In this document: positions 1-64,000 of the stretch, piece by piece
Position numbering within the stretch: position 1 is the first letter of the stretch
Layout of the letters: each line of letters begins with the position of its first letter
Source: Planotetraspora mira
Lineage (GTDB): Bacteria > Actinomycetota > Actinomycetes > Streptosporangiales > Streptosporangiaceae
Assembly (NCBI RefSeq): GCF_016863275.1
Contig: NZ_BOOO01000006.1
Coordinates: 1-64,000, forward strand
Direction of reading: 5' to 3'
Length of the DNA stretch: 64,000 nucleotides
The notes under the pieces: model-generated
Seen by the model: the letters and a program-made list of their open reading frames with translations, nothing else
What the model was told of the DNA's origin: nothing
The model's database searches: none
Made by a program: the position numbers and the translations under genes

Positions 1-186
1 CGGGCGGCCGCCGGTGGACGGCCCCTCCGCGTCCTCCACGATCAGGCCGCGGACGAGGAGCTCGGTCACCCGCAGCGCCACGGCGGGTCGCGACAACCCC
101 GTCACGCGCCCGATGTCGGCGCGTGTGAGGGCCTCCCCGCTCCTGATGAGCTGGAGGACTTCCCCGGTGGTTGCAAGTCGTGACAT
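1..186 (-). CDS. ROK family transcriptional regulator, N-terminal fragment
   Basis: The 62 readable codons start at an ATG at 186 and run off the left edge, so only the DNA-binding part is seen. The peptide is a winged helix-turn-helix (about residues 16-50: ...LTRADIGRVTGLSRPAV...) followed by GPSTGGRP, the Gly/Arg/Pro linker that joins the HTH to the sugar-kinase-like domain in ROK (NagC/XylR type) repressors. ROK regulators usually sense sugars or sugar phosphates. The gene is divergent from the Entner-Doudoroff operon across about 105 bases, which makes it the obvious candidate regulator of that operon. The ligand cannot be inferred because the effector domain lies outside the window. Confidence 0.82.
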   Translation of the reverse strand, partial: MSRLATTGEVLQLIRSGEALTRADIGRVTGLSRPAVALRVTELLVRGLIVEDAEGPSTGGRP

Positions 187-214
187 CTACGGAAGTGAAG
201 CACAGCGACTCACC

Positions 215-230
215 TAAGTGCAATGACTTA
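215..230. promoter_or_regulatory. candidate operator, TAAGT-N6-ACTTA inverted repeat
   Basis: Short perfect inverted repeat TAAGT-N6-ACTTA in the divergent spacer between the ROK gene (starts at 186) and zwf (starts at 292). It lies upstream of the zwf -35 box and close to the expected ROK promoter. It could be the ROK operator, but five-base arms are short and chance is possible. Confidence 0.3.
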
Positions 231-255
231 TTCATCTTTAGTTACAAAAGTCGGC

Positions 256-284
256 TTGAAAGTGAACATATCTGCCGCTAATGT
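256..284 (+). promoter_or_regulatory. zwf promoter, likely leaderless
   Basis: TTGAAA (256-261), a 17-base spacer and TAATGT (279-284) fit an actinobacterial housekeeping sigma promoter (TTGACN-N17-TANNNT). The ATG of zwf at 292 begins 8 bases after the -10 hexamer, where transcription should start, so the mRNA would begin at or next to the start codon. No Shine-Dalgarno sequence is visible upstream of that ATG, which agrees. Confidence 0.6.
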
Positions 285-291
285 CCCGAAC

Positions 292-1776
292 ATGCCCGTT
301 CAACCCTCTGCTGACAGGCGAGCCGCCGACCTGATCATCTTCGGCGGCACCGGGGACCTGTCGATGCGGAAGCTCCTCCCGGCGCTCTACCACTGCGACC
401 GCGACGGACGGCTGTCCGAGGACACCCGGATCATCGCCATGTCGCGCGGCGGCCTGGACGACGCCGACTTCCGCGGCAAGGTGGACGCGGAGGTGCGCCC
501 CGCACTGGGCGACGCCGAAGGCTGGGACCGATTCGTGAACCGGCTCCACCACGTCTCCGTCGACGTCGGCGGGCCGGCCGAGCCGGCCGGCTGGGACGCC
601 CTGACCTCCCTGCTCGCGGGCCGCGAGGACCACGACCGCGTCTTCTACCTGGCCAGCCCGCCCATGACGTTCGGCCCCTTCTGCCACAGCGCGTACGAGG
701 CGGGACTGGTGACGCCGCAGTCGCGGGTCGTCCTGGAAAAGCCCCTCGGCCGCGACCTGGCCAGCGCCCAGGCGATCAACGACGAGGTCGGCGCGATCTT
801 CGACGAGAGCCAGATCTTCCGCATCGACCACTACCTGGGCAAGGAGACGGTCCAGAACCTGCTCGTCCTGCGGTTCGCCAACGTTTTCCTCGAGCCGATC
901 TGGAACTCGCTCTGGATCGACCACGTCCAGATCACGGCCGCGGAGACCGTCGGCACGCCGGGCCGCCGCGGCTACTACGACCACGCGGGCGCGCTCCGCG
1001 ACATGGTCCAGAACCACCTGCTCCAACTGCTCTGCCTGGTCGCCATGGAACCGCCGTCGAAGAACGACCGCGAGGCCGTCCGCGACGAGAAGGTCAAGGT
1101 GCTGGAGTCGCTGCGGCCCATCGTGGGCTCGGAGGTCGACCGGTTCACCGTCCGGGGTCAGTACACCTCGGGCCGCCTCGGGGACGAGACCGTCCCCGGT
1201 TACCTGGACGAGCCCGACAGCACCCGGCCCACCGCCGCGTCGCACCGGGTGGAGACCTTCGCCGCCGTGCGCGCCGAGGTGAAGAACTGGCGCTGGGCGG
1301 GCGTGCCGTTCTACCTGCGCACCGGCAAGCGGCTGCCGGCCCGGCAGTCGGAGATCGTCGTCCAGTTCAAGGACGTGCCCCATGCGATCTTCGCGGGCGC
1401 GACGCCGAACCGCCTCGTCCTGCGGCTGCAGCCCGACGAGGGCATCCACCTGCGCCTGATGGCCAAGGAGCCGGGGGCGGGCGAGGTCACGCTCCGCCCG
1501 GTGCCGCTCAGCCTCAGCTTCGCCGACACGTTCACGACCCGGGTGCCCGACGCGTACGAGCGGCTTCTCACCGACGTGCTCGCCGGCAACCCCACCCTGT
1601 TCATGCGACGCGACGAGGTCGAGGCCGCCTGGCGCTGGATCGACCCGATCATCGCGCACTGGGAGGGCTCGGGGATGTCGCCCGAGCCGTACCCCGCAGG
1701 CACCGCCGGCCCCGCCGGCGCCCACGAACTGCTGGCCCGCAGCGACCGCACGTGGCACGAGGAGGCATTCGAGTGA
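292..1776 (+). CDS. zwf: glucose-6-phosphate 1-dehydrogenase
   Basis: Oxidises glucose 6-phosphate to 6-phosphogluconolactone with NAD(P)+, feeding the Entner-Doudoroff route and the pentose phosphate pathway. The 494 residues match the usual length (about 490). Seen in the sequence: the N-terminal dinucleotide motif FGGTGDL, the EKPLG motif, and the active-site signature RIDHYLGKE. The frame is open from 223, but the ATG at 292 is preferred because it sits just after a good -10 box and begins right before the conserved fold. It is the first gene of a coupled operon: its stop TGA overlaps the GTG of edd (GTGA at 1773-1776). No 6-phosphogluconolactonase gene is present nearby, so that step must be supplied from elsewhere or occur spontaneously. 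Confidence 0.95.
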
Positions 1777-3605
1777 CGAACCGCGTGATCGACCAGGTCA
1801 CCGACCGGATCCGCAGGCGAAGCAGCGACAGCCGTACCGCCTATCTGGAGCGCGTCGGGCGCGCGGGGCGCGAGTTGCGCGAGCGGGGACCCGCCCGCGG
1901 GCACCTCGGCTGCGCCAACCTCGCGCACGGCTTCGCCGGCGCGCCCGAGGACGACAAGCGCGACCTGCGCGGTACGGCCAAGCCGGGCGTGGCCATCGTG
2001 ACGTCGTACAACGACATGTTGTCCGCGCACCAGCCGTACGAGACCTACCCGCCGGAGCTGAAGCGGGCGGTGCGGGCCGCGGGCGGCATCGCACAGGTCG
2101 CGGGCGGCGTCCCGGCGATGTGCGACGGCATCACGCAGGGCCGAGCGGGCATGGAGCTGTCGCTCTACAGCCGCGACGTGATCGCCATGGCGACCGCGAT
2201 CGCGCTGTCGCACGACATGTTCGACGCCTCGCTGCTCCTCGGAGTCTGCGACAAGATCGTGCCGGGCCTGTTCATCGGCGCCCTGCACTTCGGCCACCTT
2301 CCCGCGATCTTCGTGCCCGCCGGGCCGATGACCTCGGGCCTGCCCAACAAGGTCAAGGCGAGGGCCAGGCAGCGGTTCGCCGAGGGCCTGATCGACCGGG
2401 CGGAGATGCTGGACGCCGAGGCGAAGTCGTACCACTCGCCGGGGACGTGCACGTTCTACGGCACCGCGAACTCCAACCAGCTGCTCATGGAGGTCATGGG
2501 CCTCCACCTGCCGGGCGCGACGTTCGTCAACCCGCACACCGAGCTGCGGCACGCCCTCACGGAGGCCGCGGGCCGCCGCGCCGTCGAGATCACCGCGCAC
2601 GGCGACGAGTACACGCCGCTCGGCGAGATCGTCGACGAGCGGGCCATCGTCAACGCGGTGGTCGCGCTGCTCGCCTCCGGCGGGTCGACCAACCACACGA
2701 TGCACCTGGTGGCCATGGCCGCCGCCGCGGGCATCGAGCTGACCTGGGACGACATGGCCGACCTGTCCAAGGTGGTGCCGCTGCTCACCCGCATGTACCC
2801 CAACGGGCAGGCCGACGTGAACCACTTCCACGCCGCCGGCGGCATGGCGGTGCTCATCGGCGACCTCCTCGACGGCGGGTTCCTCCACAGCGACGTCCTC
2901 ACCGTCGCGGGACGCGGGCTCGATCTCTACCGGACCACCCCCACCCTCAAGGAGGGCACGCTCGTCTGGGAGGAGCGCACCGAGGGCAGCGCCGACCACG
3001 ACGTGCTGCGGCCCGTCGGCGAGCCGTTCTCGGCCGACGGCGGCATCCACATGTTGTCGGGCAACCTCGGCCGTGCCGTGAGCAAGGTGTCGGCCGTCAA
3101 GCCCGAGCACCTGGTCATCGAGGCGCCGGCGCGCGTCTTCGACGACCAGCTCGACCTGCTCGCCGCCTTCGACTCGGGTGCGCTCGACGGTGAGGACTTC
3201 GTCGCCGTCGTCCGCTACCAGGGTCCGCGCGCGAACGGCATGCCGGAGCTGCACAAGCTGACGCCTCCCCTCGCCGTCCTGCTCGACCGCGGTCAGAAGG
3301 TGGCCATCGTCACCGACGGCCGCATGTCGGGCGCCTCCGGCAAGGTGCCCGCGGCGATCCACCTGTCACCCGAGGCCGCCGACGGCGGGCCCATCTCGCT
3401 GATCCGCGACGGCGACCTCATCCGGCTCGACTCGACCGCCGGGACGCTGACCGTCCAGGCGGACCTGTCGGAGCGCACGCCCGAAGGCGCACCGCTCAGC
3501 GACGCGCAGTGGGCGGGCACCGGCCGGGAGCTCTTCGCATCCTTCCGCCGCATGGTCGGACCGCCCGACCGGGGAGCGAGCGTGTTCGCGGGTGGTGCCC
3601 TGTGA
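1773..3605 (+). CDS. edd: phosphogluconate dehydratase
   Basis: Dehydrates 6-phosphogluconate to 2-keto-3-deoxy-6-phosphogluconate (KDPG), the committed step of the Entner-Doudoroff pathway. The 610 residues match Edd (about 603 in E. coli). The IlvD/Edd family iron-sulfur ligands are visible as Cys117 (AMCDGITQG), Cys159 (GVCDKIVPG) and Cys226 ([13 protein letters not shown]). The GTG at 1773 is chosen over an upstream in-frame GTG at 1752 because a GGAGG at 1761-1765 lies seven bases before it and it forms a GTGA overlap with the zwf stop. IlvD (dihydroxyacid dehydratase) is the close paralogue. The location between zwf and eda and the length over 600 residues argue for Edd. Confidence 0.95.
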
Positions 3606-4561
3606 CGTTGCCGTGGCTGGTCGCCGACGTCGGGGGGACGAACGCGCGGTTCGGCCTGGTGACCCGCCGAGGCGGGCCGCCTGAGCACGTCGCCGTACTG
3701 AACGTCGCCGAGTATCGAGGCCTTCCCGATGCCGTAGCCGCCTATATCGCAGATCATGCGGGCGGAGTTCGGCCGGGGGCCGCGTGCCTGGCGATCGCCG
3801 GTCCGGTGGAGGACGACCGGTATCGGCTGACGAACGCGGAGTGGTCGGGTTCGGTCGACGACCTGCACATCCCGCATGTGGACCTGCTCAACGACTTCGA
3901 GGCGCTCGCGATCTCGCTTCCGCATCTCACGGGGGACGATCTCGTGCCGCTCGGCGGGCCTCCTCCCGCCGCCGGCGACACGAAGGCGGTGCTGGGGCCC
4001 GGCACCGGTCTCGGAGTGAGCGGGCTGGTACCGGTGCGCGGAGGCTGGGTGCCCGTGCCCGGTGAAGGGGGCCACGTCTCGGTCCCCGCCGTGACCGACC
4101 TCGAGATGGAGATCGTCCGGGCGCTGCGCACGGACGGCCTGCCGTACGTGGACGCCGAGCATCTGCTGTCCGGCACAGGACTGCCGCGACTCCACCGGGG
4201 ACTCGCGCTCGTGCGCGGCGTCACGCCGATCGCGACGACCGCGTCGGAGGTCGTCGGGTCCGGCGACCCGCTCTGCGTCGAGACCGTCGAGATCTTCCTC
4301 GCCCTGCTCGGCGGGTTCGCCGGGAACGTGGCCCTGATGCTGGGCGCCCGCGGCGGGGTCTACATCGGGGGCGGCGTGCTGCCGCGGATCGCCGAGCGTG
4401 CCCACCGCAGCGACTTCCGGGCACGGTTCGAGATGACCGCGCCCGCCCTGTCCGACTACATCACCGCGATCGCGACGTCGCTGATCGTCGCCGAGCAGCC
4501 CGCATTGGTGGGAGCCGCCGCATGGCTCGCACAGCGGTCGTCTACCGTGGAGCTGATATGA
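3602..4561 (+). CDS. glk: glucokinase, Glk (PF02685) type
   Basis: Phosphorylates glucose with ATP to glucose 6-phosphate, the entry metabolite for zwf in the same operon. At 319 residues it is the size of E. coli Glk (321). The phosphate-binding motif DVGGTNARF is at residues 9-17, and LLNDFEA and the [11 protein letters not shown] and EGGHVSVP segments follow. This is the Glk family typical of proteobacteria, not the ROK-type glucokinase (GlkA) that most actinomycetes use. That suggests the gene travels with the Entner-Doudoroff cassette. The GTG start overlaps the edd stop (GTGA 3602-3605). Confidence 0.92.
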
Positions 4562-5172
4562 GCCTTCTCGATCTTGCCCCCGTCGTCCCCGTCGTCGTGG
4601 TGAACGACGCCGAGACCGCCGTGCCCCTCGCCCGGGCTCTCGTCTCCGGCGGTCTGCCGGTCATCGAGATCACCCTGCGTACGGCCGCGGCTGTCGAATC
4701 CATCAGGCGGATCGCCGCCGAGGTCCCCGACGCCGTGGTGGGTGCGGGCACGATCAGGTCGGCCGCCGACGTCGACGCCGCGGTCGAGGCGGGCTCGCGG
4801 TTCCTGGTCTCTCCGGGGACGACGCCGGGCCTGGTCGACGCGATGCTCGCGTCCGGCGTGCCGTTCCTTCCCGGCGTGGCCACCGCTTCCGAGGCGATGA
4901 CGCTGTTCGAGCGGGGTGTCCACGAGATGAAGTTCTTCCCCGCGGAGGCGGCGGGCGGCCTGCCGTACCTGAAGTCGCTCGGCGGGCCGCTGCCCGACGT
5001 GCGGTTCTGCCCCACGGGAGGGATCACCCTGTCGAGCGCGCCCTCCTACCTGGCCCTGTCCAACGTCGGCTGCGTCGGCGGAAGCTGGCTCACCCCGGCG
5101 GACGCCCTTGCCACCGGCGACTACGACCGCATCGAGAAGCTCGCGGCCGAGGCGGCGGGGCTACGCTCCTGA
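4558..5172 (+). CDS. eda: KDPG/KHG aldolase
   Basis: Cleaves 2-keto-3-deoxy-6-phosphogluconate to pyruvate and glyceraldehyde 3-phosphate, completing the Entner-Doudoroff pathway. The 204-residue class I aldolase shows the family motifs: catalytic Glu37 in PVIEITLRT, the VGAGTI strand, SPGTTP, and the Schiff-base lysine Lys125 in MKFFPAE. The ATG at 4558 overlaps the glk stop as ATGA; a longer in-frame reading from 4522 lies inside glk and is rejected. It is the last gene of the operon, followed by a strong hairpin. Confidence 0.95.
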   Translation: MSLLDLAPVVPVVVVNDAETAVPLARALVSGGLPVIEITLRTAAAVESIRRIAAEVPDAVVGAGTIRSAADVDAAVEAGSRFLVSPGTTPGLVDAMLASGVPFLPGVATASEAMTLFERGVHEMKFFPAEAAGGLPYLKSLGGPLPDVRFCPTGGITLSSAPSYLALSNVGCVGGSWLTPADALATGDYDRIEKLAAEAAGLRS

Positions 5173-5257
5173 GACCTCGTCAGCCGAGCCTTTCTCCCTC
5201 GGCGGAGCTGACCGGCCATGCTCGTGTCCGTAACCCGAATACACGTTCATGGATGCC

Positions 5258-5292
5258 TGGCCCGTGACCTTCCGACCGGTGGTCACGGGCCA
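5258..5292. terminator. bidirectional terminator between eda and the PfkB kinase gene
   Basis: Perfect 12-bp stem, TGGCCCGTGACC (5258-5269) with GGTCACGGGCCA (5281-5292), and an 11-base loop. It lies between two convergent genes, so it probably serves both. The following T-tract is weak, as is common in actinomycetes. Confidence 0.75.
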
Positions 5293-5334
5293 TTGCCTTT
5301 CGCGCGCCTGCCAGCTCGCGCGCCGGTCGAGGCG

Positions 5335-6264
5335 TCAGGTGACCGGTTCCGTGATCGTTGAACGCGCTGTAAAGCCGGGGGACGGGCCTTCGCCGTCCAC
5401 ACCGGCGACCGTGCAGGCGCGGGCGCCGGCCAGAGCACCGAGCCGCGCGCAGTCCTCAGGCGGCTGACCGGTGAGGCGTCCGTAGAGGAACCCGGAGACG
5501 AAGGCGTCACCGGCTCCCACTGTGTCGACGACCGGGCCCGGCGGAGGTTGCGCGGGGAAGTGCCGGATCCGGTCGCCGTCCGTCAGGACGTGGCAGCCGT
5601 CGGCGCCGTCCGTGCAGACCACGACGCGGGCCCTCCCCCGCGCGGCGATGTCACGCATGACCTCCTCCCGGCGGCCCCCGAGTGCGGTCGCGGACATGAA
5701 GACGAGGTCGGAGGAGTAGGCGAAGTCACGGTGGTAGTCGTTCTCACCGTCCCAGTCGTGCAGGTCGGTCGACACCGTCGTCCCTCCGGGGATGTCGGCG
5801 TAGACGTGCCGGGAGAAGTCGACGATCGTCAGGTGCACGTGCCGCGTGGCACGGAGGGCAGGCAGATAGAGGTCCCGGGGCAACCGCCGGCCGTCGGCGG
5901 GGCGCGGGTCGTGAAGCGACAGCCGCCGTCCGTCCGGATCGACGAGCAGGACGCTGCGGCGGGTACCCGCCTCGGACGGCGCCCAGGCGAAGTCGACGCC
6001 GCGCCCGGCGAGATGGTCGCGGACCAGCGCCCCCTGCGGGTCCTCGCCGATGAGGTCGACGAGCTTGACGCGCAACCCCATCGAATGGCACCAGAGTGCG
6101 ACGCCGGACCCGGTGTTGCCTATCCGGTCCACGACAGGCGGGACGGGATAGGTGTCGGCGTACGGCAGCGGCAGTTCGGGAACCCGGACGGTCGTGTCCA
6201 CGCCCGTGCCGCCGACGACGAGCACGTCCAGTGCATGATCACTACTGGTGTTCTTCGAGGTCAT
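5335..6264 (-). CDS. PfkB family carbohydrate kinase
   Basis: A 309-residue ribokinase/PfkB-type sugar kinase. The family signatures are the N-terminal GNTGSG region and the ATP/anion-hole motif DTVGAGDAFVSGFLYG at residues 247-262 with catalytic Asp. The substrate cannot be told from sequence. It is the last gene on the minus strand downstream of the maltose-type transporter, alpha-glucosidase and LacI regulator, so a sugar from that system is plausible. The ATG at 6264 follows GGGAGG closely. Oddity: the start codon, the ribosome binding site and the first dozen codons (MTSKNTSSDHAL) lie in the outermost, degenerate copy of the 53-base repeat described at 6231-6403. Confidence 0.88.
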   Translation of the reverse strand: MTSKNTSSDHALDVLVVGGTGVDTTVRVPELPLPYADTYPVPPVVDRIGNTGSGVALWCHSMGLRVKLVDLIGEDPQGALVRDHLAGRGVDFAWAPSEAGTRRSVLLVDPDGRRLSLHDPRPADGRRLPRDLYLPALRATRHVHLTIVDFSRHVYADIPGGTTVSTDLHDWDGENDYHRDFAYSSDLVFMSATALGGRREEVMRDIAARGRARVVVCTDGADGCHVLTDGDRIRHFPAQPPPGPVVDTVGAGDAFVSGFLYGRLTGQPPEDCARLGALAGARACTVAGVDGEGPSPGFTARSTITEPVT

Positions 6265-6403
6265 CGGGCCTCCCGCCGAATCCGTGCATGATCACGATCC
6301 GTGTTGTGCGAGCTCAGGGGCCATACGGCCGAACCTGTGCATGATCACGATGTGAGTTGTGCGAGGTCAGGGGGCATGCGGCCGAACCTGTGCATGATCA
6401 CGC
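6231..6403. repeat. tandem copies of an interspersed GTGATCATGCACAG repeat, 53-54-base period
   Basis: The core GCATGATCAC (minus strand GTGATCATGC) recurs at 6232, 6286, 6339 and 6392, giving units of 54, 53 and 53 bases plus a partial fourth. The units starting at 6286 and 6339 agree at about 47 of 53 positions. The 6232 unit is diverged but alignable over its whole length. Each unit has two conserved blocks when read on the minus strand: GTGATCATGCACAGGTTCG and, about 10 bases later, CCCCTGA(C/G)CT. The array fills the spacer between the LacI gene and the PfkB kinase gene and extends into both. A second array of the same family lies in cydD at 50281-50393. Confidence 0.9.
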
Positions 6404-7431
6404 GGGGGGTCGCGGTTGACGAGGGGGCCTGAGCTGGTGGAGCCGCGGACCACGAGCTCGGGCTGATACACCAGCTCGACGCGCTTGGCCGGCGTGCCGC
6501 CGATCTCGTCGAGCAACGTCTGGACCGCGGCCGCCGCCATCGCCCCGATCGGCTTGCGGACCGTGGTGAGCGGCGGGTCGGTGAAGGCCATCAGCGGCGA
6601 GTCGTCGAACCCGACGATCGACACGTCGCCCGGCACCGACAGCCCCCGCTCCCTGGCGGCCCGGATCGCGCCGAGCGCCATGAGGTCGCTGGCGCAGAAG
6701 ACGCCGGTGCAGCCGCGTTCGATCAGCGCGGCGGCGGCCGCCTGACCACCCTCGACGGAGAACAGCGAGTGCTGGATCAGCTCGTCGACCTCCGTCAGGC
6801 CGAGCAACTGCGCCATGGCCTGCCGGAAACCCTCGATCTTGCGGATCACCGGGACGAACCGCTGCTGGCCCAGCGCGAGGCCGATGCGCTCGTGCCCGAG
6901 GTCCACCAGATGTTGTACGGCGAGGCGGGCGGCCAGCCGGTCGTCCGGCGAGATGAACGGCGCGGAGATGGCCTCGTTGTACCCGTCGACCAGCACGATC
7001 GGCAGGCCGCGGTCGGTGAGCCGGGTGTAGCGATCCATCCGCGCCGTGGTGTCGGCGTGCAGACCGGACACGAACACGATGCCGGAGACGCCCCGGTCGA
7101 GGAGCATGTCGGTGAACTCGTCCTCGGGGGCGCCGCCGGGCTCCTGGGTGCACAGGATCGCCGTGTACCCGTGCTGGGTCAGTGCCTTCTCCACCGCCTG
7201 GGCGAACGCCGGGAAGATCGGGTTGCCCAGCTCCGGGATCACCAGGCCGATCAGGCCGTTGCTGCGCCCGCGTAACCGCTGCGGGCGCTCGTACCCCATG
7301 AGGTCGAGCGCGGTGAGGACGGCCTGACGGGTGGCGGAGGAGACCCCCGCCTTCCCGTTGAGCACACGACTCACCGTCGCTTCGCTGACCCCTGCCTGAG
7401 CCGCGATGTCGGCGAGCCTCGTGGTACTCAT
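6367..7431 (-). CDS. LacI family regulator, probable repressor of the maltose/alpha-glucoside operon
   Basis: A 354-residue LacI/GalR protein: N-terminal HTH (TRLADIAAQAGVSEATVSRVLNG, residues 4-26), then a periplasmic-binding-protein-like effector domain ending near ELVVRGS. It lies directly after the alpha-glucosidase gene, 10 bases away, in the malEFG-aglA order, so it most likely senses an alpha-glucoside and binds the palindrome at 12293-12311. Upstream in-frame ATGs at 7437 and 7449 overlap or abut the previous gene. The ATG at 7431 is chosen because LacI proteins usually start just before the first HTH helix. Oddity: the last 11 residues (RDHAQVRPHAP) and the TGA stop are encoded by the 53-base repeat, an add-on tail beyond the normal fold. 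Confidence 0.9.
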   Translation of the reverse strand: MSTTRLADIAAQAGVSEATVSRVLNGKAGVSSATRQAVLTALDLMGYERPQRLRGRSNGLIGLVIPELGNPIFPAFAQAVEKALTQHGYTAILCTQEPGGAPEDEFTDMLLDRGVSGIVFVSGLHADTTARMDRYTRLTDRGLPIVLVDGYNEAISAPFISPDDRLAARLAVQHLVDLGHERIGLALGQQRFVPVIRKIEGFRQAMAQLLGLTEVDELIQHSLFSVEGGQAAAAALIERGCTGVFCASDLMALGAIRAARERGLSVPGDVSIVGFDDSPLMAFTDPPLTTVRKPIGAMAAAAVQTLLDEIGGTPAKRVELVYQPELVVRGSTSSGPLVNRDPPRDHAQVRPHAP

Positions 7432-7441
7432 GAGCATTACT

Positions 7442-9085
7442 TTAGACATCGCCCGCGCGTCTGACGGCGTCCCCGAGATCGCCGGACCACCAGGTGACCG
7501 AGTCGGGTGCCAGGCGGATGACGCCTCCGGACACGGCCGGGCCCGAGCTCGCCAGGAGCAGGTCGCCGGGGCCCGCCTCCACCTCGATCCACTCGCTGGT
7601 CAGGTTGGCCACGCAGGAGAAGGACTCCCCCCGGGAGAACGCGAGCGTGCCCGCCGGGCTGTCCCGCCAGATCAGCGTGCCGTCTCCGAGCGCGGGGTGC
7701 TCGCGCCTCATCTTCAGCGCGGCGCGGTAGAGGCTCAGCATGGACGCGCCGTCCCGCGCCTGAGCCTCCACACTGAGATCGCGCCATCCGGGAGGCACCG
7801 GCAGCCAGCTCTCGGCGGTGCCGGGTGGGGCGAAACCGTGCGGCGGCTCCCCCGCGGCCGTCCAGGGGAGGGGCACGCGGCAGCCGTCCCGCCCGCTGTC
7901 GGGGTCGCGCAGCCGCTGGGGGTCGCGCAGGTAGTGCTCGGGCAGGTCGAGCACCTCCGGCAGGCCGAGCTCCTCCCCCTGGTAGATGTAGGCCGAGCCC
8001 GGCAGCGCCAGCATGAGGAGCGCCGCGGCCCGTGCTCTGCGCAGGCCCCGCTCGCCTCCGCCGTACCGGGTCACGTGCCGCTTGACGTCGTGGTTGGACA
8101 ACACCCACGTCGACGGCGCGCCGACGAGGGCGGCGGTCAGCAGCGACTCCTCGATGACCGCGCGGAACGCGGCGGCGTCCCACGGCGCCTTGAGGAAGTG
8201 GAAGTTGAAGGCCTGGTGCAACTCGTCGGGCCGGACATACCGGGCCAGTCTCTCCGGTGACGGCGCCCACGCCTCGGCCACGCCGATCCGCTCGCCCTCA
8301 TAGGAGTCGAGGATCCGCCGCCAGGCGCGGTGGATCTCATGCACGCCCTCCTGGTCGAAGAACGGCACCTCGGCGACGCCGATCATCTCCACGTGGCCCG
8401 GGTGTCCCACGTCGGGCAGGCCCGGCGCCTTCACCATGCCGTGCGCCACGTCGATCCGGAACCCGTCCACGCCGAGGTCGAGCCAGAACCGGAGGACGTC
8501 GGCGAACTCGGCGTGGACCTCCGGGTTGTCCCAGTTGAGATCGGGCTGCTCGGGGGCGAACAGGTGGAGGTACCACTGCCCGTCCTCGACCCTCGTCCAC
8601 GCGGGGCCGCCGAAGACGGACTCCCAGTCGTTGGGCGGCGACTCTCCGCCCTCTCCTCTGCCGTCCCTGAAGACGTATCGGTCGCGCTCGGGGCTTCCCT
8701 GCGCGCCCGCGAGGGCGGCGGCGAACCACGCGTGCCGGTCGGAGGTGTGGTTGGGAACCACGTCCACGATGATCCGCAGGCCCAGGGCATGGGCGTCCTC
8801 GATCAGCCCGCGCGCGTCGGCCAGCGACCCGAAGATGGGGTCGACGTCCCGGTAGTCGGCCACGTCGTAGCCGAAGTCGGCCATGGGCGAGGTGTAGAAC
8901 GGCGTCAGCCAGACGGCGTCGACGCCCAGCCCGGCGAGGTACGGCAAACGGCTCCGCACTCCCGGCAGGTCGCCGACGCCGTCGCCGTTGCCGTCCGCGA
9001 AACTGCGGACGTACACCTGGTAGATCACCGCGTCACGCCACCAGCGGGTGGCCACCGCGGACGGCTGTACGGCGAGCTCGGTCAT
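7442..9085 (-). CDS. aglA: alpha-glucosidase, GH13
   Basis: A 547-residue cytoplasmic GH13 enzyme that hydrolyses short alpha-glucosides (maltose, maltodextrins or isomaltose-type sugars) after import. The (beta/alpha)8 motifs are complete: DVVPNHTS, GFRIDVAHG with nucleophile Asp212, GVAEAW with acid/base Glu270, and SNHD with Asp332. There is no signal peptide. The ATG at 9085 is preferred because GGGGGA lies five bases before it; an ATG at 9114 that overlaps the malG stop (ATGA) would add 10 residues. It is the fourth gene of the malEFG transporter operon. Linkage preference (1,4 or 1,6) is not decided by what I can see. Confidence 0.92.
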   Translation of the reverse strand: MTELAVQPSAVATRWWRDAVIYQVYVRSFADGNGDGVGDLPGVRSRLPYLAGLGVDAVWLTPFYTSPMADFGYDVADYRDVDPIFGSLADARGLIEDAHALGLRIIVDVVPNHTSDRHAWFAAALAGAQGSPERDRYVFRDGRGEGGESPPNDWESVFGGPAWTRVEDGQWYLHLFAPEQPDLNWDNPEVHAEFADVLRFWLDLGVDGFRIDVAHGMVKAPGLPDVGHPGHVEMIGVAEVPFFDQEGVHEIHRAWRRILDSYEGERIGVAEAWAPSPERLARYVRPDELHQAFNFHFLKAPWDAAAFRAVIEESLLTAALVGAPSTWVLSNHDVKRHVTRYGGGERGLRRARAAALLMLALPGSAYIYQGEELGLPEVLDLPEHYLRDPQRLRDPDSGRDGCRVPLPWTAAGEPPHGFAPPGTAESWLPVPPGWRDLSVEAQARDGASMLSLYRAALKMRREHPALGDGTLIWRDSPAGTLAFSRGESFSCVANLTSEWIEVEAGPGDLLLASSGPAVSGGVIRLAPDSVTWWSGDLGDAVRRAGDV

Positions 9086-9111
9086 AGGGATCCCCCGGTT
9101 CTCACTATGTG

Positions 9112-9966
9112 TCATGCCTTCGTCGCGCCGGCGGTGAGGCCGGTGACGAGGTGGCGCTGTACGAGAAGGAACACAGCCGCCGCCGGGATGGCGATCAGCA
9201 CGGATGCGGCGGTGAGCAGGCCCCACTCCGCCTTGTGCTGCCCGACGAACTGGCTGAGGCCGACGGCGAGCGTGTATCTCTCGTCGCCGGTCATGAACGC
9301 GGTCGCGTAGGCGACCTCCGCCCATGCGGTGAGGAAGGAGTAGAAGGCGGCCACCGCGAGCCCGGGCTTGGCCAGTGGCAGGATCAGCCGCCAGAAGGTG
9401 CCGAACGGCGTGAGCCCGTCGACCCGCCCCGCCTCGTCGATCGTCACGGGGACGGTGTCGAAGTAGCCCTTCATCATCCAGGCGCAGAACGGCACGGTGG
9501 AGGTGAGGTACGCGACGACCAGCCCCGGAAACTGGTTGATGAGGCCGAGGCCGGCCATCAGGTTGTAGATCGGCACGATGAGGATCGCCACGGGGAACAT
9601 CTGTGTGATCAGCAGCATCCACATGACGGAGCGGAAGCCCGGGAACCGGAACCGGCTCACGGCGTATCCCGTGGTGGCCGACAGAAGAACGCCGAGCACC
9701 GCCGTGGCGAGCGACACGATGACCGAGTTGGCCGCCCACGTGAGGAACTTCGTCTGCCCGAGGACCTGCGTGTAGTTGGCCAGCGTCGGCTGCTCGAAGA
9801 GGCCGACCGACGCCGTCTCGATGACCTGCCGCGGTTTGAGCGACGTCAGGACCAGCCACGCGACGGGGAAGACGGAGACGACGCTCGCCGCGATGAGTGT
9901 GAGGTGCAACGCGACGGACTTCGCCGGTGAGCGCGAGTCCCTGGTCCTGTGAACGGCGCGGCTCAC
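9112..9966 (-). CDS. malG: MalG-type sugar ABC transporter permease
   Basis: A 284-residue inner-membrane permease of the CUT1 family with about six hydrophobic segments. The cytoplasmic EAA loop is visible (DEAGRVDGLTPFGTFWRLILPLAKPG), which docks onto the ATPase. The GTG at 9966 overlaps the malF stop as GTGA. It forms the membrane channel with MalF. There is no ATPase gene in the operon; the MsmK-type ATPase encoded divergently at 12535 is the likely motor. Confidence 0.92.
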   Translation of the reverse strand: MSRAVHRTRDSRSPAKSVALHLTLIAASVVSVFPVAWLVLTSLKPRQVIETASVGLFEQPTLANYTQVLGQTKFLTWAANSVIVSLATAVLGVLLSATTGYAVSRFRFPGFRSVMWMLLITQMFPVAILIVPIYNLMAGLGLINQFPGLVVAYLTSTVPFCAWMMKGYFDTVPVTIDEAGRVDGLTPFGTFWRLILPLAKPGLAVAAFYSFLTAWAEVAYATAFMTGDERYTLAVGLSQFVGQHKAEWGLLTAASVLIAIPAAAVFLLVQRHLVTGLTAGATKA

Positions 9967-10925
9967 CAGGCTTCTCCTTGCTGCTTGAGGGCGCGGCGGT
10001 ACACGCCGGCCAGCACGACGAGCAGAGCGAGGATCACCAGGCCCCACGCCGCCGAGCCGGAGTAGTCGCGGATGCCCTCGAACGCCTGGCGGTAGGCGTA
10101 GGTGACGAGGATCTCCGTGGCTCCGCCCGGCCCTCCCTTGGTCAGCAGGAAGATGACCGGGAACTGGTTGAACGTCCAGATCGTGCCCAGCAGCACGACG
10201 GTGCTCGACACGGGTCGCAGTCCGGGAACGGTGATGTGCCGGAACCGCTGCCAGGGGGTCGCGCCGTCGACCTCTGCCGCCTCGTGGAGTTCGCGCGGGA
10301 TGGACTGCAGACCGCCCAGCAGGGCGAGCATCATGAACGGCACGCCGAGCCACACGTTGCAGGCGATCACCGACACCTTGGCCCAGAACGGGTCGTCGAG
10401 CCAGCTGATCCCGCCGAAGCCGACGGCCCGGAGCATGGCGTTGACCACGCCGAACTCGCCGTTCAGCAGGTAGCGCCAGATGAACGCCGACACGAACGCG
10501 GGGACGGCCCAGGGCAGCACGAGCAGCACCCGGTACAGGGACCGCAAGCGCATCGGCCGGTTGAGCAACATCGCCATGCCCAACCCGATGCCCACGTGGA
10601 GGACGACGCACACGATCGTCCATACGACGGTCCAGGTCAGACGGGCGACGAAGGTGCTCGACGTCAGGATGTCGGCGTAGTTGGCCAGGCCCACGAACTC
10701 GTAGGTCGACGGGATGACGTTCATCCCGATCGTGCGGCCCATGTTGGCCTCGGTCGCGTCCGTGAGCGAGAGGTAGACGCCGCGGAGCAGCGGATAGCCG
10801 ACCAGCACCAGTGTCACGATGACGACCGGGGCGGTCATCGCCCACGCGTACCAGTGACGGGACAGGAGGCGCCGCGCCCCGGAAGGGGGCGCGGCCCTTC
10901 GACGCCCGACGACGTCAGTCGTCAT
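9963..10925 (-). CDS. malF: MalF-type sugar ABC transporter permease
   Basis: A 320-residue CUT1 permease with an N-terminal cytoplasmic stretch, a first membrane helix near residues 27-48, and an EAA loop (HEAAEVDGATPWQRFRHITVPGLRP). It is three bases downstream of the binding-protein gene and overlaps malG by four bases. It lacks the large periplasmic P2 loop of E. coli MalF, as usual for Gram-positive homologues. Confidence 0.92.
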   Translation of the reverse strand: MTTDVVGRRRAAPPSGARRLLSRHWYAWAMTAPVVIVTLVLVGYPLLRGVYLSLTDATEANMGRTIGMNVIPSTYEFVGLANYADILTSSTFVARLTWTVVWTIVCVVLHVGIGLGMAMLLNRPMRLRSLYRVLLVLPWAVPAFVSAFIWRYLLNGEFGVVNAMLRAVGFGGISWLDDPFWAKVSVIACNVWLGVPFMMLALLGGLQSIPRELHEAAEVDGATPWQRFRHITVPGLRPVSSTVVLLGTIWTFNQFPVIFLLTKGGPGGATEILVTYAYRQAFEGIRDYSGSAAWGLVILALLVVLAGVYRRALKQQGEAW

Positions 10926-10928
10926 CTG

Positions 10929-12221
10929 TCACAGGCTCCAGCCCTTGAGGATGCCCTGGTAGGCCGTGGCGACGTCCTTCAGCATCGGCTCCGTGGAGGT
11001 CTGCCCGCCGGCCAGCTTCTGGTAGCCCTCGACGAGCGGCTGGAACAGCGAGGCGGCCTCGGGAATCCAGGGACGCTCGACGGCGGACTCCATCGGCTTC
11101 TGCCACTGCGCGATCTTGGGGTTCGCCGTGGCCTCCGGCGCGGTGTAAGCGGAGGTGCGGGTGGGCAGCAGGCCGAGCTTGCCCGCGATGGCGGCCTGGC
11201 TCTCGGTGGAGTCCATGAACTGGACGAACAGGTAGGAGGCGGCCAGATTCTTGGAACCGGCGTAGACCGTGTAGTCGTGACCGCCCACGGGCGAACCCGC
11301 CTTCACCGTTCCGGCCGGGACCGGAGCGACGCCGAAGTTGTCCGGGTCGTCCTTGAAGACCTTGCCGCCGAGGTTGTCGGCGTTCGACCAGGGCCCATTG
11401 AAGATCATCGCGACCTTGCCTTCCTTGAAGGCGGTCTCGGCGTTGGTGTAGCTGTCCTGCAGCGCGGGCTTGACGGTCGCGCCCGACGTGATCAGGTCCT
11501 CGACGAGCTTCACACCCGCGGTCGTCTGCGGCGAGGAGATGGTGATCTTCTTGTTCGGCACGTCGACGAAGTCGCCGCCCTCGCCGTAGATGAAGGGCAG
11601 CAGGAAGTACGCGTCCACGTTCAGCGCGAGGCCGTCGGCGCCGGCCTTGGACTTCACGTCGAGCGCGACCTTCTTCAGGTCGGCCATCGTCGCCGGAGGA
11701 GCGTCATAGCCGGCCTTCTTCAGCAACTCCTTGTTGTAGAGGAGGCCGAGCGTGTCGGTGACCTGCGGGACGCCGTACGTCTTGCCGCCGTACTTGCCGC
11801 TCGCCGCCGGAGAGGGGAGGAACTCCTCCGGATTGACCAGGGCGGGCGTGCCGTCGAGCGGCGCCAGGTAGCCCAGGGAGGCGAACTCGGCGACCCAGCC
11901 GACGTCGGTGCGGAGCACGTCGGGAGCGCCGGCGCCGGACTGGGCGGCGGTCTTGAACTTGTCGCGCGCCTCGGCGAACGGCACGTTCACGTAGTTGACC
12001 TTGATCTTCGGGTACTTGGCCTCGAAGTTCTTGATGAGCTCCTGGAACGCGGGCGCTTCCGTGGTGGCGTCGGAGGTGTCCCACCAGGTGACCTCGCCGG
12101 ACACGTCAGCCGGGGCGACGCTCTGTTGGGGGGTGCCGGTGCCGGTGTCGCTGCCGCCGCAGGCGGAGGCCGCCAGGGCGAGCGCCGCAGCGACCACCAC
12201 GGCGGAGATGACTCGCCGCAT
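10929..12221 (-). CDS. malE: maltose/alpha-glucoside-type extracellular binding lipoprotein
   Basis: A 430-residue solute-binding lipoprotein. The signal peptide runs from MRRVISAVVVAAALALAAS to the lipobox Cys (AASAC), followed by a Gly/Ser/Thr-rich tether. The mature part is an extracellular solute-binding protein family 1 fold with aromatic and acidic residues typical of maltodextrin binders (EVTWWDTSD, MIFNGPWS). The ATG at 12221 has GAGGAG nine bases upstream; a longer open reading from the far side of the operator is rejected. It is the first gene of malEFG-aglA. The ligand assignment is inferred from the GH13 neighbour. Confidence 0.9.
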   Translation of the reverse strand: MRRVISAVVVAAALALAASACGGSDTGTGTPQQSVAPADVSGEVTWWDTSDATTEAPAFQELIKNFEAKYPKIKVNYVNVPFAEARDKFKTAAQSGAGAPDVLRTDVGWVAEFASLGYLAPLDGTPALVNPEEFLPSPAASGKYGGKTYGVPQVTDTLGLLYNKELLKKAGYDAPPATMADLKKVALDVKSKAGADGLALNVDAYFLLPFIYGEGGDFVDVPNKKITISSPQTTAGVKLVEDLITSGATVKPALQDSYTNAETAFKEGKVAMIFNGPWSNADNLGGKVFKDDPDNFGVAPVPAGTVKAGSPVGGHDYTVYAGSKNLAASYLFVQFMDSTESQAAIAGKLGLLPTRTSAYTAPEATANPKIAQWQKPMESAVERPWIPEAASLFQPLVEGYQKLAGGQTSTEPMLKDVATAYQGILKGWSL

Positions 12222-12534
12222 GATGTTGTGCTCCTCAGGCTCAGGGGGATTTGCCCGGAACGTAACAGGGGGGCGAGCACCCTTGAAAGGCCTTGCTGAA
12301 ACTTTCAGCAAAGTTGTTACATTTGCCTGGAGTCAGCCGGTCACCCCAGGTCATGAACAAGCCCTGACAAATGGCCCTAACAACGGGAAACGTAGCAGTA
12401 ACGCCAGGTTTCACAGTGATGCTGGATTTCTCACAACATGTATGGACACAAGCGATCAGACGCGATGTACTACCTCATCAATCACACCGGCCGCTGGGGA
12501 TCCGGGCTCGTGCGCCCGGGAGGAACGAGCTTTC
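12222..12534. other. divergent regulatory region between malE and the msmK-type gene
   Basis: 313 bases without a gene. It holds the palindrome at 12293-12311 described separately and the leader of the ATPase gene with GGGAGG at 12518-12523. It is richer in A and T than its surroundings around 12300-12480. I could not settle on a convincing -35/-10 pair in either direction. Confidence 0.6.
12293..12311. promoter_or_regulatory. palindromic operator candidate for the LacI-type regulator
   Basis: Perfect 9-bp inverted repeat with a single central base, TTGCTGAAA-C-TTTCAGCAA. Size and symmetry fit a LacI-family dimer operator. It lies about 72 bases upstream of the malE start and about 220 bases upstream of the ATPase start, so one site could control both directions. 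The LacI gene at 6367-7431 in the same operon is the expected ligand-responsive repressor. Confidence 0.7.
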
Positions 12535-13812
12535 ATGAGCACCGTCGTCCTCGACAACGTGACCAAGGTCTACCCGGGTGGGTACCTGGCGGTTGACCGC
12601 ATGAACCTCCGAGCGGCCGAGGGTGAACTGCTCGTCCTGCTGGGGCCGTCGGGCTGCGGGAAGTCGACGCTGCTGCGCATGATCGCGGGGCTCGAGGAGA
12701 TCACCGAAGGCGATCTGTGGCTGGGCGGCAAGCTCGCCAACCATCTCGCGCCGCGCGACCGTGACGTGGCGATGGTCTTCCAGAACGGCGCCCTCTATCC
12801 GCACCGCACCGTGCGCGGCAACATCTCCTTCCCCCTGGAGATCGCCAAGACCGACCCGGCGACGGTGAAGGAGCGGGTGGTGGAGTTGTCCCGCGCCCTG
12901 CACATCGACGAGACCCTGGACCGGCGGCCGGCGACCCTCTCCGGCGGGCAGCGCCAGCGCGTCGCGATGGGCCGGGCGATCGTGCGCCGGCCGTCCCTCT
13001 TCCTCATGGACGAGCCGCTGTCCAACCTGGACGCGGGCATGCGCACCGAACTGCGGATGGAGATCTCCTCGCTCGTCCGCTCGCTCGGCGTCACCACGAT
13101 CTACGTGACGCACGACCAGGTCGAGGCGCTGACGCTGGCCGACCACATCGCCATCATGAACAGGGGCGTGCTGCAGGACATCGGCACTCCCGGACAGGTG
13201 TACAACGATCCCGCGACCGCGTTCACCGCGGCGTTCCTGAGCTCCCAGCAGCTCAACCTGCTCGCGGCCCACGTGCGGACTCCGCAGAACCAGTACATCC
13301 TCCTGGATTTCGGCCCTCACCAGATCACGATGCAGTGGACCGATCCACGGGCGTACGCGGTGTCGCGGCACGCGGGAACGCAGATCATCGTCGGCATCCG
13401 GCCGGACGGGCTCGTGCCGGTGCCGGAGAACACCGAGGGACCGAGCTTCTTCGGGCGGGTCCGCACGCTCGAGTACCACGGCCACGAGTGGCTGGCCTAC
13501 CTGGAGGCGGGAATCCCCGCGGTCGGCGTGCCCGAGCCCCCCGACCCGCGGCACGCGAACGGCGGCGGGCAGACAGGCGGCAGGTCACGCTCGGTCATGC
13601 GCCGCCTTCTCAGCAACGGCCAGCAGGAGGAGCAGGAGGACGCGCCTGCCACGCCCGCCGGCAGCGGGACACACCGCCGCGCGGACCTGATCGTCCGCCT
13701 GGGCAGCCGGCCGGTGTGGCGGGCCGGCGAGCACGGCCGCGTCGCGGTCGACGTCTCCCGCCTCATGCTGTTCACCCAGAGCGGCGCCCGCATCGACCCC
13801 CCGCGCCGCTGA
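12535..13812 (+). CDS. msiK: sugar ABC transporter ATPase, MsmK/UgpC (MsiK) type
   Basis: A 425-residue ATPase that probably energises the two CUT1 permease pairs of this window (malFG and cebFG), neither of which has an ATPase gene. In Streptomyces a single MsiK serves several such systems. Visible: Walker A GPSGCGKST (37-45), LSGGQRQR signature (about 135), Walker B LFLMDEPLSNLD, H-loop THDQ, and a C-terminal regulatory region. Oddity: residues about 325-381 are a polar Pro/Gly/Gln/Glu-rich insertion within the C-terminal TOBE/MOP region, so the protein is longer than usual (about 370-380). The ATG at 12535 has a rather distant GGGAGG (11 bases). Confidence 0.88.
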   Translation: MSTVVLDNVTKVYPGGYLAVDRMNLRAAEGELLVLLGPSGCGKSTLLRMIAGLEEITEGDLWLGGKLANHLAPRDRDVAMVFQNGALYPHRTVRGNISFPLEIAKTDPATVKERVVELSRALHIDETLDRRPATLSGGQRQRVAMGRAIVRRPSLFLMDEPLSNLDAGMRTELRMEISSLVRSLGVTTIYVTHDQVEALTLADHIAIMNRGVLQDIGTPGQVYNDPATAFTAAFLSSQQLNLLAAHVRTPQNQYILLDFGPHQITMQWTDPRAYAVSRHAGTQIIVGIRPDGLVPVPENTEGPSFFGRVRTLEYHGHEWLAYLEAGIPAVGVPEPPDPRHANGGGQTGGRSRSVMRRLLSNGQQEEQEDAPATPAGSGTHRRADLIVRLGSRPVWRAGEHGRVAVDVSRLMLFTQSGARIDPPRR

Positions 13813-13834
13813 CCCCACAGCCGTCCCCGCCGTC

Positions 13835-14455
13835 CTAGACCGTACGGCTCACGCCTGATCGAGCGAGGACGGAGACGATGCCGACGAGGCGAGCGATCTT
13901 GTCGAGTTCCGCCCGGTGGAAGGCCGGCCCCTGCGACCGGGCCACCACGAGATGGGTGTCGTCCATGGGCACGCACGCCAGATGCAGGCTTCCCTCGGTC
14001 ACGGTCGCCGGCCGCAGCGGCGTCAGCTCGGACACCGGCACCTCTTCCGGCGCCTGCCAGCTGCCATGGACGACCTTGCCGTTCCCCGAGTCGACGGCCA
14101 CCGCCCAATCGGCGCTGACCAGGTCGGGAACCGCGTCCACCAGCGTGACGACGGCCCGGTCCGGCTCTCCGGCGACATGGCCGAGAAGATCGTAGTCAGG
14201 GCTCGTCCCCGGAGCCTCCCGGGTCGGCCAGACGGCCTCCACCCGGGTGCCCGGCACCACGCCGATACGCTCGCGCAACTCGTCGGGCTCGAACACCCCC
14301 GACCATGAAACGGTGAAGTCGTCGACGGCCCGCCCCGCCTGCCGTTCGAGGACGGTCACCTGCAGGATGTCGGCTCCCATGACTCCGAACGCCCGGGCCA
14401 CCTGGCCCAGCACCCCCGGCCGGTCCGGGAGTGAGACCCGAAGCCGCAGCAACAT
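13835..14455 (-). CDS. ACT-domain protein
   Basis: A 206-residue protein with an N-terminal ACT fold (MLLRLRVSLPDRPGVLGQVARAFGVMGADILQVTVLE, about residues 1-75). ACT folds bind small ligands, often amino acids, to regulate enzymes. A second region (about 85-206) has no enzyme motif that I recognise. The ATG at 14455 is chosen over 14461 because the strong AAGGAGGT at 14463-14470 lies seven bases before it. It converges on the msmK-type gene with 22 bases between, and the context gives no pathway. A regulatory role is inferred only from the fold. Confidence 0.75.
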   Translation of the reverse strand: MLLRLRVSLPDRPGVLGQVARAFGVMGADILQVTVLERQAGRAVDDFTVSWSGVFEPDELRERIGVVPGTRVEAVWPTREAPGTSPDYDLLGHVAGEPDRAVVTLVDAVPDLVSADWAVAVDSGNGKVVHGSWQAPEEVPVSELTPLRPATVTEGSLHLACVPMDDTHLVVARSQGPAFHRAELDKIARLVGIVSVLARSGVSRTV

Positions 14456-14546
14456 CCGCATCACCTCCTTGTGCGACAACAACAGTGTCCGACTGAGGTT
14501 TCAGGTTCATTACGGCATTGGGTCATGGCATTTGCCTCCCGATTCT

Positions 14547-14578
14547 CCCCGGCTCGTACACCGCCGTGCGGGCCGGGG
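14547..14578. other. hairpin in a divergent promoter region
   Basis: The 232-base spacer 14456-14687 between the ACT-domain gene and the sensor kinase gene holds a CCCCGGC (14547-14553) / GCCGGGG (14572-14578) inverted repeat with an 18-base loop. Its role is unclear; it could be a regulator site or leader structure. The spacer is otherwise unremarkable, becoming AT-richer toward the kinase start. Confidence 0.35.
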
Positions 14579-14687
14579 TGGGAGACCTCCCCATCCCGGC
14601 CGGGGCCATTGAGAACTTTGACCAACTTTGGCAATGGCTTTGGAATGTCGCGAATTTATGCGGGATGACCATGAGTAACCTCGGGGC

Positions 14688-16073
14688 ATGCCCCTCCCCT
14701 GGCCGCGTTCGCGTTCATTGCGCGCACGCCTGACGTTCATCGCCATCGCGGCCGCGGCACTCGTGCTCATCCCCGTCTCCATCGCCGCGGACGTCGGCGT
14801 CCGGCACGCCGTCGCCGCCCACATCTGGAACGACAGTCTCGACGCGGCGAGCAGGATCGCCGCGGAGATCCGTGACGGAAACGTGCCCACGACCCTGGCG
14901 ACGGCGAAGGGCGGCATCGACCTGATCGCGGTGACCGGCGCCGACGGCGCCGTCATCGCCTCCACCGGCGCCGCCGAAGGGCAGCGGGAGTTCACCGCGG
15001 TACGGCCGTCCTCCGACACCCGGGTCGCCCAGACCACCACGTGCTCCCTCCCCCACCGCGACTGCGTGTACCTGACCGCCGTCCGGGTCTCGGACACGGC
15101 GGGCTCCCTGATCGTCTACGCCGGGCGCTCGGCGCCCGCCATCCTGGACAGCCGCTTTCCGGAACTCGAACTCCTCCTCCTGGTCATCGTCCTGGGCGGC
15201 GGCGCGGGGCTGATGGCGTGGAACGTGTCCGGCCGCGCGTTACGCCCGGTCGAGGCCATCAGCTCGGAATTCGAGGAGGTCTCGGCCGACAACCCGGGCT
15301 CCCGCGTTCCCGAGCCGCCCGGCGACGACGAGATCGCCCGGCTCGCGCGCACGGCCAACGACGCGCTCGCCCGGCTCGACCGGTCGATCCGGCAACAGCG
15401 GCAACTCGCGGCCGACGCCTCCCACGAACTGCGGACCCCCATCGCCGGGATCCGGGCCCAACTGGAGGACGCGCGGCAGCACCCCCAGGACACCGCCGTG
15501 GCCATCGACGCGGCGCTGCGCGACACAGGCAGGCTGGAAGCGATCGTCTCCGACCTGCTCCTGCTCACCAGCATCGGGACGACCCCGCACACCGTCGGCG
15601 AGAACGTCGATCTCGGACGGCTGGTCACCGGCGAGGTGAAGCGCCGGTCCGGGCGCCTTCCCATCCGGCTGCAACTCGAGCCCGACGTGATCGTGACGGG
15701 CCTGTTCTCCCAGCTCGCCCGCGTCGTGACGAATCTGCTCGACAACGCCGAACGGCACGCGACCACCGGCATCGCCGTGGACGTCGGCCGCGACGGCGAA
15801 CGCGCCCTGCTGTCCGTGGTCAACGACGGCGAGCCCATCCCCGAAGAGGACCGGGAGCGGATCTTCGAACGGTTCTACCGCAGGGACACCGCACGGAGCA
15901 GGCGGGACGGCGGCACGGGGCTCGGGCTGGCCATCGCGCGCGAGGTCGTCGAGGCCCATCACGGGACCATCGGCGTCGAGGGCGTCGACGACGGTGTCAG
16001 ATTCGTCGTCCGGCTCCCACTGGCCCCGCAGGAACCGCATTCTGACGACGACGAACCGCCTCCAGGCCGATGA
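14688..16073 (+). CDS. membrane sensor histidine kinase (orphan)
   Basis: A 461-residue HK with a first membrane helix at about residues 15-35, an extracytoplasmic sensor domain (36-155), a second helix (158-178), HAMP (179-235), HisKA with phospho-acceptor His246 (ASHELRTP), and a HATPase domain (NLLDNAERH, VVNDGEPI, GGTGLGLAI). The sensor domain has exactly two cysteines, Cys119 and Cys126, which could form a disulfide outside the cell. No response regulator gene lies on either side, so its partner is elsewhere. It ends at a hairpin shared with the convergent esterase gene. Confidence 0.9.
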   Translation: MPLPWPRSRSLRARLTFIAIAAAALVLIPVSIAADVGVRHAVAAHIWNDSLDAASRIAAEIRDGNVPTTLATAKGGIDLIAVTGADGAVIASTGAAEGQREFTAVRPSSDTRVAQTTTCSLPHRDCVYLTAVRVSDTAGSLIVYAGRSAPAILDSRFPELELLLLVIVLGGGAGLMAWNVSGRALRPVEAISSEFEEVSADNPGSRVPEPPGDDEIARLARTANDALARLDRSIRQQRQLAADASHELRTPIAGIRAQLEDARQHPQDTAVAIDAALRDTGRLEAIVSDLLLLTSIGTTPHTVGENVDLGRLVTGEVKRRSGRLPIRLQLEPDVIVTGLFSQLARVVTNLLDNAERHATTGIAVDVGRDGERALLSVVNDGEPIPEEDRERIFERFYRRDTARSRRDGGTGLGLAIAREVVEAHHGTIGVEGVDDGVRFVVRLPLAPQEPHSDDDEPPPGR

Positions 16074-16083
16074 GGTCGTCCGG

Positions 16084-16111
16084 CGGCAGGGCAGGCACCT
16101 CCTCCCTGCCG
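16084..16111. terminator. bidirectional terminator, kinase/esterase
   Basis: 8-bp stem CGGCAGGG (16084-16091) with CCCTGCCG (16104-16111) and a 12-base loop, between convergent genes ending at 16073 and 16128. Confidence 0.6.
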
Positions 16112-16127
16112 GGCCGGCCGGGGCCCG

Positions 16128-17066
16128 CTAGGCGGGGAACAGCGCGGGCAGCACCTCTTCGAGCTCACGGGTCCAGTACCGCCACTCATGTGCGCCGGCG
16201 CCGTAGAAGTCCGTGGTGACGGACACTCCGGCGGCCTTCGCCGCGGTGACGAAGCGCCGGTTCCGCTCGAGGATCGAACGCTCGCCCGCGTCCACGGCCT
16301 GGTCCGGAGTGTCGAACGGGCCGGGCCTGCCGTCCCCGCAGGAGAGATAGACGCGGACGCCCCTGAGGTGTCCGGCCAGGTCCGCCGGGTTGTGCGCCTT
16401 CCAGACCTCAGGCCGCTCGTCGACGCTCCCCCACAGGTCACGCGGGTCCACGCCGTACTCGCGCATGAGGCCTTCGAGCCCTCCGGGGTCGTACCCGGTG
16501 TCGATCACGCCGGAGAAGGACGCCGCCGCCCGGAACACACCCGGGTGCCTGGCGGCGTAGGAGAGCGCGCCGAACCCGCCCATGGAGGCGCCCGCGATCG
16601 CGCGATGATCACCGATGCCGTAACGTCTCTCCACGAGGGGCCGCACCTCGTCCATGTGGAACGTCTCCCACGCCGGCCCGTCGAGCCAGTTCGAATACCA
16701 GCTCATGGAGCCACCCTCCGGGACGACCACGACGGCTTTCAGGTCGGCCGTAATCCGCTCGGCGTCGCCGTACACCAGCCACGCGTCTCCCCTGCTGACG
16801 CAGCAGCCGTGCAACAGGTAGAGAACCGGCCATCCCGTCGACCCCTGCGTCCAGCCCTTCGGCTTGAGCACCCAGACCGAGCCCTCCCTGCCGAGCGCGG
16901 GCGACTGGATCGACAGGCGGTCCACCCTGGCGTTCAGCCCCTCGACGGCCGTGACCCGTGGCCCGGGAGCCCGGTCCGCTCCGATACGTTCCGTCGTCGT
17001 CCCCGGCGCCCCTGCGCATGCCGCCAATGCGGCGAGCAAGGTCAGAGCAGCGAAGATCCGGCGCAT
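16128..17066 (-). CDS. lipoprotein esterase, antigen 85/esterase D fold
   Basis: A 312-residue alpha/beta hydrolase of the PF00756 family, exported as a lipoprotein (MRRIFAALTLLAALAAC lipobox). The catalytic triad is visible: nucleophile Ser in GASMGGFG, Asp in the SCGDGRPGPFD segment, and His in GAHEW. Family members are acyl esterases or mycolyltransferase-like enzymes. The substrate is unknown, and the organism need not make mycolates. The ATG at 17066 has AGGAGG six bases upstream. It stands alone, divergent from the nonulosonic acid cluster, so a role in envelope remodelling is possible but unproven. Confidence 0.85.
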   Translation of the reverse strand: MRRIFAALTLLAALAACAGAPGTTTERIGADRAPGPRVTAVEGLNARVDRLSIQSPALGREGSVWVLKPKGWTQGSTGWPVLYLLHGCCVSRGDAWLVYGDAERITADLKAVVVVPEGGSMSWYSNWLDGPAWETFHMDEVRPLVERRYGIGDHRAIAGASMGGFGALSYAARHPGVFRAAASFSGVIDTGYDPGGLEGLMREYGVDPRDLWGSVDERPEVWKAHNPADLAGHLRGVRVYLSCGDGRPGPFDTPDQAVDAGERSILERNRRFVTAAKAAGVSVTTDFYGAGAHEWRYWTRELEEVLPALFPA

Positions 17067-17192
17067 TCCATGCCTCCTGAAACGATGATCGCCCGCCCCG
17101 ACGTCACCCAAAGTTAAACATGCGGCCGATACCTGTTCAGCTGACTCACGCCCAACCAGCCCTCTCACTGGCTAGGTTTCGGGGCACCCCCA

Positions 17193-17231
17193 ATCTGGGG
17201 GGGACCCTCGTCATCTGGGGGGACCCTCGTC
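17193..17231. repeat. tandem 19/20-base repeat with G6/G7 runs upstream of the trifunctional gene
   Basis: ATCTGGGGGGGACCCTCGTC (17193-17212, seven G) is followed at once by ATCTGGGGGGACCCTCGTC (17213-17231, six G). The two copies differ only by one G. They end about 20 bases before the GTG start of the NeuA-HAD-NeuB gene, so they lie in its leader or promoter. Just upstream is GGGGCACCCC. Confidence 0.85.
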
Positions 17232-17251
17232 GCATGCAGAAGGAGTCACTC

Positions 17252-19318
17252 GTGCGAGTGCTGGCTGTTGTCCCCGCCCGTGGAGGTTCGGTGGGCGTAC
17301 CGCTGAAGAACCTGGAGAAGGTGGGAGGCACACCACTGGTCGCGCGAGCGGTCGCCGCGTGTCTGCAGGCAGAGCTCATCGACGAGGTCGTCGTCAGCAC
17401 CGACCACGACCGCATCGCCGAAGTGGCCGCGAACGCGGGCGCGCGCGTCGTGCACCGCCCGGCCGACATCAGCGGCTCGACCGCCTCCAGTGAGTCGGCC
17501 GTCCTCCACGCCCTGTCCGAGGGGCTCGACGAGGACCCGGAGATCGTGCTCCTGGTGCAGTGCACCAGCGCCTTCATCGACCCGGCGGACCTCGACGCGG
17601 CCATCGCGAAGGTCGTCGCGGGCGAGGCCGACTCCGTGTTCGCCGGCACCGAGACCTACGAGTTCGTCTGGACCGGCGACGGCCAGGGTGTCAACCACGA
17701 CCCCGCGACCCGTCCCCGCCGCCAGGACCGCGAGGCCCAGTTCCGCGAGACCGGCGCGTTCTACGTCATGCGGACGGCCGGCCTGCGTGAGCACGGGCAC
17801 CGCTTCTTCGGCCGGATCGCCGTCCAGCAGGTGCCGATGGAGCACGCGGTCGAGGTGGACACCCCCGAGGACCTGAAGATCGTCCGCGCTCTCGCCCCCG
17901 TCGTGGACAGGCCGCTGCCGATCGACGTCGACGCCGTGGTGACCGACTTCGACGGTGTGCACACCGACGACCGCGCGTTCGTCGACTCCGAGGGCCGCGA
18001 ACTCGTCGCCGTCAGCCGCGCCGACGGCATGGGCGTCTCGCTCCTCAAGCGGGCCGGCGTCAAGCTCCTGGTGTTGTCGTCCGAGCAGAACCCCGTGGTC
18101 GCCGCCCGCGCCGCCAAGCTCGGCGTGCCCGTCGTCCAGGGCCTGACCACCAAGCACGAGGCGCTCAGCGAGTGGATCGCGAGCGAGGGCCTCGACCCCG
18201 AGCGGGTCGCGTACATCGGCAACGACGTCAACGACCTCGCCGCGATGTCCCTCGTCGGCTGGCCGGTCACCGTGCCCGACGCCCACCCCCGGGTCCGCGC
18301 CGCCGCGCGCGTCGTGCTGTCGACCCCGGGTGGCGCGGGAGCCGTCCGCGAACTGTCCGACCGCGTGCTCGCCGCCCGGCCCGAGGCCGTCGACGCCGCT
18401 CCCGTCGCGACCGCGACGGTCTCCTCGGTCACGTCGCGCATCCAGCCCAAGCCGGTGCAGATCGGCGACGCGCTCGTCGGCCCCGGCCAGCCGGTCTACA
18501 TGATCGCTGAGATCGGCATCAACCACAACGGCGACGTCGACATCGCCCGCAGGCTGATCGACGTCGCGGCCGACGCCGGCTGCCAGGCCGTCAAGTTCCA
18601 GAAGCGGACTCCGGAGATCTGCGTGCCCATGGAGCAGCGCAGCCAGATCCGGCAGACTCCGTGGGGCGAGATGACCTACATGGAGTACAAGATCCGGACC
18701 GAGTTCGGCTACGACGAGTACTCGCAGATCGCCAAGCACTCCGAGGAGCGCGGGCTCGCCTGGTTCGCCTCCCCCTGGGACGTCCCCTCGGTCGAGTTCC
18801 TCGAGGCGATGGACGTTCCCACGCACAAGGTCGCGTCCGCCTCGATCACCGACCACGAACTGCTCCGGGCCCTCGCGAGCACCGGCAAGCCGATCATCCT
18901 GTCGACCGGCATGTCGACGCTGGAGGAGATCGACAAGGCGGTCGAGATCCTCGGCACTTCCAAGCTCGTGATGATGCACGCCACCTCGACCTACCCGCTG
19001 CCTCCTGAGGAGGCGAACCTCCGCACGATCGTCACCCTCCAGGAGAGGTACGGCGTGCCGGTCGGGTACTCGGGTCACGAGCGCGGACTGCAGATCTCGC
19101 TCGCGGCGGTCACGCTCGGCGCGGTCACCGTCGAGCGGCACATCACGCTCGACCGCACCATGTGGGGTTCGGACCACGCCGCGTCGCTCGAGCCGAGCGG
19201 CCTGGAGCACCTCGTCCGGGACATCCGCATCATCGAGAGCGCGCTCGGCGACGGCGTGAAGCGCGTCTTCCCCGGCGAGGAGGCTCCTCGCGCCCGCCTG
19301 CGCCGCACCACCGCCTGA
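17252..19318 (+). CDS. trifunctional CMP-nonulosonate synthetase / HAD phosphatase / nonulosonate synthase
   Basis: A 688-residue fusion of three steps of sialic acid-type sugar synthesis. Residues 1-220 are a CMP-sialate cytidylyltransferase (NeuA: VVPARGGS, PLKNL, SESAVLHAL). Residues 225-375 are a KdsC-like HAD phosphatase (TDFDGV with Asp232/Asp234, YIGNDVND). Residues 400-688 are a PEP-condensing synthase (NeuB: AEIGINHNG, VKFQKR, STGMSTLEEI, GYSGHE). A phosphatase in the chain suggests a 9-phosphate intermediate (Kdn-9-P or Neu5Ac-9-P), which is inference. The NeuB part ends without the usual C-terminal SAF (antifreeze-like) domain. The GTG at 17252 is chosen because GAAGGAG lies six bases before it. 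It heads a three-gene plus-strand operon. Confidence 0.92.
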   Translation: MRVLAVVPARGGSVGVPLKNLEKVGGTPLVARAVAACLQAELIDEVVVSTDHDRIAEVAANAGARVVHRPADISGSTASSESAVLHALSEGLDEDPEIVLLVQCTSAFIDPADLDAAIAKVVAGEADSVFAGTETYEFVWTGDGQGVNHDPATRPRRQDREAQFRETGAFYVMRTAGLREHGHRFFGRIAVQQVPMEHAVEVDTPEDLKIVRALAPVVDRPLPIDVDAVVTDFDGVHTDDRAFVDSEGRELVAVSRADGMGVSLLKRAGVKLLVLSSEQNPVVAARAAKLGVPVVQGLTTKHEALSEWIASEGLDPERVAYIGNDVNDLAAMSLVGWPVTVPDAHPRVRAAARVVLSTPGGAGAVRELSDRVLAARPEAVDAAPVATATVSSVTSRIQPKPVQIGDALVGPGQPVYMIAEIGINHNGDVDIARRLIDVAADAGCQAVKFQKRTPEICVPMEQRSQIRQTPWGEMTYMEYKIRTEFGYDEYSQIAKHSEERGLAWFASPWDVPSVEFLEAMDVPTHKVASASITDHELLRALASTGKPIILSTGMSTLEEIDKAVEILGTSKLVMMHATSTYPLPPEEANLRTIVTLQERYGVPVGYSGHERGLQISLAAVTLGAVTVERHITLDRTMWGSDHAASLEPSGLEHLVRDIRIIESALGDGVKRVFPGEEAPRARLRRTTA

Positions 19319-19331
19319 TCGCGGAGGGCTG

Positions 19332-20273
19332 GTGATCACACTTTCGGTCGTCGTGCCGGTCCGTGACGGGGACCCGTACATCGCCGACGCTCTGACCTCG
19401 CTGGTCCGGAACGTGTCGGACACGTTCCGGACCGAGGTCATCGTGATCGACGACGGATCGGTCGACGCCACCCCGGAAGTCGTCGACGACTTCCGGGGCG
19501 AGTTGCCGGGGCTGTCCGTCATCAGGAACCCGGTTCCCGTTGGGCTGGCGGACGCCCGGAACCTCGGCCTGAAGCTGGCCACCGGCCGATACGTGACCTT
19601 CCTCGACGGCGACGACTGGCTGGCGCCCGGTTACCTGGCCCAGTTGGTGTCGGCGATCGACGGGCTCGGTTGCGACTTCCTCCGGGTCGACCACGTCCGG
19701 GCGGACGGCCGGAAGCGGGAGACCTTTCGCGCGCCGGAGGCCCGGCGCAACGTCGTGCTGAGCCCCCGCGACTCGATCCTCCCCACCGACGCCAAGACGA
19801 TGGTCGACTACGCCTTCGCCTGGGCCGGGATCTACCGGCGCGAGCTGGGCGATCTGCTCACCTTCCCCAGCGGACTGCACACGGCGGAGGACCGCCCGTG
19901 GATCTGGCGGCTCCACCAGCGGGCGCGGTCGTACGCCATGGTCTCGCTCGCGGGGGTGTTCTACCGGCGGGGCCTGCCCGCCTCACTCACCCAGATCGGC
20001 GACGAGCGGCAACTGCACTTCTTCGACGCCTTCGACCTGGTCCTGGCGGAGGTGGAGGAGGAGTTCCAGCCCAAGGCGATCCGGATGTTCTGCGCGCTCC
20101 TGGCCAATCATCTGGAGAACGGCAGCCGGTTCACCCAGGAGATCGCGGAACAGTTCGAAGGCAGGGGCGGGGCCACGCTCACCCGGCTTCCCGCCGATCT
20201 GGTCGACGACGCGATCGCGAGCTTCGAGCCTGCCCGGCAGACTATGCTGCTCCGCCTGAGGGAGGACTCGTGA
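19332..20273 (+). CDS. GT2 family glycosyltransferase
   Basis: A 313-residue GT-A fold transferase: start strand ITLSVVVPVRDG, nucleotide-binding VIDDGS, and the metal-binding DxD region FLDGDDW (about residues 93-99), then an acceptor part with HTAEDRPWIW. The GTG at 19332 has GGAGGG close upstream. It is 13 bases after the trifunctional gene and overlaps the next gene by four bases, so it belongs to the same polymer pathway. It could start or decorate the chain. Donor and acceptor are not known. Confidence 0.88.
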   Translation: MITLSVVVPVRDGDPYIADALTSLVRNVSDTFRTEVIVIDDGSVDATPEVVDDFRGELPGLSVIRNPVPVGLADARNLGLKLATGRYVTFLDGDDWLAPGYLAQLVSAIDGLGCDFLRVDHVRADGRKRETFRAPEARRNVVLSPRDSILPTDAKTMVDYAFAWAGIYRRELGDLLTFPSGLHTAEDRPWIWRLHQRARSYAMVSLAGVFYRRGLPASLTQIGDERQLHFFDAFDLVLAEVEEEFQPKAIRMFCALLANHLENGSRFTQEIAEQFEGRGGATLTRLPADLVDDAIASFEPARQTMLLRLREDS

Positions 20274-21538
20274 CCCAGGTGTTCCACGCATCGCGGTTCT
20301 TCGGAGCGATGACGCTGGCCGCCGCGATCGACGCGGGCGCGTTCGGGCCCGCCGCCGGCCAGCGGCGGGTGCTGCTCGTGTCGAACAACGCCGACATCCC
20401 GGAGATCACGCTCCCACTCGACAAGACCCCCGGGTTCGCCGCGTTGCGGGACCGGTTCGACGCGGTCCATTCCTGGAACGAGATCATCGCGCCCCTGCAC
20501 CCGTCCGACTGGAAGGCCAGGGCGGTCGAGGCTCCCCTGTTCGGACGGCTGCTCGAGTCCCATCTGGGCATCGACACGCTCGACGAGCTGGTGCTCGAAT
20601 CAGTGATCGTCTCCCCCGCCCGGACGCTGCCCGGGCTGTTCAAGGACTGTCGGCTCACCATCTACGCCGACGGCCTCATGGCGCACAGTCCGACCCGTGA
20701 CCCCCTGCCGGCGGAGATCTCCGCGCGCATCACGCGGCTGATCCATCTCGACATGCTCCCGGGGCTCACCCCGCTGCTCCTGAGCGAGCACGGCGTCCCC
20801 CCCGAGGCGCTGCCCGCCGCGGCCTTCCGCCGGGTCGTCGAGCAGGTCGCCGCCACGGAGACCGGCGAGGTCGAGGGGGACGCCGTGATCCTCGGGCAGT
20901 ACCTCTCGTCGCTGGGCATCCTCACGGCGGACGAGGAAGCCGATCTGCACGCGGCGATGCTCGGCGCGCTCAAGGCCCGGGGACATCGAACGGTGGTCTT
21001 CAAGCCCCACCCCGCGGCGGGGCGCCGCCAGAGCATGCGGCTCAAGCACGTCGCCGACGAGTTGAGCGTGCGGCTCGTGCAGGCGGGCGAGCACACCCCC
21101 GCCGAGGCCCTGTTCGCCAGACTGCGGCCCGCGCTGGTCGTGAGCTGCTTCTCCACCGCGCTGGCGACCGCGCGCCACTTCTTCGGCCTGCCGGTGGCGA
21201 CCATGGGGACCGATCTGCTGCTGGAGCGGCTCGCGCCGTACGAGAACAGCAATCGGATACCGGTCACGATCGTCGATGCGACCGTGCCCCGGCTCGCCGC
21301 CGACGGCTCCCTCACGGAGCCGCCTCCCGTCGATGTGAAGGCGCTGACCGACGCGGTGGCGTACTGCATGCAGAGTGATCGCCATGCCGGTCTCCGGGAA
21401 GCCGCCCGGGCGTACGTCAAGGCGAACGGAAGCGCGCGGTATTTCAAGATGCGGCGGCTCGAAGCCCTGGACCTGGTTCCCGAGCCTGAGCCCGAGCCGG
21501 AACCCGCGTCGCGGCTGCGCCGCCTCATCGGCCGCTAG
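20270..21538 (+). CDS. polysialyltransferase-like protein (PF07388 type)
   Basis: A 422-residue protein resembling the alpha-2,8-polysialyltransferase family of bacterial capsule and teichulosonic acid loci. Features seen: an N-terminal Rossmann-like VLLVSNNADIPEI, an IYADGLMAHS segment, VFKPHPAAGRR with the His-Pro motif of such transferases, and a CFSTALAT Ser/Thr motif near the C-terminal nucleotide site. It would extend the nonulosonic acid chain from CMP-sugar made by the first gene. The C-terminus has a short Glu-Pro run (EPEPEPEPEP). The GTG start overlaps the GT2 stop (GTGA), with GGAGG just upstream. Confidence 0.8.
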   Translation: MTQVFHASRFFGAMTLAAAIDAGAFGPAAGQRRVLLVSNNADIPEITLPLDKTPGFAALRDRFDAVHSWNEIIAPLHPSDWKARAVEAPLFGRLLESHLGIDTLDELVLESVIVSPARTLPGLFKDCRLTIYADGLMAHSPTRDPLPAEISARITRLIHLDMLPGLTPLLLSEHGVPPEALPAAAFRRVVEQVAATETGEVEGDAVILGQYLSSLGILTADEEADLHAAMLGALKARGHRTVVFKPHPAAGRRQSMRLKHVADELSVRLVQAGEHTPAEALFARLRPALVVSCFSTALATARHFFGLPVATMGTDLLLERLAPYENSNRIPVTIVDATVPRLAADGSLTEPPPVDVKALTDAVAYCMQSDRHAGLREAARAYVKANGSARYFKMRRLEALDLVPEPEPEPEPASRLRRLIGR

Positions 21539-21587
21539 CGGTTTCGCCCGCGCCCACGTCATCCGATCCGGCGACCGCCACAAACAG

Positions 21588-21634
21588 CAGACCCGCGTCC
21601 CGCCGTGGTTTCCGGCGGGACGCGGGTCTGTTTT
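21588..21634. terminator. strong bidirectional terminator
   Basis: Perfect 17-bp stem CAGACCCGCGTCCCGCC (21588-21604) / 21614-21630 with a nine-base loop, followed by TTTT. It separates the plus-strand polymer operon from the two convergent minus-strand genes. Confidence 0.92.
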
Positions 21635-21642
21635 CCGACGCT

Positions 21643-22863
21643 TCAGAACGCCTTGAGGTAGCGGCGCATCCGCCGCTTGGCGCGATAGCCGTACCGGAGC
21701 ACCTTGGGAGGGACCTCCAGGCGGAGGCGGGCACGGCGGCGGGCCGTGGCGTGCTCGGGTCCGTCGAGCACGGAGCGGGCCGGGACGAGGGTGCCCGCCT
21801 GGGCGGCCGCCACCAGCCCTGACACCCGGTCGACCCAGTCACTGGCCGAGGCGTCATGGAAGTAGTTGGCCTCGCACCATGCCTCCGTCGGCATCCGGAA
21901 GTCGGCCTTGGCCAGGTCCTCCATGGTGCCGAGGGAGCCGCTGCCCTCGAAGACGAGGTTGATCATTTCGGCGCTGACCCCGAAGTCGGACAACACGAGC
22001 AGCGGCACCCGCTGGGCGATCGCCTCGAGTGCGGCGGTCGAGCTGACCGTGACGAAGCCCGCGGCGTGGGTCAGGTGCTCGTGCATCGGGCCGGCGGCGA
22101 AACGGACGGCGTCCTCACGTACCCGGCCCTCCGCCACCATCGACGTCCAGAGCCGCTCGTAGTGGTGGCGCTCGTTGTGCGTCTGCCGTTCCGAGTCGCG
22201 GGCCCGCAGCTTGACCACGACGTCGAGGTCGGGCCGGTTCGCGGCGAGGGCGGCGAGGGCGAGCAGCACCTGCTCGCGCTCCTCGCGGCGCCGCGGCACC
22301 TTGGCCTGGGTCGCGAAGATCACGCGGTCGCGGGCGCCCTGCGGGGCGGGCGCTCCGAGGTCGAGGTACGGCAGGCGGGCCAGCGCCACCCCGCCGCCTC
22401 CGCCGAGCTCACGACCGATCGCGGAGAACTCGGCGACCTCCCGGCCGCTGTGGACCACGAACAGGTCACAGCCGCTGCGGAACAGCCAGGCCTTCTCCGT
22501 GGCGGGGACCGAGATGCCGGGCAGCCCCGACACGAACACCGGGCGGGGCCGCAGGTCGGCGAGGATGTCCGCGGCGAGCACGTCGACGACGGGGCCGGTG
22601 CAGGCGAGCAGGACGACGTCGGGGCGGAACCGCTCGGCGTTCTTGCGCAACTGCCTCGACGAGACGACCGCGGGGAGCGTCTCCTGTCCGGTCCCGGCGA
22701 CCCTGGTGCCGCTCACGGCGGCGGCGATCTGACTTTCCGAAGGAGCGATGGGGGTCCGGACGACCGCCATTTCGGTCGGCCACGACGCTGGAAGCGTGTC
22801 GAGCAGGCCCGCGGCCCACTTCAGATAGGAATCAGCGTCGGCGACGGCGAGCACGCGGGTCAA
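21643..22863 (-). CDS. DUF6716-type putative glycosyltransferase
   Basis: A 406-residue protein that I match to the actinobacterial DUF6716 family, annotated as a putative glycosyltransferase. It has a GT-B look: N-terminal MTRVLAVADADSYLKWA, LLACTGPVVDVL, VFVSGLPG, and a C-terminal part with VSSTAALEAIAQRVPLLVLSDFG, a Ser-Ser-Thr nucleotide motif like that in polysialyltransferase-type enzymes. The start codon is TTG at 22863, overlapping the stop of the upstream gene (TTGA), with GGAAAGG seven bases before. Lying next to the nonulosonic acid genes, it may add a sugar to the same polymer. The last 40 residues are strongly basic, which may hold it to the membrane. Confidence 0.7.
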   Translation of the reverse strand: MTRVLAVADADSYLKWAAGLLDTLPASWPTEMAVVRTPIAPSESQIAAAVSGTRVAGTGQETLPAVVSSRQLRKNAERFRPDVVLLACTGPVVDVLAADILADLRPRPVFVSGLPGISVPATEKAWLFRSGCDLFVVHSGREVAEFSAIGRELGGGGGVALARLPYLDLGAPAPQGARDRVIFATQAKVPRRREEREQVLLALAALAANRPDLDVVVKLRARDSERQTHNERHHYERLWTSMVAEGRVREDAVRFAAGPMHEHLTHAAGFVTVSSTAALEAIAQRVPLLVLSDFGVSAEMINLVFEGSGSLGTMEDLAKADFRMPTEAWCEANYFHDASASDWVDRVSGLVAAAQAGTLVPARSVLDGPEHATARRRARLRLEVPPKVLRYGYRAKRRMRRYLKAF

Positions 22864-23993
22864 GAAGCAACCTTTCCGGGGTCCGGGGTCGTCCCCGGAC
22901 GAACACTGCCGGGGTCAGGGGTCGTCCCCGGATGAACGACATTGCCGGAGCCCGGGGTCGCCCCCGGCTGCGGTCTGCCGGAGCCTGGCTCGGCTTCCGG
23001 AGTGCCGTGGTGGGCGAACTGCTGCAGATGGGTGCGCAGCGACGGTCCGGCCGAGGCCGTCCACCAGTCGTCGGGCACCTCGACGGTCTCCACGGGCACG
23101 CCGCGGGCCGCGAGCAGCACGCGCAAGGAGGTCACCGCGGTGGACGGCATGCTCAGCACACGCTGGTCGGGACCGAGGTCCCGCAGGGTCATCTCCACGG
23201 GGATGCCGACGTCGCTGACGGTGAGGCCGGGGATCCTGCTCACCCGCTCGAGGTCACGGGGGTCCTCGCGCCGGTGCGGGTAATACGCGATCGGCTCGCC
23301 GATGCTCTCCAGCCAGGCGAGGTAGCGGTCCCGGTGGATCAGGCCGTTCCTGACGAGGGAGGTGCCGAGCACGATGGTGCGCTCCTGCGGCGGCCGCTCG
23401 CTGGGCTGGGACCGCAGCCAGGCGAAGTCGTGCATGACGAGCCGGGTGCCGGTCTTCCGCACGGCCTGGGCGAGGTCGTCGGGGACGGGTAACGCGGTGA
23501 AGACGGTGAGTTTCCGGCTCCGGAGGCGGAACCCCGCGGTCGCCCCGAGCACCGACCGGCCGAAGCTCGCCTTGCCTCTGGCCCGCAGCAGCGGCCGGCG
23601 TGAGCTGAGCAACTCCAGCAGGTGAATGGTGGCGAGACCGTCGTCGACCAGAATCGTGCGGCCGGGGATCGAGGTGACCAGCGCGAACTGGACCCGCCCG
23701 GAGAAGGCGTCGCCGACGGCCCAGGTGCGGCCGGGTCGCGGCATGCGCCCCGACGGCTCCTCGAACGCGAGCCCCTCGGGAAGGCGAAGGCCGTTGAGCG
23801 CTTTACGGGTGAGCCTCAAGGCGGGCAGCCCCGCACGCGGCACGACGCGGGTCTCAGACCCGAGGAGCCCCGCGTGGTGGGCTTCCACCACGCACAGGAG
23901 CTGCAGTGGGGATTCCACCCACGCGACGGCCGACCCTTGCTCATCGACGTGGTGGCGACCCTCGATATCCACGCCCCGTAATGACCCATTCAC
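22860..23993 (-). CDS. putative sialyltransferase-like (GT52/polysialyltransferase-type) protein
   Basis: A 377-residue protein with weak but suggestive transferase motifs: SPLQLLCVVEA near the N-terminus, ILVDDGLATIHLLEL, AYYPHRRED, and SMPSTAVTSLRVLLAARG. This D-D-G / H-R / S-T-A order recalls bacterial GT52 and polysialyltransferase families. Function is inferred from these motifs and from the neighbours. The GTG at 23993 begins the frame; no ATG is available before the conserved core. Its C-terminus is a Pro/Gly/Thr tail with three degenerate repeats (GTTPDPGSV type). It overlaps the DUF6716 gene by four bases, so the two are coupled. Confidence 0.6.
   Translation of the reverse strand: MNGSLRGVDIEGRHHVDEQGSAVAWVESPLQLLCVVEAHHAGLLGSETRVVPRAGLPALRLTRKALNGLRLPEGLAFEEPSGRMPRPGRTWAVGDAFSGRVQFALVTSIPGRTILVDDGLATIHLLELLSSRRPLLRARGKASFGRSVLGATAGFRLRSRKLTVFTALPVPDDLAQAVRKTGTRLVMHDFAWLRSQPSERPPQERTIVLGTSLVRNGLIHRDRYLAWLESIGEPIAYYPHRREDPRDLERVSRIPGLTVSDVGIPVEMTLRDLGPDQRVLSMPSTAVTSLRVLLAARGVPVETVEVPDDWWTASAGPSLRTHLQQFAHHGTPEAEPGSGRPQPGATPGSGNVVHPGTTPDPGSVRPGTTPDPGKVAS
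22868..22985. repeat. in-frame C-terminal repeats, 33-39-base units
   Basis: Three degenerate copies of a G/C-rich unit centred on GGGGTCGTCCCCGG, each itself palindromic, encode the tail PGATPGSG / PGTTPDPGS / PGTTPDPGK of the GT52-like protein. Their hairpin potential close to the start of the next gene could also affect coupling. Confidence 0.7.
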
Positions 23994-24142
23994 GACCTGT
24001 CCAGAATAGCCAGCGAAGACTACAGCGGCAGGAACATGCGGTGAACGGAGGTTGAAAGGATCTTCATTCCTCGCCGTCCATGCCGACCGGGCATGGCCCG
24101 CCCGCCGTGATCGACTCGTGACGTCCCCCAGGCGGCCGAATA

Positions 24143-24159
24143 ATACGGTTTGTCCGTAT
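24143..24159. promoter_or_regulatory. inverted repeat upstream of the sulfatase gene
   Basis: Perfect ATACGG-N5-CCGTAT in an AT-rich stretch of the 228-base spacer 23994-24221 between the divergent GT52-like and sulfatase genes. A regulator site is possible. I could not place a convincing promoter. Confidence 0.35.
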
Positions 24160-24221
24160 ATGCGAACGTTGTGTACTCATTCGATTACAGGACGTGCGTT
24201 TTTCCTGGTGGGCCGTTGGCA

Positions 24222-25730
24222 ATGTTCTACGCCGTGCCCCTTACGAAGAGATCCAGAGGATGGTGGCCCTGGCTCGCCGGCGCACTCGTCTTGTGTACGG
24301 CGTTCTCCAGCGCCGCTCACGGCGAACCAGCGCCATCTCAGCGGCCGAACATCGTCTTCATCCTGACTGATGACCTGAACGCGACCGACCTGCAGAGATT
24401 TCCCAACATCTGGAATCTGCTCGTCCGGCAGGGGGCGTCGTTCTCGCACTTCTTCGTCACCAACCCGTGGTGCTGCCCGTCCCGGTCGTCGATTCTCCGC
24501 TCGCAATACGTGCACAGCCACGGGGTGGTGAGCAACCGGCTGCCGACAGGCGGTTTCGCGAGGTTCCGGCCGCTGGAGGAATCCACCGTCGGGACCTGGA
24601 TGCACGATGCGGGATATCGCACCGGACTGCTCGGCAAGTACCTCAACCAGTACCCCCTGGGTGCGTCCTGGTCGTACGTCCCGCCCGGCTGGGACCAGTG
24701 GGCGGTGCCCGTCACCCGCCTCTACCAGGAGTACGGCTACGCGCTCAACGAGAACGGGACGATCTTCCAGTACGGCAACACCTCCGGGGACTACCTCGAA
24801 GACGTGATCAGCGCGAAGGCCGACAGGTTCGTCTCGCAGAGCGGCGAGAACCCCTTCTTCCTCTATCTCGCTCCCGTCGCCCCCCACCTGCCGGCCAACC
24901 ACTCTCCCCGCCATGACCTGGCCTTCGCGGGTGAGCCCGCGCCCCGGACGCTCTCGTTCGACCAGCAGGACCTGTCGGCCGAGCCGCTCTGGCTGCAGCA
25001 GCGGCCGCCGCTCACCGCCAGGGACGTGCGGCAGATGGACACGATCTATCAGAACCGCGCGCGGGCGATGCTCGGCGTGGACGACATGGTCGGCAAGCTC
25101 GTCACGTCGCTCCAGCAGTCGGGGCAGCTCGACAACACCTACATCTTCTTCGCCTCCGACAACGGCTTCCATCTGGGCCAGCACCGGCTTGAGCCCGGCA
25201 AGACGACGCCGTTCGAGGAGGACATCCGGATCCCCATGATCGTCAGGGGGCCCGGCATCGCCCCCGGCAGCACGATCGACCAGCTGTCCTCGACCGTCGA
25301 CCTGTCCCCCACCTTCGCCGAGCTGGGAAAGGCCTCGACTCCGCCGTTCGCCGAGGGCCGGTCGCTCGTCCCGCTGCTGCAGGGACGCAAGGTCCCGTGG
25401 CGCGACGCGGCGCTGGTCGAGTTCGTGCACGCGGCCTACTCGCCGCTGTGCCCGCCCACCTACAACGCGCTGCGCACCGCGCAGTACGCCTACGTGGAGT
25501 ACGAGACCGGAGAGCGGCAACTCTACGATCTGTACGCCGATCCGAACGAGATGCACAACATCGCGGCGACGGCCGACCCCCAGCTCGTCGCCACGCTGTC
25601 GGCACGACTGGCCGCACTGCACGCGTGCAACGGCGAGACCTGCCGCATCGCGGACTCCTCCGATCAGTCCGCGGTACGCCTGGCCAGGGCGCCCCCCGCG
25701 AGGGGCGGGGGCGCCCAGGCTTTCGCGTGA
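24222..25730 (+). CDS. secreted type I (formylglycine) sulfatase
   Basis: A 502-residue arylsulfatase-superfamily enzyme that hydrolyses sulfate esters, related to GlcNAc-6-sulfatases. The metal pair is Asp50-Asp51 (ILTDDLN). The modification site is Cys84 in C-C-P-S-R (CxPxR), which would be converted to formylglycine, and GKYLNQ and SDNGFHLGQHR complete the site. The signal peptide is KRSRGWW plus a hydrophobic stretch to SSAAHG (about residue 34), so it acts outside the cell. The ATG at 24222 is chosen over an upstream in-frame start at 24150 because it gives a normal signal peptide. It sits beside a surface polymer cluster; a link is inference. The last codons form a perfect hairpin. Confidence 0.88.
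   Translation: MFYAVPLTKRSRGWWPWLAGALVLCTAFSSAAHGEPAPSQRPNIVFILTDDLNATDLQRFPNIWNLLVRQGASFSHFFVTNPWCCPSRSSILRSQYVHSHGVVSNRLPTGGFARFRPLEESTVGTWMHDAGYRTGLLGKYLNQYPLGASWSYVPPGWDQWAVPVTRLYQEYGYALNENGTIFQYGNTSGDYLEDVISAKADRFVSQSGENPFFLYLAPVAPHLPANHSPRHDLAFAGEPAPRTLSFDQQDLSAEPLWLQQRPPLTARDVRQMDTIYQNRARAMLGVDDMVGKLVTSLQQSGQLDNTYIFFASDNGFHLGQHRLEPGKTTPFEEDIRIPMIVRGPGIAPGSTIDQLSSTVDLSPTFAELGKASTPPFAEGRSLVPLLQGRKVPWRDAALVEFVHAAYSPLCPPTYNALRTAQYAYVEYETGERQLYDLYADPNEMHNIAATADPQLVATLSARLAALHACNGETCRIADSSDQSAVRLARAPPARGGGAQAFA
25687..25716 (+). terminator. hairpin inside the 3' end of the sulfatase gene
   Basis: Perfect 10-bp stem GGGCGCCCCC (25687-25696) / GGGGGCGCCC (25707-25716), followed by AGGCTTTCGCG. 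It lies within the last 15 codons (ARAPPARGGGAQAFA), so the stem is also coding sequence. Confidence 0.55.
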
Positions 25731-25777
25731 CCGGCCGCGCGATCCTCCCGCGCGACCTGTCCGCCTGATCCGTCACC

Positions 25778-25809
25778 AGCGGCCACCGCCCGTCCGGGCG
25801 GTGGCCGCT
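25778..25809 (+). terminator. sulfatase terminator
   Basis: Near-perfect long stem AGCGGCCACCGCCCG (25778-25792) / CGGGCGGTGGCCGCT (25795-25809) with a minimal loop, followed by CATCGTTTCC. It is the second hairpin after the sulfatase and the stronger one. Confidence 0.85.
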
Positions 25810-25823
25810 CATCGTTTCCACGA

Positions 25824-25898
25824 AACGAAACGACGCGGAACGAAACGACGCGGAACGGCACGACGCTGAACGCCACGACACGGAACCGTCGCGACACC
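25824..25898. repeat. 15-base tandem repeat, about five units
   Basis: Units at 25824, 25839, 25854, 25869 and 25884. The first two are identical (AACGAAACGACGCGG), the next two differ at two to four positions, the fifth is badly decayed. Open frames through it read a repeated pentapeptide, but none has a credible start or context, so it is treated as non-coding. Confidence 0.8.
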
Positions 25899-26021
25899 CC
25901 CGGCACGACAGGCCCGCGGCGCGACGCACCCTCCGCACGCCCGAGCGGGCCCGCGAGAGGGACGATCGGCGCCCTGTGAGGCTCCGGAGGGCCTGTCTCA
26001 TGGTTTCTGCCCGTATAGGGC

Positions 26022-26035
26022 TGGGAGCGCTCCCA
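26022..26035. promoter_or_regulatory. CebR operator 1 upstream of cebE
   Basis: Perfect TGGGAGCGCTCCCA, the CebR box known from Streptomyces cellobiose genes. A -10-like TATAGG lies two bases upstream of it. Confidence 0.92.
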
Positions 26036-26142
26036 TTCCGCATTGTGCCCGCATATGGGCTTTTCGGCCGATCCAACCGGGCCCGGAGTAACAGTTGGGT
26101 TTCGGCATATTGACGTTCGCGTTGCTCATAGAGGACTCTTCG

Positions 26143-26156
26143 TGGGAGCGCTCCCA
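26143..26156. promoter_or_regulatory. CebR operator 2 upstream of cebE
   Basis: Second perfect TGGGAGCGCTCCCA, 121 bases downstream of the first and 77 bases before the cebE start. Two boxes at this distance would allow cooperative or looped repression. Confidence 0.92.
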
Positions 26157-26232
26157 AATCCTGATGTCGGGGACCGGCCAAGGGATGCGACCTCCCCACG
26201 AGATTCGGGATACCACCTGAGAGGGGTCCGGA

Positions 26233-27570
26233 ATGATTGACAGATCGCGCCGCGGCAGGATGCTCGCGGCCGCAGCGGCCACGGCCCTCGCCCTCGGCGT
26301 CACAGCGGCCTGTGGCAGTGACAGTGAGCCAACGTCAGGCGGGTCCTCGGCCGCGGCGCCGGTCACCGTCAAGGTCCAGACGTTCGGCGGCGGCAAGAAC
26401 TTCGGGTACAAGGAGGCGATCGACAAATGGAACGCCTCCCACACCGACATCAAGATCCAGGAGGAGCACCTCACCGACCAGTTCGAGCAGGTCTACTGGC
26501 CGCAGATGATCCAGTGGCTGCAGTCCGGCTCGGGGGCCGGTGACGTCGTCGGAATCGACGAGGGCGGCATGGGCCTGGCCAAGGCGCACCCCGAATGGTG
26601 GGCCGACCTCGGCGAGTACGGCCTGTCGAACCGCCAGGGCGACTTCGCCCCGTGGAAGTGGGACGGCGGGCTCACGGCGGACGGCAAGCTGTTCGGCCTC
26701 GGCACCGACCTCGGCGGCATGAGCCTGTGCTACCGCCGCGACCTGTTCGAGAAGGCCGGCCTGCCGGGCGACCGTGACGAGGTCAGCAAGCTCTGGCCCA
26801 CCTGGGACGACTTCATCAAGGTCGGCCAGAAGTTCCAGGACAAGGTGAAGGACACCAAGTTCGTCGACGGCACCAACACGCTCTACAACGTGGTCCTGGT
26901 GCAGGAGGCGGTCAAGAACGGCGGTGTGTCCTACTTCGACAAGAGCAACACTCTCATCGTCGACAAGAACCCCGCGATCAAGTCCGCCTACGACTTCGCG
27001 GTGAAGATCAGCCAGGACGGCCTGACGGCCAAGCTGCGCAACTTCACCCCGGAGTGGAACACCGGCATGAAGAAGTCCCAGTTCGCGACGCTCGGCTGCC
27101 CCTCGTGGATGCTCGGCGCGGTCAGCGGCGACGACGGCGCGGGACCGGAGTTCTCCGGCAAGTGGGACGTCGCGGCGGTGCCGGGCGGCGGCGGCAACTG
27201 GGGCGGCTCCTGGCTCGCGGTGCCCAAGCAGTCCAAGCACCCGAAGGAGGCCGCGGCGGTCGCCGACTACCTGACCGGCAAGGAGGCCGAGGTCAGCGTG
27301 TTCACCTACAGCGGGAACATGCCGAGCAACACCCAGGCCCAGCAGGACCCAGCCGTCCAGGGCGCCAAGAACGAGTACTTCAACAACGCCCCGGTCGGCG
27401 ACATCTTCGCCAAGTCGGCCTCCACGCTCCAGCCCGTCTTCCTCGGCGTCAAGCACGCCCAGGTGAAGAACGCGGTGGAGTCGGTCATCTCGGCGCTGGA
27501 CGACGGCTCGGTGCCGTACGACCAGGCGTGGCAGAAGCTGGTCGACGACGCGGTCAAGGCAGCGGGCTGA
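26233..27570 (+). CDS. cebE: cellobiose/cellotriose-binding lipoprotein
   Basis: A 445-residue solute-binding lipoprotein with signal peptide and lipobox (ALALGVTAAC), followed by a Ser/Gly/Ala tether. The fold is extracellular solute-binding family 1, with Trp-rich binding surface segments (PEWWADLGEYG, WKWDGG, NWGGSWLAVP). Location behind two CebR boxes and before cebFG and a GH1 beta-glucosidase identifies the ligand class as cello-oligosaccharides. GAGAGGGG lies just upstream of the ATG at 26233. The mRNA then forms a strong hairpin before cebF, a usual way to keep more binding protein than permease. Confidence 0.92.
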   Translation: MIDRSRRGRMLAAAAATALALGVTAACGSDSEPTSGGSSAAAPVTVKVQTFGGGKNFGYKEAIDKWNASHTDIKIQEEHLTDQFEQVYWPQMIQWLQSGSGAGDVVGIDEGGMGLAKAHPEWWADLGEYGLSNRQGDFAPWKWDGGLTADGKLFGLGTDLGGMSLCYRRDLFEKAGLPGDRDEVSKLWPTWDDFIKVGQKFQDKVKDTKFVDGTNTLYNVVLVQEAVKNGGVSYFDKSNTLIVDKNPAIKSAYDFAVKISQDGLTAKLRNFTPEWNTGMKKSQFATLGCPSWMLGAVSGDDGAGPEFSGKWDVAAVPGGGGNWGGSWLAVPKQSKHPKEAAAVADYLTGKEAEVSVFTYSGNMPSNTQAQQDPAVQGAKNEYFNNAPVGDIFAKSASTLQPVFLGVKHAQVKNAVESVISALDDGSVPYDQAWQKLVDDAVKAAG

Positions 27571-27592
27571 TCCACCCGCCCGTCATATGAGC

Positions 27593-27631
27593 ACCGGCCC
27601 GCCCCGGCGGCACACCGCAGGGCGGGCCGGT
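27593..27631 (+). terminator. intercistronic hairpin cebE/cebF (attenuator or mRNA stabiliser)
   Basis: Perfect 12-bp stem ACCGGCCCGCCC (27593-27604) / GGGCGGGCCGGT (27620-27631), 15-base loop, no T-run. It lies between the binding-protein and permease genes of one operon, so partial termination or protection of the upstream mRNA is more likely than full termination. Confidence 0.75.
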
Positions 27632-27657
27632 CGCCTGCTTCCGCTGAAAGGTGACCC

Positions 27658-28632
27658 ATGAGCCTGCACGTCGACTCGGGACCGTCCACTCGGGCGCCGG
27701 TCCCGCCTTCGAGAAGGCACGGGCGACCGGGGACGGGGCGGACCTTCCTGTCCTGGCTGGATCTGAAGGCCGCTCCGTACCTCCTCATCTCGCCGTACTA
27801 CCTGCTGTTCCTCCTCTTCGGGATCTTCCCGCTCGGCTTCACCCTGTGGTACTCGCTCTACGACTACGACCTCGCGGGGACGGTGAAGTGGACCGGGCTG
27901 GGCAACTACACCGCGCTCCTGGCCGACTCGGCGTTCTGGAACGCGGTCGTCAACACGCTCGGGATGTTCGTCATCGCGACCGTCCCGCAGATCCTCCTGG
28001 CCCTGCTCCTCGCCAACGCGCTGAACAAGCGGATCAGGGGCCGGCTGTTCGTCCGGCTGGGCGTCCTGCTTCCCCTGGTCACCTCGGTCGTCGCCGTGGC
28101 CGTGGTGTTCACCCAGCTGTACGGGCGCGACTGGGGACTTTTCAACTGGATCCTGGGATCGGTGGGCGTCGATCCGATCGACTGGAAGGCCGAGCGGCTG
28201 CCGTCCTGGCTGGCGATCTCCACCATGATCGACTGGCGGTGGACCGGCTACAACGCGATCATCTTCCTGGCCGCGATGCAGACGATCCCGAAGGACCTCT
28301 ACGAGGCCGCCGCCATCGACGGCGCCTCCCGCCGCCGCCAGTTCTGGCAGATCACCATCCCCATGCTCCGGCCGACCATGATCTTCGTGGTGCTGAACTC
28401 CACGATCGGCGGCCTGACGCTGTTCGCGGAGCCCACCACCTTCTACGGCGGGAACGTCCACGGCGGCAGCAACAGCCAGTTCCAGACCGTGTCGATGTTC
28501 ATCGTGGAACAGGGCTTCCGGGAGTTCGACTACGGCTACGCGGCCGGCGCGGCATGGCTGCTCTTCATCATGATCCTCATCGGATCCCTCATCAACTTCC
28601 TGCTCATCCGCCGGATCGGGGGCAAAAAGTGA
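27658..28632 (+). CDS. cebF: cellobiose ABC transporter permease
   Basis: A 324-residue CUT1 permease with about six membrane helices after a basic, proline-rich cytoplasmic N-terminus (about residues 1-35). The EAA loop YEAAAIDGASRRRQFWQITIPMLRP is present. It pairs with CebG and takes substrate from CebE. The ATG at 27658 follows GAAAGGTG closely. The operon has no ATPase gene; the MsiK-type ATPase at 12535 probably serves it. Confidence 0.92.
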   Translation: MSLHVDSGPSTRAPVPPSRRHGRPGTGRTFLSWLDLKAAPYLLISPYYLLFLLFGIFPLGFTLWYSLYDYDLAGTVKWTGLGNYTALLADSAFWNAVVNTLGMFVIATVPQILLALLLANALNKRIRGRLFVRLGVLLPLVTSVVAVAVVFTQLYGRDWGLFNWILGSVGVDPIDWKAERLPSWLAISTMIDWRWTGYNAIIFLAAMQTIPKDLYEAAAIDGASRRRQFWQITIPMLRPTMIFVVLNSTIGGLTLFAEPTTFYGGNVHGGSNSQFQTVSMFIVEQGFREFDYGYAAGAAWLLFIMILIGSLINFLLIRRIGGKK

Positions 28633-29519
28633 CCACGCTCTCCGCACCCGCCGAGACCCGGCGGCCTCGCGCGAAGTGGGCCGGCGGCACCGACCTGTGG
28701 AAGGCCACGCCGCTCACGAGGATCGCGCTGATCGTCACGATCGTCATCTCGGCGTTCCCGTTGTACTGGATGGTCGTCATCGCCTCCCGGACCAACCGCG
28801 AGGCCACCGACATCCCGCCGCCGTTCCTGCCGGGCGGCAACCTCGGGCAGAACATCCAGCGGGTGCTCACCAACGAGGACGCGCACTACCTGGCCGGTCT
28901 GACCAACTCGGTGATCATCGCGTCGACCGTGACGATCTCCGTGGTGCTCATCTCCACCTTCGCCGGCTTCGCCTTCGCGCGACTGCGGTTCAAGGGCGGC
29001 CGCATCCTCCTGCTGCTCGTGCTGGTGACGATGATGGTCCCGCTGCAGCAGATGGGCATGGTGCCGCTCTACCGGATGATGGTCAGCCTCGAATGGATCG
29101 GCACGCTCAAGGCCGTGATCCTGCCGTACCTGCTGAATGGTTTCGGCGTCTTCCTGATGACGCAGTACACCGAGCAGGCCGTGCCGAACGAACTGGTCGA
29201 GGCGGCGCGGGTCGACGGCGCGTCGACCCTGCGAATCTGGTGGAACGTCATCCTGCCCGCCGTACGGCCGGGCATGGCGGTGCTGGGGATCAACACGTTC
29301 ATGCTGACCTGGAACGACTTCCTGTGGCCGCTGATCGTGCTGACTCCGGACAACCCGACGGTCCAGGTCGCCGTCAACTCCCTCAACGCGAAGTACGGCA
29401 CGGACTACGTCCTCATCTTCAGTGGGACCGCCCTGTCCGTCCTCCCGCTCATCGTCGTTTTCGTCGTGTTCGGCCGACAGATCATCGGCGGACTCATGGA
29501 AGGTGCAGTCAAAGCGTGA
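28629..29519 (+). CDS. cebG: cellobiose ABC transporter permease
   Basis: A 296-residue CUT1 permease partner of CebF, with six predicted helices and the EAA loop (VEAARVDGASTLRIWWNVILPAVRPG). The GTG start overlaps the cebF stop (GTGA 28629-28632), and the stop in turn overlaps bglC (GTGA 29516-29519). Confidence 0.92.
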   Translation: MTTLSAPAETRRPRAKWAGGTDLWKATPLTRIALIVTIVISAFPLYWMVVIASRTNREATDIPPPFLPGGNLGQNIQRVLTNEDAHYLAGLTNSVIIASTVTISVVLISTFAGFAFARLRFKGGRILLLLVLVTMMVPLQQMGMVPLYRMMVSLEWIGTLKAVILPYLLNGFGVFLMTQYTEQAVPNELVEAARVDGASTLRIWWNVILPAVRPGMAVLGINTFMLTWNDFLWPLIVLTPDNPTVQVAVNSLNAKYGTDYVLIFSGTALSVLPLIVVFVVFGRQIIGGLMEGAVKA

Positions 29520-30949
29520 CCACGCAAGGCACACGACCAGAAACCGAGACACCTGGCCTGACGTTCCCCACCGGGTTCGTCTGGGGCGCCGCCACCTCGG
29601 CCTACCAGATCGAGGGGGCGGTCACCGCCGACGGGCGCGGGACCTCCGTCTGGGACACCTTCTGCCGTCAGCCGGGCCGGATCGTGGGCGGCCAGAACGC
29701 CGACGTCGCGATCGACCACTACAACCGCTACCGGGACGACGTCGCCCTCATGGCCGACCTCGGCCTGACGGCGTACCGCTTCTCCGTCTCCTGGCCACGC
29801 GTGCAGCCCGACGGCGCGGGAGCGATCAACGCCCGCGGGCTCGACTTCTACAAGCGTCTCGTCGACGAGTTGCTCGGCCACGGCATCGACCCCTGGGTGA
29901 CGCTGTACCACTGGGACCTCCCCCAGGCGCTCGAGGACGCGGGCGGCTGGCCCGCGCGTGACACGTCGAAGCGCTTCGCCGACTACGCGGCCGCCGTGCA
30001 CGCCGAACTGGGCGATCGGGTGCGGAACTGGAGCACGGTCAACGAGCCCTGGTGCTCGGCCTTCCTCGGGTACGCCTCGGGAGAGCACGCCCCGGGCCGC
30101 CGGGAGCCGGGAGCGGCCATCCGGGCCGCGCATCACCTGAACCTCGCGCACGGCCTGGCCACCCAGGCGATGCGCGCCCAGGACCCGGCCTCGCGGATCG
30201 GAGGGTGCGTGAACCTCTACGCGATCTCCCCCGCGACCGGGAGCGACGCCGACCTGGACGCGGCCCGCCGCATCGACGGCCTGCAGAACCGGTTCTTCCT
30301 CGACGCTCTGCTCAAGGGCGCCTACCCGGAGGACGTGCTGAGTGACGTCGCCCACCTCACCGAGGGAGGGTTCATCGAGGACGGCGACATGGCCACGATC
30401 TCCGCGCCGCTGGACATGCTGCTGATCAACTACTACAGCCGGTTCACCGTGTCCGGGGCGCCCGGAGGCGCGTTGTCGGCCGCCGCGGCACCGACCGACT
30501 CCGGCTCTCCCTGGGTGGGCAGCGAGCACGTGGGGTTCGTGAACGGCGGCAGGCCCGTGACCGGAATGGGCTGGGAGATCGACGACGCCGGGCTGTACGA
30601 GATCCTCATGCGGGTGCACGAGGAGTACCCGTCGATCCCCATGGTGATCTCGGAGAACGGCGCCGCCTTCGACGACGTGGTCGTCGAAGGCGCGGTCCAC
30701 GACCCCGACCGTGCGGCGTACATCGAGGCGCACCTGCGGGTCTGCCATGCCGCGATCGAGGCCGGGCTGCCCCTCCAGGGGTACTTCGCGTGGTCGCTGA
30801 TGGACAACTTCGAGTGGGCATGGGGGTATGGCAAGCGTTTCGGGCTCGTCTACGTGGACTACGAGACACAGCTCAGGACGGCCAAGTCCAGCGCGTTGTG
30901 GTATGCCGACACCATCAGGCGCGGCGGCCTGCCGAGTCCGGCAGAATGA
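29516..30949 (+). CDS. bglC: beta-glucosidase, GH1 (ceb operon copy)
   Basis: A 477-residue cytoplasmic GH1 enzyme that cleaves imported cellobiose or cellotriose to glucose. Catalytic residues are the acid/base Glu in STVNEPWC and the nucleophile Glu in VISENGAAFDD. The N-terminal GFVWGAATSAYQIEGA and C-terminal SLMDNFEWAWGYGKRFGLVYVDY are typical of the family. It is the last structural gene of cebEFG-bglC, with a four-base GTGA overlap. There is no signal peptide. A second GH1 gene with its own CebR box lies 2.9 kb downstream. Confidence 0.95.
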   Translation: MTTQGTRPETETPGLTFPTGFVWGAATSAYQIEGAVTADGRGTSVWDTFCRQPGRIVGGQNADVAIDHYNRYRDDVALMADLGLTAYRFSVSWPRVQPDGAGAINARGLDFYKRLVDELLGHGIDPWVTLYHWDLPQALEDAGGWPARDTSKRFADYAAAVHAELGDRVRNWSTVNEPWCSAFLGYASGEHAPGRREPGAAIRAAHHLNLAHGLATQAMRAQDPASRIGGCVNLYAISPATGSDADLDAARRIDGLQNRFFLDALLKGAYPEDVLSDVAHLTEGGFIEDGDMATISAPLDMLLINYYSRFTVSGAPGGALSAAAAPTDSGSPWVGSEHVGFVNGGRPVTGMGWEIDDAGLYEILMRVHEEYPSIPMVISENGAAFDDVVVEGAVHDPDRAAYIEAHLRVCHAAIEAGLPLQGYFAWSLMDNFEWAWGYGKRFGLVYVDYETQLRTAKSSALWYADTIRRGGLPSPAE

Positions 30950-30991
30950 ACGCGTTCGCGATCAGCACGTGCAGACGAGGGGGCGCCGGAG

Positions 30992-32011
30992 ATGAACGGG
31001 GATCGCCGCGTGGGAGCGCGACCGACCCTTGAGGCGGTCGCCGCTCGCGCCGGAGTGGGCCGCGGCACCGTTTCGCGGGTCATCAACGGCTCGTCGAAGG
31101 TGAGTGACAAGGCCCGGGACGCGGTGCTGCTCGCGATCGACGAGCTGGGCTATGTACCCAACCGGGCGGCGCGCACCCTGGTCACCAACCGGACCGACAC
31201 CATCGCCCTGGTGGTGTCGGAGTCGGAGCAGCGCGTCTTCGACGAGCCGTACTTCGCCGGGCTGATCCGCGGGATCGGCTCGGCCCTGTCGGAGACCGGC
31301 CTGCAGCTGATCCTCACGATGGCGCAGAACCGCCAGGAGCACGACCGCCTGGAGGGTTATCTGACCGGGCAGCACGTCGACGGCGTGCTGCTCACGTCGG
31401 TTCACGGGGCCGATCCGCTGCCGGGCCGGCTCGAGGAGCTGGGCGTGCCCACCGTCCTCGGTGGCCGCCCGGTGGCGCTGAACCCGTACAGCTACGTCGA
31501 CATGGACAACCGGGCCGGCGCCCGGCAGGCGGTCAAGTACCTGGTCTCCAAGGGCAGGACCCGCATCGCCACCATCGCCGGCCCCCAGGACATGGGCGTG
31601 GGCGTCGACAGGCTCGCCGGATACCGCGACGCGCTGCTCGCCACCGGCATGACCGAACTGGTCTCCTACGGCGACTTCTCCGAGGAGAGCGGCGAGGCGG
31701 CGATGCGGGAGTTGCTGGAGCGGCATCCGGGCCTCGACGCCGTCTTCACCGCCTCGGATCCGATGGCCGCCGGGGCGCTGCGCGTATTGCGGGAACGGGG
31801 CAGGTCCGTGCCGGGTGACGTGGCGGTCATCGGCTTCGAGGACTCGAAGGTCGCCCTGCACACAGACCCCCCGCTCACGAGCGTGCACCAGCCGACCGAG
31901 GCCATGGGCCGGCAGATGGTGCGGCTGCTGCTCGCCCGGATCAACGGGGAGTCCCTGGAGCAGCCCGTCGTCATCCTCGACACGCACCTGGTGATCCGCG
32001 CCTCGGCCTGA
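30992..32011 (+). CDS. cebR: LacI family repressor of cellobiose genes
   Basis: A 339-residue LacI protein: HTH PTLEAVAARAGVGRGTVSRVINGS at about residues 11-34, hinge, then the sugar-binding domain with GRPV, VDMDNRAGARQAV and VIGFEDSK. In Streptomyces CebR binds TGGGAGCGCTCCCA and is released by cellobiose or cellotriose. Three perfect copies of this box occur in the window, two before cebE and one before the second GH1 gene. It follows bglC by 42 bases in the same direction and may be cotranscribed, which would give feedback. GAGGGGG lies upstream of the ATG. Confidence 0.92.
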   Translation: MNGDRRVGARPTLEAVAARAGVGRGTVSRVINGSSKVSDKARDAVLLAIDELGYVPNRAARTLVTNRTDTIALVVSESEQRVFDEPYFAGLIRGIGSALSETGLQLILTMAQNRQEHDRLEGYLTGQHVDGVLLTSVHGADPLPGRLEELGVPTVLGGRPVALNPYSYVDMDNRAGARQAVKYLVSKGRTRIATIAGPQDMGVGVDRLAGYRDALLATGMTELVSYGDFSEESGEAAMRELLERHPGLDAVFTASDPMAAGALRVLRERGRSVPGDVAVIGFEDSKVALHTDPPLTSVHQPTEAMGRQMVRLLLARINGESLEQPVVILDTHLVIRASA

Positions 32012-32040
32012 ACTCCCGCGTCCTGGCCGGGCCGGCGGAC

Positions 32041-33351
32041 TCAGACGCCCCCGACGACCAGGGCCTCCATCCCCCGGAGGAAGGTCTCCAGGTCGCGCGG
32101 GGCGACGTGCATCGAGTCGGCCGTGACCAGAACGCGGAGCCGGTCGGGCTCCCCCGTCACGTGCACGCAGAACCTGCAGTTGAGCTCGTCGAGCCCGCTC
32201 TGGGGGACGATCTGCGTGAGCGCGAGGGCCGAGCGGATCTCGTCCTCGTCCGGCACCTCCCCCACCGGGGTGACGGCCTCGACGGGTCTTTGGTCGTTGA
32301 AGCAGCAGAGCGGGTCGGCCCCGTCCAGCCTGAGGCGCAGCTCCGCCGGGTCGTAGTAGGCGTGCCGATAGGCGCGCAACGCCGAGGCCCTCGCCGACTC
32401 CATCAGTTCGTGGAAGCCCTCTTGCCCACCACTCGCGCCCGCGGCCTGGGCGCGGCCGTGTCCGGGCGGGAGCACGAACAGGCCGAGTTGCGCGAGTGAG
32501 GTCACCACGTCCCTGTCCTGCTGCCGGAACCGGTTGTTGACCAGCGGGGTCATGGCTGCGCCGGGCCGCCCGGCGATGCGCGCGACCTCCACGCAGGCGG
32601 CGGCCAACAGGACGGTCGAGGTGCTCACGCCGTAACGGACGGAGAGCGTCCGGCTCGCACGGTCGAGAGCGGGCGAGACCATCGTGAGGCGCTGGTATCG
32701 GGGCGTGGCGGCGGCCGCCTCCCTCGACGGCCCGAACACCGGCCCGCCGAGCTCCGCCATGGCGCGCTCCCAGAACGCCACCGAGCGCTCGCCGCGGGCG
32801 GCGTCGGCGCCCTCCTGCCGGCTTACGAGATCGCGGAGTCGCTCGGACGGGCCGGGCAGCACCCCTCTGAGCAGGGCCACCCGCAGGTCACGGGCGACGA
32901 TGTCCCCCGCGTAGCCGTCCGCGGCCGTGTGGCAGAACGCGAGGATCACCTGCTCCACGACCCCGTCACGGATGACCAGGCCCGCCCGGACCGGCCAGTC
33001 CTCCGCCGGGTCGAACCTGTCCTCCGCCACGGCGTTCGCGGCCAGGTCCGCGCCCACCTCTGCCGCGATGCCGCCGCTGACGCCCACGACCTGGTACGGC
33101 TCGCCGTCCGGGCCGATCCTGACACGCGTGCGCAGTGAGTCGTGCCGTTCCACGACCATGGACAGAGCACGGGCGACCGTCTCGGGGCCGGGCGATCCCG
33201 CGGCACGCGGCACGGCCACCGTCCGCGAGAAGTTGAAGTAGCGGTCGCCGGGGGCGCCGACGAGCCGCATGGCCTCCCAGATGGACCGCTGCCCCCAGGC
33301 GAGAGGACCCGTCCACTCGGGATCGTCCGCTCGGAACCCTGCCTGGATCAC
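32041..33351 (-). CDS. stand-alone condensation-domain protein
   Basis: A 436-residue protein with the chloramphenicol-acetyltransferase-like condensation fold (N-terminal LAWGQRSIWEAMRL, RHDSLRTRV, C-terminal PLCCFNDQR and VTADSMHV). Such domains form amide or ester bonds in nonribosomal peptide synthesis and in single acyltransferases. The HHxxxDG active-site motif reads C-H-T-A-A-D-G (residues 140-146): the catalytic second His (141) and Asp-Gly are kept, the first His is Cys. No NRPS modules or carrier protein are nearby, so it acts alone or with distant partners. The GTG start overlaps the stop of a tiny upstream open frame (GTGA). Confidence 0.82.
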   Translation of the reverse strand: MIQAGFRADDPEWTGPLAWGQRSIWEAMRLVGAPGDRYFNFSRTVAVPRAAGSPGPETVARALSMVVERHDSLRTRVRIGPDGEPYQVVGVSGGIAAEVGADLAANAVAEDRFDPAEDWPVRAGLVIRDGVVEQVILAFCHTAADGYAGDIVARDLRVALLRGVLPGPSERLRDLVSRQEGADAARGERSVAFWERAMAELGGPVFGPSREAAAATPRYQRLTMVSPALDRASRTLSVRYGVSTSTVLLAAACVEVARIAGRPGAAMTPLVNNRFRQQDRDVVTSLAQLGLFVLPPGHGRAQAAGASGGQEGFHELMESARASALRAYRHAYYDPAELRLRLDGADPLCCFNDQRPVEAVTPVGEVPDEDEIRSALALTQIVPQSGLDELNCRFCVHVTGEPDRLRVLVTADSMHVAPRDLETFLRGMEALVVGGV

Positions 33352-33440
33352 CGCGCCGCCCGGCCCGGTGCGGGGAAGCGCTCTCGCCGGCGAGCGGCGG
33401 TGCGGGCCGATTCCAAGGAGGTCGTGTCGTCCTGAGCCAT
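33348..33440 (-). CDS. possible coupled micro-ORF upstream of the condensation gene
   Basis: A 30-residue open frame from ATG at 33440 (MAQDDTTSLESARTAARRRE...), extendable in frame to an ATG at 33485 (45 residues). Its TGA overlaps the GTG of the condensation-domain gene. That gene has no clear Shine-Dalgarno of its own, so coupling from this frame would explain its translation. The peptide is acidic at its start and Arg-rich at its end. No family is recognised. It may be only a leader peptide, or chance. Confidence 0.3.
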   Translation of the reverse strand: MAQDDTTSLESARTAARRRERFPAPGRAAR

Positions 33441-33748
33441 TCGTCCGGTAACCCCTGTCAGGCGGCGAGTCGCTTCCGTCGTCATCTCGTGCGTATCTCG
33501 TGCGTATCTCGCGAGCCGGGACCTACGACGTCTCATATCGCGAGACGTCTCACCGTCCGGCTGGAAACGCCGAGGTGGCCGCGTCAGGTGAGCCCGCGGG
33601 TCTCAACAGGAAAAGCGCTTCATTCGCGATCAGGCTAGGGATTATGACTGGCTCGCGTCAAGATGTATGCGCTATTTCCTTACTATATCGGCATTCTTGA
33701 ACGGCTATTTCCGCATATTAACAACATAATTAATGACAGGCCCGACCA
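33441..33748. other. AT-rich divergent spacer
   Basis: About 300 bases between the condensation gene and the second GH1 promoter. Composition changes sharply from GC-rich to AT-rich, with about half to 60 percent A+T at 33610-33745 including ACTATATCGG, GCATATTAAC and CATAATTAATG. Promoters for the minus-strand gene probably lie here. Short open frames in it look accidental. Confidence 0.5.
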
Positions 33749-33777
33749 TTGACAATGGCCATTCCGTTTTGTACGCT
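33749..33777 (+). promoter_or_regulatory. promoter of the second GH1 gene
   Basis: TTGACA (33749-33754), 17-base spacer, TACGCT (33772-33777): an excellent match to the housekeeping sigma consensus. Transcription would start near 33784, inside the CebR box that begins three bases after the -10 hexamer. Confidence 0.85.
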
Positions 33778-33779
33778 CC

Positions 33780-33793
33780 TGGGAGCGCTCCCA
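33780..33793. promoter_or_regulatory. CebR operator of the second GH1 gene
   Basis: Third perfect TGGGAGCGCTCCCA. It overlaps the predicted transcription start, so bound CebR would block RNA polymerase directly. Confidence 0.92.
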
Positions 33794-33837
33794 CATGGCT
33801 GTCCGAGGCCCCGAGGGAGACCTCGACGAGGAGAGAC

Positions 33838-35157
33838 ATGGACGGCCTGCGGTTCCCTGAGGGCTTCGTGTGGGGGGCCGCCACCTCGGCCTATCAGGTG
33901 GAGGGGGCGACCACGGAGGACGGGCGAGGCGCGTCTGTCTGGGACACCTTCGCCGCCGTCCCCGGCAACGTCGAGAACGGCGAGTCCGGTGATCCCGGAG
34001 CCGGCCACTACCACCGCTACACCGAGGATCTCGACCTCATGGCGGACCTCGGGCTGCACAGCTACCGTTTCTCGATCGCCTGGCCGCGGATCCAGCCCTC
34101 CGGGTCGGGCGCCCCCAACCAGAAGGGGCTCGACTTCTACCGCCGCCTGGTCGCGGGCCTGGCCGAGCGCGGCATCCGCCCGATGGCCACGCTCTTCCAC
34201 TGGGACCTTCCCCAGGACCTCCAGTACCAGGGCGGCTGGGAGAACAGGGACACCGCCGCGCGGTTCGCCGACTACGCCTCGATCGTCTTCGAGGCCCTGG
34301 AGATCGGCGACTGGCTGACGATCAACGAGCCCAAGACCGTCGTCGAGAGCGGCTACCGCTACGGGGTCCACGCGCCGGGCATCAAGGACGACGCGCGCGC
34401 CTACGTCGCCTGCCACCACCTGCTGCTCGCCCACGGCCTGGCCTCCCAGGCCCTGCACGCCCTGCGCCCGGACGCGCGGATCGGCCCCGCCCTGAACCTG
34501 CATCCCACGTATCCGGCGGACGACACCCCCGAGGCCGAGGAGGCCGCCCGGCATCGCGACGGGCTGGAGAACCGCCTCTATCTCGACCCGATCTTCAAGG
34601 GCCGCTACCCGGAGGACACCCTGCGGTGGCTGGCCGAGCGCGGGCCGATCAGGGAGCACATCCTCGACGGCGACCTCGCGATCATCAACGAGCCCGTCGA
34701 CCTGCTCGGCGTGCAGTACTACACGCCCGTCTTCGTGAACGGCGCCGGCGAGCGCGTGTTCCTGCACCCGAGGGCGCAGGCCGAGTGGCTGGAGATCTAT
34801 CCGGAAGGTCTCCACGACCTTCTCGTGCGGCTGAGGGACGACCACCCCGGCGTGCCGCTGGTCGTCACCGAGAACGGGATGCCGGCCCTCGACCGGCCCG
34901 GCCCCGACGGCCGGGTCCGTGACGACGACCGCATCGCCTACCTGCGCGACCATCTCCTGGCCATGCACCGGGCGATCGAGGAGGGGGCCCGCGTCGAGGG
35001 CTACCACGTCTGGTCGCTGCTCGACAATTTCGAGTGGGCGGAGGGGTACGGCCAGCGCTTCGGCATCGTGTACGTCGACTATCCGACCCTGCGCAGAATC
35101 CCCAAGGACAGCGCGCTCTGGTATCGCGACGTCATCAAGAACGGCGAACTGCGCTGA
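33838..35157 (+). CDS. bglC2: beta-glucosidase, GH1 (second copy)
   Basis: A 439-residue GH1 enzyme, shorter than the ceb operon copy, with acid/base Glu in LTINEPKTV and nucleophile Glu in VVTENGMPALD. It has no signal peptide. The ATG at 33838 is chosen because GAGGAGAG lies just before it; an open reading from 33733 would include the promoter and CebR box and is rejected. It has its own promoter and CebR operator, so it should be induced by cello-oligosaccharides but independently of the transporter operon. Substrate range may differ from bglC. Confidence 0.93.
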   Translation: MDGLRFPEGFVWGAATSAYQVEGATTEDGRGASVWDTFAAVPGNVENGESGDPGAGHYHRYTEDLDLMADLGLHSYRFSIAWPRIQPSGSGAPNQKGLDFYRRLVAGLAERGIRPMATLFHWDLPQDLQYQGGWENRDTAARFADYASIVFEALEIGDWLTINEPKTVVESGYRYGVHAPGIKDDARAYVACHHLLLAHGLASQALHALRPDARIGPALNLHPTYPADDTPEAEEAARHRDGLENRLYLDPIFKGRYPEDTLRWLAERGPIREHILDGDLAIINEPVDLLGVQYYTPVFVNGAGERVFLHPRAQAEWLEIYPEGLHDLLVRLRDDHPGVPLVVTENGMPALDRPGPDGRVRDDDRIAYLRDHLLAMHRAIEEGARVEGYHVWSLLDNFEWAEGYGQRFGIVYVDYPTLRRIPKDSALWYRDVIKNGELR

Positions 35158-35281
35158 TCCGGGCACGACGTTCGATCGCTCTCCCCCGATGCGGGATCAA
35201 CCCCTCCGAACTGGGATGATTACCGGCATACGATTACGTGACCAGGTCGTTGTTGACGTGGCGTCAGCGAGAGGACTCCCC

Positions 35282-36172
35282 GTGCCCGACTTCACCATCA
35301 TCGGCGGCGGCTACGAAGCGGTGATCAGCGAGAGGGGCGGAGCCCTCCGCGTCCTGCGCCACCACGGCCGCGACCTCGTGACGAGCTGGCCCGAGGAGGG
35401 GCCGATCCCCTACTTCAGCGGCACCGTCCTGGCTCCCTGGCCCAACCGGGTCGTCGGCGGCACGTACACGTTCGAAGGCGTCCGGCACGACCTGCCCATC
35501 ACGGAACCCGACCGGGGACACGCGCTGCACGGCCTGGTCAGCGACCAGACCTGGACCTGTGCCGAGGTGCTCGACGTCGACGACGACCACGGCTTCGTCC
35601 GGCTGACGCACACGATCGAGCCGACCGCCGGCTATCCGTTCCGGATCGCGCTCGAGGTCCGGTACGCCGTCTCCGACAGGGGCCTCACGACGACGCTCAC
35701 CGCTCACAACGTGGGTGAGGAGGCCGCGCCCTACGGCTGCGGACCGCATCCGTGGCTGCTCGCCGGACCCCGCGTGCAGGAGTACGAGCTCGACCTGCCC
35801 GCCGGGCAGGTCCTCCTCACCGACGAGGTGCTCGCCCCGCGCACCCTGGAGGACGTGGCCGCGACGCCGTACGACTTCCGGGTGCCCCGCGCGGTCGGGG
35901 ACACCGCCGTCGACCACGCCTTCACGGGCCTCACCGACGGCCGGGTGCGGCTTCGCGGGCCGGACGGCGGAGTGGAGGTCTCCTGGAACCCCGCGGAGAT
36001 GCCCTGGGTCCAGGTCTGCACCGGCACGGGCCTCGCCCACCACGGGCTGGCCGTCGAGCCGATGACCTGCCCGCCCGACGCCTTCAACTCGGGCACCGAT
36101 CTGATCGTGCTGAAGCCGGGAGACACGCACGAGGCGGCCTGGACCGTCGCCTCCTTCGCCCCCGAGGGGTAG
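35282..36172 (+). CDS. aldose 1-epimerase (galactose mutarotase) family
   Basis: A 296-residue protein of the mutarotase family, which interconverts the alpha and beta anomers of free aldoses such as glucose released by beta-glucosidases. Family marks are LAPWPNRVVGGTYTF, the first His in HALHGLV, GCGPHPWL with the second conserved His, and the C-terminal GLAVEPMTCPPDAFN with catalytic Glu. The GTG at 35282 (AGAGGAC upstream) is preferred to longer readings that lack homology. It follows the GH1 gene by 124 bases and may act on its product. Confidence 0.88.
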   Translation: MPDFTIIGGGYEAVISERGGALRVLRHHGRDLVTSWPEEGPIPYFSGTVLAPWPNRVVGGTYTFEGVRHDLPITEPDRGHALHGLVSDQTWTCAEVLDVDDDHGFVRLTHTIEPTAGYPFRIALEVRYAVSDRGLTTTLTAHNVGEEAAPYGCGPHPWLLAGPRVQEYELDLPAGQVLLTDEVLAPRTLEDVAATPYDFRVPRAVGDTAVDHAFTGLTDGRVRLRGPDGGVEVSWNPAEMPWVQVCTGTGLAHHGLAVEPMTCPPDAFNSGTDLIVLKPGDTHEAAWTVASFAPEG

Positions 36173-36176
36173 GCCG

Positions 36177-37169
36177 ATGGACAGCAGGACCAAGCGGCGG
36201 TTGTCGGCCGCCGAGCTGGACGCGCTCGTCCGCGGCGCGCTGGGCACCGGGGTGCGGTCCTCGGAGGAACTGGCCGACGGCTTCGCCAACGCCGTGTGGC
36301 GGCTCGACCTCGAGGACGGCCGCCAGGTCGTGCTCAAGGTCGGCCCTCCCCCCGGCCTGCGCCTGCTGACCTACGAACGTCACCTCCTGCGGACGGAGGC
36401 CATGGTGTACCGGCTGGCCGAGCCGGCGGGGCTGCCTCTGCCGTCTCTGCTGCACGCGGCGTTCGACGACCCCGTCCTCGGCGGCGACCACCTCATCTTG
36501 TCGGCGCTCGACGGCGTCCCCTGGAACCAGGCCTCGCTCAGCCCGGCCGAGGAGGCCCCGCTCCGGCACGAGCTCGGCCGCCACCTGGCCCGCCTGCACA
36601 CGATCCCCGGCACCGGGGTCTTCGGCTACCCCTTCGCCGGTCTCACCGGCCCGAGCTGGCGGGAGGCCTTCCTCGTCATCGTCGGCGCCCTGCTCGGCGA
36701 CGCCGTCCACTACGGCACCAGGCTCCCCGCGCCCGTGGAGGAGATCGCCGCGCTGATCACCGCCGCCGCGCCGACTCTGGACGAGGTCGTCACGCCGTCG
36801 CTCGTCCACTTCGACATCTGGCCGGGCAATGTGTTCCTGACCGGCGAGGGCCGGGACAGGCGGATCCAGGCGCTGATCGACCACGAGAGGGCCTTCTGGG
36901 GCGATCCGCTGGCCGACTTCATCACGCCCACGATCTTCGAGGAGATCCGGGAGGACGACCCGCTCGTCACCGGGTACCGCGAGGCGGGCGGCACGCTCCT
37001 GATCACCCCCGGCGCCGAGGTGCGCGCCGACCTCTACCGGGCGTACCTGTATCTGATCCTGCTCGTGGAGAACGGCCCGCGGCAGTATCCCGAGGAGGCC
37101 TACGCGCGGCTCCGCGACCTCGCCACCTCATCCCTCGTGCGAAGCCTCGACGCGTTGCGCGTCCCGTAG
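36177..37169 (+). CDS. aminoglycoside phosphotransferase (APH) family kinase
   Basis: A 330-residue small-molecule kinase: N-lobe GFANAVWRLDLEDGRQVVLKV, catalytic SLVHFDIWPGNVFL (H-x-D-x4-N), and metal-binding IDHERAFWGDPLADF. The family name does not mean antibiotic resistance; many members phosphorylate sugars or other metabolites. It begins four bases after the epimerase stop, so a phosphorylation of a sugar in the same pathway is plausible. GAGGGG lies before the ATG. Confidence 0.85.
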   Translation: MDSRTKRRLSAAELDALVRGALGTGVRSSEELADGFANAVWRLDLEDGRQVVLKVGPPPGLRLLTYERHLLRTEAMVYRLAEPAGLPLPSLLHAAFDDPVLGGDHLILSALDGVPWNQASLSPAEEAPLRHELGRHLARLHTIPGTGVFGYPFAGLTGPSWREAFLVIVGALLGDAVHYGTRLPAPVEEIAALITAAAPTLDEVVTPSLVHFDIWPGNVFLTGEGRDRRIQALIDHERAFWGDPLADFITPTIFEEIREDDPLVTGYREAGGTLLITPGAEVRADLYRAYLYLILLVENGPRQYPEEAYARLRDLATSSLVRSLDALRVP

Positions 37170-37261
37170 CCGACCCCTCGGCGTGGCTCCGGGAGTTCCC
37201 CGCCTCCGGTGGGTAGATCGGCACGGTGGCGTCGTGTGACAATTTCATGGGGTGATGAATT

Positions 37262-38470
37262 ATGCGGACGACATGTGCGATCGCGGGCGGGGGGCCGGCG
37301 GGAGCCGTCCTCGCCCTCCTCCTCGCCCGGGCGGGCGTCGAGGTGACGCTGCTGGAGAAGCACAGCGACTTCCTCCGCGACTTCCGCGGAGACACGATCC
37401 ACCCGTCGACGCTCCAGGTCCTCGACGAACTCGGCCTGGCCGAGGAGTTCCACCGGCTTCCCCACCGCAAGGTGCACTCCCTGTCGATGGTCACCGACGA
37501 GGGCACCATCCCCATGGCCGACCTGCGCCGGCTTCCCGGCAAATACGACTACATCGCCTTCGTGCCGCAGTGGGACTTCCTCAACCTCGTCACCGCCGAG
37601 GCCGCCAGGCACCCGAACTTCCACCTGCTGATGGACTCCCAGGTCACCGATCTCATCCGGGAGGACGGCGCGATCCGCGGGCTCCGCTACCGCGACCAGG
37701 CGGGCGAGGAGCACGAGATCCACGCCACGCTCACCGTGGGCGCGGACGGGCGGGGCTCCGACGTCCGCCGGGCCGCCGGCCTTGTCCCCCGGGAGTTCGG
37801 CGCGCCGATGGACGTCGTCTGGTTCCGCCTGCCGCGGGAGGATGGCGACCCCGACCAGCCCTTCCTGCGCGCGTCGGCCGGCCACCTGATGGTGGCGATC
37901 AACCGGGGGACGTACTGGCAACTCGCCTACGTGATCCCGAAGGGCGGCTTCGACGAGCTGAAGTCCGAGGGCATCGAGGTTTTGCGCGCCACCATCGGGC
38001 GGCTCCTGCCGTACCTCGAGGGGCGGCTGGACCGGCTCGGCGGTTTCGACGACGTCAGCGTGTTGCGGGTGGCACTGAACAGGCTCGGCCGCTGGCACCT
38101 GCCGGGGCTGCTGCTCATCGGGGACGCCGCCCACGCCATGTCTCCGGTCTTCGGCGTCGGCATCAACCTCGCGGTCCAGGACGCCGTGGCCACCGCCAAC
38201 ATCGTGGGTCCCGCCCTGCTGCGGGGCGAGGCGCCGGAGTCCCTGCTGGCCAGGGTGGAGCGCCGCAGGAAGATCCCCACGGTGATCACCCAGGCCGCCC
38301 AGCGGGCCGTGCAGAACCGTCTGATCAGCCCCACTCTGGCCGCCAGGCCCGTCTCGCCGCCGCGTGCCCTGTCGCGCCTGCCGGTCCTCAACAGGCTCGC
38401 ACGGCGGTTCATCGGCCTCGGCGTCCTTCCCGAGCACGTACGGCTGTCGCCAAAAGGCGGCCAAAAGTGA
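37262..38470 (+). CDS. FAD-dependent aromatic-hydroxylase-type monooxygenase
   Basis: A 402-residue flavoprotein of the PHBH/UbiH class. It has the N-terminal dinucleotide fold CAIAGGGPAGAVLA with LLEKHSDF, the VGADGRGSDVRR (DG) motif, and GDAAHAMSPVFGVGINLAVQDA, which binds the FAD pyrophosphate. Such enzymes hydroxylate aromatic or polyketide-like substrates with NAD(P)H and O2. The C-terminal region from about residue 345 is basic. The ATG at 37262 opens the fold at once. Neighbours give no substrate. Confidence 0.88.
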   Translation: MRTTCAIAGGGPAGAVLALLLARAGVEVTLLEKHSDFLRDFRGDTIHPSTLQVLDELGLAEEFHRLPHRKVHSLSMVTDEGTIPMADLRRLPGKYDYIAFVPQWDFLNLVTAEAARHPNFHLLMDSQVTDLIREDGAIRGLRYRDQAGEEHEIHATLTVGADGRGSDVRRAAGLVPREFGAPMDVVWFRLPREDGDPDQPFLRASAGHLMVAINRGTYWQLAYVIPKGGFDELKSEGIEVLRATIGRLLPYLEGRLDRLGGFDDVSVLRVALNRLGRWHLPGLLLIGDAAHAMSPVFGVGINLAVQDAVATANIVGPALLRGEAPESLLARVERRRKIPTVITQAAQRAVQNRLISPTLAARPVSPPRALSRLPVLNRLARRFIGLGVLPEHVRLSPKGGQK

Positions 38471-38515
38471 TCTCACTGGGCGGACGCCGGACGGGCCGGA
38501 GCTTGCCAGGTGCAA

Positions 38516-38521
38516 TAACCT
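38516..38521 (+). promoter_or_regulatory. possible -10 box for the DAHP synthase gene
   Basis: TAACCT (TANNNT) ends nine bases before the GTG at 38530, and no Shine-Dalgarno is visible, which would suit a leaderless mRNA. A -35 box is not evident and an overlapping TAGTGT (38521-38526) is an alternative, so this is tentative. Confidence 0.35.
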
Positions 38522-38529
38522 AGTGTGTC

Positions 38530-39864
38530 GTGAGCGCTATCCATCTCGATACGTGGCGTGACCTGCCCGTCGCCCAGCAACCGGCCTGGCCCGACCGCGG
38601 CGAGCTCGCGCGGGTCGTCGACGAGCTCAAGGGGCTGCCGCCCCTGGTGTTCGCGGGCGAGTGCGACCAGCTGAAGCAGAGCCTCGCGGCCGTGGCCAGG
38701 GGCGAGGCCTTCGTGCTCCAGGGCGGCGACTGCGCGGAGACCTTCGCGGGCGCGACCGCCGAGAACGTCCGCAACAAGCTCAAGACGCTGCTGCAGATGG
38801 CGATCGTGCTCACCTACGCCGGCCGCGTTCCCGTGGTCAAGATCGGCCGGGTCGCCGGCCAGTTCGCCAAGCCCCGGTCCAAGGACACGGAGATCCGCGA
38901 CGGCGTGGAGCTGCCCGCCTACCGCGGTGACATGGTCAACGGGTTCGACTTCACCCCCGAGGCGCGGCGCCCCGATCCCGGCCGGCTGCTGCGGGCCTAC
39001 CACTCCTCGGCGGTCACGCTGAACCTCGCCCGGGCCTTCACCAAGGGCGGCTACGCCGACCTGCGGCAGGTGCACGCCTGGAACCAGGACTTCGTCGCCG
39101 AGTCGCCCGCCGGGCGTCGCTACGAGAAGCTGGCCAGGGAGATCGACCAGGCGCTCGCGTTCATGCGCGCCTGCGGGGCCGAGCCCGAGGAGTTCCACAC
39201 CGTCGAGTTCTACTCCTCGCACGAGGCGCTGATCCTCGACTACGACCGGGCGCTCACGAGAATCGACTCCCGGACGGGCCTGCCGTACGACGTGTCGGCC
39301 CACATGGTCTGGATCGGCGAGCGCACACGCCAGCTCAACGGCGCGCACGTGGAGTTCTTCAGCAAGATCCGCAACCCCATCGGCGTGAAGCTCGGCCCGA
39401 CCACGACGCCGGAAGAGGCGATCGCGCTGATCGAGAAGCTGAACCCGGACAACGAGCCGGGCCGGCTGACGTTCATCAGCCGCATGGGGGCGAACAGGGT
39501 CCGCGACGCGCTCCCGACGCTGGTCGACAAGGTGCGGGCGAGCGGCGCCACCGTGGCGTGGATCTGCGACCCGATGCACGGCAACACCTTCGAGGCGCCG
39601 AGCGGACACAAGACCCGCCGCGTCGACGACGTGCTCGACGAGGTCGCGGGCTTCTTCGAGGTGCACCACGCCCTGGGCACGCACCCGGGCGGGGTCCACA
39701 TCGAATTCACCGGCGACGACGTCACCGAGTGCGTCGGCGGCGGCCACGAGATCGCGGAAGAGGATCTGGCGCTGCGCTACGAGACGGCGTGCGACCCTCG
39801 GCTCAACCGCGGTCAGTCCCTCGATCTGGCGTTCCGGGTGGCCGAGCTCTATCGTTCCACCTGA
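38530..39864 (+). CDS. aroG: 3-deoxy-7-phosphoheptulonate synthase, type II (plant-like)
   Basis: Condenses phosphoenolpyruvate and erythrose 4-phosphate to DAHP, the first step of the shikimate pathway. The 444-residue length and motifs are those of the type II family: QGGDCAE, KIGRVAGQFAKPRS, RGDMVNGF, HMVWIGERTRQLNGAHVEF, KLGPT, ICDPMHGNT and GVHIEFTGDDVTECVGG. The start is GTG at 38530. It stands alone. A primary-metabolism role is most likely, but type II copies also serve aromatic natural-product clusters, and with the PF04672 methyltransferase next door that cannot be excluded. Confidence 0.95.
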   Translation: MSAIHLDTWRDLPVAQQPAWPDRGELARVVDELKGLPPLVFAGECDQLKQSLAAVARGEAFVLQGGDCAETFAGATAENVRNKLKTLLQMAIVLTYAGRVPVVKIGRVAGQFAKPRSKDTEIRDGVELPAYRGDMVNGFDFTPEARRPDPGRLLRAYHSSAVTLNLARAFTKGGYADLRQVHAWNQDFVAESPAGRRYEKLAREIDQALAFMRACGAEPEEFHTVEFYSSHEALILDYDRALTRIDSRTGLPYDVSAHMVWIGERTRQLNGAHVEFFSKIRNPIGVKLGPTTTPEEAIALIEKLNPDNEPGRLTFISRMGANRVRDALPTLVDKVRASGATVAWICDPMHGNTFEAPSGHKTRRVDDVLDEVAGFFEVHHALGTHPGGVHIEFTGDDVTECVGGGHEIAEEDLALRYETACDPRLNRGQSLDLAFRVAELYRST

Positions 39865-39922
39865 CCCGCCGAACGCCGCGCACCCCCCACGCGACGCCCC
39901 GCGAGCCCCGAAAGAGACGAAG

Positions 39923-40717
39923 ATGACGGATCCCCGGCCAGCCCCCGAGGGCGTGGACCCGAACACCCCCAACGTCGCCCGGATGTACGACTACTTCCTG
40001 GGCGGCAAGAACAACTTCGCCGCGGACAGAGCGGCCGCCGAGAGCATCCTGGCGACCTTCCCCGAGACCCGGTCGTCGGCCATCGAGGGCCGCGCCTTCC
40101 TGGCCAGGGCCGTACGGACACTGGTGGAGGCCGGTGTCCGCCAGATCGTCGACATCGGCTCCGGCCTGCCCACCCAGGGCAACGTGCACGAGATCGCGCA
40201 TCAGACGGCGCCCGACACACGGGTGACCTACGTCGACTACGACCCGGTGGTGTGCTCGCACGCCCGGGCGATCCTCGGCGGCGACCCGAACGTGTCGGTC
40301 GTGCGGGCGGATCTCCGGGAGGCCGACGATCTGCTGGACAAGCTCGACGGGCTGGTCGACTTCGGCCAGCCGGTCGCGTTCCTGCTGTTCGCCGTGCTGC
40401 ACTTCGTCCCCGACTCCGCCAAGCCGCATGAGCTGGTGGGGCGGCTGCGTGACATGAGCGCTCCGGGGAGCTACCTGGCGATCTCACACGGGCGTGACGC
40501 GAGGCCCGAGCTCACGCCCGAGGCCCTCGAGGTCTACAACCGGGCGACCGCGTCACTGGCGGTGCGGTCGCACGAGGAGATCGCCCGGTTCTTCGATGGA
40601 TACGAGTTGCTCGAGCCGGGGCTCGTCTATCCGGAGGACTGGCGGCCCGACCCGGACGAGCCGCGGCTCGAACAGGCGCCGTCGGCCGGCTTCAGCGGCG
40701 TGGGCCGCAAACCCTGA
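39923..40717 (+). CDS. SAM-dependent methyltransferase, PF04672 (DUF574) family
   Basis: A 264-residue class I methyltransferase of an actinomycete-restricted family: MYDYFLGGKNNFAADR near the N-terminus, SAM motif QIVDIGSGLPTQGNVHEIA, VTYVDYDPVV, and LHFVPD. Family members occur in large numbers in actinomycetes; the natural substrates are mostly unknown. The ATG at 39923 follows AAAGAGACGAAG. It lies 58 bases after the DAHP synthase gene and is terminated by an 11-bp hairpin. Confidence 0.92.
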   Translation: MTDPRPAPEGVDPNTPNVARMYDYFLGGKNNFAADRAAAESILATFPETRSSAIEGRAFLARAVRTLVEAGVRQIVDIGSGLPTQGNVHEIAHQTAPDTRVTYVDYDPVVCSHARAILGGDPNVSVVRADLREADDLLDKLDGLVDFGQPVAFLLFAVLHFVPDSAKPHELVGRLRDMSAPGSYLAISHGRDARPELTPEALEVYNRATASLAVRSHEEIARFFDGYELLEPGLVYPEDWRPDPDEPRLEQAPSAGFSGVGRKP

Positions 40718-40725
40718 ACCGCCGG

Positions 40726-40750
40726 CGCGGGGCGGGCCGCCCGCCCCGCG
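40726..40750. terminator. bidirectional terminator, methyltransferase/thioredoxin
   Basis: Perfect 11-bp stem CGCGGGGCGGG (40726-40736) / CCCGCCCCGCG (40740-40750) with a three-base loop, between convergent genes and touching the thioredoxin stop codon. Confidence 0.82.
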
Positions 40751-41119
40751 TCAGCTCTGCGGGGTCGTCTCAGCCGCGATCTCGGCGCGGATGGCGTCCA
40801 TGTCGAGAGCGCGAAGCTGGCCGATCAGGTCCGTGAGCGCGGGCGCGGGAAGCGCGCCGGGCTGTGAGAACACCACGATCCCGTCCCGGATCGCCATGAT
40901 CGTGGGGATCGCCGTGATATCGAACCCCTGGGACAGCGCGGGCTGAGCCTCGGTGTCGATCTTGCCGAACGTGATGTCGTCGTGCTCCTGCGACGCCTTC
41001 TCGAAAATGGGTGCGAATGTGCGGCAGGGGCCACACCATGACGCCCAGAAGTCCAGCAGGACGATGCCGCTGTCGGCGATGTCGTTGAAGTTCTTCTCGG
41101 TCACCTCAATGGTCGCCAC
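40751..41119 (-). CDS. trxA: thioredoxin
   Basis: A 122-residue cytoplasmic thiol-disulfide oxidoreductase with the active site WCGPC (Cys29, Cys32), preceding VLLDFWAS and the cis-proline segment AIPTIMAI. The GTG at 41119 is chosen because AAAGGAG lies seven bases before it; a longer frame upstream is rejected. The C-terminal extension of about 15 residues is slightly longer than in classical TrxA (about 108). It is a single gene next to ctaD, and no reductase gene is near. Confidence 0.93.
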   Translation of the reverse strand: MATIEVTEKNFNDIADSGIVLLDFWASWCGPCRTFAPIFEKASQEHDDITFGKIDTEAQPALSQGFDITAIPTIMAIRDGIVVFSQPGALPAPALTDLIGQLRALDMDAIRAEIAAETTPQS

Positions 41120-41237
41120 GGGGCGACTCCTTTCATCCGTTCCGTCACTTGGACAACCACACACCTGATCTCAGCATTCCACCGCACGGCGCCGGGTATC
41201 AGCACACGGGACCTCCTTCGCGAAAAGGAGCCACCGC

Positions 41238-42920
41238 ATGACCACTCAAGCCGTACGGCCCGTTCCCGACCGACAACGGCTGGGCACCGTCCTGGCCTCC
41301 TGGTTGTCGAGCACCGACCACAAGGTGATCGGGCACCTCTACCTGATCACCACCTTCGGCTTCTTCCTGGTCGGCGGCCTCATGGCGATGGTGATCAGGG
41401 CCGAGTTGCTCGAGCCCGGTCTGCAGTTCGTCAGCCTGCAGCGCTACAACGAGATGTTCACCCTCCACGGCACGATCATGCTGCTGTTGTTCGCGACGCC
41501 GCTGTTCGCCGGGTTCGCCAACGAGATCATGCCGCTCCAGATCGGCGCGCCCGACGTGGCCTTCCCCCGGCTGAACATGGTCAGCTACTGGATGTTCCTC
41601 TTCGGCGGTCTCATGGTGGTCTCCGGCTTCGTGGTGGGGGGCGCGCCCGCCTTCGGCTGGACGGCCTACTCCCCGCTGTCCAGCGCGGAGTTCAGCCCCT
41701 CGCCGGGCGGGGACCTGTGGATCATGGGCCTGGCGCTGTCCGGCCTCGGCACGATCCTGGGCTCCGTCAACTTCATCACCACGATCATCACGATGCGGGC
41801 GCCGGGCATGCACATGTTCCGGATGCCGATCTTCACGTGGAACGTCCTGTTCACGTCGATCCTGGTGCTGCTGGCCTTCCCTGTGCTGGCGGCGGGGCTG
41901 CTCGTGCTGGAGGCGGACCGCAAGCTCGGAGCGCACGTCTTCGACGCCGCGACCGGCGGGCCCATGATCTGGCAGCACCTGTTCTGGTTCTTCGGCCATC
42001 CCGAGGTCTACATCATCGCGCTGCCGTTCTTCGGCATCATCACCGAGATCATTCCGGTGTTCAGCCGCAAGCCGCTGTTCGGCTACATCGGCATGGTCGG
42101 GGCGACCATGGCGATCACAGGACTGTCGATGACCGTATGGGCGCACCACATGTTCGCCACCGGCCAGGTGCTGCTGCCGTTCTTCTCCCTCATGTCGTTC
42201 CTGATCGCGATTCCGACCGGGGTGAAGTTCTTCAACTGGACCGGCACCATGTGGCGCGGCCATCTGACGTTCGAGACACCGATGTTGTTCGCGGTGGGGT
42301 TCCTGGTGACGTTCCTGTTCGGCGGGCTCACCGGGGTGATCCTCGCGTCGCCGCCGCTCGACTTCCACGTGACCGACAGTTACTTCGTGGTGGCCCACTT
42401 CCACTACGTGGTGTTCGGCACGGTGGTGTTCGCGATGTTCGGCGGGTTCTACTTCTGGTGGCCCAAGTTCACCGGAACCATGCTGAACGAGACCCTCGGA
42501 AAGATCCACTTCTGGATGCTGTTCATCGGGTTCCACATGACGTTCTTCGTCCAGCACCTGCTCGGCGTCATCGGGATGCCGCGGCGCTACGGCGACTACT
42601 CCCCCGTCGACGGCTTCACCCGGCTCAACGAGATCTCCAGCGTGGGCGCGTTCCTGCTGGGCGCCTCGACGCTGCCGTTCCTGTACAACGTCTGGCATAC
42701 GGCGAGGCGCGGCGAGCGGGTCACCGTGAACGACCCCTGGGGCTCCAGCAATTCGCTGGAGTGGGTCACCACGTGCCCGCCGCCGCGCCACAACTTCACG
42801 TATCTCCCCCCGATCCGGTCCGAGCGGCCGGCCTTCGACCTGCGCTACCCGAGGACGGGGGGAATGCCGGGAGATCCCCCCGCCGGGAAGCCCGATGCGA
42901 TCGGCCCGGCGGAGGGCTAG
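41238..42920 (+). CDS. ctaD: cytochrome c oxidase subunit I
   Basis: The 560-residue catalytic subunit of aa3-type oxidase, with 12 membrane helices, reducing O2 and pumping protons. The HPEVYI motif ([16 protein letters not shown]) holds the copper-B ligand His and its cross-linked Tyr, and AHFHYVVFG holds two heme ligands. [17 protein letters not shown] and WAHHMFATG are typical. AAAGGAG lies seven bases before the ATG. It is separate from any ctaC/ctaE or qcr genes, as is common for extra ctaD copies in actinomycetes. The stop is only five bases from that of the convergent nuclease gene. Confidence 0.95.
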
Positions 42921-42925
42921 CCGGC

Positions 42926-45316
42926 TCAGCCCAGGTCGAGACCGAACAGCAGCGGGTCGTGGTCGGACGAGCGGAACGCGCCCGGCGAGTACAGCGCCGG
43001 CGGGTTGAACTCGGTGTTGTAGTCCATGAACCGGCCCTCATCCGCGTTGATGTGCCAGATCGTCGCCCCGGTCACCCGCTTGAGTAGCTGCTTGCCGACC
43101 ATCACGTGGTCCAGCTCGCCCGACAGGCTGTCGAAGACGTAGCTGTAGCGGTCCTGCTTGTCGAGGAACTTCTTGCTCAGGCTCGTGAGCTTCCCGGCCT
43201 CCAGCGTGTGGATGGGGTCCTCCTCGCCGTAGGCGTTGAGGTCGCCCGCCACGACGGGGTTGGGCAGGTTGAACGTGTCGATCAGCTCGAGCACCGCCTG
43301 CGCCTGGCGGACACGCTCGGCGTTGAAGCAGCTCTGGCCGTCGCCCTGGTCGACGTCGGCTCCGGTCGCGCCGTCGCAGCCCTTCGACTTGAAGTGGTTG
43401 ACGATCATGGTGAAGATCCGGCCGTCGTCGTCGTCCCTGGTGCGCTGGAACATCTGGATCAGCGGCGGCCGGCGGAAGACCGGGTCGGTGGAGGACTGGG
43501 CGGCTCCCACGGGCTTCACCACGGCGGGCTTGTAGATCAGGGCCACCTGGATCTCGTCGGTTCCGGGGACCGGGGAGGTGATCCCCTTGTACGTGCCCGC
43601 GCCGACCTCGGCGTTCAAGGCGTCCACCAGGGTGTTCAGCGCGGTGGTGCCGTTGTTCTCGACCTCCATGAGGCCCGCCACGTCCGGGTCCAGGCCCTTC
43701 AGCGTCGCGACGAGCTTGGCGAGCTGGCGCTGCCGCTCCTCGTCGGTGTTGGCGCCGCGCTTGTTCAGCGTGGTGAACCAGTTGAGGGTGTTGAGGCTCG
43801 CCACCTGGACGTCGCCGCCCACCTTGGCCGGCTTGGACGGACGCGGGTTGTCGGCGGCGAAGGCCACCGGCGAGGTCGGCTCCACCCGGTAGAGGTCGAA
43901 GCCGTAGGTCAGGATGCCGGTCAGCCCGGTGGTCCCGTCACCCACGCGGACGGTGTTCGAGCCGTTCGTGTGGTACGGCAGGACCGGGGGGTTCTGCACG
44001 TTGGACCCGTCGTCCAGCAGGATCCGGCGGGCCTGGTTCTCGGCCGGGTCGACGTTGTCGCGGTCGGTCGGCTGGAAGAGCCGGCCCTTGGCGGACAGGG
44101 TGAGCTCCCCGAAGCGGCCCAGGTTGAAGACCTCGGAGACGGTGAGTTCCTGGGGGAACGTGACGAGCACGCCCTCCAGCGATTCGAGGGTCGCGCCGGA
44201 GGCGAGCGGCAGCCTCACCGCGGCGGTCTTGACCGTCCCGGTGCCGCAGACGTCCACGGCGGAGACCGGGGACAGCTCCGTGAGGCCGTTGAACTCGACG
44301 ACGGTGCCGGTGACCCGGACCCGGTCGCCGACGGCGGCGGGCCTGGGGGTGAACACGAACACCGCGTCGGAGGTGGCCGGGTTCGCGTCAGGCGTCGAGT
44401 CCTGGACGTAGAAGCCGCTCAGCTGGTTCGTGCCCTGGAAGTCCGCGGTCACGACTCCTTCGACCCGGACCGCCTGGCCGACGAGGGGCGAGGCGTCGCC
44501 CGCGCCCTGGACGTCGGCGATCTGGTGCGTCACCGGAACGGCGCACGAGGACGGAGTCGTGGGGGTCGGAGTGGGAGTCGGGGTCGGCGTGTCCGACGGG
44601 GTCGGGGTCGGCGTCGGCGTGTCCGAGGGGGTGGGGCTCGGGGTGCTCCCCCCGCACGGAGCGGCGGCGGAGGCGGTGTTGTGCGGAGCCGGGGCGCCCG
44701 CCTCGAAGTCCGCGGCGTTGCTGTCGGTGTCGGCGCAGCCGCCGTCCTTGCGCAGCGCGGCGGTGCTGTTGGTCAGCGCGGGGGCGGCGGCGCCCTCGAA
44801 GTAGTTGGCGGTGCCGTAGCCGACCAGGTCGGCGATGTCGGCGGTCTGCTCGGGCGTGCACGGGATGGAGCCGCCGTTGCAGGCCAGGCCTGTGGCGGAC
44901 CGGACCAGCGCGACCTTCCCGGCGGTGCCGCTCAGGGCGAGGTTCCCTGTGGTGTCCGGGGTCGGGAGCGGTCCACTCGGGGTCGTGCCCGCCGCGAGCT
45001 GGACGAGGTGGTACTGCCCCGGAGTGAGAGAGCCGGAGAGGTCCACCTTGTTGGAGGAGAACGGTCCGGTGCCGGTGGCGCTGGCGTACTGGACCGACCA
45101 GCCGTTGAGGGAGACCGTCGCGGCGCTGCGGTTGAACAGTTCCACGTAGTCATTGGTCAGCGGGGCGCCGCTGTTGCCGCCTCCGCCGTACACCTGGCTG
45201 ATCACCACGGTGCCGGGCTCCGCCGACGCCGGGGTCAGCGAGAGCGTGGTGACACCGGCCACCACGAGGCCGACGGCCGCGAGCGTGGCGACGGCGCGCA
45301 GGGCCTTTCTCGGCAT
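42926..45316 (-). CDS. ExeM/NucH-like secreted endonuclease
   Basis: A 796-residue exported protein. The signal peptide (MPRKALRAVATLAAVGLVVAG...ASA) is followed by a lamin-tail domain (VVISQVYGGGGNSGAPLTNDYVELFN), a Pro/Thr/Ser linker of about 35 residues, an OB-like region (VGQAVRVEGVVTADF), and a C-terminal endonuclease/exonuclease/phosphatase domain: VASLNTLNWF, GLMEVENNG with catalytic Glu, VAGDLNAYGEED and SSDHDPLLF. It should degrade extracellular DNA or RNA, for phosphate or nucleotide scavenging. Start choice is open: an in-frame ATG at 45367 adds 17 residues and has a TAAAGT -10-like box placed for a leaderless mRNA. Confidence 0.88.
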   Translation of the reverse strand: MPRKALRAVATLAAVGLVVAGVTTLSLTPASAEPGTVVISQVYGGGGNSGAPLTNDYVELFNRSAATVSLNGWSVQYASATGTGPFSSNKVDLSGSLTPGQYHLVQLAAGTTPSGPLPTPDTTGNLALSGTAGKVALVRSATGLACNGGSIPCTPEQTADIADLVGYGTANYFEGAAAPALTNSTAALRKDGGCADTDSNAADFEAGAPAPHNTASAAAPCGGSTPSPTPSDTPTPTPTPSDTPTPTPTPTPTTPSSCAVPVTHQIADVQGAGDASPLVGQAVRVEGVVTADFQGTNQLSGFYVQDSTPDANPATSDAVFVFTPRPAAVGDRVRVTGTVVEFNGLTELSPVSAVDVCGTGTVKTAAVRLPLASGATLESLEGVLVTFPQELTVSEVFNLGRFGELTLSAKGRLFQPTDRDNVDPAENQARRILLDDGSNVQNPPVLPYHTNGSNTVRVGDGTTGLTGILTYGFDLYRVEPTSPVAFAADNPRPSKPAKVGGDVQVASLNTLNWFTTLNKRGANTDEERQRQLAKLVATLKGLDPDVAGLMEVENNGTTALNTLVDALNAEVGAGTYKGITSPVPGTDEIQVALIYKPAVVKPVGAAQSSTDPVFRRPPLIQMFQRTRDDDDGRIFTMIVNHFKSKGCDGATGADVDQGDGQSCFNAERVRQAQAVLELIDTFNLPNPVVAGDLNAYGEEDPIHTLEAGKLTSLSKKFLDKQDRYSYVFDSLSGELDHVMVGKQLLKRVTGATIWHINADEGRFMDYNTEFNPPALYSPGAFRSSDHDPLLFGLDLG

Positions 45317-45576
45317 GGACCGGAGGCGACCACGGGCATGGTCATAAGCACGGGATAAAGGGCGCATGACCCGGACTTTATGAGGATATGACCGTGCCAG
45401 TCGGCCCTACCGGTGACTACAGAATGAAATCGTATGAACTTGCCAATCAGCGGAGTCTCGGGACGTATGGGTCCTGCCGTTGCGCTCCACACCGTTTACG
45501 CACCGATTCCTCATGTCGCCCTCAGACGGCACTCAGGAAACGGGAACGAGACTCGGCAATGCGCCACCGGGAAAGG

Positions 45577-46050
45577 CTAGGAAACGGTTCCGGCGAGCAT
45601 CCCGCCCACGGAACGGCCGTGCACCATCCCCGGCAGTACGACCACGACCGGGCAGTGCGCCCTCAGCAGGCAGGCGGCCACGATCGGGTTGATGACCGGG
45701 TACGGCTCCGCGTCGGCCTCGTCGGCTCCGAGCACCAGCAGGTCCGCTTCGGCGGCGGCGTGCAGCAGTACCCGCGCGGGCGACCCCTCGACGACGGCGG
45801 GCTCCACGTGGTCCTCACCGAGCTCGTCGACGACCAGCCTGGCCATGTCGGCGGCGGCACGACGCTCGTCCTCACGCGAGCTCCGGCCGGCCAGTGGTGC
45901 GTACGGGGCGTGGAGCCCGCCCGACCATTCCCAGGCGTACACCGCCTCGACGCTCGCGCCGCGCAGGCGGCCCTCGGCCGCGGCCCAACGAAGCGCGGCC
46001 GACGACGCCGCCGAGCCGCTGATACCCACCACGATCTTCGCCTGATTCAC
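45577..46050 (-). CDS. universal stress protein, UspA family
   Basis: A 157-residue single-domain Usp: KIVVGISGSAASSAALRWAAAEG at the N-terminus and the C-terminal ATP-binding pattern LLVLGADE...AACLLRAHCPVVVV. Usp proteins bind nucleotides and modulate stress and low-oxygen survival. The usual G-2x-G-9x-G(S/T) site is only partly kept (ADEADAEPYPVINPIVAACLL), so ATP binding is uncertain. The start is GTG at 46050 behind GAGGCGGGA. The 260 bases between it and the nuclease gene hold nothing I can name. Confidence 0.85.
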   Translation of the reverse strand: MNQAKIVVGISGSAASSAALRWAAAEGRLRGASVEAVYAWEWSGGLHAPYAPLAGRSSREDERRAAADMARLVVDELGEDHVEPAVVEGSPARVLLHAAAEADLLVLGADEADAEPYPVINPIVAACLLRAHCPVVVVLPGMVHGRSVGGMLAGTVS

Positions 46051-46251
46051 AATCCCGCCTCGCTCTCCGCCCCAAGTCTCTCCTACCAGGATTAATCAGG
46101 TGTTGCCGGGGCGAAACGTCAGAAAGACAAAATAGTCGACGGCATGAACCTCCGGGGTCGGGTCAGGGTTGACCCCGATGGCGGGCCGTGGAGACGGCCA
46201 ATACGCTGGCGGGCATTCCGGGAGTTCCGGGGGCCGCATAGGAGGGAAGAC

Positions 46252-47019
46252 GTGCCGACGAGTCCGATCGACGACTACGTGGCCGGGCTCCGCCGTCTTC
46301 TCCGCGGTCCGGTCCGCGCCAGGCGGGACCTGCTCGCCGAGGCGCGGGACGGGCTGCTCGACGCGGCCGAGGCGTACGAGGCCGATGGCCACACCAGGGC
46401 CGAGGCCGAGCGACTGGCGATCGCGGACTTCGGGCTCGCCACCGAAATCGCCCCCGGCTTCCAGGAGGAACTCGCGGTCGGCCAAGGGCGCAGGACCGCG
46501 GCGCTCCTGTTCGTCAGCGTGCCGGTCACCGCGTTGATGTGGAGCGTGGTCTGGGAGTTCTTCCCCCAGTCACCGGCCGCGCCCACTCCGCCGGAGTGGT
46601 TCTGGACGGTCAGCAGACTTCTGGACTACACACAGTTCGCGACCGGTGTCGTGGGCGGCGTCGCCCTGCTCGCCCTCGGCCGGGGGTTGCGGGTGCTGCG
46701 GCGGCCCAGGATCCTGACTCGCGCGCTGGGGCTCCTGGTGTTGGTCCAGATCCCGGTCAGGGTCGCGATGAGCATGGCCCTCGTGCAGGGCGCCGACGGC
46801 CCTCCGGGGTTCGGCGACTACGCCCCCGGCGTGGCCGTCTCTCTGATCACCTACGCGCTGGGAACGTGGCAGTTCGTCAGCGCGGTGCTCTGCGTCCACC
46901 ACAGCCGGGCGTTCGTTCATCGTGAGGGGTCGAGCACGCTCCCGATCGCCGTCGTGAACGACTTCCAGGCCGACCGCTCCCCCGCGAGCGCCGCGCGGCC
47001 CGAGTCCGTCAGGCGGTAG
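46252..47019 (+). CDS. HAAS/permease-prefix domain membrane protein
   Basis: A 255-residue protein. Residues 1-75 form the helix-rich domain found in proteins encoded next to PadR regulators (SPIDDYVAGLRRLLRGPVRARRDLLAEARDGLLDAAEAYEADGHTRAEAERLAIADFG). Four membrane helices follow (about 82-103, 120-140, 152-172, 182-205). The GTG at 46252 is chosen for its GGAGGG. The gene converges with the PadR gene, and their coding regions overlap by 103 bases, so the last 34 residues are antisense to the PadR C-terminus. Function of the family is not settled; it is thought to work with its PadR partner in signal response. Confidence 0.8.
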   Translation: MPTSPIDDYVAGLRRLLRGPVRARRDLLAEARDGLLDAAEAYEADGHTRAEAERLAIADFGLATEIAPGFQEELAVGQGRRTAALLFVSVPVTALMWSVVWEFFPQSPAAPTPPEWFWTVSRLLDYTQFATGVVGGVALLALGRGLRVLRRPRILTRALGLLVLVQIPVRVAMSMALVQGADGPPGFGDYAPGVAVSLITYALGTWQFVSAVLCVHHSRAFVHREGSSTLPIAVVNDFQADRSPASAARPESVRR

Positions 47020-47240
47020 GTGCGCCGCTTGCGCCCGCCCGCCACAGCCCACTCCCCGGCCAGGTAGCCGGCCCGCTCCAGCCTGCGCAGGGCCGGGTAG
47101 ACGGTGCCCGTCGGGACGTCGAGCGCGCCACCGCTGCGCTCGCGCAGCGCCTCGATGATGGCGTAGCCGTGGAGCGGCTCACGCTCCACCACGGAGAGCA
47201 ACAGGGCATCCATGTGCCCTCGCAGCGTGTCGGCGTTCAC
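46917..47240 (-). CDS. PadR family transcriptional regulator
   Basis: A 107-residue winged-helix repressor: MDALLLSVVEREPLHGYAIIEALRERSGGALDVPTGTVYPALRRLERAGYLAGEW is the standard PadR DNA-binding unit, followed by a short dimerisation helix. The start is GTG at 47240. It is divergent from cydA across an 85-base spacer containing three 15-base iterons (47264-47311), so it probably controls both itself and cydABDC. The partner HAAS gene overlaps its 3' end on the opposite strand. Confidence 0.88.
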   Translation of the reverse strand: MNADTLRGHMDALLLSVVEREPLHGYAIIEALRERSGGALDVPTGTVYPALRRLERAGYLAGEWAVAGGRKRRTYRLTDSGRAALAGERSAWKSFTTAIGSVLDPSR

Positions 47241-47263
47241 GGTCGCAGCCTATCCCGGTCCAC

Positions 47264-47311
47264 ATGTAGGGAGTCTACATGTAGGCTGTCTATATGTAGA
47301 CTCTCTATGTA
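47264..47311. promoter_or_regulatory. PadR operator iterons between padR and cydA
   Basis: ATGTA recurs at 47264, 47279, 47294 and 47307. The first three head 15-base units ATGTAGGGAGTCTAC, ATGTAGGCTGTCTAT and ATGTAGACTCTCTAT. Each unit ends in CTAC or CTAT, so adjacent units form TACATGTA-like dyads, the ATGT/ACAT pattern of PadR sites. The last one runs to within three bases of the cydA Shine-Dalgarno. Confidence 0.78.
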
Positions 47312-47325
47312 TTGAGGAGCCCCCC

Positions 47326-48510
47326 TTGGACGTCGTCGACCTCGCGCGGACGCAGTTCGCCGTGACGGGCAGCCTGCACTTCCTGTTCGTCGTGCTGACC
47401 CTCGGCCTCGCGCCCCTTGTCGCGATCATGCACACGCGCTACGCGATCACCGGCAATCCCCTCCATGAGCGGATGACCCGCTTCTGGGGGCAGATCTATG
47501 TGATCAACTACGCGCTCGGCGTGTTCACCGGCCTGGTCATGGAATTCCAGTTCGGACTGAGCTGGAGCGGCCTGTCGCACTACGCGGGCGACGTCTTCGG
47601 CGCGCCGCTCGCCATCGAGACCCTGGTGGCCTTCTTCCTGGAGTCCACGTTCCTCGGCTTGTGGATCTTCGGCTGGCACCGGTTACCCCGGGCGCTCCAC
47701 GTGACCTGCATCTGGCTGGTGACGCTGACCGCCTACGCCTCGGCCTTCTGGATCATGGTGGCGAACTCGTTCCTCCAGCACCCGGTCGGCTCCGTCGAAC
47801 AGGGCGGCCGCCTGGTGCTTCGGGACTTCGGCGCACTGCTCACCAATCCCAACCTGGTCTTCGCGCTCCCCCACGTGATCAGCGCCGGGCTGTGGACCGG
47901 CGGGTTCGTCGTCATGGGGGCCAGCGCGTACCACCTGTTCCGGCGCACGAAGGAGCAGGAGTTCTTCACCCGGTCGCTCCGGATGGGCGTGGTGACCGCC
48001 TTCATCGGCTCCCTGTTCACCGTCGGTTTCGGATACGCCCAGTTCGGCGTGATCGAGGCCACCCAGCCGGACAAGTTCGACGCCGCACCCGAGGCCGCGC
48101 TCGGGCTCATGATCGGGATCGGGCAACTCCTCCAGTTCGGCGTGATGTTCCTCCTGCTGCCTCTGCTGTTCCGGAACCTGCTCGCCCGGTGGCGGTGGCT
48201 GCACCCGGTCCTGATGCTCATCACCCCGCTGCCGTTCGTGGCGGCGATCGCCGGATGGCTCGTGCGCGAGATGGGCCGTCAGCCGTGGCTGGTGTACGGA
48301 AAGCTCTCCGTGGCCGACGCCATGACGCCGGGACTCTCCAGGACCGCCATCACCGGCTCGTTCATCGGCTTCGCCGGCCTGCTCGGCCTGCTCGCGATCA
48401 TCGACTACCTGCTGATCGCCCGTGCCGTGCGCCGCGGGCCGGAACAGGTGTCCCTCGGCATGCCGGACCGGCCCGCCGAGCCCGCGCCCATGCCCGCCCA
48501 CTCCCTCTGA
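47326..48510 (+). CDS. cydA: cytochrome bd oxidase subunit I
   Basis: A 394-residue quinol oxidase subunit carrying hemes b558, b595 and d. It has the N-terminal heme-ligand region RTQFAVTGSLHFLFVVLTLG and the GRQPW signature (REMGRQPWLVYG). It is clearly shorter than E. coli CydA (522): the quinol-binding Q-loop is of the short type. The TTG at 47326 is chosen because GAGGAG lies six bases before it; an upstream frame would include the iterons. It is first of cydABDC, a high-affinity oxidase used at low oxygen. Confidence 0.93.
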   Translation: MDVVDLARTQFAVTGSLHFLFVVLTLGLAPLVAIMHTRYAITGNPLHERMTRFWGQIYVINYALGVFTGLVMEFQFGLSWSGLSHYAGDVFGAPLAIETLVAFFLESTFLGLWIFGWHRLPRALHVTCIWLVTLTAYASAFWIMVANSFLQHPVGSVEQGGRLVLRDFGALLTNPNLVFALPHVISAGLWTGGFVVMGASAYHLFRRTKEQEFFTRSLRMGVVTAFIGSLFTVGFGYAQFGVIEATQPDKFDAAPEAALGLMIGIGQLLQFGVMFLLLPLLFRNLLARWRWLHPVLMLITPLPFVAAIAGWLVREMGRQPWLVYGKLSVADAMTPGLSRTAITGSFIGFAGLLGLLAIIDYLLIARAVRRGPEQVSLGMPDRPAEPAPMPAHSL

Positions 48511-48521
48511 GGACCACGACC

Positions 48522-49283
48522 ATGGAGATCATCTGGTTCGGCGCCCTCGCCGTCCTGCTTGTCGGCTACTTCGCACTCGAGGGCTTCGACATCGGGCTCG
48601 GCATCCTGCTGCCCGTGCTGGGCCGGTCGCAGGAGGACCGCGACCGGCTCGTCGGGGCCATGGCGCCGTTCGTCCTCGCGGGCGAGGTCTGGCTGGTCGC
48701 CCTCGTCGGCGTGCTGTTCGGCGCCTTCTCCACCCTGGAGGGCGCGGTGCTCAGCGGGCTGTACCCCCTGGTCGTGGCGCTGCTCCTGACGTGGATCGTC
48801 CGGGACGCCGGCCTGTGGTTCCGCCGCCGCGCGGACGGCGCCGCGTGGCGGACGCTTTGGGACGGCGCCATCTGCCTCGGCTCGGCCGGGCTGGCACTGA
48901 CCTGGGGCATGACGCTGGTGGCGCTGGCCCGCGGACTGTCGGCTCCCCTGCTCGCCCCGGCAGGCGTCGCCGGGGGGATCGTGGTCGCGCTGGCGTTCTG
49001 TCTCCACGGCTGGACCTTCGCGGCGTGGCGGCTGCCCGGCGACCCGGCGGTCCGCGGAGCGCGGCGCACCGGGCGGGCCCTGCTGCTGACGGCTCTGACG
49101 GCCGCGATCCCCGCAGTCCTGGCCGTCGCCGTCGTGGCCTCCGCCCTCATCGAGCACGCCGCCCCGCCGGAGACCCTGACCACCCTGGGTGCCATTGTGT
49201 TGCCGTGCGTCCCGATCCTCGTGGGCGCGCAAGTATGGGTGTGGCGCACCTTCAGCAGGGGTGCGCTGCCCACGTTCTTCTGA
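48522..49283 (+). CDS. cydB: cytochrome bd oxidase subunit II (short form)
   Basis: Membrane partner of CydA with the family N-terminus YFALEGFDIGLGILLPVLGR and GEVWLVALVGVLFGAF. At 253 residues it is well below the usual 330-380, ending after roughly seven helices without frameshift or obvious decay. It is 11 bases after cydA with GAGGA before the ATG. Confidence 0.88.
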   Translation: MEIIWFGALAVLLVGYFALEGFDIGLGILLPVLGRSQEDRDRLVGAMAPFVLAGEVWLVALVGVLFGAFSTLEGAVLSGLYPLVVALLLTWIVRDAGLWFRRRADGAAWRTLWDGAICLGSAGLALTWGMTLVALARGLSAPLLAPAGVAGGIVVALAFCLHGWTFAAWRLPGDPAVRGARRTGRALLLTALTAAIPAVLAVAVVASALIEHAAPPETLTTLGAIVLPCVPILVGAQVWVWRTFSRGALPTFF

Positions 49284-49316
49284 CCGTCTGCCGGCCGTCG
49301 TCCGATTGGGCCTCCG

Positions 49317-51059
49317 TTGCACAAGGATCTTCTGCGGCTCGCACGATCCGAACGGACCGTGCGGCCACACCTCGCCGCCTGCCTGGCCGCTGCCGTGGCG
49401 GCGGGGCTCCTCGTGCTCGTGCAGGCGGAACTGCTGGCGGGAGTGCTCTCCGGCCGGTTCACCGTGGCCGTCCTGCTCCCGCTTGCACTGGTTGTGGCGG
49501 CGCGGGGGCTGCTCGGCTGGGGACGGGGCGTCTTCGCCGGTCGCACGGCCACGGCCCTGAAGTCCGCGCTGCGCCGCCGGCTGTTGCCGCGTTTCCAGGA
49601 GCCGGACGCCGCCGTTTCCCGGCGATCCGGTGAGCTCGTCACACTCGCAGGACGCGGGCTGGACGCCCTGGACGCCTACCTGACCGGCTACCTGCCGGCG
49701 GTCGCCGTGGCGGGCGTCATCCCGATCGCGGTCGTCGTGCGGCTCTTCGTGGCCGACCTCGAGACCGCCGTCATCGTCCTGCTCACGCTGCCGCTCATCC
49801 CGATCTTCGGCGCGCTGGTCGGCTGGACCACCCGGGCGGTGACGCAGCAGCAGTGGGAGGCGCTGACCAGGCTCGGCGGCCACTTCCTCGACGTCGTCCG
49901 CGGCCTTCCGACCCTGCGGGCCTTCGGCCGGGCACGCCACCAGGCGTCGGTGATCCAGCAGGTCGCCGCGGCCCACCGGACCGCGACGATGCGGACGCTG
50001 CGGGTCGCCTTCCTGTCGTCGCTGGTCCTCGAACTCGTGGCGTCGCTCTCCCTCGCTCTGGTCGCCGTCCCCGTCGGCCTGCGACTGCTGTCGGGCTCGC
50101 TCGACCTCCACACGGCGTTGCTGGTGCTGCTCCTGGCCCCGGAGGCCTACATCCCCCTGCGGGCCATGGGCACCACGTTCCACGCCGCCATGGAAGGAGT
50201 CGCCGCCGCCGACCAGGCCTTCTCCCTCATCACCCCCACCCCCGCCACTCCCACCACCACCCCCGCCACCACAACCGCCCGTGATCATGCACAGGTTCGC
50301 GAACAGCCCGCTGACCTGCCGAAACCTGTCCGTGATCATGCACAGATTCGCATTCACGCCCCTGACCTGCGGATTTCCGGCCGTGATCATGCACCGCCGG
50401 GGATCCGGTTCGAGGGGGTGACCGTCCGGTATCCCGGCCGCGAGGAGAACGCCCTCGACGCCGTCACCTTGCGGATTTCGCCGGGCGAGAGGGTGGCGAT
50501 CGTGGGCCCGAGCGGAGTCGGCAAGAGCACGCTGCTCCACGTCCTGCTCGGGTTCGTCACACCGTCCGAGGGCCGGGTCCTGATCGACGGCGCCGACCTC
50601 GCCGGGCTGGACCTCGACGAGTGGCGGCCCCGGCTCGCCTTCGTGCCCCAGCGCCCCCACCTGTTCGCCGCGACGGTCTCCGCCAACATCTCCCTGGGCT
50701 CCGACGCCTCGCCGGACGAGGTCCGTACGGCTGCCGCGGCCGCTCAGGCGGCCGAGTTCGTGGCGGCCCTGCCGTACGGCTATGAGACGGAACTCGGCGA
50801 ACGCGGCGCGAACCTGTCGGCGGGCCAGCGCCAGCGGGTCGCGCTCGCCCGCGCGTTCTGCCGCCCGTCGGCCGAGGTGCTCCTGCTCGACGAGCCGACC
50901 GCACGCCTGGACGGCAGGAGCGAGGCCGCGGTCGTCGAGGCCACGCGGAGGCTGTCCGAGGGAAGGACCTCGATCATCGTCGCCCACCGCCCCGCCATGA
51001 TCGAACTTGCCGACCGAGTCGTCCGCCTGCACGACCACGCGCAGACAGGAGCCGCATGA
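49317..51059 (+). CDS. cydD: thiol reductant ABC exporter, CydD subunit, with repeat-derived linker
   Basis: A 580-residue half-transporter that with CydC exports cysteine/glutathione-type thiols or otherwise supports assembly of cytochrome bd. A six-helix membrane domain (about residues 10-300) precedes a nucleotide-binding domain from about 360, with Walker A VGPSGVGKST (about 396-405), LSAGQRQRVALARA signature and LLLDEPTARLDG. Oddity: between them lie a Thr/Pro stretch and residues 322-359, encoded by two full and one partial copy of the interspersed repeat also found at 6231-6403, here in 51-base (17-codon) units. The TTG at 49317 is the most upstream reasonable start; no strong Shine-Dalgarno is visible. 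Confidence 0.9.
   Translation: MHKDLLRLARSERTVRPHLAACLAAAVAAGLLVLVQAELLAGVLSGRFTVAVLLPLALVVAARGLLGWGRGVFAGRTATALKSALRRRLLPRFQEPDAAVSRRSGELVTLAGRGLDALDAYLTGYLPAVAVAGVIPIAVVVRLFVADLETAVIVLLTLPLIPIFGALVGWTTRAVTQQQWEALTRLGGHFLDVVRGLPTLRAFGRARHQASVIQQVAAAHRTATMRTLRVAFLSSLVLELVASLSLALVAVPVGLRLLSGSLDLHTALLVLLLAPEAYIPLRAMGTTFHAAMEGVAAADQAFSLITPTPATPTTTPATTTARDHAQVREQPADLPKPVRDHAQIRIHAPDLRISGRDHAPPGIRFEGVTVRYPGREENALDAVTLRISPGERVAIVGPSGVGKSTLLHVLLGFVTPSEGRVLIDGADLAGLDLDEWRPRLAFVPQRPHLFAATVSANISLGSDASPDEVRTAAAAAQAAEFVAALPYGYETELGERGANLSAGQRQRVALARAFCRPSAEVLLLDEPTARLDGRSEAAVVEATRRLSEGRTSIIVAHRPAMIELADRVVRLHDHAQTGAA
50281..50393. repeat. interspersed GTGATCATGCACAG repeat inside cydD, 51-base period
   Basis: GTGATCATGCACAG-type cores start at 50281, 50332 and 50383, giving two units of exactly 51 bases and a partial third. 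Blocks GTGATCATGCACAGRTTCG and CCCSCTGACCTGC match the units at 6231-6403, where the period is 53-54. Here the length is a multiple of three and the frame stays open, encoding RDHAQVREQPADLPKPV, RDHAQIRIHAPDLRISG and RDHA. Confidence 0.9.
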
Positions 51060-52774
51060 CCGGCATGGCCACCGAATCCGGCACACCTCTGCGGCTTCTC
51101 GCGCCGGGGATGCCCAAACGGCTGGTCCTCGCGACACTCGCGGGGGCGGCCGCCGACCTCGCGGGGATCGCGCTGATCGCGGCGGCCGCGTGGATGATCA
51201 CGAGGGCGGCCGAGCAGCCTCCGCTGGCCGCGCTCTCCGTCGCCATCGTGGCGGTGCGGGCCTTCGCCACCACCCGCGGGATCTTCAGGTACGGCGAGCG
51301 GCTGTCCGGCCACGACGTCGCCCTCCGCGCCCAGGCGGGCACGCGCGAACGCCTCTACCAGGCGCTCGTCCCCACCGGGCCGCTGCCGCGGCGCGGCGCC
51401 GACCTGCTCAGCCGGATGGTGGACGACACCGACGCGGTCCAGGACCTGCTCGTCCGCTGTCTGCTGCCCGCCCTCGCCGCGCTCCTCGCCGGGACGGCCG
51501 CCGTGGTCCTCACCGCGTTCATCCTGCCCTTCGCGGCACTCCTGCTGGCCCTGGGTCTGCTGGTGGCGGGCGTCGCCCTGCCCGCCGGTACGGCCGCGGC
51601 CGCGCGGAGATGGTCCGCCCGGATCGCACCCGCCAGAGCCGAACTGGCCGCGCGCGTGGCCGACCTCGTCCATGGCGCGGCCGACCTCGCGGCGTACGGC
51701 GCCCGGGACCAGGCCCTTTCCGCCGGGATGGACGCGGACGCACGCCTCGCGAAGCTCGAGCGCGGCCAGTCGCGGGTCAACGCGGCGGCACTCGGGCTCG
51801 GCGTGCTCGTGCAGGGGCTGACCGTGGTGGCCGTCGTGCTCGCGGCCCGCTCCGCGGATCTGGACGGCGTCGCGACGGCCGTGCTCGCCCTGACCTCGCT
51901 GGTCTCCTTCGAGCCCGTGCTGCCGCTCGGGGCCGCGGGCGAACGGTTCGCCGGAGTGCTCGCCGCCCTGCGGAGGTTGCGGGAGATCGGGGCGACGCCG
52001 CCGGCGGTGGCCGAGCCAGGCGACCCCCTCACGTTGCCGGAAGCGCCGCCGACCGTCGAGATCGAGGATCTGGTGGTCCGCCACGGAGACAGGGAACCCG
52101 CGCTCAACGGGGTGAGCTTGAGGCTGGCGCCCGGCGACCGGGTGGCGATCGTCGGGCCGAGCGGCGCGGGGAAGAGCACCCTGCTGGCCGCGCTCATGCG
52201 GACCGTCGACTTCGAATCCGGAAATATCAGGATCGATGGCGTGGACATCCGGCGGTACGCCTCCGACGACGTCCGTGCGAGGATCACCGGGCTCACCCAG
52301 GATCCCTACGTCTTCCAGGCCACCCTCCGTGACAACCTCCGCCTCGCCGGCCCCGAGGCCTCCGACGAGGACCTCGCCCATGCCGTACGGCAGGCCCGCC
52401 TGGACGGCTGGACGGACCGGACCGGATGGGACACGACGCTCGGCGAGGACGGGCGGACGGTGTCCGGCGGGCAACTCCAGCGTCTCGCCCTGGCCCGTGC
52501 CCTGCTGTTCGACCCGCAGGTGCTCCTCCTGGACGAGCCGGCGGAGGCCGTCGACGAGGAGACGGCGGACGCCCTGCTGGCCGACCTGCTGGACGCCACG
52601 AGGGGCCGGACGACCCTCCTGGTCACCCACCGTCTTCGCGGGCTCGAGCAGGTGGACGAGATCATCGTCCTGGAGGGCGGAAGGGTCGTGCAGCGCGGAC
52701 CGCACGACGCCCTGGTCGCCGCTCCCGGCTACTACCGGGACCTGTGGGAGTCCGAGGTGCTCACGCGTCGCTGA
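51056..52774 (+). CDS. cydC: thiol reductant ABC exporter, CydC subunit
   Basis: A 572-residue ABC half-transporter partner of CydD. The membrane domain (about 20-300) contains RAFATTRGIFRYGERLSGHDVALRAQAGTRERLY, typical of CydC. The nucleotide-binding domain has Walker A GPSGAGKST (about 366-374), VSGGQLQRLALARAL and LLLDEPAEAVD. Unlike CydD it has no repeat between its domains. The ATG overlaps the cydD stop (ATGA). It is last of the operon, before an 11-bp hairpin. Confidence 0.92.
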   Translation: MTGMATESGTPLRLLAPGMPKRLVLATLAGAAADLAGIALIAAAAWMITRAAEQPPLAALSVAIVAVRAFATTRGIFRYGERLSGHDVALRAQAGTRERLYQALVPTGPLPRRGADLLSRMVDDTDAVQDLLVRCLLPALAALLAGTAAVVLTAFILPFAALLLALGLLVAGVALPAGTAAAARRWSARIAPARAELAARVADLVHGAADLAAYGARDQALSAGMDADARLAKLERGQSRVNAAALGLGVLVQGLTVVAVVLAARSADLDGVATAVLALTSLVSFEPVLPLGAAGERFAGVLAALRRLREIGATPPAVAEPGDPLTLPEAPPTVEIEDLVVRHGDREPALNGVSLRLAPGDRVAIVGPSGAGKSTLLAALMRTVDFESGNIRIDGVDIRRYASDDVRARITGLTQDPYVFQATLRDNLRLAGPEASDEDLAHAVRQARLDGWTDRTGWDTTLGEDGRTVSGGQLQRLALARALLFDPQVLLLDEPAEAVDEETADALLADLLDATRGRTTLLVTHRLRGLEQVDEIIVLEGGRVVQRGPHDALVAAPGYYRDLWESEVLTRR

Positions 52775-52784
52775 CGCGACGTCG

Positions 52785-52812
52785 AGCCGGCGGCCGCTGA
52801 GGGCCGCCGGCT
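52785..52812 (+). terminator. cydABDC terminator
   Basis: Perfect 11-bp stem AGCCGGCGGCC (52785-52795) / GGCCGCCGGCT (52802-52812), six-base loop. It also lies downstream of the convergent htrA gene. Confidence 0.82.
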
Positions 52813-52832
52813 GGGGGACGGTCTCGAGACGC

Positions 52833-52880
52833 TTCCGGGGAACTCACCGGGGGTGTTCCGGGGACTTGCCGGGGGCGTTC
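52833..52880. repeat. short direct repeats, 22-23-base period
   Basis: TTCCGGGGAACTCACCGGGGGTG (52833-52855) is followed by TTCCGGGGACTTGCCGGGGGCG (52856-52877) and the start of a third. Each unit can form a small hairpin. They sit between the cyd terminator and the htrA stop. Confidence 0.6.
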
Positions 52881-52889
52881 CTGGGAGCC

Positions 52890-54191
52890 TCAGTTCGTCG
52901 CCGACTGCTCCGCGAGAGTGATCGAAGCCGTCGAGGTCTTGCCGTTCCGCGAGTAGGTGATGGTGACCTTGTCGCCAGGGCGGGAGGTGCGGATCTCGCC
53001 CACGAGCGTCTCGGCGCTGTCGACCACCTTGTCGTTCACCTTGGTGACCAGGTCGCCCTCTTCGAGGCCGGCCTTGTCGGCCGGGCTGCCGGCCGTGATC
53101 GAGCCGATCACGGCGCCTTCCGCGTCTCCGGTGGCGTCGGCCAGGCTCACGCCGAGGAAGGCGTGGGTCGCCTTGCCGGTCTTGATGAGCTGGTCGGCGA
53201 CCTGCCTGGCGGTGTTGATCGGAATCGCGAAGCCCACGCCGATGTTGCCCGAGCTCTGCCCGGACGTCGCGATGGCGGTGTTGATGCCGATGACCTGGCC
53301 TGCCGCGTTGACCAGGGCGCCGCCCGAGTTGCCCGGGTTGATCGCCGCGTCCGTCTGGACCATGCCGCCGATCGTCGTGCCCTGCTGCTGTTCCTGCTGC
53401 TGCTGACCGAACGGGAACGGCTGCTGCTGCTGCTGCTCCTCGCCCCCCTCGGTGAGGGTGCGATCGAGCGCGCTCACGATGCCCGACGTGACCGAGCCTT
53501 CCAGGCCCAGCGGGCTTCCGATGGCGAGCACCGCGTCGCCGACCTGGAGCTTGTCGCTGTCACCGAGCGAGGCCGGCGTCAGGCCGGACACGCCCTGCGC
53601 CTGGATGACGGCCAGGTCCGTCGTCGGGTCCGTGCCCTTGACCGTGGCCGAGGCCGTCTTGCCGTCACTGAACTTGACGGTGACGTCGCCGTTGCCCTGG
53701 CCGAGTTCGGAGACCACGTGGTTGTTGGTCAGGATCAGGCCGTCGGCCGACAGGATCACGCCGGACCCCTCACCGCCGCCGTTCTGCGTCGTGATCCTGA
53801 TCGACACCACGGAGGGCTGAATGGCCTTGGCCACCTCCGCGATGGTGTTGACCGAGGTGTTCGACGCGGGGTTCACGAGCGGGCTGGAGATCACGGTCTG
53901 GCCGTCGTGCGTCGCATTGGCGACGAGGGCCCCCGTGGCCCCGCCGCCGATCGCCACGACGGCGAGCGCGAGGCCGGTGATCACCTTCTGCCTGCCGGTC
54001 ATGCCGGCCTTCTGCCGCTGCGGCGGCAGCGGCCCGCCGTACGGCGAGGTGTCGTACGGCCCCGGGCTGCCATAACCGCCATAGCCTCCGCCGTACTGGC
54101 CCTGCTGTGGCGGAGTCCTGCCGAACTGGCTCCAGCCGTGACCGGGGAGCACCTCGGTGTCGTTGCCGCGACCCTGCTCGTCTGAGCTCAT
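52890..54191 (-). CDS. membrane-anchored HtrA/DegP-like serine protease with PDZ domain
   Basis: A 433-residue envelope protease for misfolded proteins. A cytoplasmic Gly/Tyr/Pro/Gln-rich region (about 1-65) leads to one membrane helix (VITGLALAVVAIGGGATGALVA, about 72-93). A trypsin-like domain follows with His (TNNHVV), Asp (TTDLAVI) and Ser (INPGNSGGAL), then a PDZ domain (FLGVSLADATGDAEGAVIGSITAGSPADKAGLEEGDLVTKVND). A Gln-rich loop (EEQQQQQPFPFGQQQQEQQQG) interrupts the protease domain near the L1/LA region. The ATG at 54191 is chosen because GAGGGGG lies six bases before it. The 134 bases upstream of the gene (54192-54325) show nothing clear. Confidence 0.93.
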   Translation of the reverse strand: MSSDEQGRGNDTEVLPGHGWSQFGRTPPQQGQYGGGYGGYGSPGPYDTSPYGGPLPPQRQKAGMTGRQKVITGLALAVVAIGGGATGALVANATHDGQTVISSPLVNPASNTSVNTIAEVAKAIQPSVVSIRITTQNGGGEGSGVILSADGLILTNNHVVSELGQGNGDVTVKFSDGKTASATVKGTDPTTDLAVIQAQGVSGLTPASLGDSDKLQVGDAVLAIGSPLGLEGSVTSGIVSALDRTLTEGGEEQQQQQPFPFGQQQQEQQQGTTIGGMVQTDAAINPGNSGGALVNAAGQVIGINTAIATSGQSSGNIGVGFAIPINTARQVADQLIKTGKATHAFLGVSLADATGDAEGAVIGSITAGSPADKAGLEEGDLVTKVNDKVVDSAETLVGEIRTSRPGDKVTITYSRNGKTSTASITLAEQSATN

Positions 54192-54325
54192 CGCCATCCC
54201 CCTCAATTGGATCTGCCGGTGATCCGGCTCTCCGCCGGTACAACCACTACGATGGCAAATCCTCGATAAGGTCACGCTAAGCGATCAGCGGTTCCTACCG
54301 GCGGATGCCGCACGCGGCTCTTATA

Positions 54326-55861
54326 TCACGACGTCGGGGGCCAGTATTCATCGCGCAACAGGCGCTTGTACAACTTGCCCGTCGGGTGTCTCGGGAGTTC
54401 GTCGCGGAAGTCCACCGACTTCGGGCACTTGTAGTGGGCGAGACGTGCCCGGCAGTACTCGATGAGCTCGGCCGCGAGCTCCGGGCCCGCCTCCTCCGGG
54501 ACGACGGGCTGGACGACGGCCTTCACCTGCTCGCCCATCTCCTCGTCCGGCACGCCGAAGACGGCCACGTCGGCCACCTTGGGGTGGACCGACAACACGT
54601 TCTCGGCCTCCTGGGGATAGACGTTCACCCCACCTGAGATGATCATGTAGGAGCGGCGGTCGGTGAGGTAGAGGAAGCCCTCCTCGTCGACGTAGCCGAT
54701 GTCACCGAGCGTCGTCCAGCCCCTGCCGAGCGGGTCCTGCGCGGAGCGGGTCTTGTCCGGGTCCCCGTGGTAGACGAACCGGGGGCCGTCGGCGAAATAG
54801 ACCGTCCCGTGCTCGCCCGGGGGCAGTTCGCCGCCCTCCTCGTCGCAGATGTGCACGACGCCCAGCAGCGGCCGGCCCACCGTGCCCTTGTGCTTCAGCC
54901 ACTCCTCCGAGCCGACGTAGAGGAAGCCGTTGCCCTCGGTGCCCGCGTAGTACTCGTGGATGATCGGCCCCCACCACTCGATCATCTGCTCCTTGACGGG
55001 GACGGGGCAGGGAGCGGCGGCGTGGATGGCGCACCTCAGCGAGGACAGGTCGTAACGCGACCGGACCTCGGGCGGCAGCTTCAGCAGCTTGATGAACATC
55101 GTCGGCACCCACTGCGAGTGCGTGACGCGGTACCTCTCGATGAGCTGGAGCGCCTCCTCGGGGTCGAACCTCTCCATCACGACGATGGTCGCCCCGGCCC
55201 GCTGGAAGTTCATGCAGTACCGCAGCGGGGCGGCGTGGTAGAGCGGAGCGGGCGACAGGTACACGCTGTCGGGGGTCGGGGCGAACAGGAACTGGATGAG
55301 CTGCAGCAGCGGCCCGGGAGAGTCGAGCGGCGCCTTGCTCAGTGTTGGCTTGACCCCCTTCGGCCGCCCGGTGGTGCCCGACGAGTACAGCATGTCCACG
55401 CCCTGGCACTCGTCCGCGATGGGCGTCACCGGCCGCGTGGCCGTCGCCTCCTCGTAGGACGTGAACCCGGGCGCGGTGCCGTCGAGCATCAGCCGCACCT
55501 CGACCCCCGGCGTCTCGCCGGTCACGGAGGTGGCGACGGCGGCCAGCTTCGCCGAGGAGATGAAGGCCCGGGCACCGCAGTTGTTCAGGATGTAGGCGAG
55601 CTCGTCGGCCTGGAGGCGGGAGCTGATCGCGGTGTAGTACAGCCCGGCACGGTGGGCGGCCCAGGCAATGGTCAGGAAGAGGGGATGGTTCTCCAGCATG
55701 AAGGCGATGTGGTCGCCCGGCTGGAGCCCGGCGGCCCGGAAGAGGTGGGCCAGGCGGTTGGACTCCTCGTCGAGTTCCCGGTAGGTGACCACGCGGCCGG
55801 AGCCCGCCATGATCACCGCCGGCTTGTCTGGCGTCTCGGCCGCGACGGCTCCCGGATGCAT
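54326..55861 (-). CDS. acyl-CoA synthetase (AMP-binding enzyme)
   Basis: A 511-residue ANL-superfamily enzyme that activates a carboxylic acid as acyl-AMP and joins it to CoA. Motifs: LYSSGTTGRPKGV (A3), YYAGTEGNG (A5), GWTTLGDIGYVDEEGFLYLTDRRSYMIISGGVNVYPQEAENVL (A7-A8), and the C-terminal lysine in PTGKLYKR. The fatty or aromatic acid substrate cannot be told. It stands alone. The ATG at 55861 has no Shine-Dalgarno but lies seven bases after a TAATGT box, so the mRNA is probably leaderless. Confidence 0.92.
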   Translation of the reverse strand: MHPGAVAAETPDKPAVIMAGSGRVVTYRELDEESNRLAHLFRAAGLQPGDHIAFMLENHPLFLTIAWAAHRAGLYYTAISSRLQADELAYILNNCGARAFISSAKLAAVATSVTGETPGVEVRLMLDGTAPGFTSYEEATATRPVTPIADECQGVDMLYSSGTTGRPKGVKPTLSKAPLDSPGPLLQLIQFLFAPTPDSVYLSPAPLYHAAPLRYCMNFQRAGATIVVMERFDPEEALQLIERYRVTHSQWVPTMFIKLLKLPPEVRSRYDLSSLRCAIHAAAPCPVPVKEQMIEWWGPIIHEYYAGTEGNGFLYVGSEEWLKHKGTVGRPLLGVVHICDEEGGELPPGEHGTVYFADGPRFVYHGDPDKTRSAQDPLGRGWTTLGDIGYVDEEGFLYLTDRRSYMIISGGVNVYPQEAENVLSVHPKVADVAVFGVPDEEMGEQVKAVVQPVVPEEAGPELAAELIEYCRARLAHYKCPKSVDFRDELPRHPTGKLYKRLLRDEYWPPTS

Positions 55862-55867
55862 AACAGA

Positions 55868-55873
55868 ACATTA
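55868..55873 (-). promoter_or_regulatory. -10 box of the acyl-CoA synthetase gene, likely leaderless
   Basis: TAATGT on the minus strand ends six bases before the ATG, the same hexamer and nearly the same spacing as at zwf. A -35 box is poor (TTCCGC at 18 bases). Confidence 0.5.
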
Positions 55874-55959
55874 CTCGGGCACCCGGATCCGGCGGAAGAT
55901 CCTCTTACCGGGCCGCACCCGCACCCGGGCTCGCGCCGTACCGGCGTTCACACACGCAT

Positions 55960-56004
55960 GCGTACGGCCCGCGTTCCCGGGACACGGGAGCGCGGGCCGT
56001 ACGC
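55960..56004 (-). terminator. lon terminator
   Basis: 20-bp stem with one G-T mismatch, 55960-55979 with 55985-56004, and a five-base loop, just after the lon stop codon. It also insulates the upstream side of the acyl-CoA synthetase promoter. Confidence 0.85.
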
Positions 56005-56010
56005 GGTGGG

Positions 56011-58374
<2,364 letters not shown>

Positions 58375-58387
58375 GCGAACTCCCAAG

Positions 58388-58408
58388 GTTGAGTTATGCC
58401 GACTCAAC
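58388..58408. promoter_or_regulatory. HAIR element (HspR operator) of lon
   Basis: GTTGAGT-N7-ACTCAAC (58388-58394 and 58402-58408), matching the HspR-associated inverted repeat CTTGAGT-N7-ACTCAAG in all but the outermost base of each arm. It lies between the lon start and its presumed promoter. Confidence 0.92.
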
Positions 58409-58623
58409 TAACAGGAGCCCGGGTGTGTTCCCACTTTTGCGCGTGTTCGCTGCGAGCGATCGTAATCCTGTAATCAGCCCGTTCAGGGCCCCGCGTCGAG
58501 GCTTCGTACGGAGGTCATGGTGCGGAGCCACGGTGCTGAACCGGCCTCCCGGGGGGCGGAGGCGCACTCCGGGAAATGTCGGTGGCGGCGGATAACTTCC
58601 CGATCAGGTCGGAGAGGAGTGCG

Positions 58624-58950
58624 ATGTACCGCCAGGGAGACATCCTGATCATGCCGGTGCCCGAAGAGGGGGTGCCCGCGGAGGCTCGGACGGGGCCGCC
58701 CGAGCCGCGGGACGCTCGGGGCCGCCTCGTGCTGGCGCTGGGAGAGGCCACCGGTCACGCGCACGCGATCGCCGGGCCGGGGACGCTGCTGCTCGACCCG
58801 GATCCGAGCCGCCCGGGGTTCCTGCACCTGCCGTCCGGCGGGCGCCTGGTCCACGAGGAACACGCCGCGATCTCGCTGCCCAAGGGGTGGTATCGGGTGA
58901 TCCGTCAGCGTGAGTACGTCCCCGGCGCCTTCCGGGTGGTGGCCGACTGA
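58624..58950 (+). CDS. small conserved protein paired with the DUF6745 gene
   Basis: A 108-residue soluble protein. MYRQGDILIMPVPEE is followed by RGRLVLALGEATGHAHAI, then FLHLPSGGRLVHEEHAAISLPKGWYRVIRQREYVPGAFRVV. The G-E-x-T-G-H-A-H block and the V-H-E-E-H / R-Q-R-E-Y end recur, as I recall, in small proteins encoded beside DUF6745 proteins in many bacteria. The conserved His and Glu residues look like a metal-binding cupin-like barrel, which is inference. The ATG at 58624 has GGAG five bases before it; a longer frame from 58576 is rejected. Its stop overlaps the next start by one base (TGATG). No function is known to me. Confidence 0.7.
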   Translation: MYRQGDILIMPVPEEGVPAEARTGPPEPRDARGRLVLALGEATGHAHAIAGPGTLLLDPDPSRPGFLHLPSGGRLVHEEHAAISLPKGWYRVIRQREYVPGAFRVVAD

Positions 58951-60155
58951 TGACCGCCGCACTGAGTTCCGGGACCATGCCGGGCGCCCGGCCCGGCGGC
59001 TCGGATTCCAGGTCCTGGGAGGAGACGGCCCTCGCCACGGGTCCCGCCGACCGCGCCGCCGCCGAAGAGGGGGTACGGCAGGCCTACTGGGACGCCGGCC
59101 TGGCCAGGCCCGAGCGGATCGTCTGGCTCGGCTCCCCCTTGCGCGGCGCCGTCGCGGCCCTGCTGCTGGCCGACCCCGCGAGCGCGGACGCGCTGGAGCG
59201 GGCGGATCTCGGCGGGCTCGCCGGGGGGGTGCTGCTCCAGCTCGAGGCGGCAGGCCGACCGGCGGACTCGCTGACCGGCCGTGCGATGGACGCGTCGGCC
59301 GCCGCCGGCGCGTCGGTGCGCACGGCGATCCGCACTCTTCCGTGGGAGCGGGCGAGGGCGGCCGTCCACGCCGCGCTCGGCCCGGCCGGCTGGGCCGAGG
59401 CGTGGGCGGGCGGCGGCGGGCGGCTCTGGCAGCCGGTGAACAGGACGGTCTCCGACATTCGGCGCCGGATGTCGGAGATGGGAGGCGAGACCGCGGGCGA
59501 GCTTCTGCGTGGGGCGACGCTCGACGCGGTCCTCGGTCAGCACGACGCCGCCTGGTTGTGCGTCTTCGACCCGGTCTGCGGGGTCAGGGCGGGCGTCGCC
59601 GAGGTCCCGCGCGCGGCCCTGGGAGGTCTGGCCGCGGTCGCGCGCGCAGCAGGCTGGTGGTGGCCGTTCGAGCGGATCGCGCTCGTCTGCGAGCGCCCGT
59701 CGGAGGCGCACCGTGACGACGCCGGGCGGCTTCACCGGGCCGACGGGCCGGCGATGTCCTTCCCGGACGGGTTCGCGCTCCACGCCTGGCACGGCATGCC
59801 CGTTCCCAGCGGGTTCGGCGCCGCGATGGCCTCGCTCGACGCCGGGCGGATCCGGGCCGAGGAGAACGCCGAGCTGCGCCGGGTGATGCTGGAGCACTAC
59901 GGGTTCGAGCGTTACCTCAAGGAGTCCAACGCGTCTGCGATGCACCGGGACGAGACGGGCACGTTGTGGCGCCTCGCCCTGCCCGGCGACGAGGACCTCG
60001 TGATGGTCCAGGTCGTCAACTCCACGCCGGAGCCCGACGGAACCCGCCGGACCTACTTCCTCCGGGTGCCGCCGTCGGTCTCACGAGCCCGGGAGGGCGT
60101 CGCCTGGACCTTCGGCGTCTCCGAGGCCGACTACCGTCCCGAGAAGGAGACCTGA
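58950..60155 (+). CDS. DUF6745 family protein
   Basis: A 401-residue protein that I match to DUF6745. The first 220 residues are Ala/Arg-rich and helical and contain no enzyme motif that I recognise. The conserved core is HRADGPAMSFPDGFALHAWHGMPVPSGF (about 255-285), followed by RRVMLEHYGFERYL and MHRDETGTLWRLALPGDEDLVMVQVVNSTPEPDGTRRTYFLRVPP. Function is unknown. It is translationally coupled to the small protein upstream. Its 3' end overlaps the convergent STM4011 gene by 25 bases, so the two transcripts would be antisense at their ends. Confidence 0.7.
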   Translation: MTAALSSGTMPGARPGGSDSRSWEETALATGPADRAAAEEGVRQAYWDAGLARPERIVWLGSPLRGAVAALLLADPASADALERADLGGLAGGVLLQLEAAGRPADSLTGRAMDASAAAGASVRTAIRTLPWERARAAVHAALGPAGWAEAWAGGGGRLWQPVNRTVSDIRRRMSEMGGETAGELLRGATLDAVLGQHDAAWLCVFDPVCGVRAGVAEVPRAALGGLAAVARAAGWWWPFERIALVCERPSEAHRDDAGRLHRADGPAMSFPDGFALHAWHGMPVPSGFGAAMASLDAGRIRAEENAELRRVMLEHYGFERYLKESNASAMHRDETGTLWRLALPGDEDLVMVQVVNSTPEPDGTRRTYFLRVPPSVSRAREGVAWTFGVSEADYRPEKET

Positions 60156-61021
60156 CCGGGAAGAGCGGCGGGCGGCGCCGGCACGCGCTCGAGGATCCCC
60201 CCGGCGAAGACGTCGTAGAGGCCCAGCGGCTCCAGGTGCACGTACCCGATGTGGCAGTCGCAGGCCGCCGCCGGGCACGGCCGGGGCCGCAGGGCCTGGC
60301 GGAAGGACCCGTCATAGAGGTTGCCGAGCTCGGTGGGGATGAAATGACATCGCCTGACCGTGCCGTCGCCGTTCACCGAGATCACCGTGTCGCCGGTACG
60401 GCACGGCAGACCGGCGCTCAGGTGCGGGCGGCGGCTGTACCCGAAGAGGGGGTCGATCGCGGTCCACTCGGCCGCCTCCGCGTCGGTGTAGCGGCGCCCC
60501 TCCTCGGCGTTCACCCACAGGTACGTCGGCTCGGGAAGGTCCGCCCGAAGCCGGCGGGCGGGGCCGAGGTGGTCCGGATGGCCCACGATGCCGACGCTGT
60601 GCCGTACGCCGATCCGGTCCAGGTCGCGGCATTTGGCGAGGAAGCGGTCGTAGGCGACCTGACTCGGGTGGTACGTGCACCACAAGGCGAGACTGCCCAG
60701 GTCGGCCTCGGCGAGCCAGCCGGTGCGGCAACTCAGGTTCGTCTGGATCGCCACCGTTCGGACGTGGCCGAGACGGCTGAGCGCGATCATCGCGTCCCGG
60801 TACCACGAGCGGACGAGCCCTTCACCCCACGGCGTGAACAGCACCGAGATCGGGTGGTCCTGCTCCGCGACCCAGGTGGTGAAGCGCTTCAGCGCGGCCC
60901 GGTCGGCGCGCAGCCGGTCGGGGTCGTCGCGCCGCTTGGCGAACGGGCAGTAGGCGCAGTCGTAGTCGCAACTCGACAGCGGACCGCGGTAGAGGATCGA
61001 CAGATGCCCGGCCGCTGTCAT
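60131..61021 (-). CDS. STM4011 family radical SAM protein
   Basis: A 296-residue radical SAM enzyme with the cluster motif C18-x3-C22-x2-C25 (SSCDYDCAYCPF). Further cysteines near the C-terminus (CRTG, RRCHF, RPCPAAACDCHIGYVHLEP) could hold an auxiliary iron-sulfur cluster, as in SPASM/twitch enzymes. It acts with STM4012, STM4013 and STM4014 in a conserved but uncharacterised operon; the reaction is unknown. GAGGAG precedes two consecutive ATGs (61024, 61021), and the second has the better spacing. It starts at the stop of STM4012 and is the last gene of the operon within view. Confidence 0.85.
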   Translation of the reverse strand: MTAAGHLSILYRGPLSSCDYDCAYCPFAKRRDDPDRLRADRAALKRFTTWVAEQDHPISVLFTPWGEGLVRSWYRDAMIALSRLGHVRTVAIQTNLSCRTGWLAEADLGSLALWCTYHPSQVAYDRFLAKCRDLDRIGVRHSVGIVGHPDHLGPARRLRADLPEPTYLWVNAEEGRRYTDAEAAEWTAIDPLFGYSRRPHLSAGLPCRTGDTVISVNGDGTVRRCHFIPTELGNLYDGSFRQALRPRPCPAAACDCHIGYVHLEPLGLYDVFAGGILERVPAPPAALPGQVSFSGR

Positions 61022-62331
61022 CATCGCTCCTCATAGGCCTGCATCAGTGCCTCCACTCGGCCGGAGAACAGGGCCGGGCCGATGGCGTCCGAGTAGGCCA
61101 GGCCCTCCGGGGTCAGCCGCACCAGGTCGCGGTCGCTCTCCAGCCACCCGAGGCCGGCGTACCGGGACAGTTCCACGCCGAAGTCGTCCATGACGTCGCC
61201 GCCGAATCGTTCCCGGTAGCCCGCGCGCGCCATCCCGTCGGCCTGCAGCAGGGACTGGATCAGATGGCGGCGCCTCATCTCCTCGTCGTCGAGGCGGAAG
61301 CCCACGTTCGCCACCGTGAACTCACCGGCGGGCAGGCGGACGAAATCATCGATGATCGCCCGTACATGCCGCGCCGCCACGGCGTACTCGTAGGAGTAGT
61401 GCAGGCTCCGCGTGTACGACCGGGCGCCGCAGCCCAGGCCGACCATCCCGTCGGTCTGACAGCAGTACTCGGTCGAGCCGCCGGAGCCCGGCAGGCGGAA
61501 CATCCGCATCGACACCTGCTCGTAGCCCGCCTCGAGCAGATGGTCGCGGCCCACGCGGTAGAGGTCGAGCCGCTGGTCGTCCCAATCGCGGTCCCTGCGG
61601 CCCAAACCGGTGAGCGGCCGCACGTACAGCGGATAGAGGTACAGCTCCTCCGGACGCCACTCCAGCGCGGAGTCCAGGGAGTACCGCCAGGACCGCGGCG
61701 TCTGGCCGTCGATCCCGTAGATCAGGTCGATGTTGAGCACCTCGAACGCGGCGTCCCTGATCCGGCCGAGCGCCGCCTCGACCTCCGACCGCCTCTGCGG
61801 CCGCACGGCGGCCCGGGCCTCGGCGTCGACGAAGCTCTGCACGCCGATGGAGACGCGGGTGGCGCCCCGGTCGGCGAGCACGGCGAGGCGGTCCGCGGTC
61901 GCCGTCGCGGGCGAGGTCTCGACGGACACCGGGATCGCGCGGAGGTCGGTTCCGAGGACGTTCTCCGTGAGGTCGAAGAGCCGGTTCAGCTCCGCCGGGC
62001 TCAGGTAGGTCGGCGTGCCGCCGCCGACGGCGGCCACCGCGAAGCGGGGATCCGGCAGCGCCTCCCGAAGCGCGTAGGCCTGCCGCTCAAGTGCGTCGAG
62101 GTACGCGCCGACCAGTTCCTCCGGGGCGCCCGTCCGCGTGAACAGGTTGCAGAAGCCGCAGCGCATCTCGCAGAAGGGGATGTGCAGGTAGAGGAAGAGC
62201 GCGTCGGTCCGCTCACCCGCCCAGACGTCGCGCAGAGCAGGACGTGGATCCAAGGGCCGATACGCCGTCTTATGGGGATAGGCGTAGACATATCCGTCGT
62301 ACGGGCTGATTGCGGTGTCGATCTCTGTCAT
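61021..62331 (-). CDS. STM4012 family radical SAM protein (HemN-like)
   Basis: A 436-residue radical SAM protein of the HemN/HemW-like class: cluster motif C54-x3-C58-x2-C61 (FCEMRCGFCN), GGGTPT, VSVETSP, RVSIGVQSF and NIDLIYGIDGQT. HemN relatives use a second SAM and act in oxygen-independent radical chemistry or methyl transfer. Location in the STM4011-STM4014 operon separates it from true coproporphyrinogen oxidases. The ATG overlaps the STM4013 stop (ATGA), and the stop overlaps STM4011. The substrate is unknown. Confidence 0.88.
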   Translation of the reverse strand: MTEIDTAISPYDGYVYAYPHKTAYRPLDPRPALRDVWAGERTDALFLYLHIPFCEMRCGFCNLFTRTGAPEELVGAYLDALERQAYALREALPDPRFAVAAVGGGTPTYLSPAELNRLFDLTENVLGTDLRAIPVSVETSPATATADRLAVLADRGATRVSIGVQSFVDAEARAAVRPQRRSEVEAALGRIRDAAFEVLNIDLIYGIDGQTPRSWRYSLDSALEWRPEELYLYPLYVRPLTGLGRRDRDWDDQRLDLYRVGRDHLLEAGYEQVSMRMFRLPGSGGSTEYCCQTDGMVGLGCGARSYTRSLHYSYEYAVAARHVRAIIDDFVRLPAGEFTVANVGFRLDDEEMRRRHLIQSLLQADGMARAGYRERFGGDVMDDFGVELSRYAGLGWLESDRDLVRLTPEGLAYSDAIGPALFSGRVEALMQAYEER

Positions 62332-63251
62332 CCCCTGATCCGATCCCATGCGCGCGCACGCCCCCACTGCGGGCGTGGCCTTGCCGGCGTCCGCTCCAGC
62401 ACGAACTCGGCGTACGGCACCGTCCAGACCACCTCGTGGCCGATCCGGTGACCGGTGTGGCCGCTCTCCCCGTACGCCGTGCCGTGGTCGGAGCAGATGA
62501 TCGTGAAGCACGGCCTGTTCCTGGTCATGAGGGCGAACAGACGGCCGATGTGCCTGTCGACGTATTCCAGGGCGGCCGCGTGGCTCTCCAGCGTGTCGCC
62601 GTCCTCCTGCGCGGCGCCCGCCAGGTGGAACCAGTTGGGCTGATGGAGGGCCGAGACGTTGACGAAGAGGAAGGCCGGCTCGTCCCTGTCGCGCAGCGCC
62701 AGCTCCGCCCGGTCGATCTGCCGCTCCAGGGAATGGCGGGAGGTGACGCCGAACTCGGGCGCCCAGTGACTCTCCTCGAACAGTCCCGGCAACGCGGAAC
62801 CGAGCGGGCTCTGCTTGTTGAAGAACCCGACGCCTCCCACGCACACCGTTTGGTAGCCCGCCTTGGCGAGGCCCGTGGGCAGGTCCGGGGCGTCGAACAC
62901 CCAGGTGCCGGCGGCGGTCGTCTCGCTTCCCGGGAACCGGGCCGCGAACGGCCGCGCGTGCGCGCCTGGCTCGGCCGGGGTGGGGAGGAAGCCCGCGAAC
63001 ATCGCCGCGTGGGCCGCATAGGTGAAACTCCCCGGGCTGTGCCGGCGCTCCCATCTTCCTTCCGGCAACACGCGGGCCAGGTTCGGCAGCCTGCCGTCCG
63101 CCACGAGCCGGGCCGCCACGTCGTAACGCAGGGTGTCCAGTGTCACCAGCAGGATGTCGTGGCTGCCCACGACGGTGTTCATGTCCCGGGTGTTCATGTC
63201 CCGAGTGATCAGGTCCCGGGTGATCACATCCCGGGTGTTCAGGTCACGCAT
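62328..63251 (-). CDS. STM4013 family hydrolase (alkaline phosphatase/sulfatase fold)
   Basis: A 307-residue metal-dependent hydrolase of the alkaline phosphatase superfamily: metal-binding ILLVTLDTLRYD (Asp39), SPGSFTYAAHAAMFAGFLP with a Ser/Thr nucleophile region, and ICSDHGTAYGESGHTGHRIGHE with the second metal site. It lacks the CxPxR formylglycine motif, so a phosphatase or phosphodiesterase-like reaction is more likely than a sulfatase. No signal peptide is present, so it acts in the cytoplasm. Its N-terminus is five pentapeptide repeats (RDLNT-RDVIT-RDLIT-RDMNT-RDMNT) that come before the conserved fold. The ATG at 63251 has GGGAGAG before it and overlaps the STM4014 end by 13 bases. 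Confidence 0.85.
   Translation of the reverse strand: MRDLNTRDVITRDLITRDMNTRDMNTVVGSHDILLVTLDTLRYDVAARLVADGRLPNLARVLPEGRWERRHSPGSFTYAAHAAMFAGFLPTPAEPGAHARPFAARFPGSETTAAGTWVFDAPDLPTGLAKAGYQTVCVGGVGFFNKQSPLGSALPGLFEESHWAPEFGVTSRHSLERQIDRAELALRDRDEPAFLFVNVSALHQPNWFHLAGAAQEDGDTLESHAAALEYVDRHIGRLFALMTRNRPCFTIICSDHGTAYGESGHTGHRIGHEVVWTVPYAEFVLERTPARPRPQWGRARAWDRIRG
63175..63249. repeat. 15-base tandem repeat, five units, at the STM4013 start
   Basis: Units at 63175, 63190, 63205, 63220 and 63235 (type GTGTTCATGTCCCGG on the plus strand) abut the start codon and encode five RD(L/V/M)(N/I)T pentapeptides on the minus strand. Two units carry in-frame ATG codons, so alternative starts inside the repeat are possible. 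Confidence 0.9.
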
Positions 63252-64000
63252 GACAACTCTCCCTCGCCTCGGATGTCCCGGGACTGCATGCCCTGCCGCC
63301 ATCCCCCCGACACCGCCGCGATCTGTGTGGCATAGGTGTCCAGGCCATCACCCGGGCCCCCGGGCAGGCCGGTCAGGCCCGGGAGCAGGTCACCGAAGGC
63401 GTTGACCTCGGCGACCGCGGTGGATCTCCAGTCCGTTCCGATCATCAGGTCGACTCCGATCGCCAGGCTGCCGGGGAAGCAGTCCGCGGCTCGGACGCAT
63501 ACGTCGAGCGCGCCCTGCCATCCCGCCGTCCCGAGACGCTCCCGCACCCGGCCGAGGTCACCGCGAACGCCGCCGAGGTGCAGGTTCGTCATCGGCGTGC
63601 GGCCCACTCTGACGACGACATGGGTGGGCGCACCCGCGACCACGACGACCCGGAGGTCGAAGGCCCGGCCGTCCATGGACGCCTTGGGAAACCACCGCTC
63701 GACGTGCAACCCGTCGGGCGCGAGCGCGCCGACGACCGCCGCCACGTCGGTCTCGCTCTCGTAGGTCCGCACCCGCAGCGAGTTGTACAGCGAGGCCCCG
63801 CCTCGTCGGCCGCGCCCGGCCTCGCCCGGACCGTCGGTTCCCGTGCCCCAGCCGTCCGGCAACGCCGCAGACGTCACCGCTTTCACCCGCGCGCCCAGCG
63901 CCTGGAAGGCGATCACTCCGGACGCGGACGATCCGTGGGCGGGCTTGACGAACACGCGCGGCCAACCGTCGCGGGTCATCAGCTCCCGCAACTCCCGGTA
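63239..64000 (-). CDS. STM4014 family ATP-grasp protein, 5' end missing
   Basis: The C-terminal 253 residues are visible; the frame is open to the window edge. It has ATP-grasp features of the RimK-like kind: WPRVFVKPAHGSSASGVIAFQ with the ATP-binding Lys, ERWFPKASMDGRAFDLRVVVVAG, and VDLMIG...VAEVNAFGDLLPG with the metal ligands Glu and Asn. Such enzymes join a carboxylate to an amine or thiol via acyl phosphate. It is the first visible gene of the STM4014-4013-4012-4011 operon and overlaps STM4013 by 13 bases. The STM4015 leucine-rich-repeat partner known from other genomes would be expected beyond the edge. Confidence 0.85.
   Translation of the reverse strand, partial: YRELRELMTRDGWPRVFVKPAHGSSASGVIAFQALGARVKAVTSAALPDGWGTGTDGPGEAGRGRRGGASLYNSLRVRTYESETDVAAVVGALAPDGLHVERWFPKASMDGRAFDLRVVVVAGAPTHVVVRVGRTPMTNLHLGGVRGDLGRVRERLGTAGWQGALDVCVRAADCFPGSLAIGVDLMIGTDWRSTAVAEVNAFGDLLPGLTGLPGGPGDGLDTYATQIAAVSGGWRQGMQSRDIRGEGELSCVT

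Follow-up and report, generated by a model that had tools for sequence, protein, structure and literature searches.

Two arrays of one short repeat lie in the 64,000-nucleotide stretch of the Planotetraspora mira genome analysed here (the window), one in a spacer between genes and the other inside a coding sequence. What kind of element can occupy both places? An initial annotation proposed a dispersing element whose copies survive in genes only when they are in frame and trimmed to a multiple of three. Both arrays are present with the common two-block unit that it described, including the second block CTGACCT. The one-armed spacer array (6229..6401, minus strand) lies between a gene for a LacI/RbsR-like regulator (6367..7449, minus strand), to which it is in sense orientation, and one for a PfkB-family sugar kinase (5335..6264, minus strand). 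Its four cores are located at 6229, 6282, 6335 and 6388 on the minus strand, and all three spacings are exactly 53 bp; of the 53-54 bases given in the annotation for these units, the first figure stands. The second array (50281..50396, plus strand) has three cores, at 50281, 50332 and 50383. Its spacings of 51 and 51 bp agree with the exact, in-frame 51-base units reported earlier, and it occupies the linker between the membrane and ATPase domains encoded by cydD (thiol reductant ABC exporter subunit, TIGR02857; 49317..51059, plus strand).

Genome-wide arrays and their position

The two window arrays are members of a repeat family that is spread over the whole genome, with even spacing and often a mirror arrangement. 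Matches to GTGATCATGCACAG with at most three mismatches occur 17 times in the window versus 3.9 expected, a number reached in none of 100 shuffles. A search of the whole genome (9.03 Mb, G000), as the annotation had recommended, placed the family well over background, with 983 core copies (at most two mismatches) versus 14 for the reversed control. No named repeat family had been recognised in the annotation, and our search of open-licence papers found no published account of this repeat; a text search of the literature for the 11-mers gave, among the matches listed, none on bacterial repeats by title.

Arm and locus statistics were obtained from 1.246 Mb of this genome (contig C1, most of C2 and C4, and the window), with gene calls for position and reading frame taken from a simple codon-usage caller. 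Because the sampled contigs exceed the genome average in core density (C1 alone carries 84 of the 983 copies), the counts are unfit for scaling up. The sample contains 57 arms of at least two units at 38 loci, 19 of them two-armed, 18 one-armed and one being cydD. Spacing is exactly 53 bp in 172 of 187 cases, and the only two 51-bp spacings among the 187 are those in cydD. The consensus derived from 177 units in 20 fetched regions reads GTGATCATGCACAGRTTCG, about 12 variable bases, CTGACCTGC, about 12 further variable bases and a C, the Planotetraspora unit being a core plus the second block CTGACCTGC. Despite the exact spacing, the non-core bases show little likeness between units. At two-armed loci the arms converge on a centre, and in 36 such loci from four species the innermost unit is reduced to GTGATCATGCA, with inner core starts 23 to 171 bp apart.

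Exact 11-mers are found mainly within arrays: of the 182 in 1.25 Mb, 178 are in arrays and 4 outside (0.59 expected by chance). Uptake sequences are mostly single dispersed motifs. Because the cores are almost never single, and given their low density and strict tandem phasing, it is very improbable that they represent an uptake-like signal that differs in dialect between species and spreads through preferential uptake and through recombination. Such a signal would account for the conserved core with a species dialect, which resembles the Neisseriaceae DUS dialects, where a conserved core is combined with a lineage-specific remainder that is uniform per genome (from the part of PMC3630211 consulted); unlike DUS, the array cores are clustered, phased and accompanied by a second block.

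With respect to neighbouring genes, 37 of the 38 loci are extragenic. Their gaps are convergent in 11, codirectional in 23 and divergent in 3 cases, which is not significantly different from all gaps (19%, 62% and 19%, respectively), and no significant enrichment in convergent gene gaps was seen. A sense gene lies upstream of 36 of the 56 non-coding arms, and in 29 of these 36 the gap from its stop is between -35 and +28 bp. In 7 arms the gap is -4, which means that the core's own TGA is the stop of the gene. An arm lies within 30 bp of a sense stop codon at 26 of the 38 loci, and 7 of the 38 have no arm with a sense gene upstream. Because many arrays start directly behind a stop codon, they would most likely serve the ends of genes, by marking, terminating or insulating transcription there; in that case they would bear on transcription termination or insulation in high-GC actinobacteria.

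Two known systems share this location. Eukaryotic rDNA terminator arrays (Sal-box/TTF-I) are repeated, oriented protein sites just 3' of genes; the likeness is a functional analogy only, with no homology, and for the arrays described here both a bound protein and a terminator activity are hypothetical. Mycobacterial interspersed repetitive units (MIRU) are tandem actinobacterial units that are intergenic and overlap stop and start codons. Compared with MIRU, the arrays are similar in unit length, tandem arrangement, intergenic location and stop/start overlap, but their units diverge between the blocks, their arms often converge, and the core is shared with other families.

Arrays within coding sequences

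In all three window genes the core is read as Asp-His-Ala, as the annotation stated. The last codons of LacI cross the first array unit (RDHAQVRPHAP), so that Asp-His-Ala sits in the C-terminal tail and the stop is the TGA of block 2, and the N-terminus of PfkB includes the last core of the spacer array, read as SDHALDV. Microbispora rosea (L220) also has an array at this locus, with a different suffix; its LacI ortholog ends ahead of the array, and its PfkB has PDHALDV at the position of SDHALDV. The claim of a single fixed frame holds for the three window genes but not for the family. Sense core matches within genes (at most one mismatch, 1.25 Mb) comprise 9 that form a TGA stop, in agreement with the statement that another frame supplies this codon, 8 that are read as Asp-His-Ala and 18 in the third frame. 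The 8 Asp-His-Ala cores belong to 6 genes, and 5 of the 8 lie in the window. The 18 third-frame matches are mostly isolated one-mismatch coding matches, but with one of them a conserved coding sequence begins.

The gene cydD is the only one in 1.246 Mb that encloses a whole array, and its cores are read RDHAQ, RDHAQ and RDHAP. An array with 51-bp spacing is present in cydD of all five Planotetraspora, with three cores, or four in P. thailandica; the CydD relatives place the genome in this genus, and those with a name are P. silvatica, P. phitsanulokensis, P. kaengkrachanensis and P. thailandica. Of 75 further CydD loci fetched (L033-L107), the 53 examined (L033-L085) are all without an array, although three of these 53 (L043, L082 and L085) were unalignable at the linker. 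Presence at the same place in all orthologues, which the annotation had counted against its own proposal, is therefore seen for cydD within Planotetraspora but not outside the genus. Locus L082 contains one three-mismatch core match.

The cydD cores contain rare codons, GAT, CAT and GCA accounting for 0.099, 0.160 and 0.037 of their amino acids, respectively. With the exception of one P. silvatica unit, which has AAT, all cydD units retain the three codons. Compared to the consensus, the two complete 51-bp units of the window cydD are one base short before block 2, and therefore the block-2 TGA becomes an in-frame GAC. This supports the idea that coding copies would have to be trimmed to stay open, in one gene, cydD. 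The earlier proposal that survival in genes requires both frame and trimming is thus consistent with the in-frame 51-bp units, with a single gene as its basis.

Conservation, suffix change and spread

Of 11 loci of the P. mira genome that were compared, 10 are matched by an array at the equivalent position in one or more other Planotetraspora. On contig C1, arrays are seen at loci 0 and 1 in each of G001, G003 and G004, and locus 0 is also common to G062, which belongs to a related genus. At locus 3, G001 carries an array and G002 a single core; at locus 2 (60118), neither G001 nor G002 carries an array. Four loci on C4 have arrays in the same order in G001, G003 and G004, with one of the G001 arrays being short. 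Genome G002, taken to be P. phitsanulokensis, has far fewer cores, and its arrays are missing or shortened at several shared sites: C1 locus 0 is rearranged, with single cores, locus 1 has no array and 19 bp between anchors, and loci 4, 5 and 6 carry shortened arrays.

Orthologous units of G000 and G003 (34 pairs; pairing thresholds 23 and 25 of 34) differ by 0.019 per site at core positions 0-10 and by 0.192 and 0.129 per site in the variable parts. Core divergence is thus 7 to 10 times below that of the variable parts, but the detection of units by their core lowers its value. As judged from the shared loci and the little-changed core, the arrays are not fresh insertions, and recent dispersal is not supported as the main account. 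A difference of one 53-bp unit was seen, either a gain or a loss.

In G004, which we infer to be P. thailandica, the bases following the core are different in most units. With at most one mismatch, this genome has 838 matches to GTGATCATGCAGAA (CAGAA-type) versus 103 to GTGATCATGCACAG (CACAG-type), and G000 has 72 versus 656. At six shared loci, the three bases after the 11-mer are GAA in 31 of 44 G004 units and CAG in 27 of 48 G000 units. Unit pairs with recognisable variable parts number only 5 or 6, and GAA occurs in G004 in 4 of 5 against G000, 5 of 6 against G003 and 4 of 5 against G001, the remaining unit having GAG at a coding start. The presence of GAA both at shared loci and in recognisable pairs indicates that the suffix changed at shared sites. 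Within the P. thailandica cydD gene, three of the four units show the change from CAG to GAA, which replaces Gln by Glu; block 2 of G004 shows no visible change that matches the suffix switch. P. thailandica and its sisters would offer a natural experiment on in-place specificity change of genome-wide recognition sites, and cydD would be a rare case of a DNA motif that persists in the coding region of a protein linker even though it requires rare codons and an amino-acid change.

Beyond the genus, the family and class searches covered tandem GTGATCNTGCA pairs in which the distance between core starts is 35 to 61 bp. Such pairs occur in 16 of 250 family genomes and 6 of 68 genera, i.e., in 5 of 5 Planotetraspora, 5 of 15 Microbispora, G062, G054 and two genomes each of g34 and g50. 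Outside the family, 5 of 353 class genomes (G310, G312, G371, G430 and G518) have at least four tandem pairs, with other suffixes and spacings; three further class genomes have one or two pairs that resemble coding or simple repeats. Strict 53-bp phasing is confined to Planotetraspora: G054 has mainly GTGATCTTGCA at 41-bp spacing, G062 has mixed spacings of 51 to 54 bp, and other families have 22 to 57 bp. Comparison of flanking proteins (223) showed that the window LacI and PfkB genes also adjoin the M. rosea array, and that a gene of 82% identity, presumably for a cyclopropane-fatty-acyl-phospholipid synthase, precedes an array in both G000 and G054. These shared flanks are only suggestive, because rough arithmetic expects about 0.2 per genus pair. 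LacI in G310 was rejected as a third shared host gene, the array being antisense to LacI and sense to the facing gene. A viral origin was also rejected: the 6 stretches noted, on 5 viral contigs, appear to be short repeats unrelated to the family, and the viral contigs had no convergent pair. Plasmids gave no match to the spacer array. Along a G062 contig, both strands carry arrays, and a strand bias was dismissed.

We find it plausible, if somewhat short of probable, that the arrays are sets of sites for a candidate sequence-specific DNA-binding protein and that they probably mark or insulate gene ends; both the protein and the function are what we infer. Low core divergence, exact spacing, clustering in arrays and the dialect switch at shared sites, even within a protein, argue for protein-read sites with changeable specificity. 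The putative protein would read the 11-bp core common to the class, GTGATCATGCA, or GTGATCTTGCA in some genera, and also the lineage-specific suffix, or dialect. Since cores are found almost exclusively in arrays, several copies may be needed together, probably for cooperative binding. The Planotetraspora units are about five helical turns apart, which suggests that the proteins would be aligned on one DNA face, with arms of about 3 to 6 units facing inward and a facing pair of bare cores as the centre. Arms also template each other, probably via fold-back pairing, and some lineages appear to have multiplied whole elements. Because presence is patchy within Microbispora, the responsible protein should be findable by gene-content comparison. 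A more far-reaching version is rather unlikely in our view: an undescribed actinobacterial chromosome system built on a protein whose core specificity is class-wide and whose second specificity is lineage-specific and evolves faster. Such a protein would occupy several hundred phased arms in each genome, most of them located at the ends of genes, and form a barrier or insulator in both directions; fold-back copying between arms would maintain the arrays, which could override protein sequence within cydD.

Copying between arms and likeness between loci

The main rival is a mobile fold-back element of REP-like type that lacks RAYT: a selfish miniature element, either REP/BIME-like or fold-back, with inverted tandem-repeat arms, copied by some enzyme and tolerated at 3' ends, whose dialects would reflect successive waves and arm-to-arm copying. 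We regard it as possible but somewhat doubtful. The patchy occurrence in Microbispora would suit such an element, and so would the species-specific families with a 3' bias like that of REPs (PMC3733652, in the part consulted). According to the same part of PMC3733652, REP/BIME/REPIN are high-copy, short extragenic repeats, mostly 3' of genes, with an inverted or composite organisation and a shared short tag, and a REP unit is a 20-40 bp imperfect palindrome with a GTAG or CGTC tag. The arrays are similar to what is described there in copy number, extragenic location mostly 3' of genes and inverted arrangement. In contrast to REP/BIME/REPIN, the array unit is not a hairpin and has two blocks at fixed 53-bp spacing, and the arms converge on one centre; the unit consensus contains no 20-40 bp imperfect palindrome and no GTAG or CGTC tag.

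The suggestion of a linked RAYT-type transposase, made in the annotation, is refuted. Among 16 array-bearing genomes tested, PF01797 (Y1) has no match in 10 (G000-G003, G062, G054, G053, G092, G186 and G215) and matches in six (G004, G037, G086, G120, G193 and G199). Membership of REP/RAYT thus fails on both transposase and unit structure. Fold-back transposons have inverted arms composed of tandem subrepeats. The arrays share this architecture, but no target-site duplications were noticed by eye, and in the sequences searched between split arms no transposase recurred; a P450-like gene and unrelated genes were present instead, and an autonomous element with a transposase in this position was rejected. 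The sharing of loci between species, the low core divergence and the dialect change at shared loci in G004 also speak against a selfish element.

Likeness between arms provides evidence of copying. Of 369 left-right unit pairs at 36 loci, which are partly orthologous between species, 17 are above the 99.9 percentile of the null, and 11 of the 17 are at mirror positions, as a fold-back element would also predict. One cross-arm pair in G004 is identical across all 53 bases. Among neighbouring pairs inside an arm, 4 of 160 exceed the same percentile. The cross-arm likeness is likely due to fold-back pairing with template switching, or to conversion between inverted arms.

Mirror symmetry could also reflect an RNA-level element, in which transcribed arms form a long hairpin or bind an RNA-binding protein, thereby ending or stabilising transcripts. 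The inverted arms, the hairpins at several centres, the slightly C-rich sense strand (0.365 C vs 0.291 G) and the many arrays directly after stop codons are compatible with this, as is the non-core identity at mirror-position units, 0.522 versus 0.483 when indices are shuffled (0 of 500 shuffles), a difference that includes near-identical unit copies. However, the cores of facing units do not covary, index-matched and shuffled identity both being 0.9076 (259 of 500), and many non-coding loci are one-armed (18 of 37), both of which weaken the case for an RNA role. Furthermore, the G004 suffix switch lacks a visible block-2 counterpart, RNA pairing does not require exact spacing, and an Rfam search with six array loci gave one sub-threshold match, outside the array. 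We therefore consider an RNA element decidedly unlikely.

Likeness between loci is seen in two other genomes. In G062, 15 fetched loci, picked by their similar centre, have homologous left arm, centre and right arm in common, which looks like copying, partly bears out the dispersing element of the annotation and favours a selfish element. These 15 elements resemble mutual copies, and a purely selected binding site needs none. A 34-bp palindromic centre recurs at five G054 loci, as would also be expected for a selfish element, with four copies identical and one carrying a single change.

Rearrangement at an array locus

The small gene adjoining array locus 0 is inverted in a second Planotetraspora genome, G002 (C1, about position 562712), relative to its orientation in P. 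mira (G000, C1:21829-22749). Only single cores are found at the G002 locus, one on each side of the inverted gene and facing outward, a layout that looks as if an inversion had passed through the array.

Genes within and beside arrays

At C4:463483-465253 of P. mira, one gene lies between two five-unit arms, one right-pointing and the other left-pointing. We take this gene to be P450-like, as presumably is the second gene that it adjoins. At C4:104041-104157 and L310, a three-unit array ends in a core with which a called coding sequence begins (MIMHSRPADR). The counterpart in G004, probably P. thailandica, begins MIMQSRTTDR, the suffix change falling within the coding start.

Distribution of cores in P. 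mira

Core density is uneven across C1, C2 and C4: C1 carries 84 of the 983 cores on 4 percent of the genome, and the array survey of C4 found no array at 253-426 kb. In the 1.25 Mb surveyed, four exact 11-mers occur outside arrays (C1:100831, C2:9454, C4:153964 and C4:204911) versus 0.59 expected by chance; these may be remnants or chance occurrences.

Units in other genera

In G054, from another genus of the same family, the 34-bp palindrome GTGATCATGCAATGCACGTGCATTGCATGATCAC forms the centre at five loci (L260-L264), with a single change in one, and the second block appears inverted (GCAGGTC). G310, from another family, contains head-to-tail runs of the 22-bp unit GTGATCATGCAGCCGCTCGGCC, for example at C9:47885-48071 and L316.
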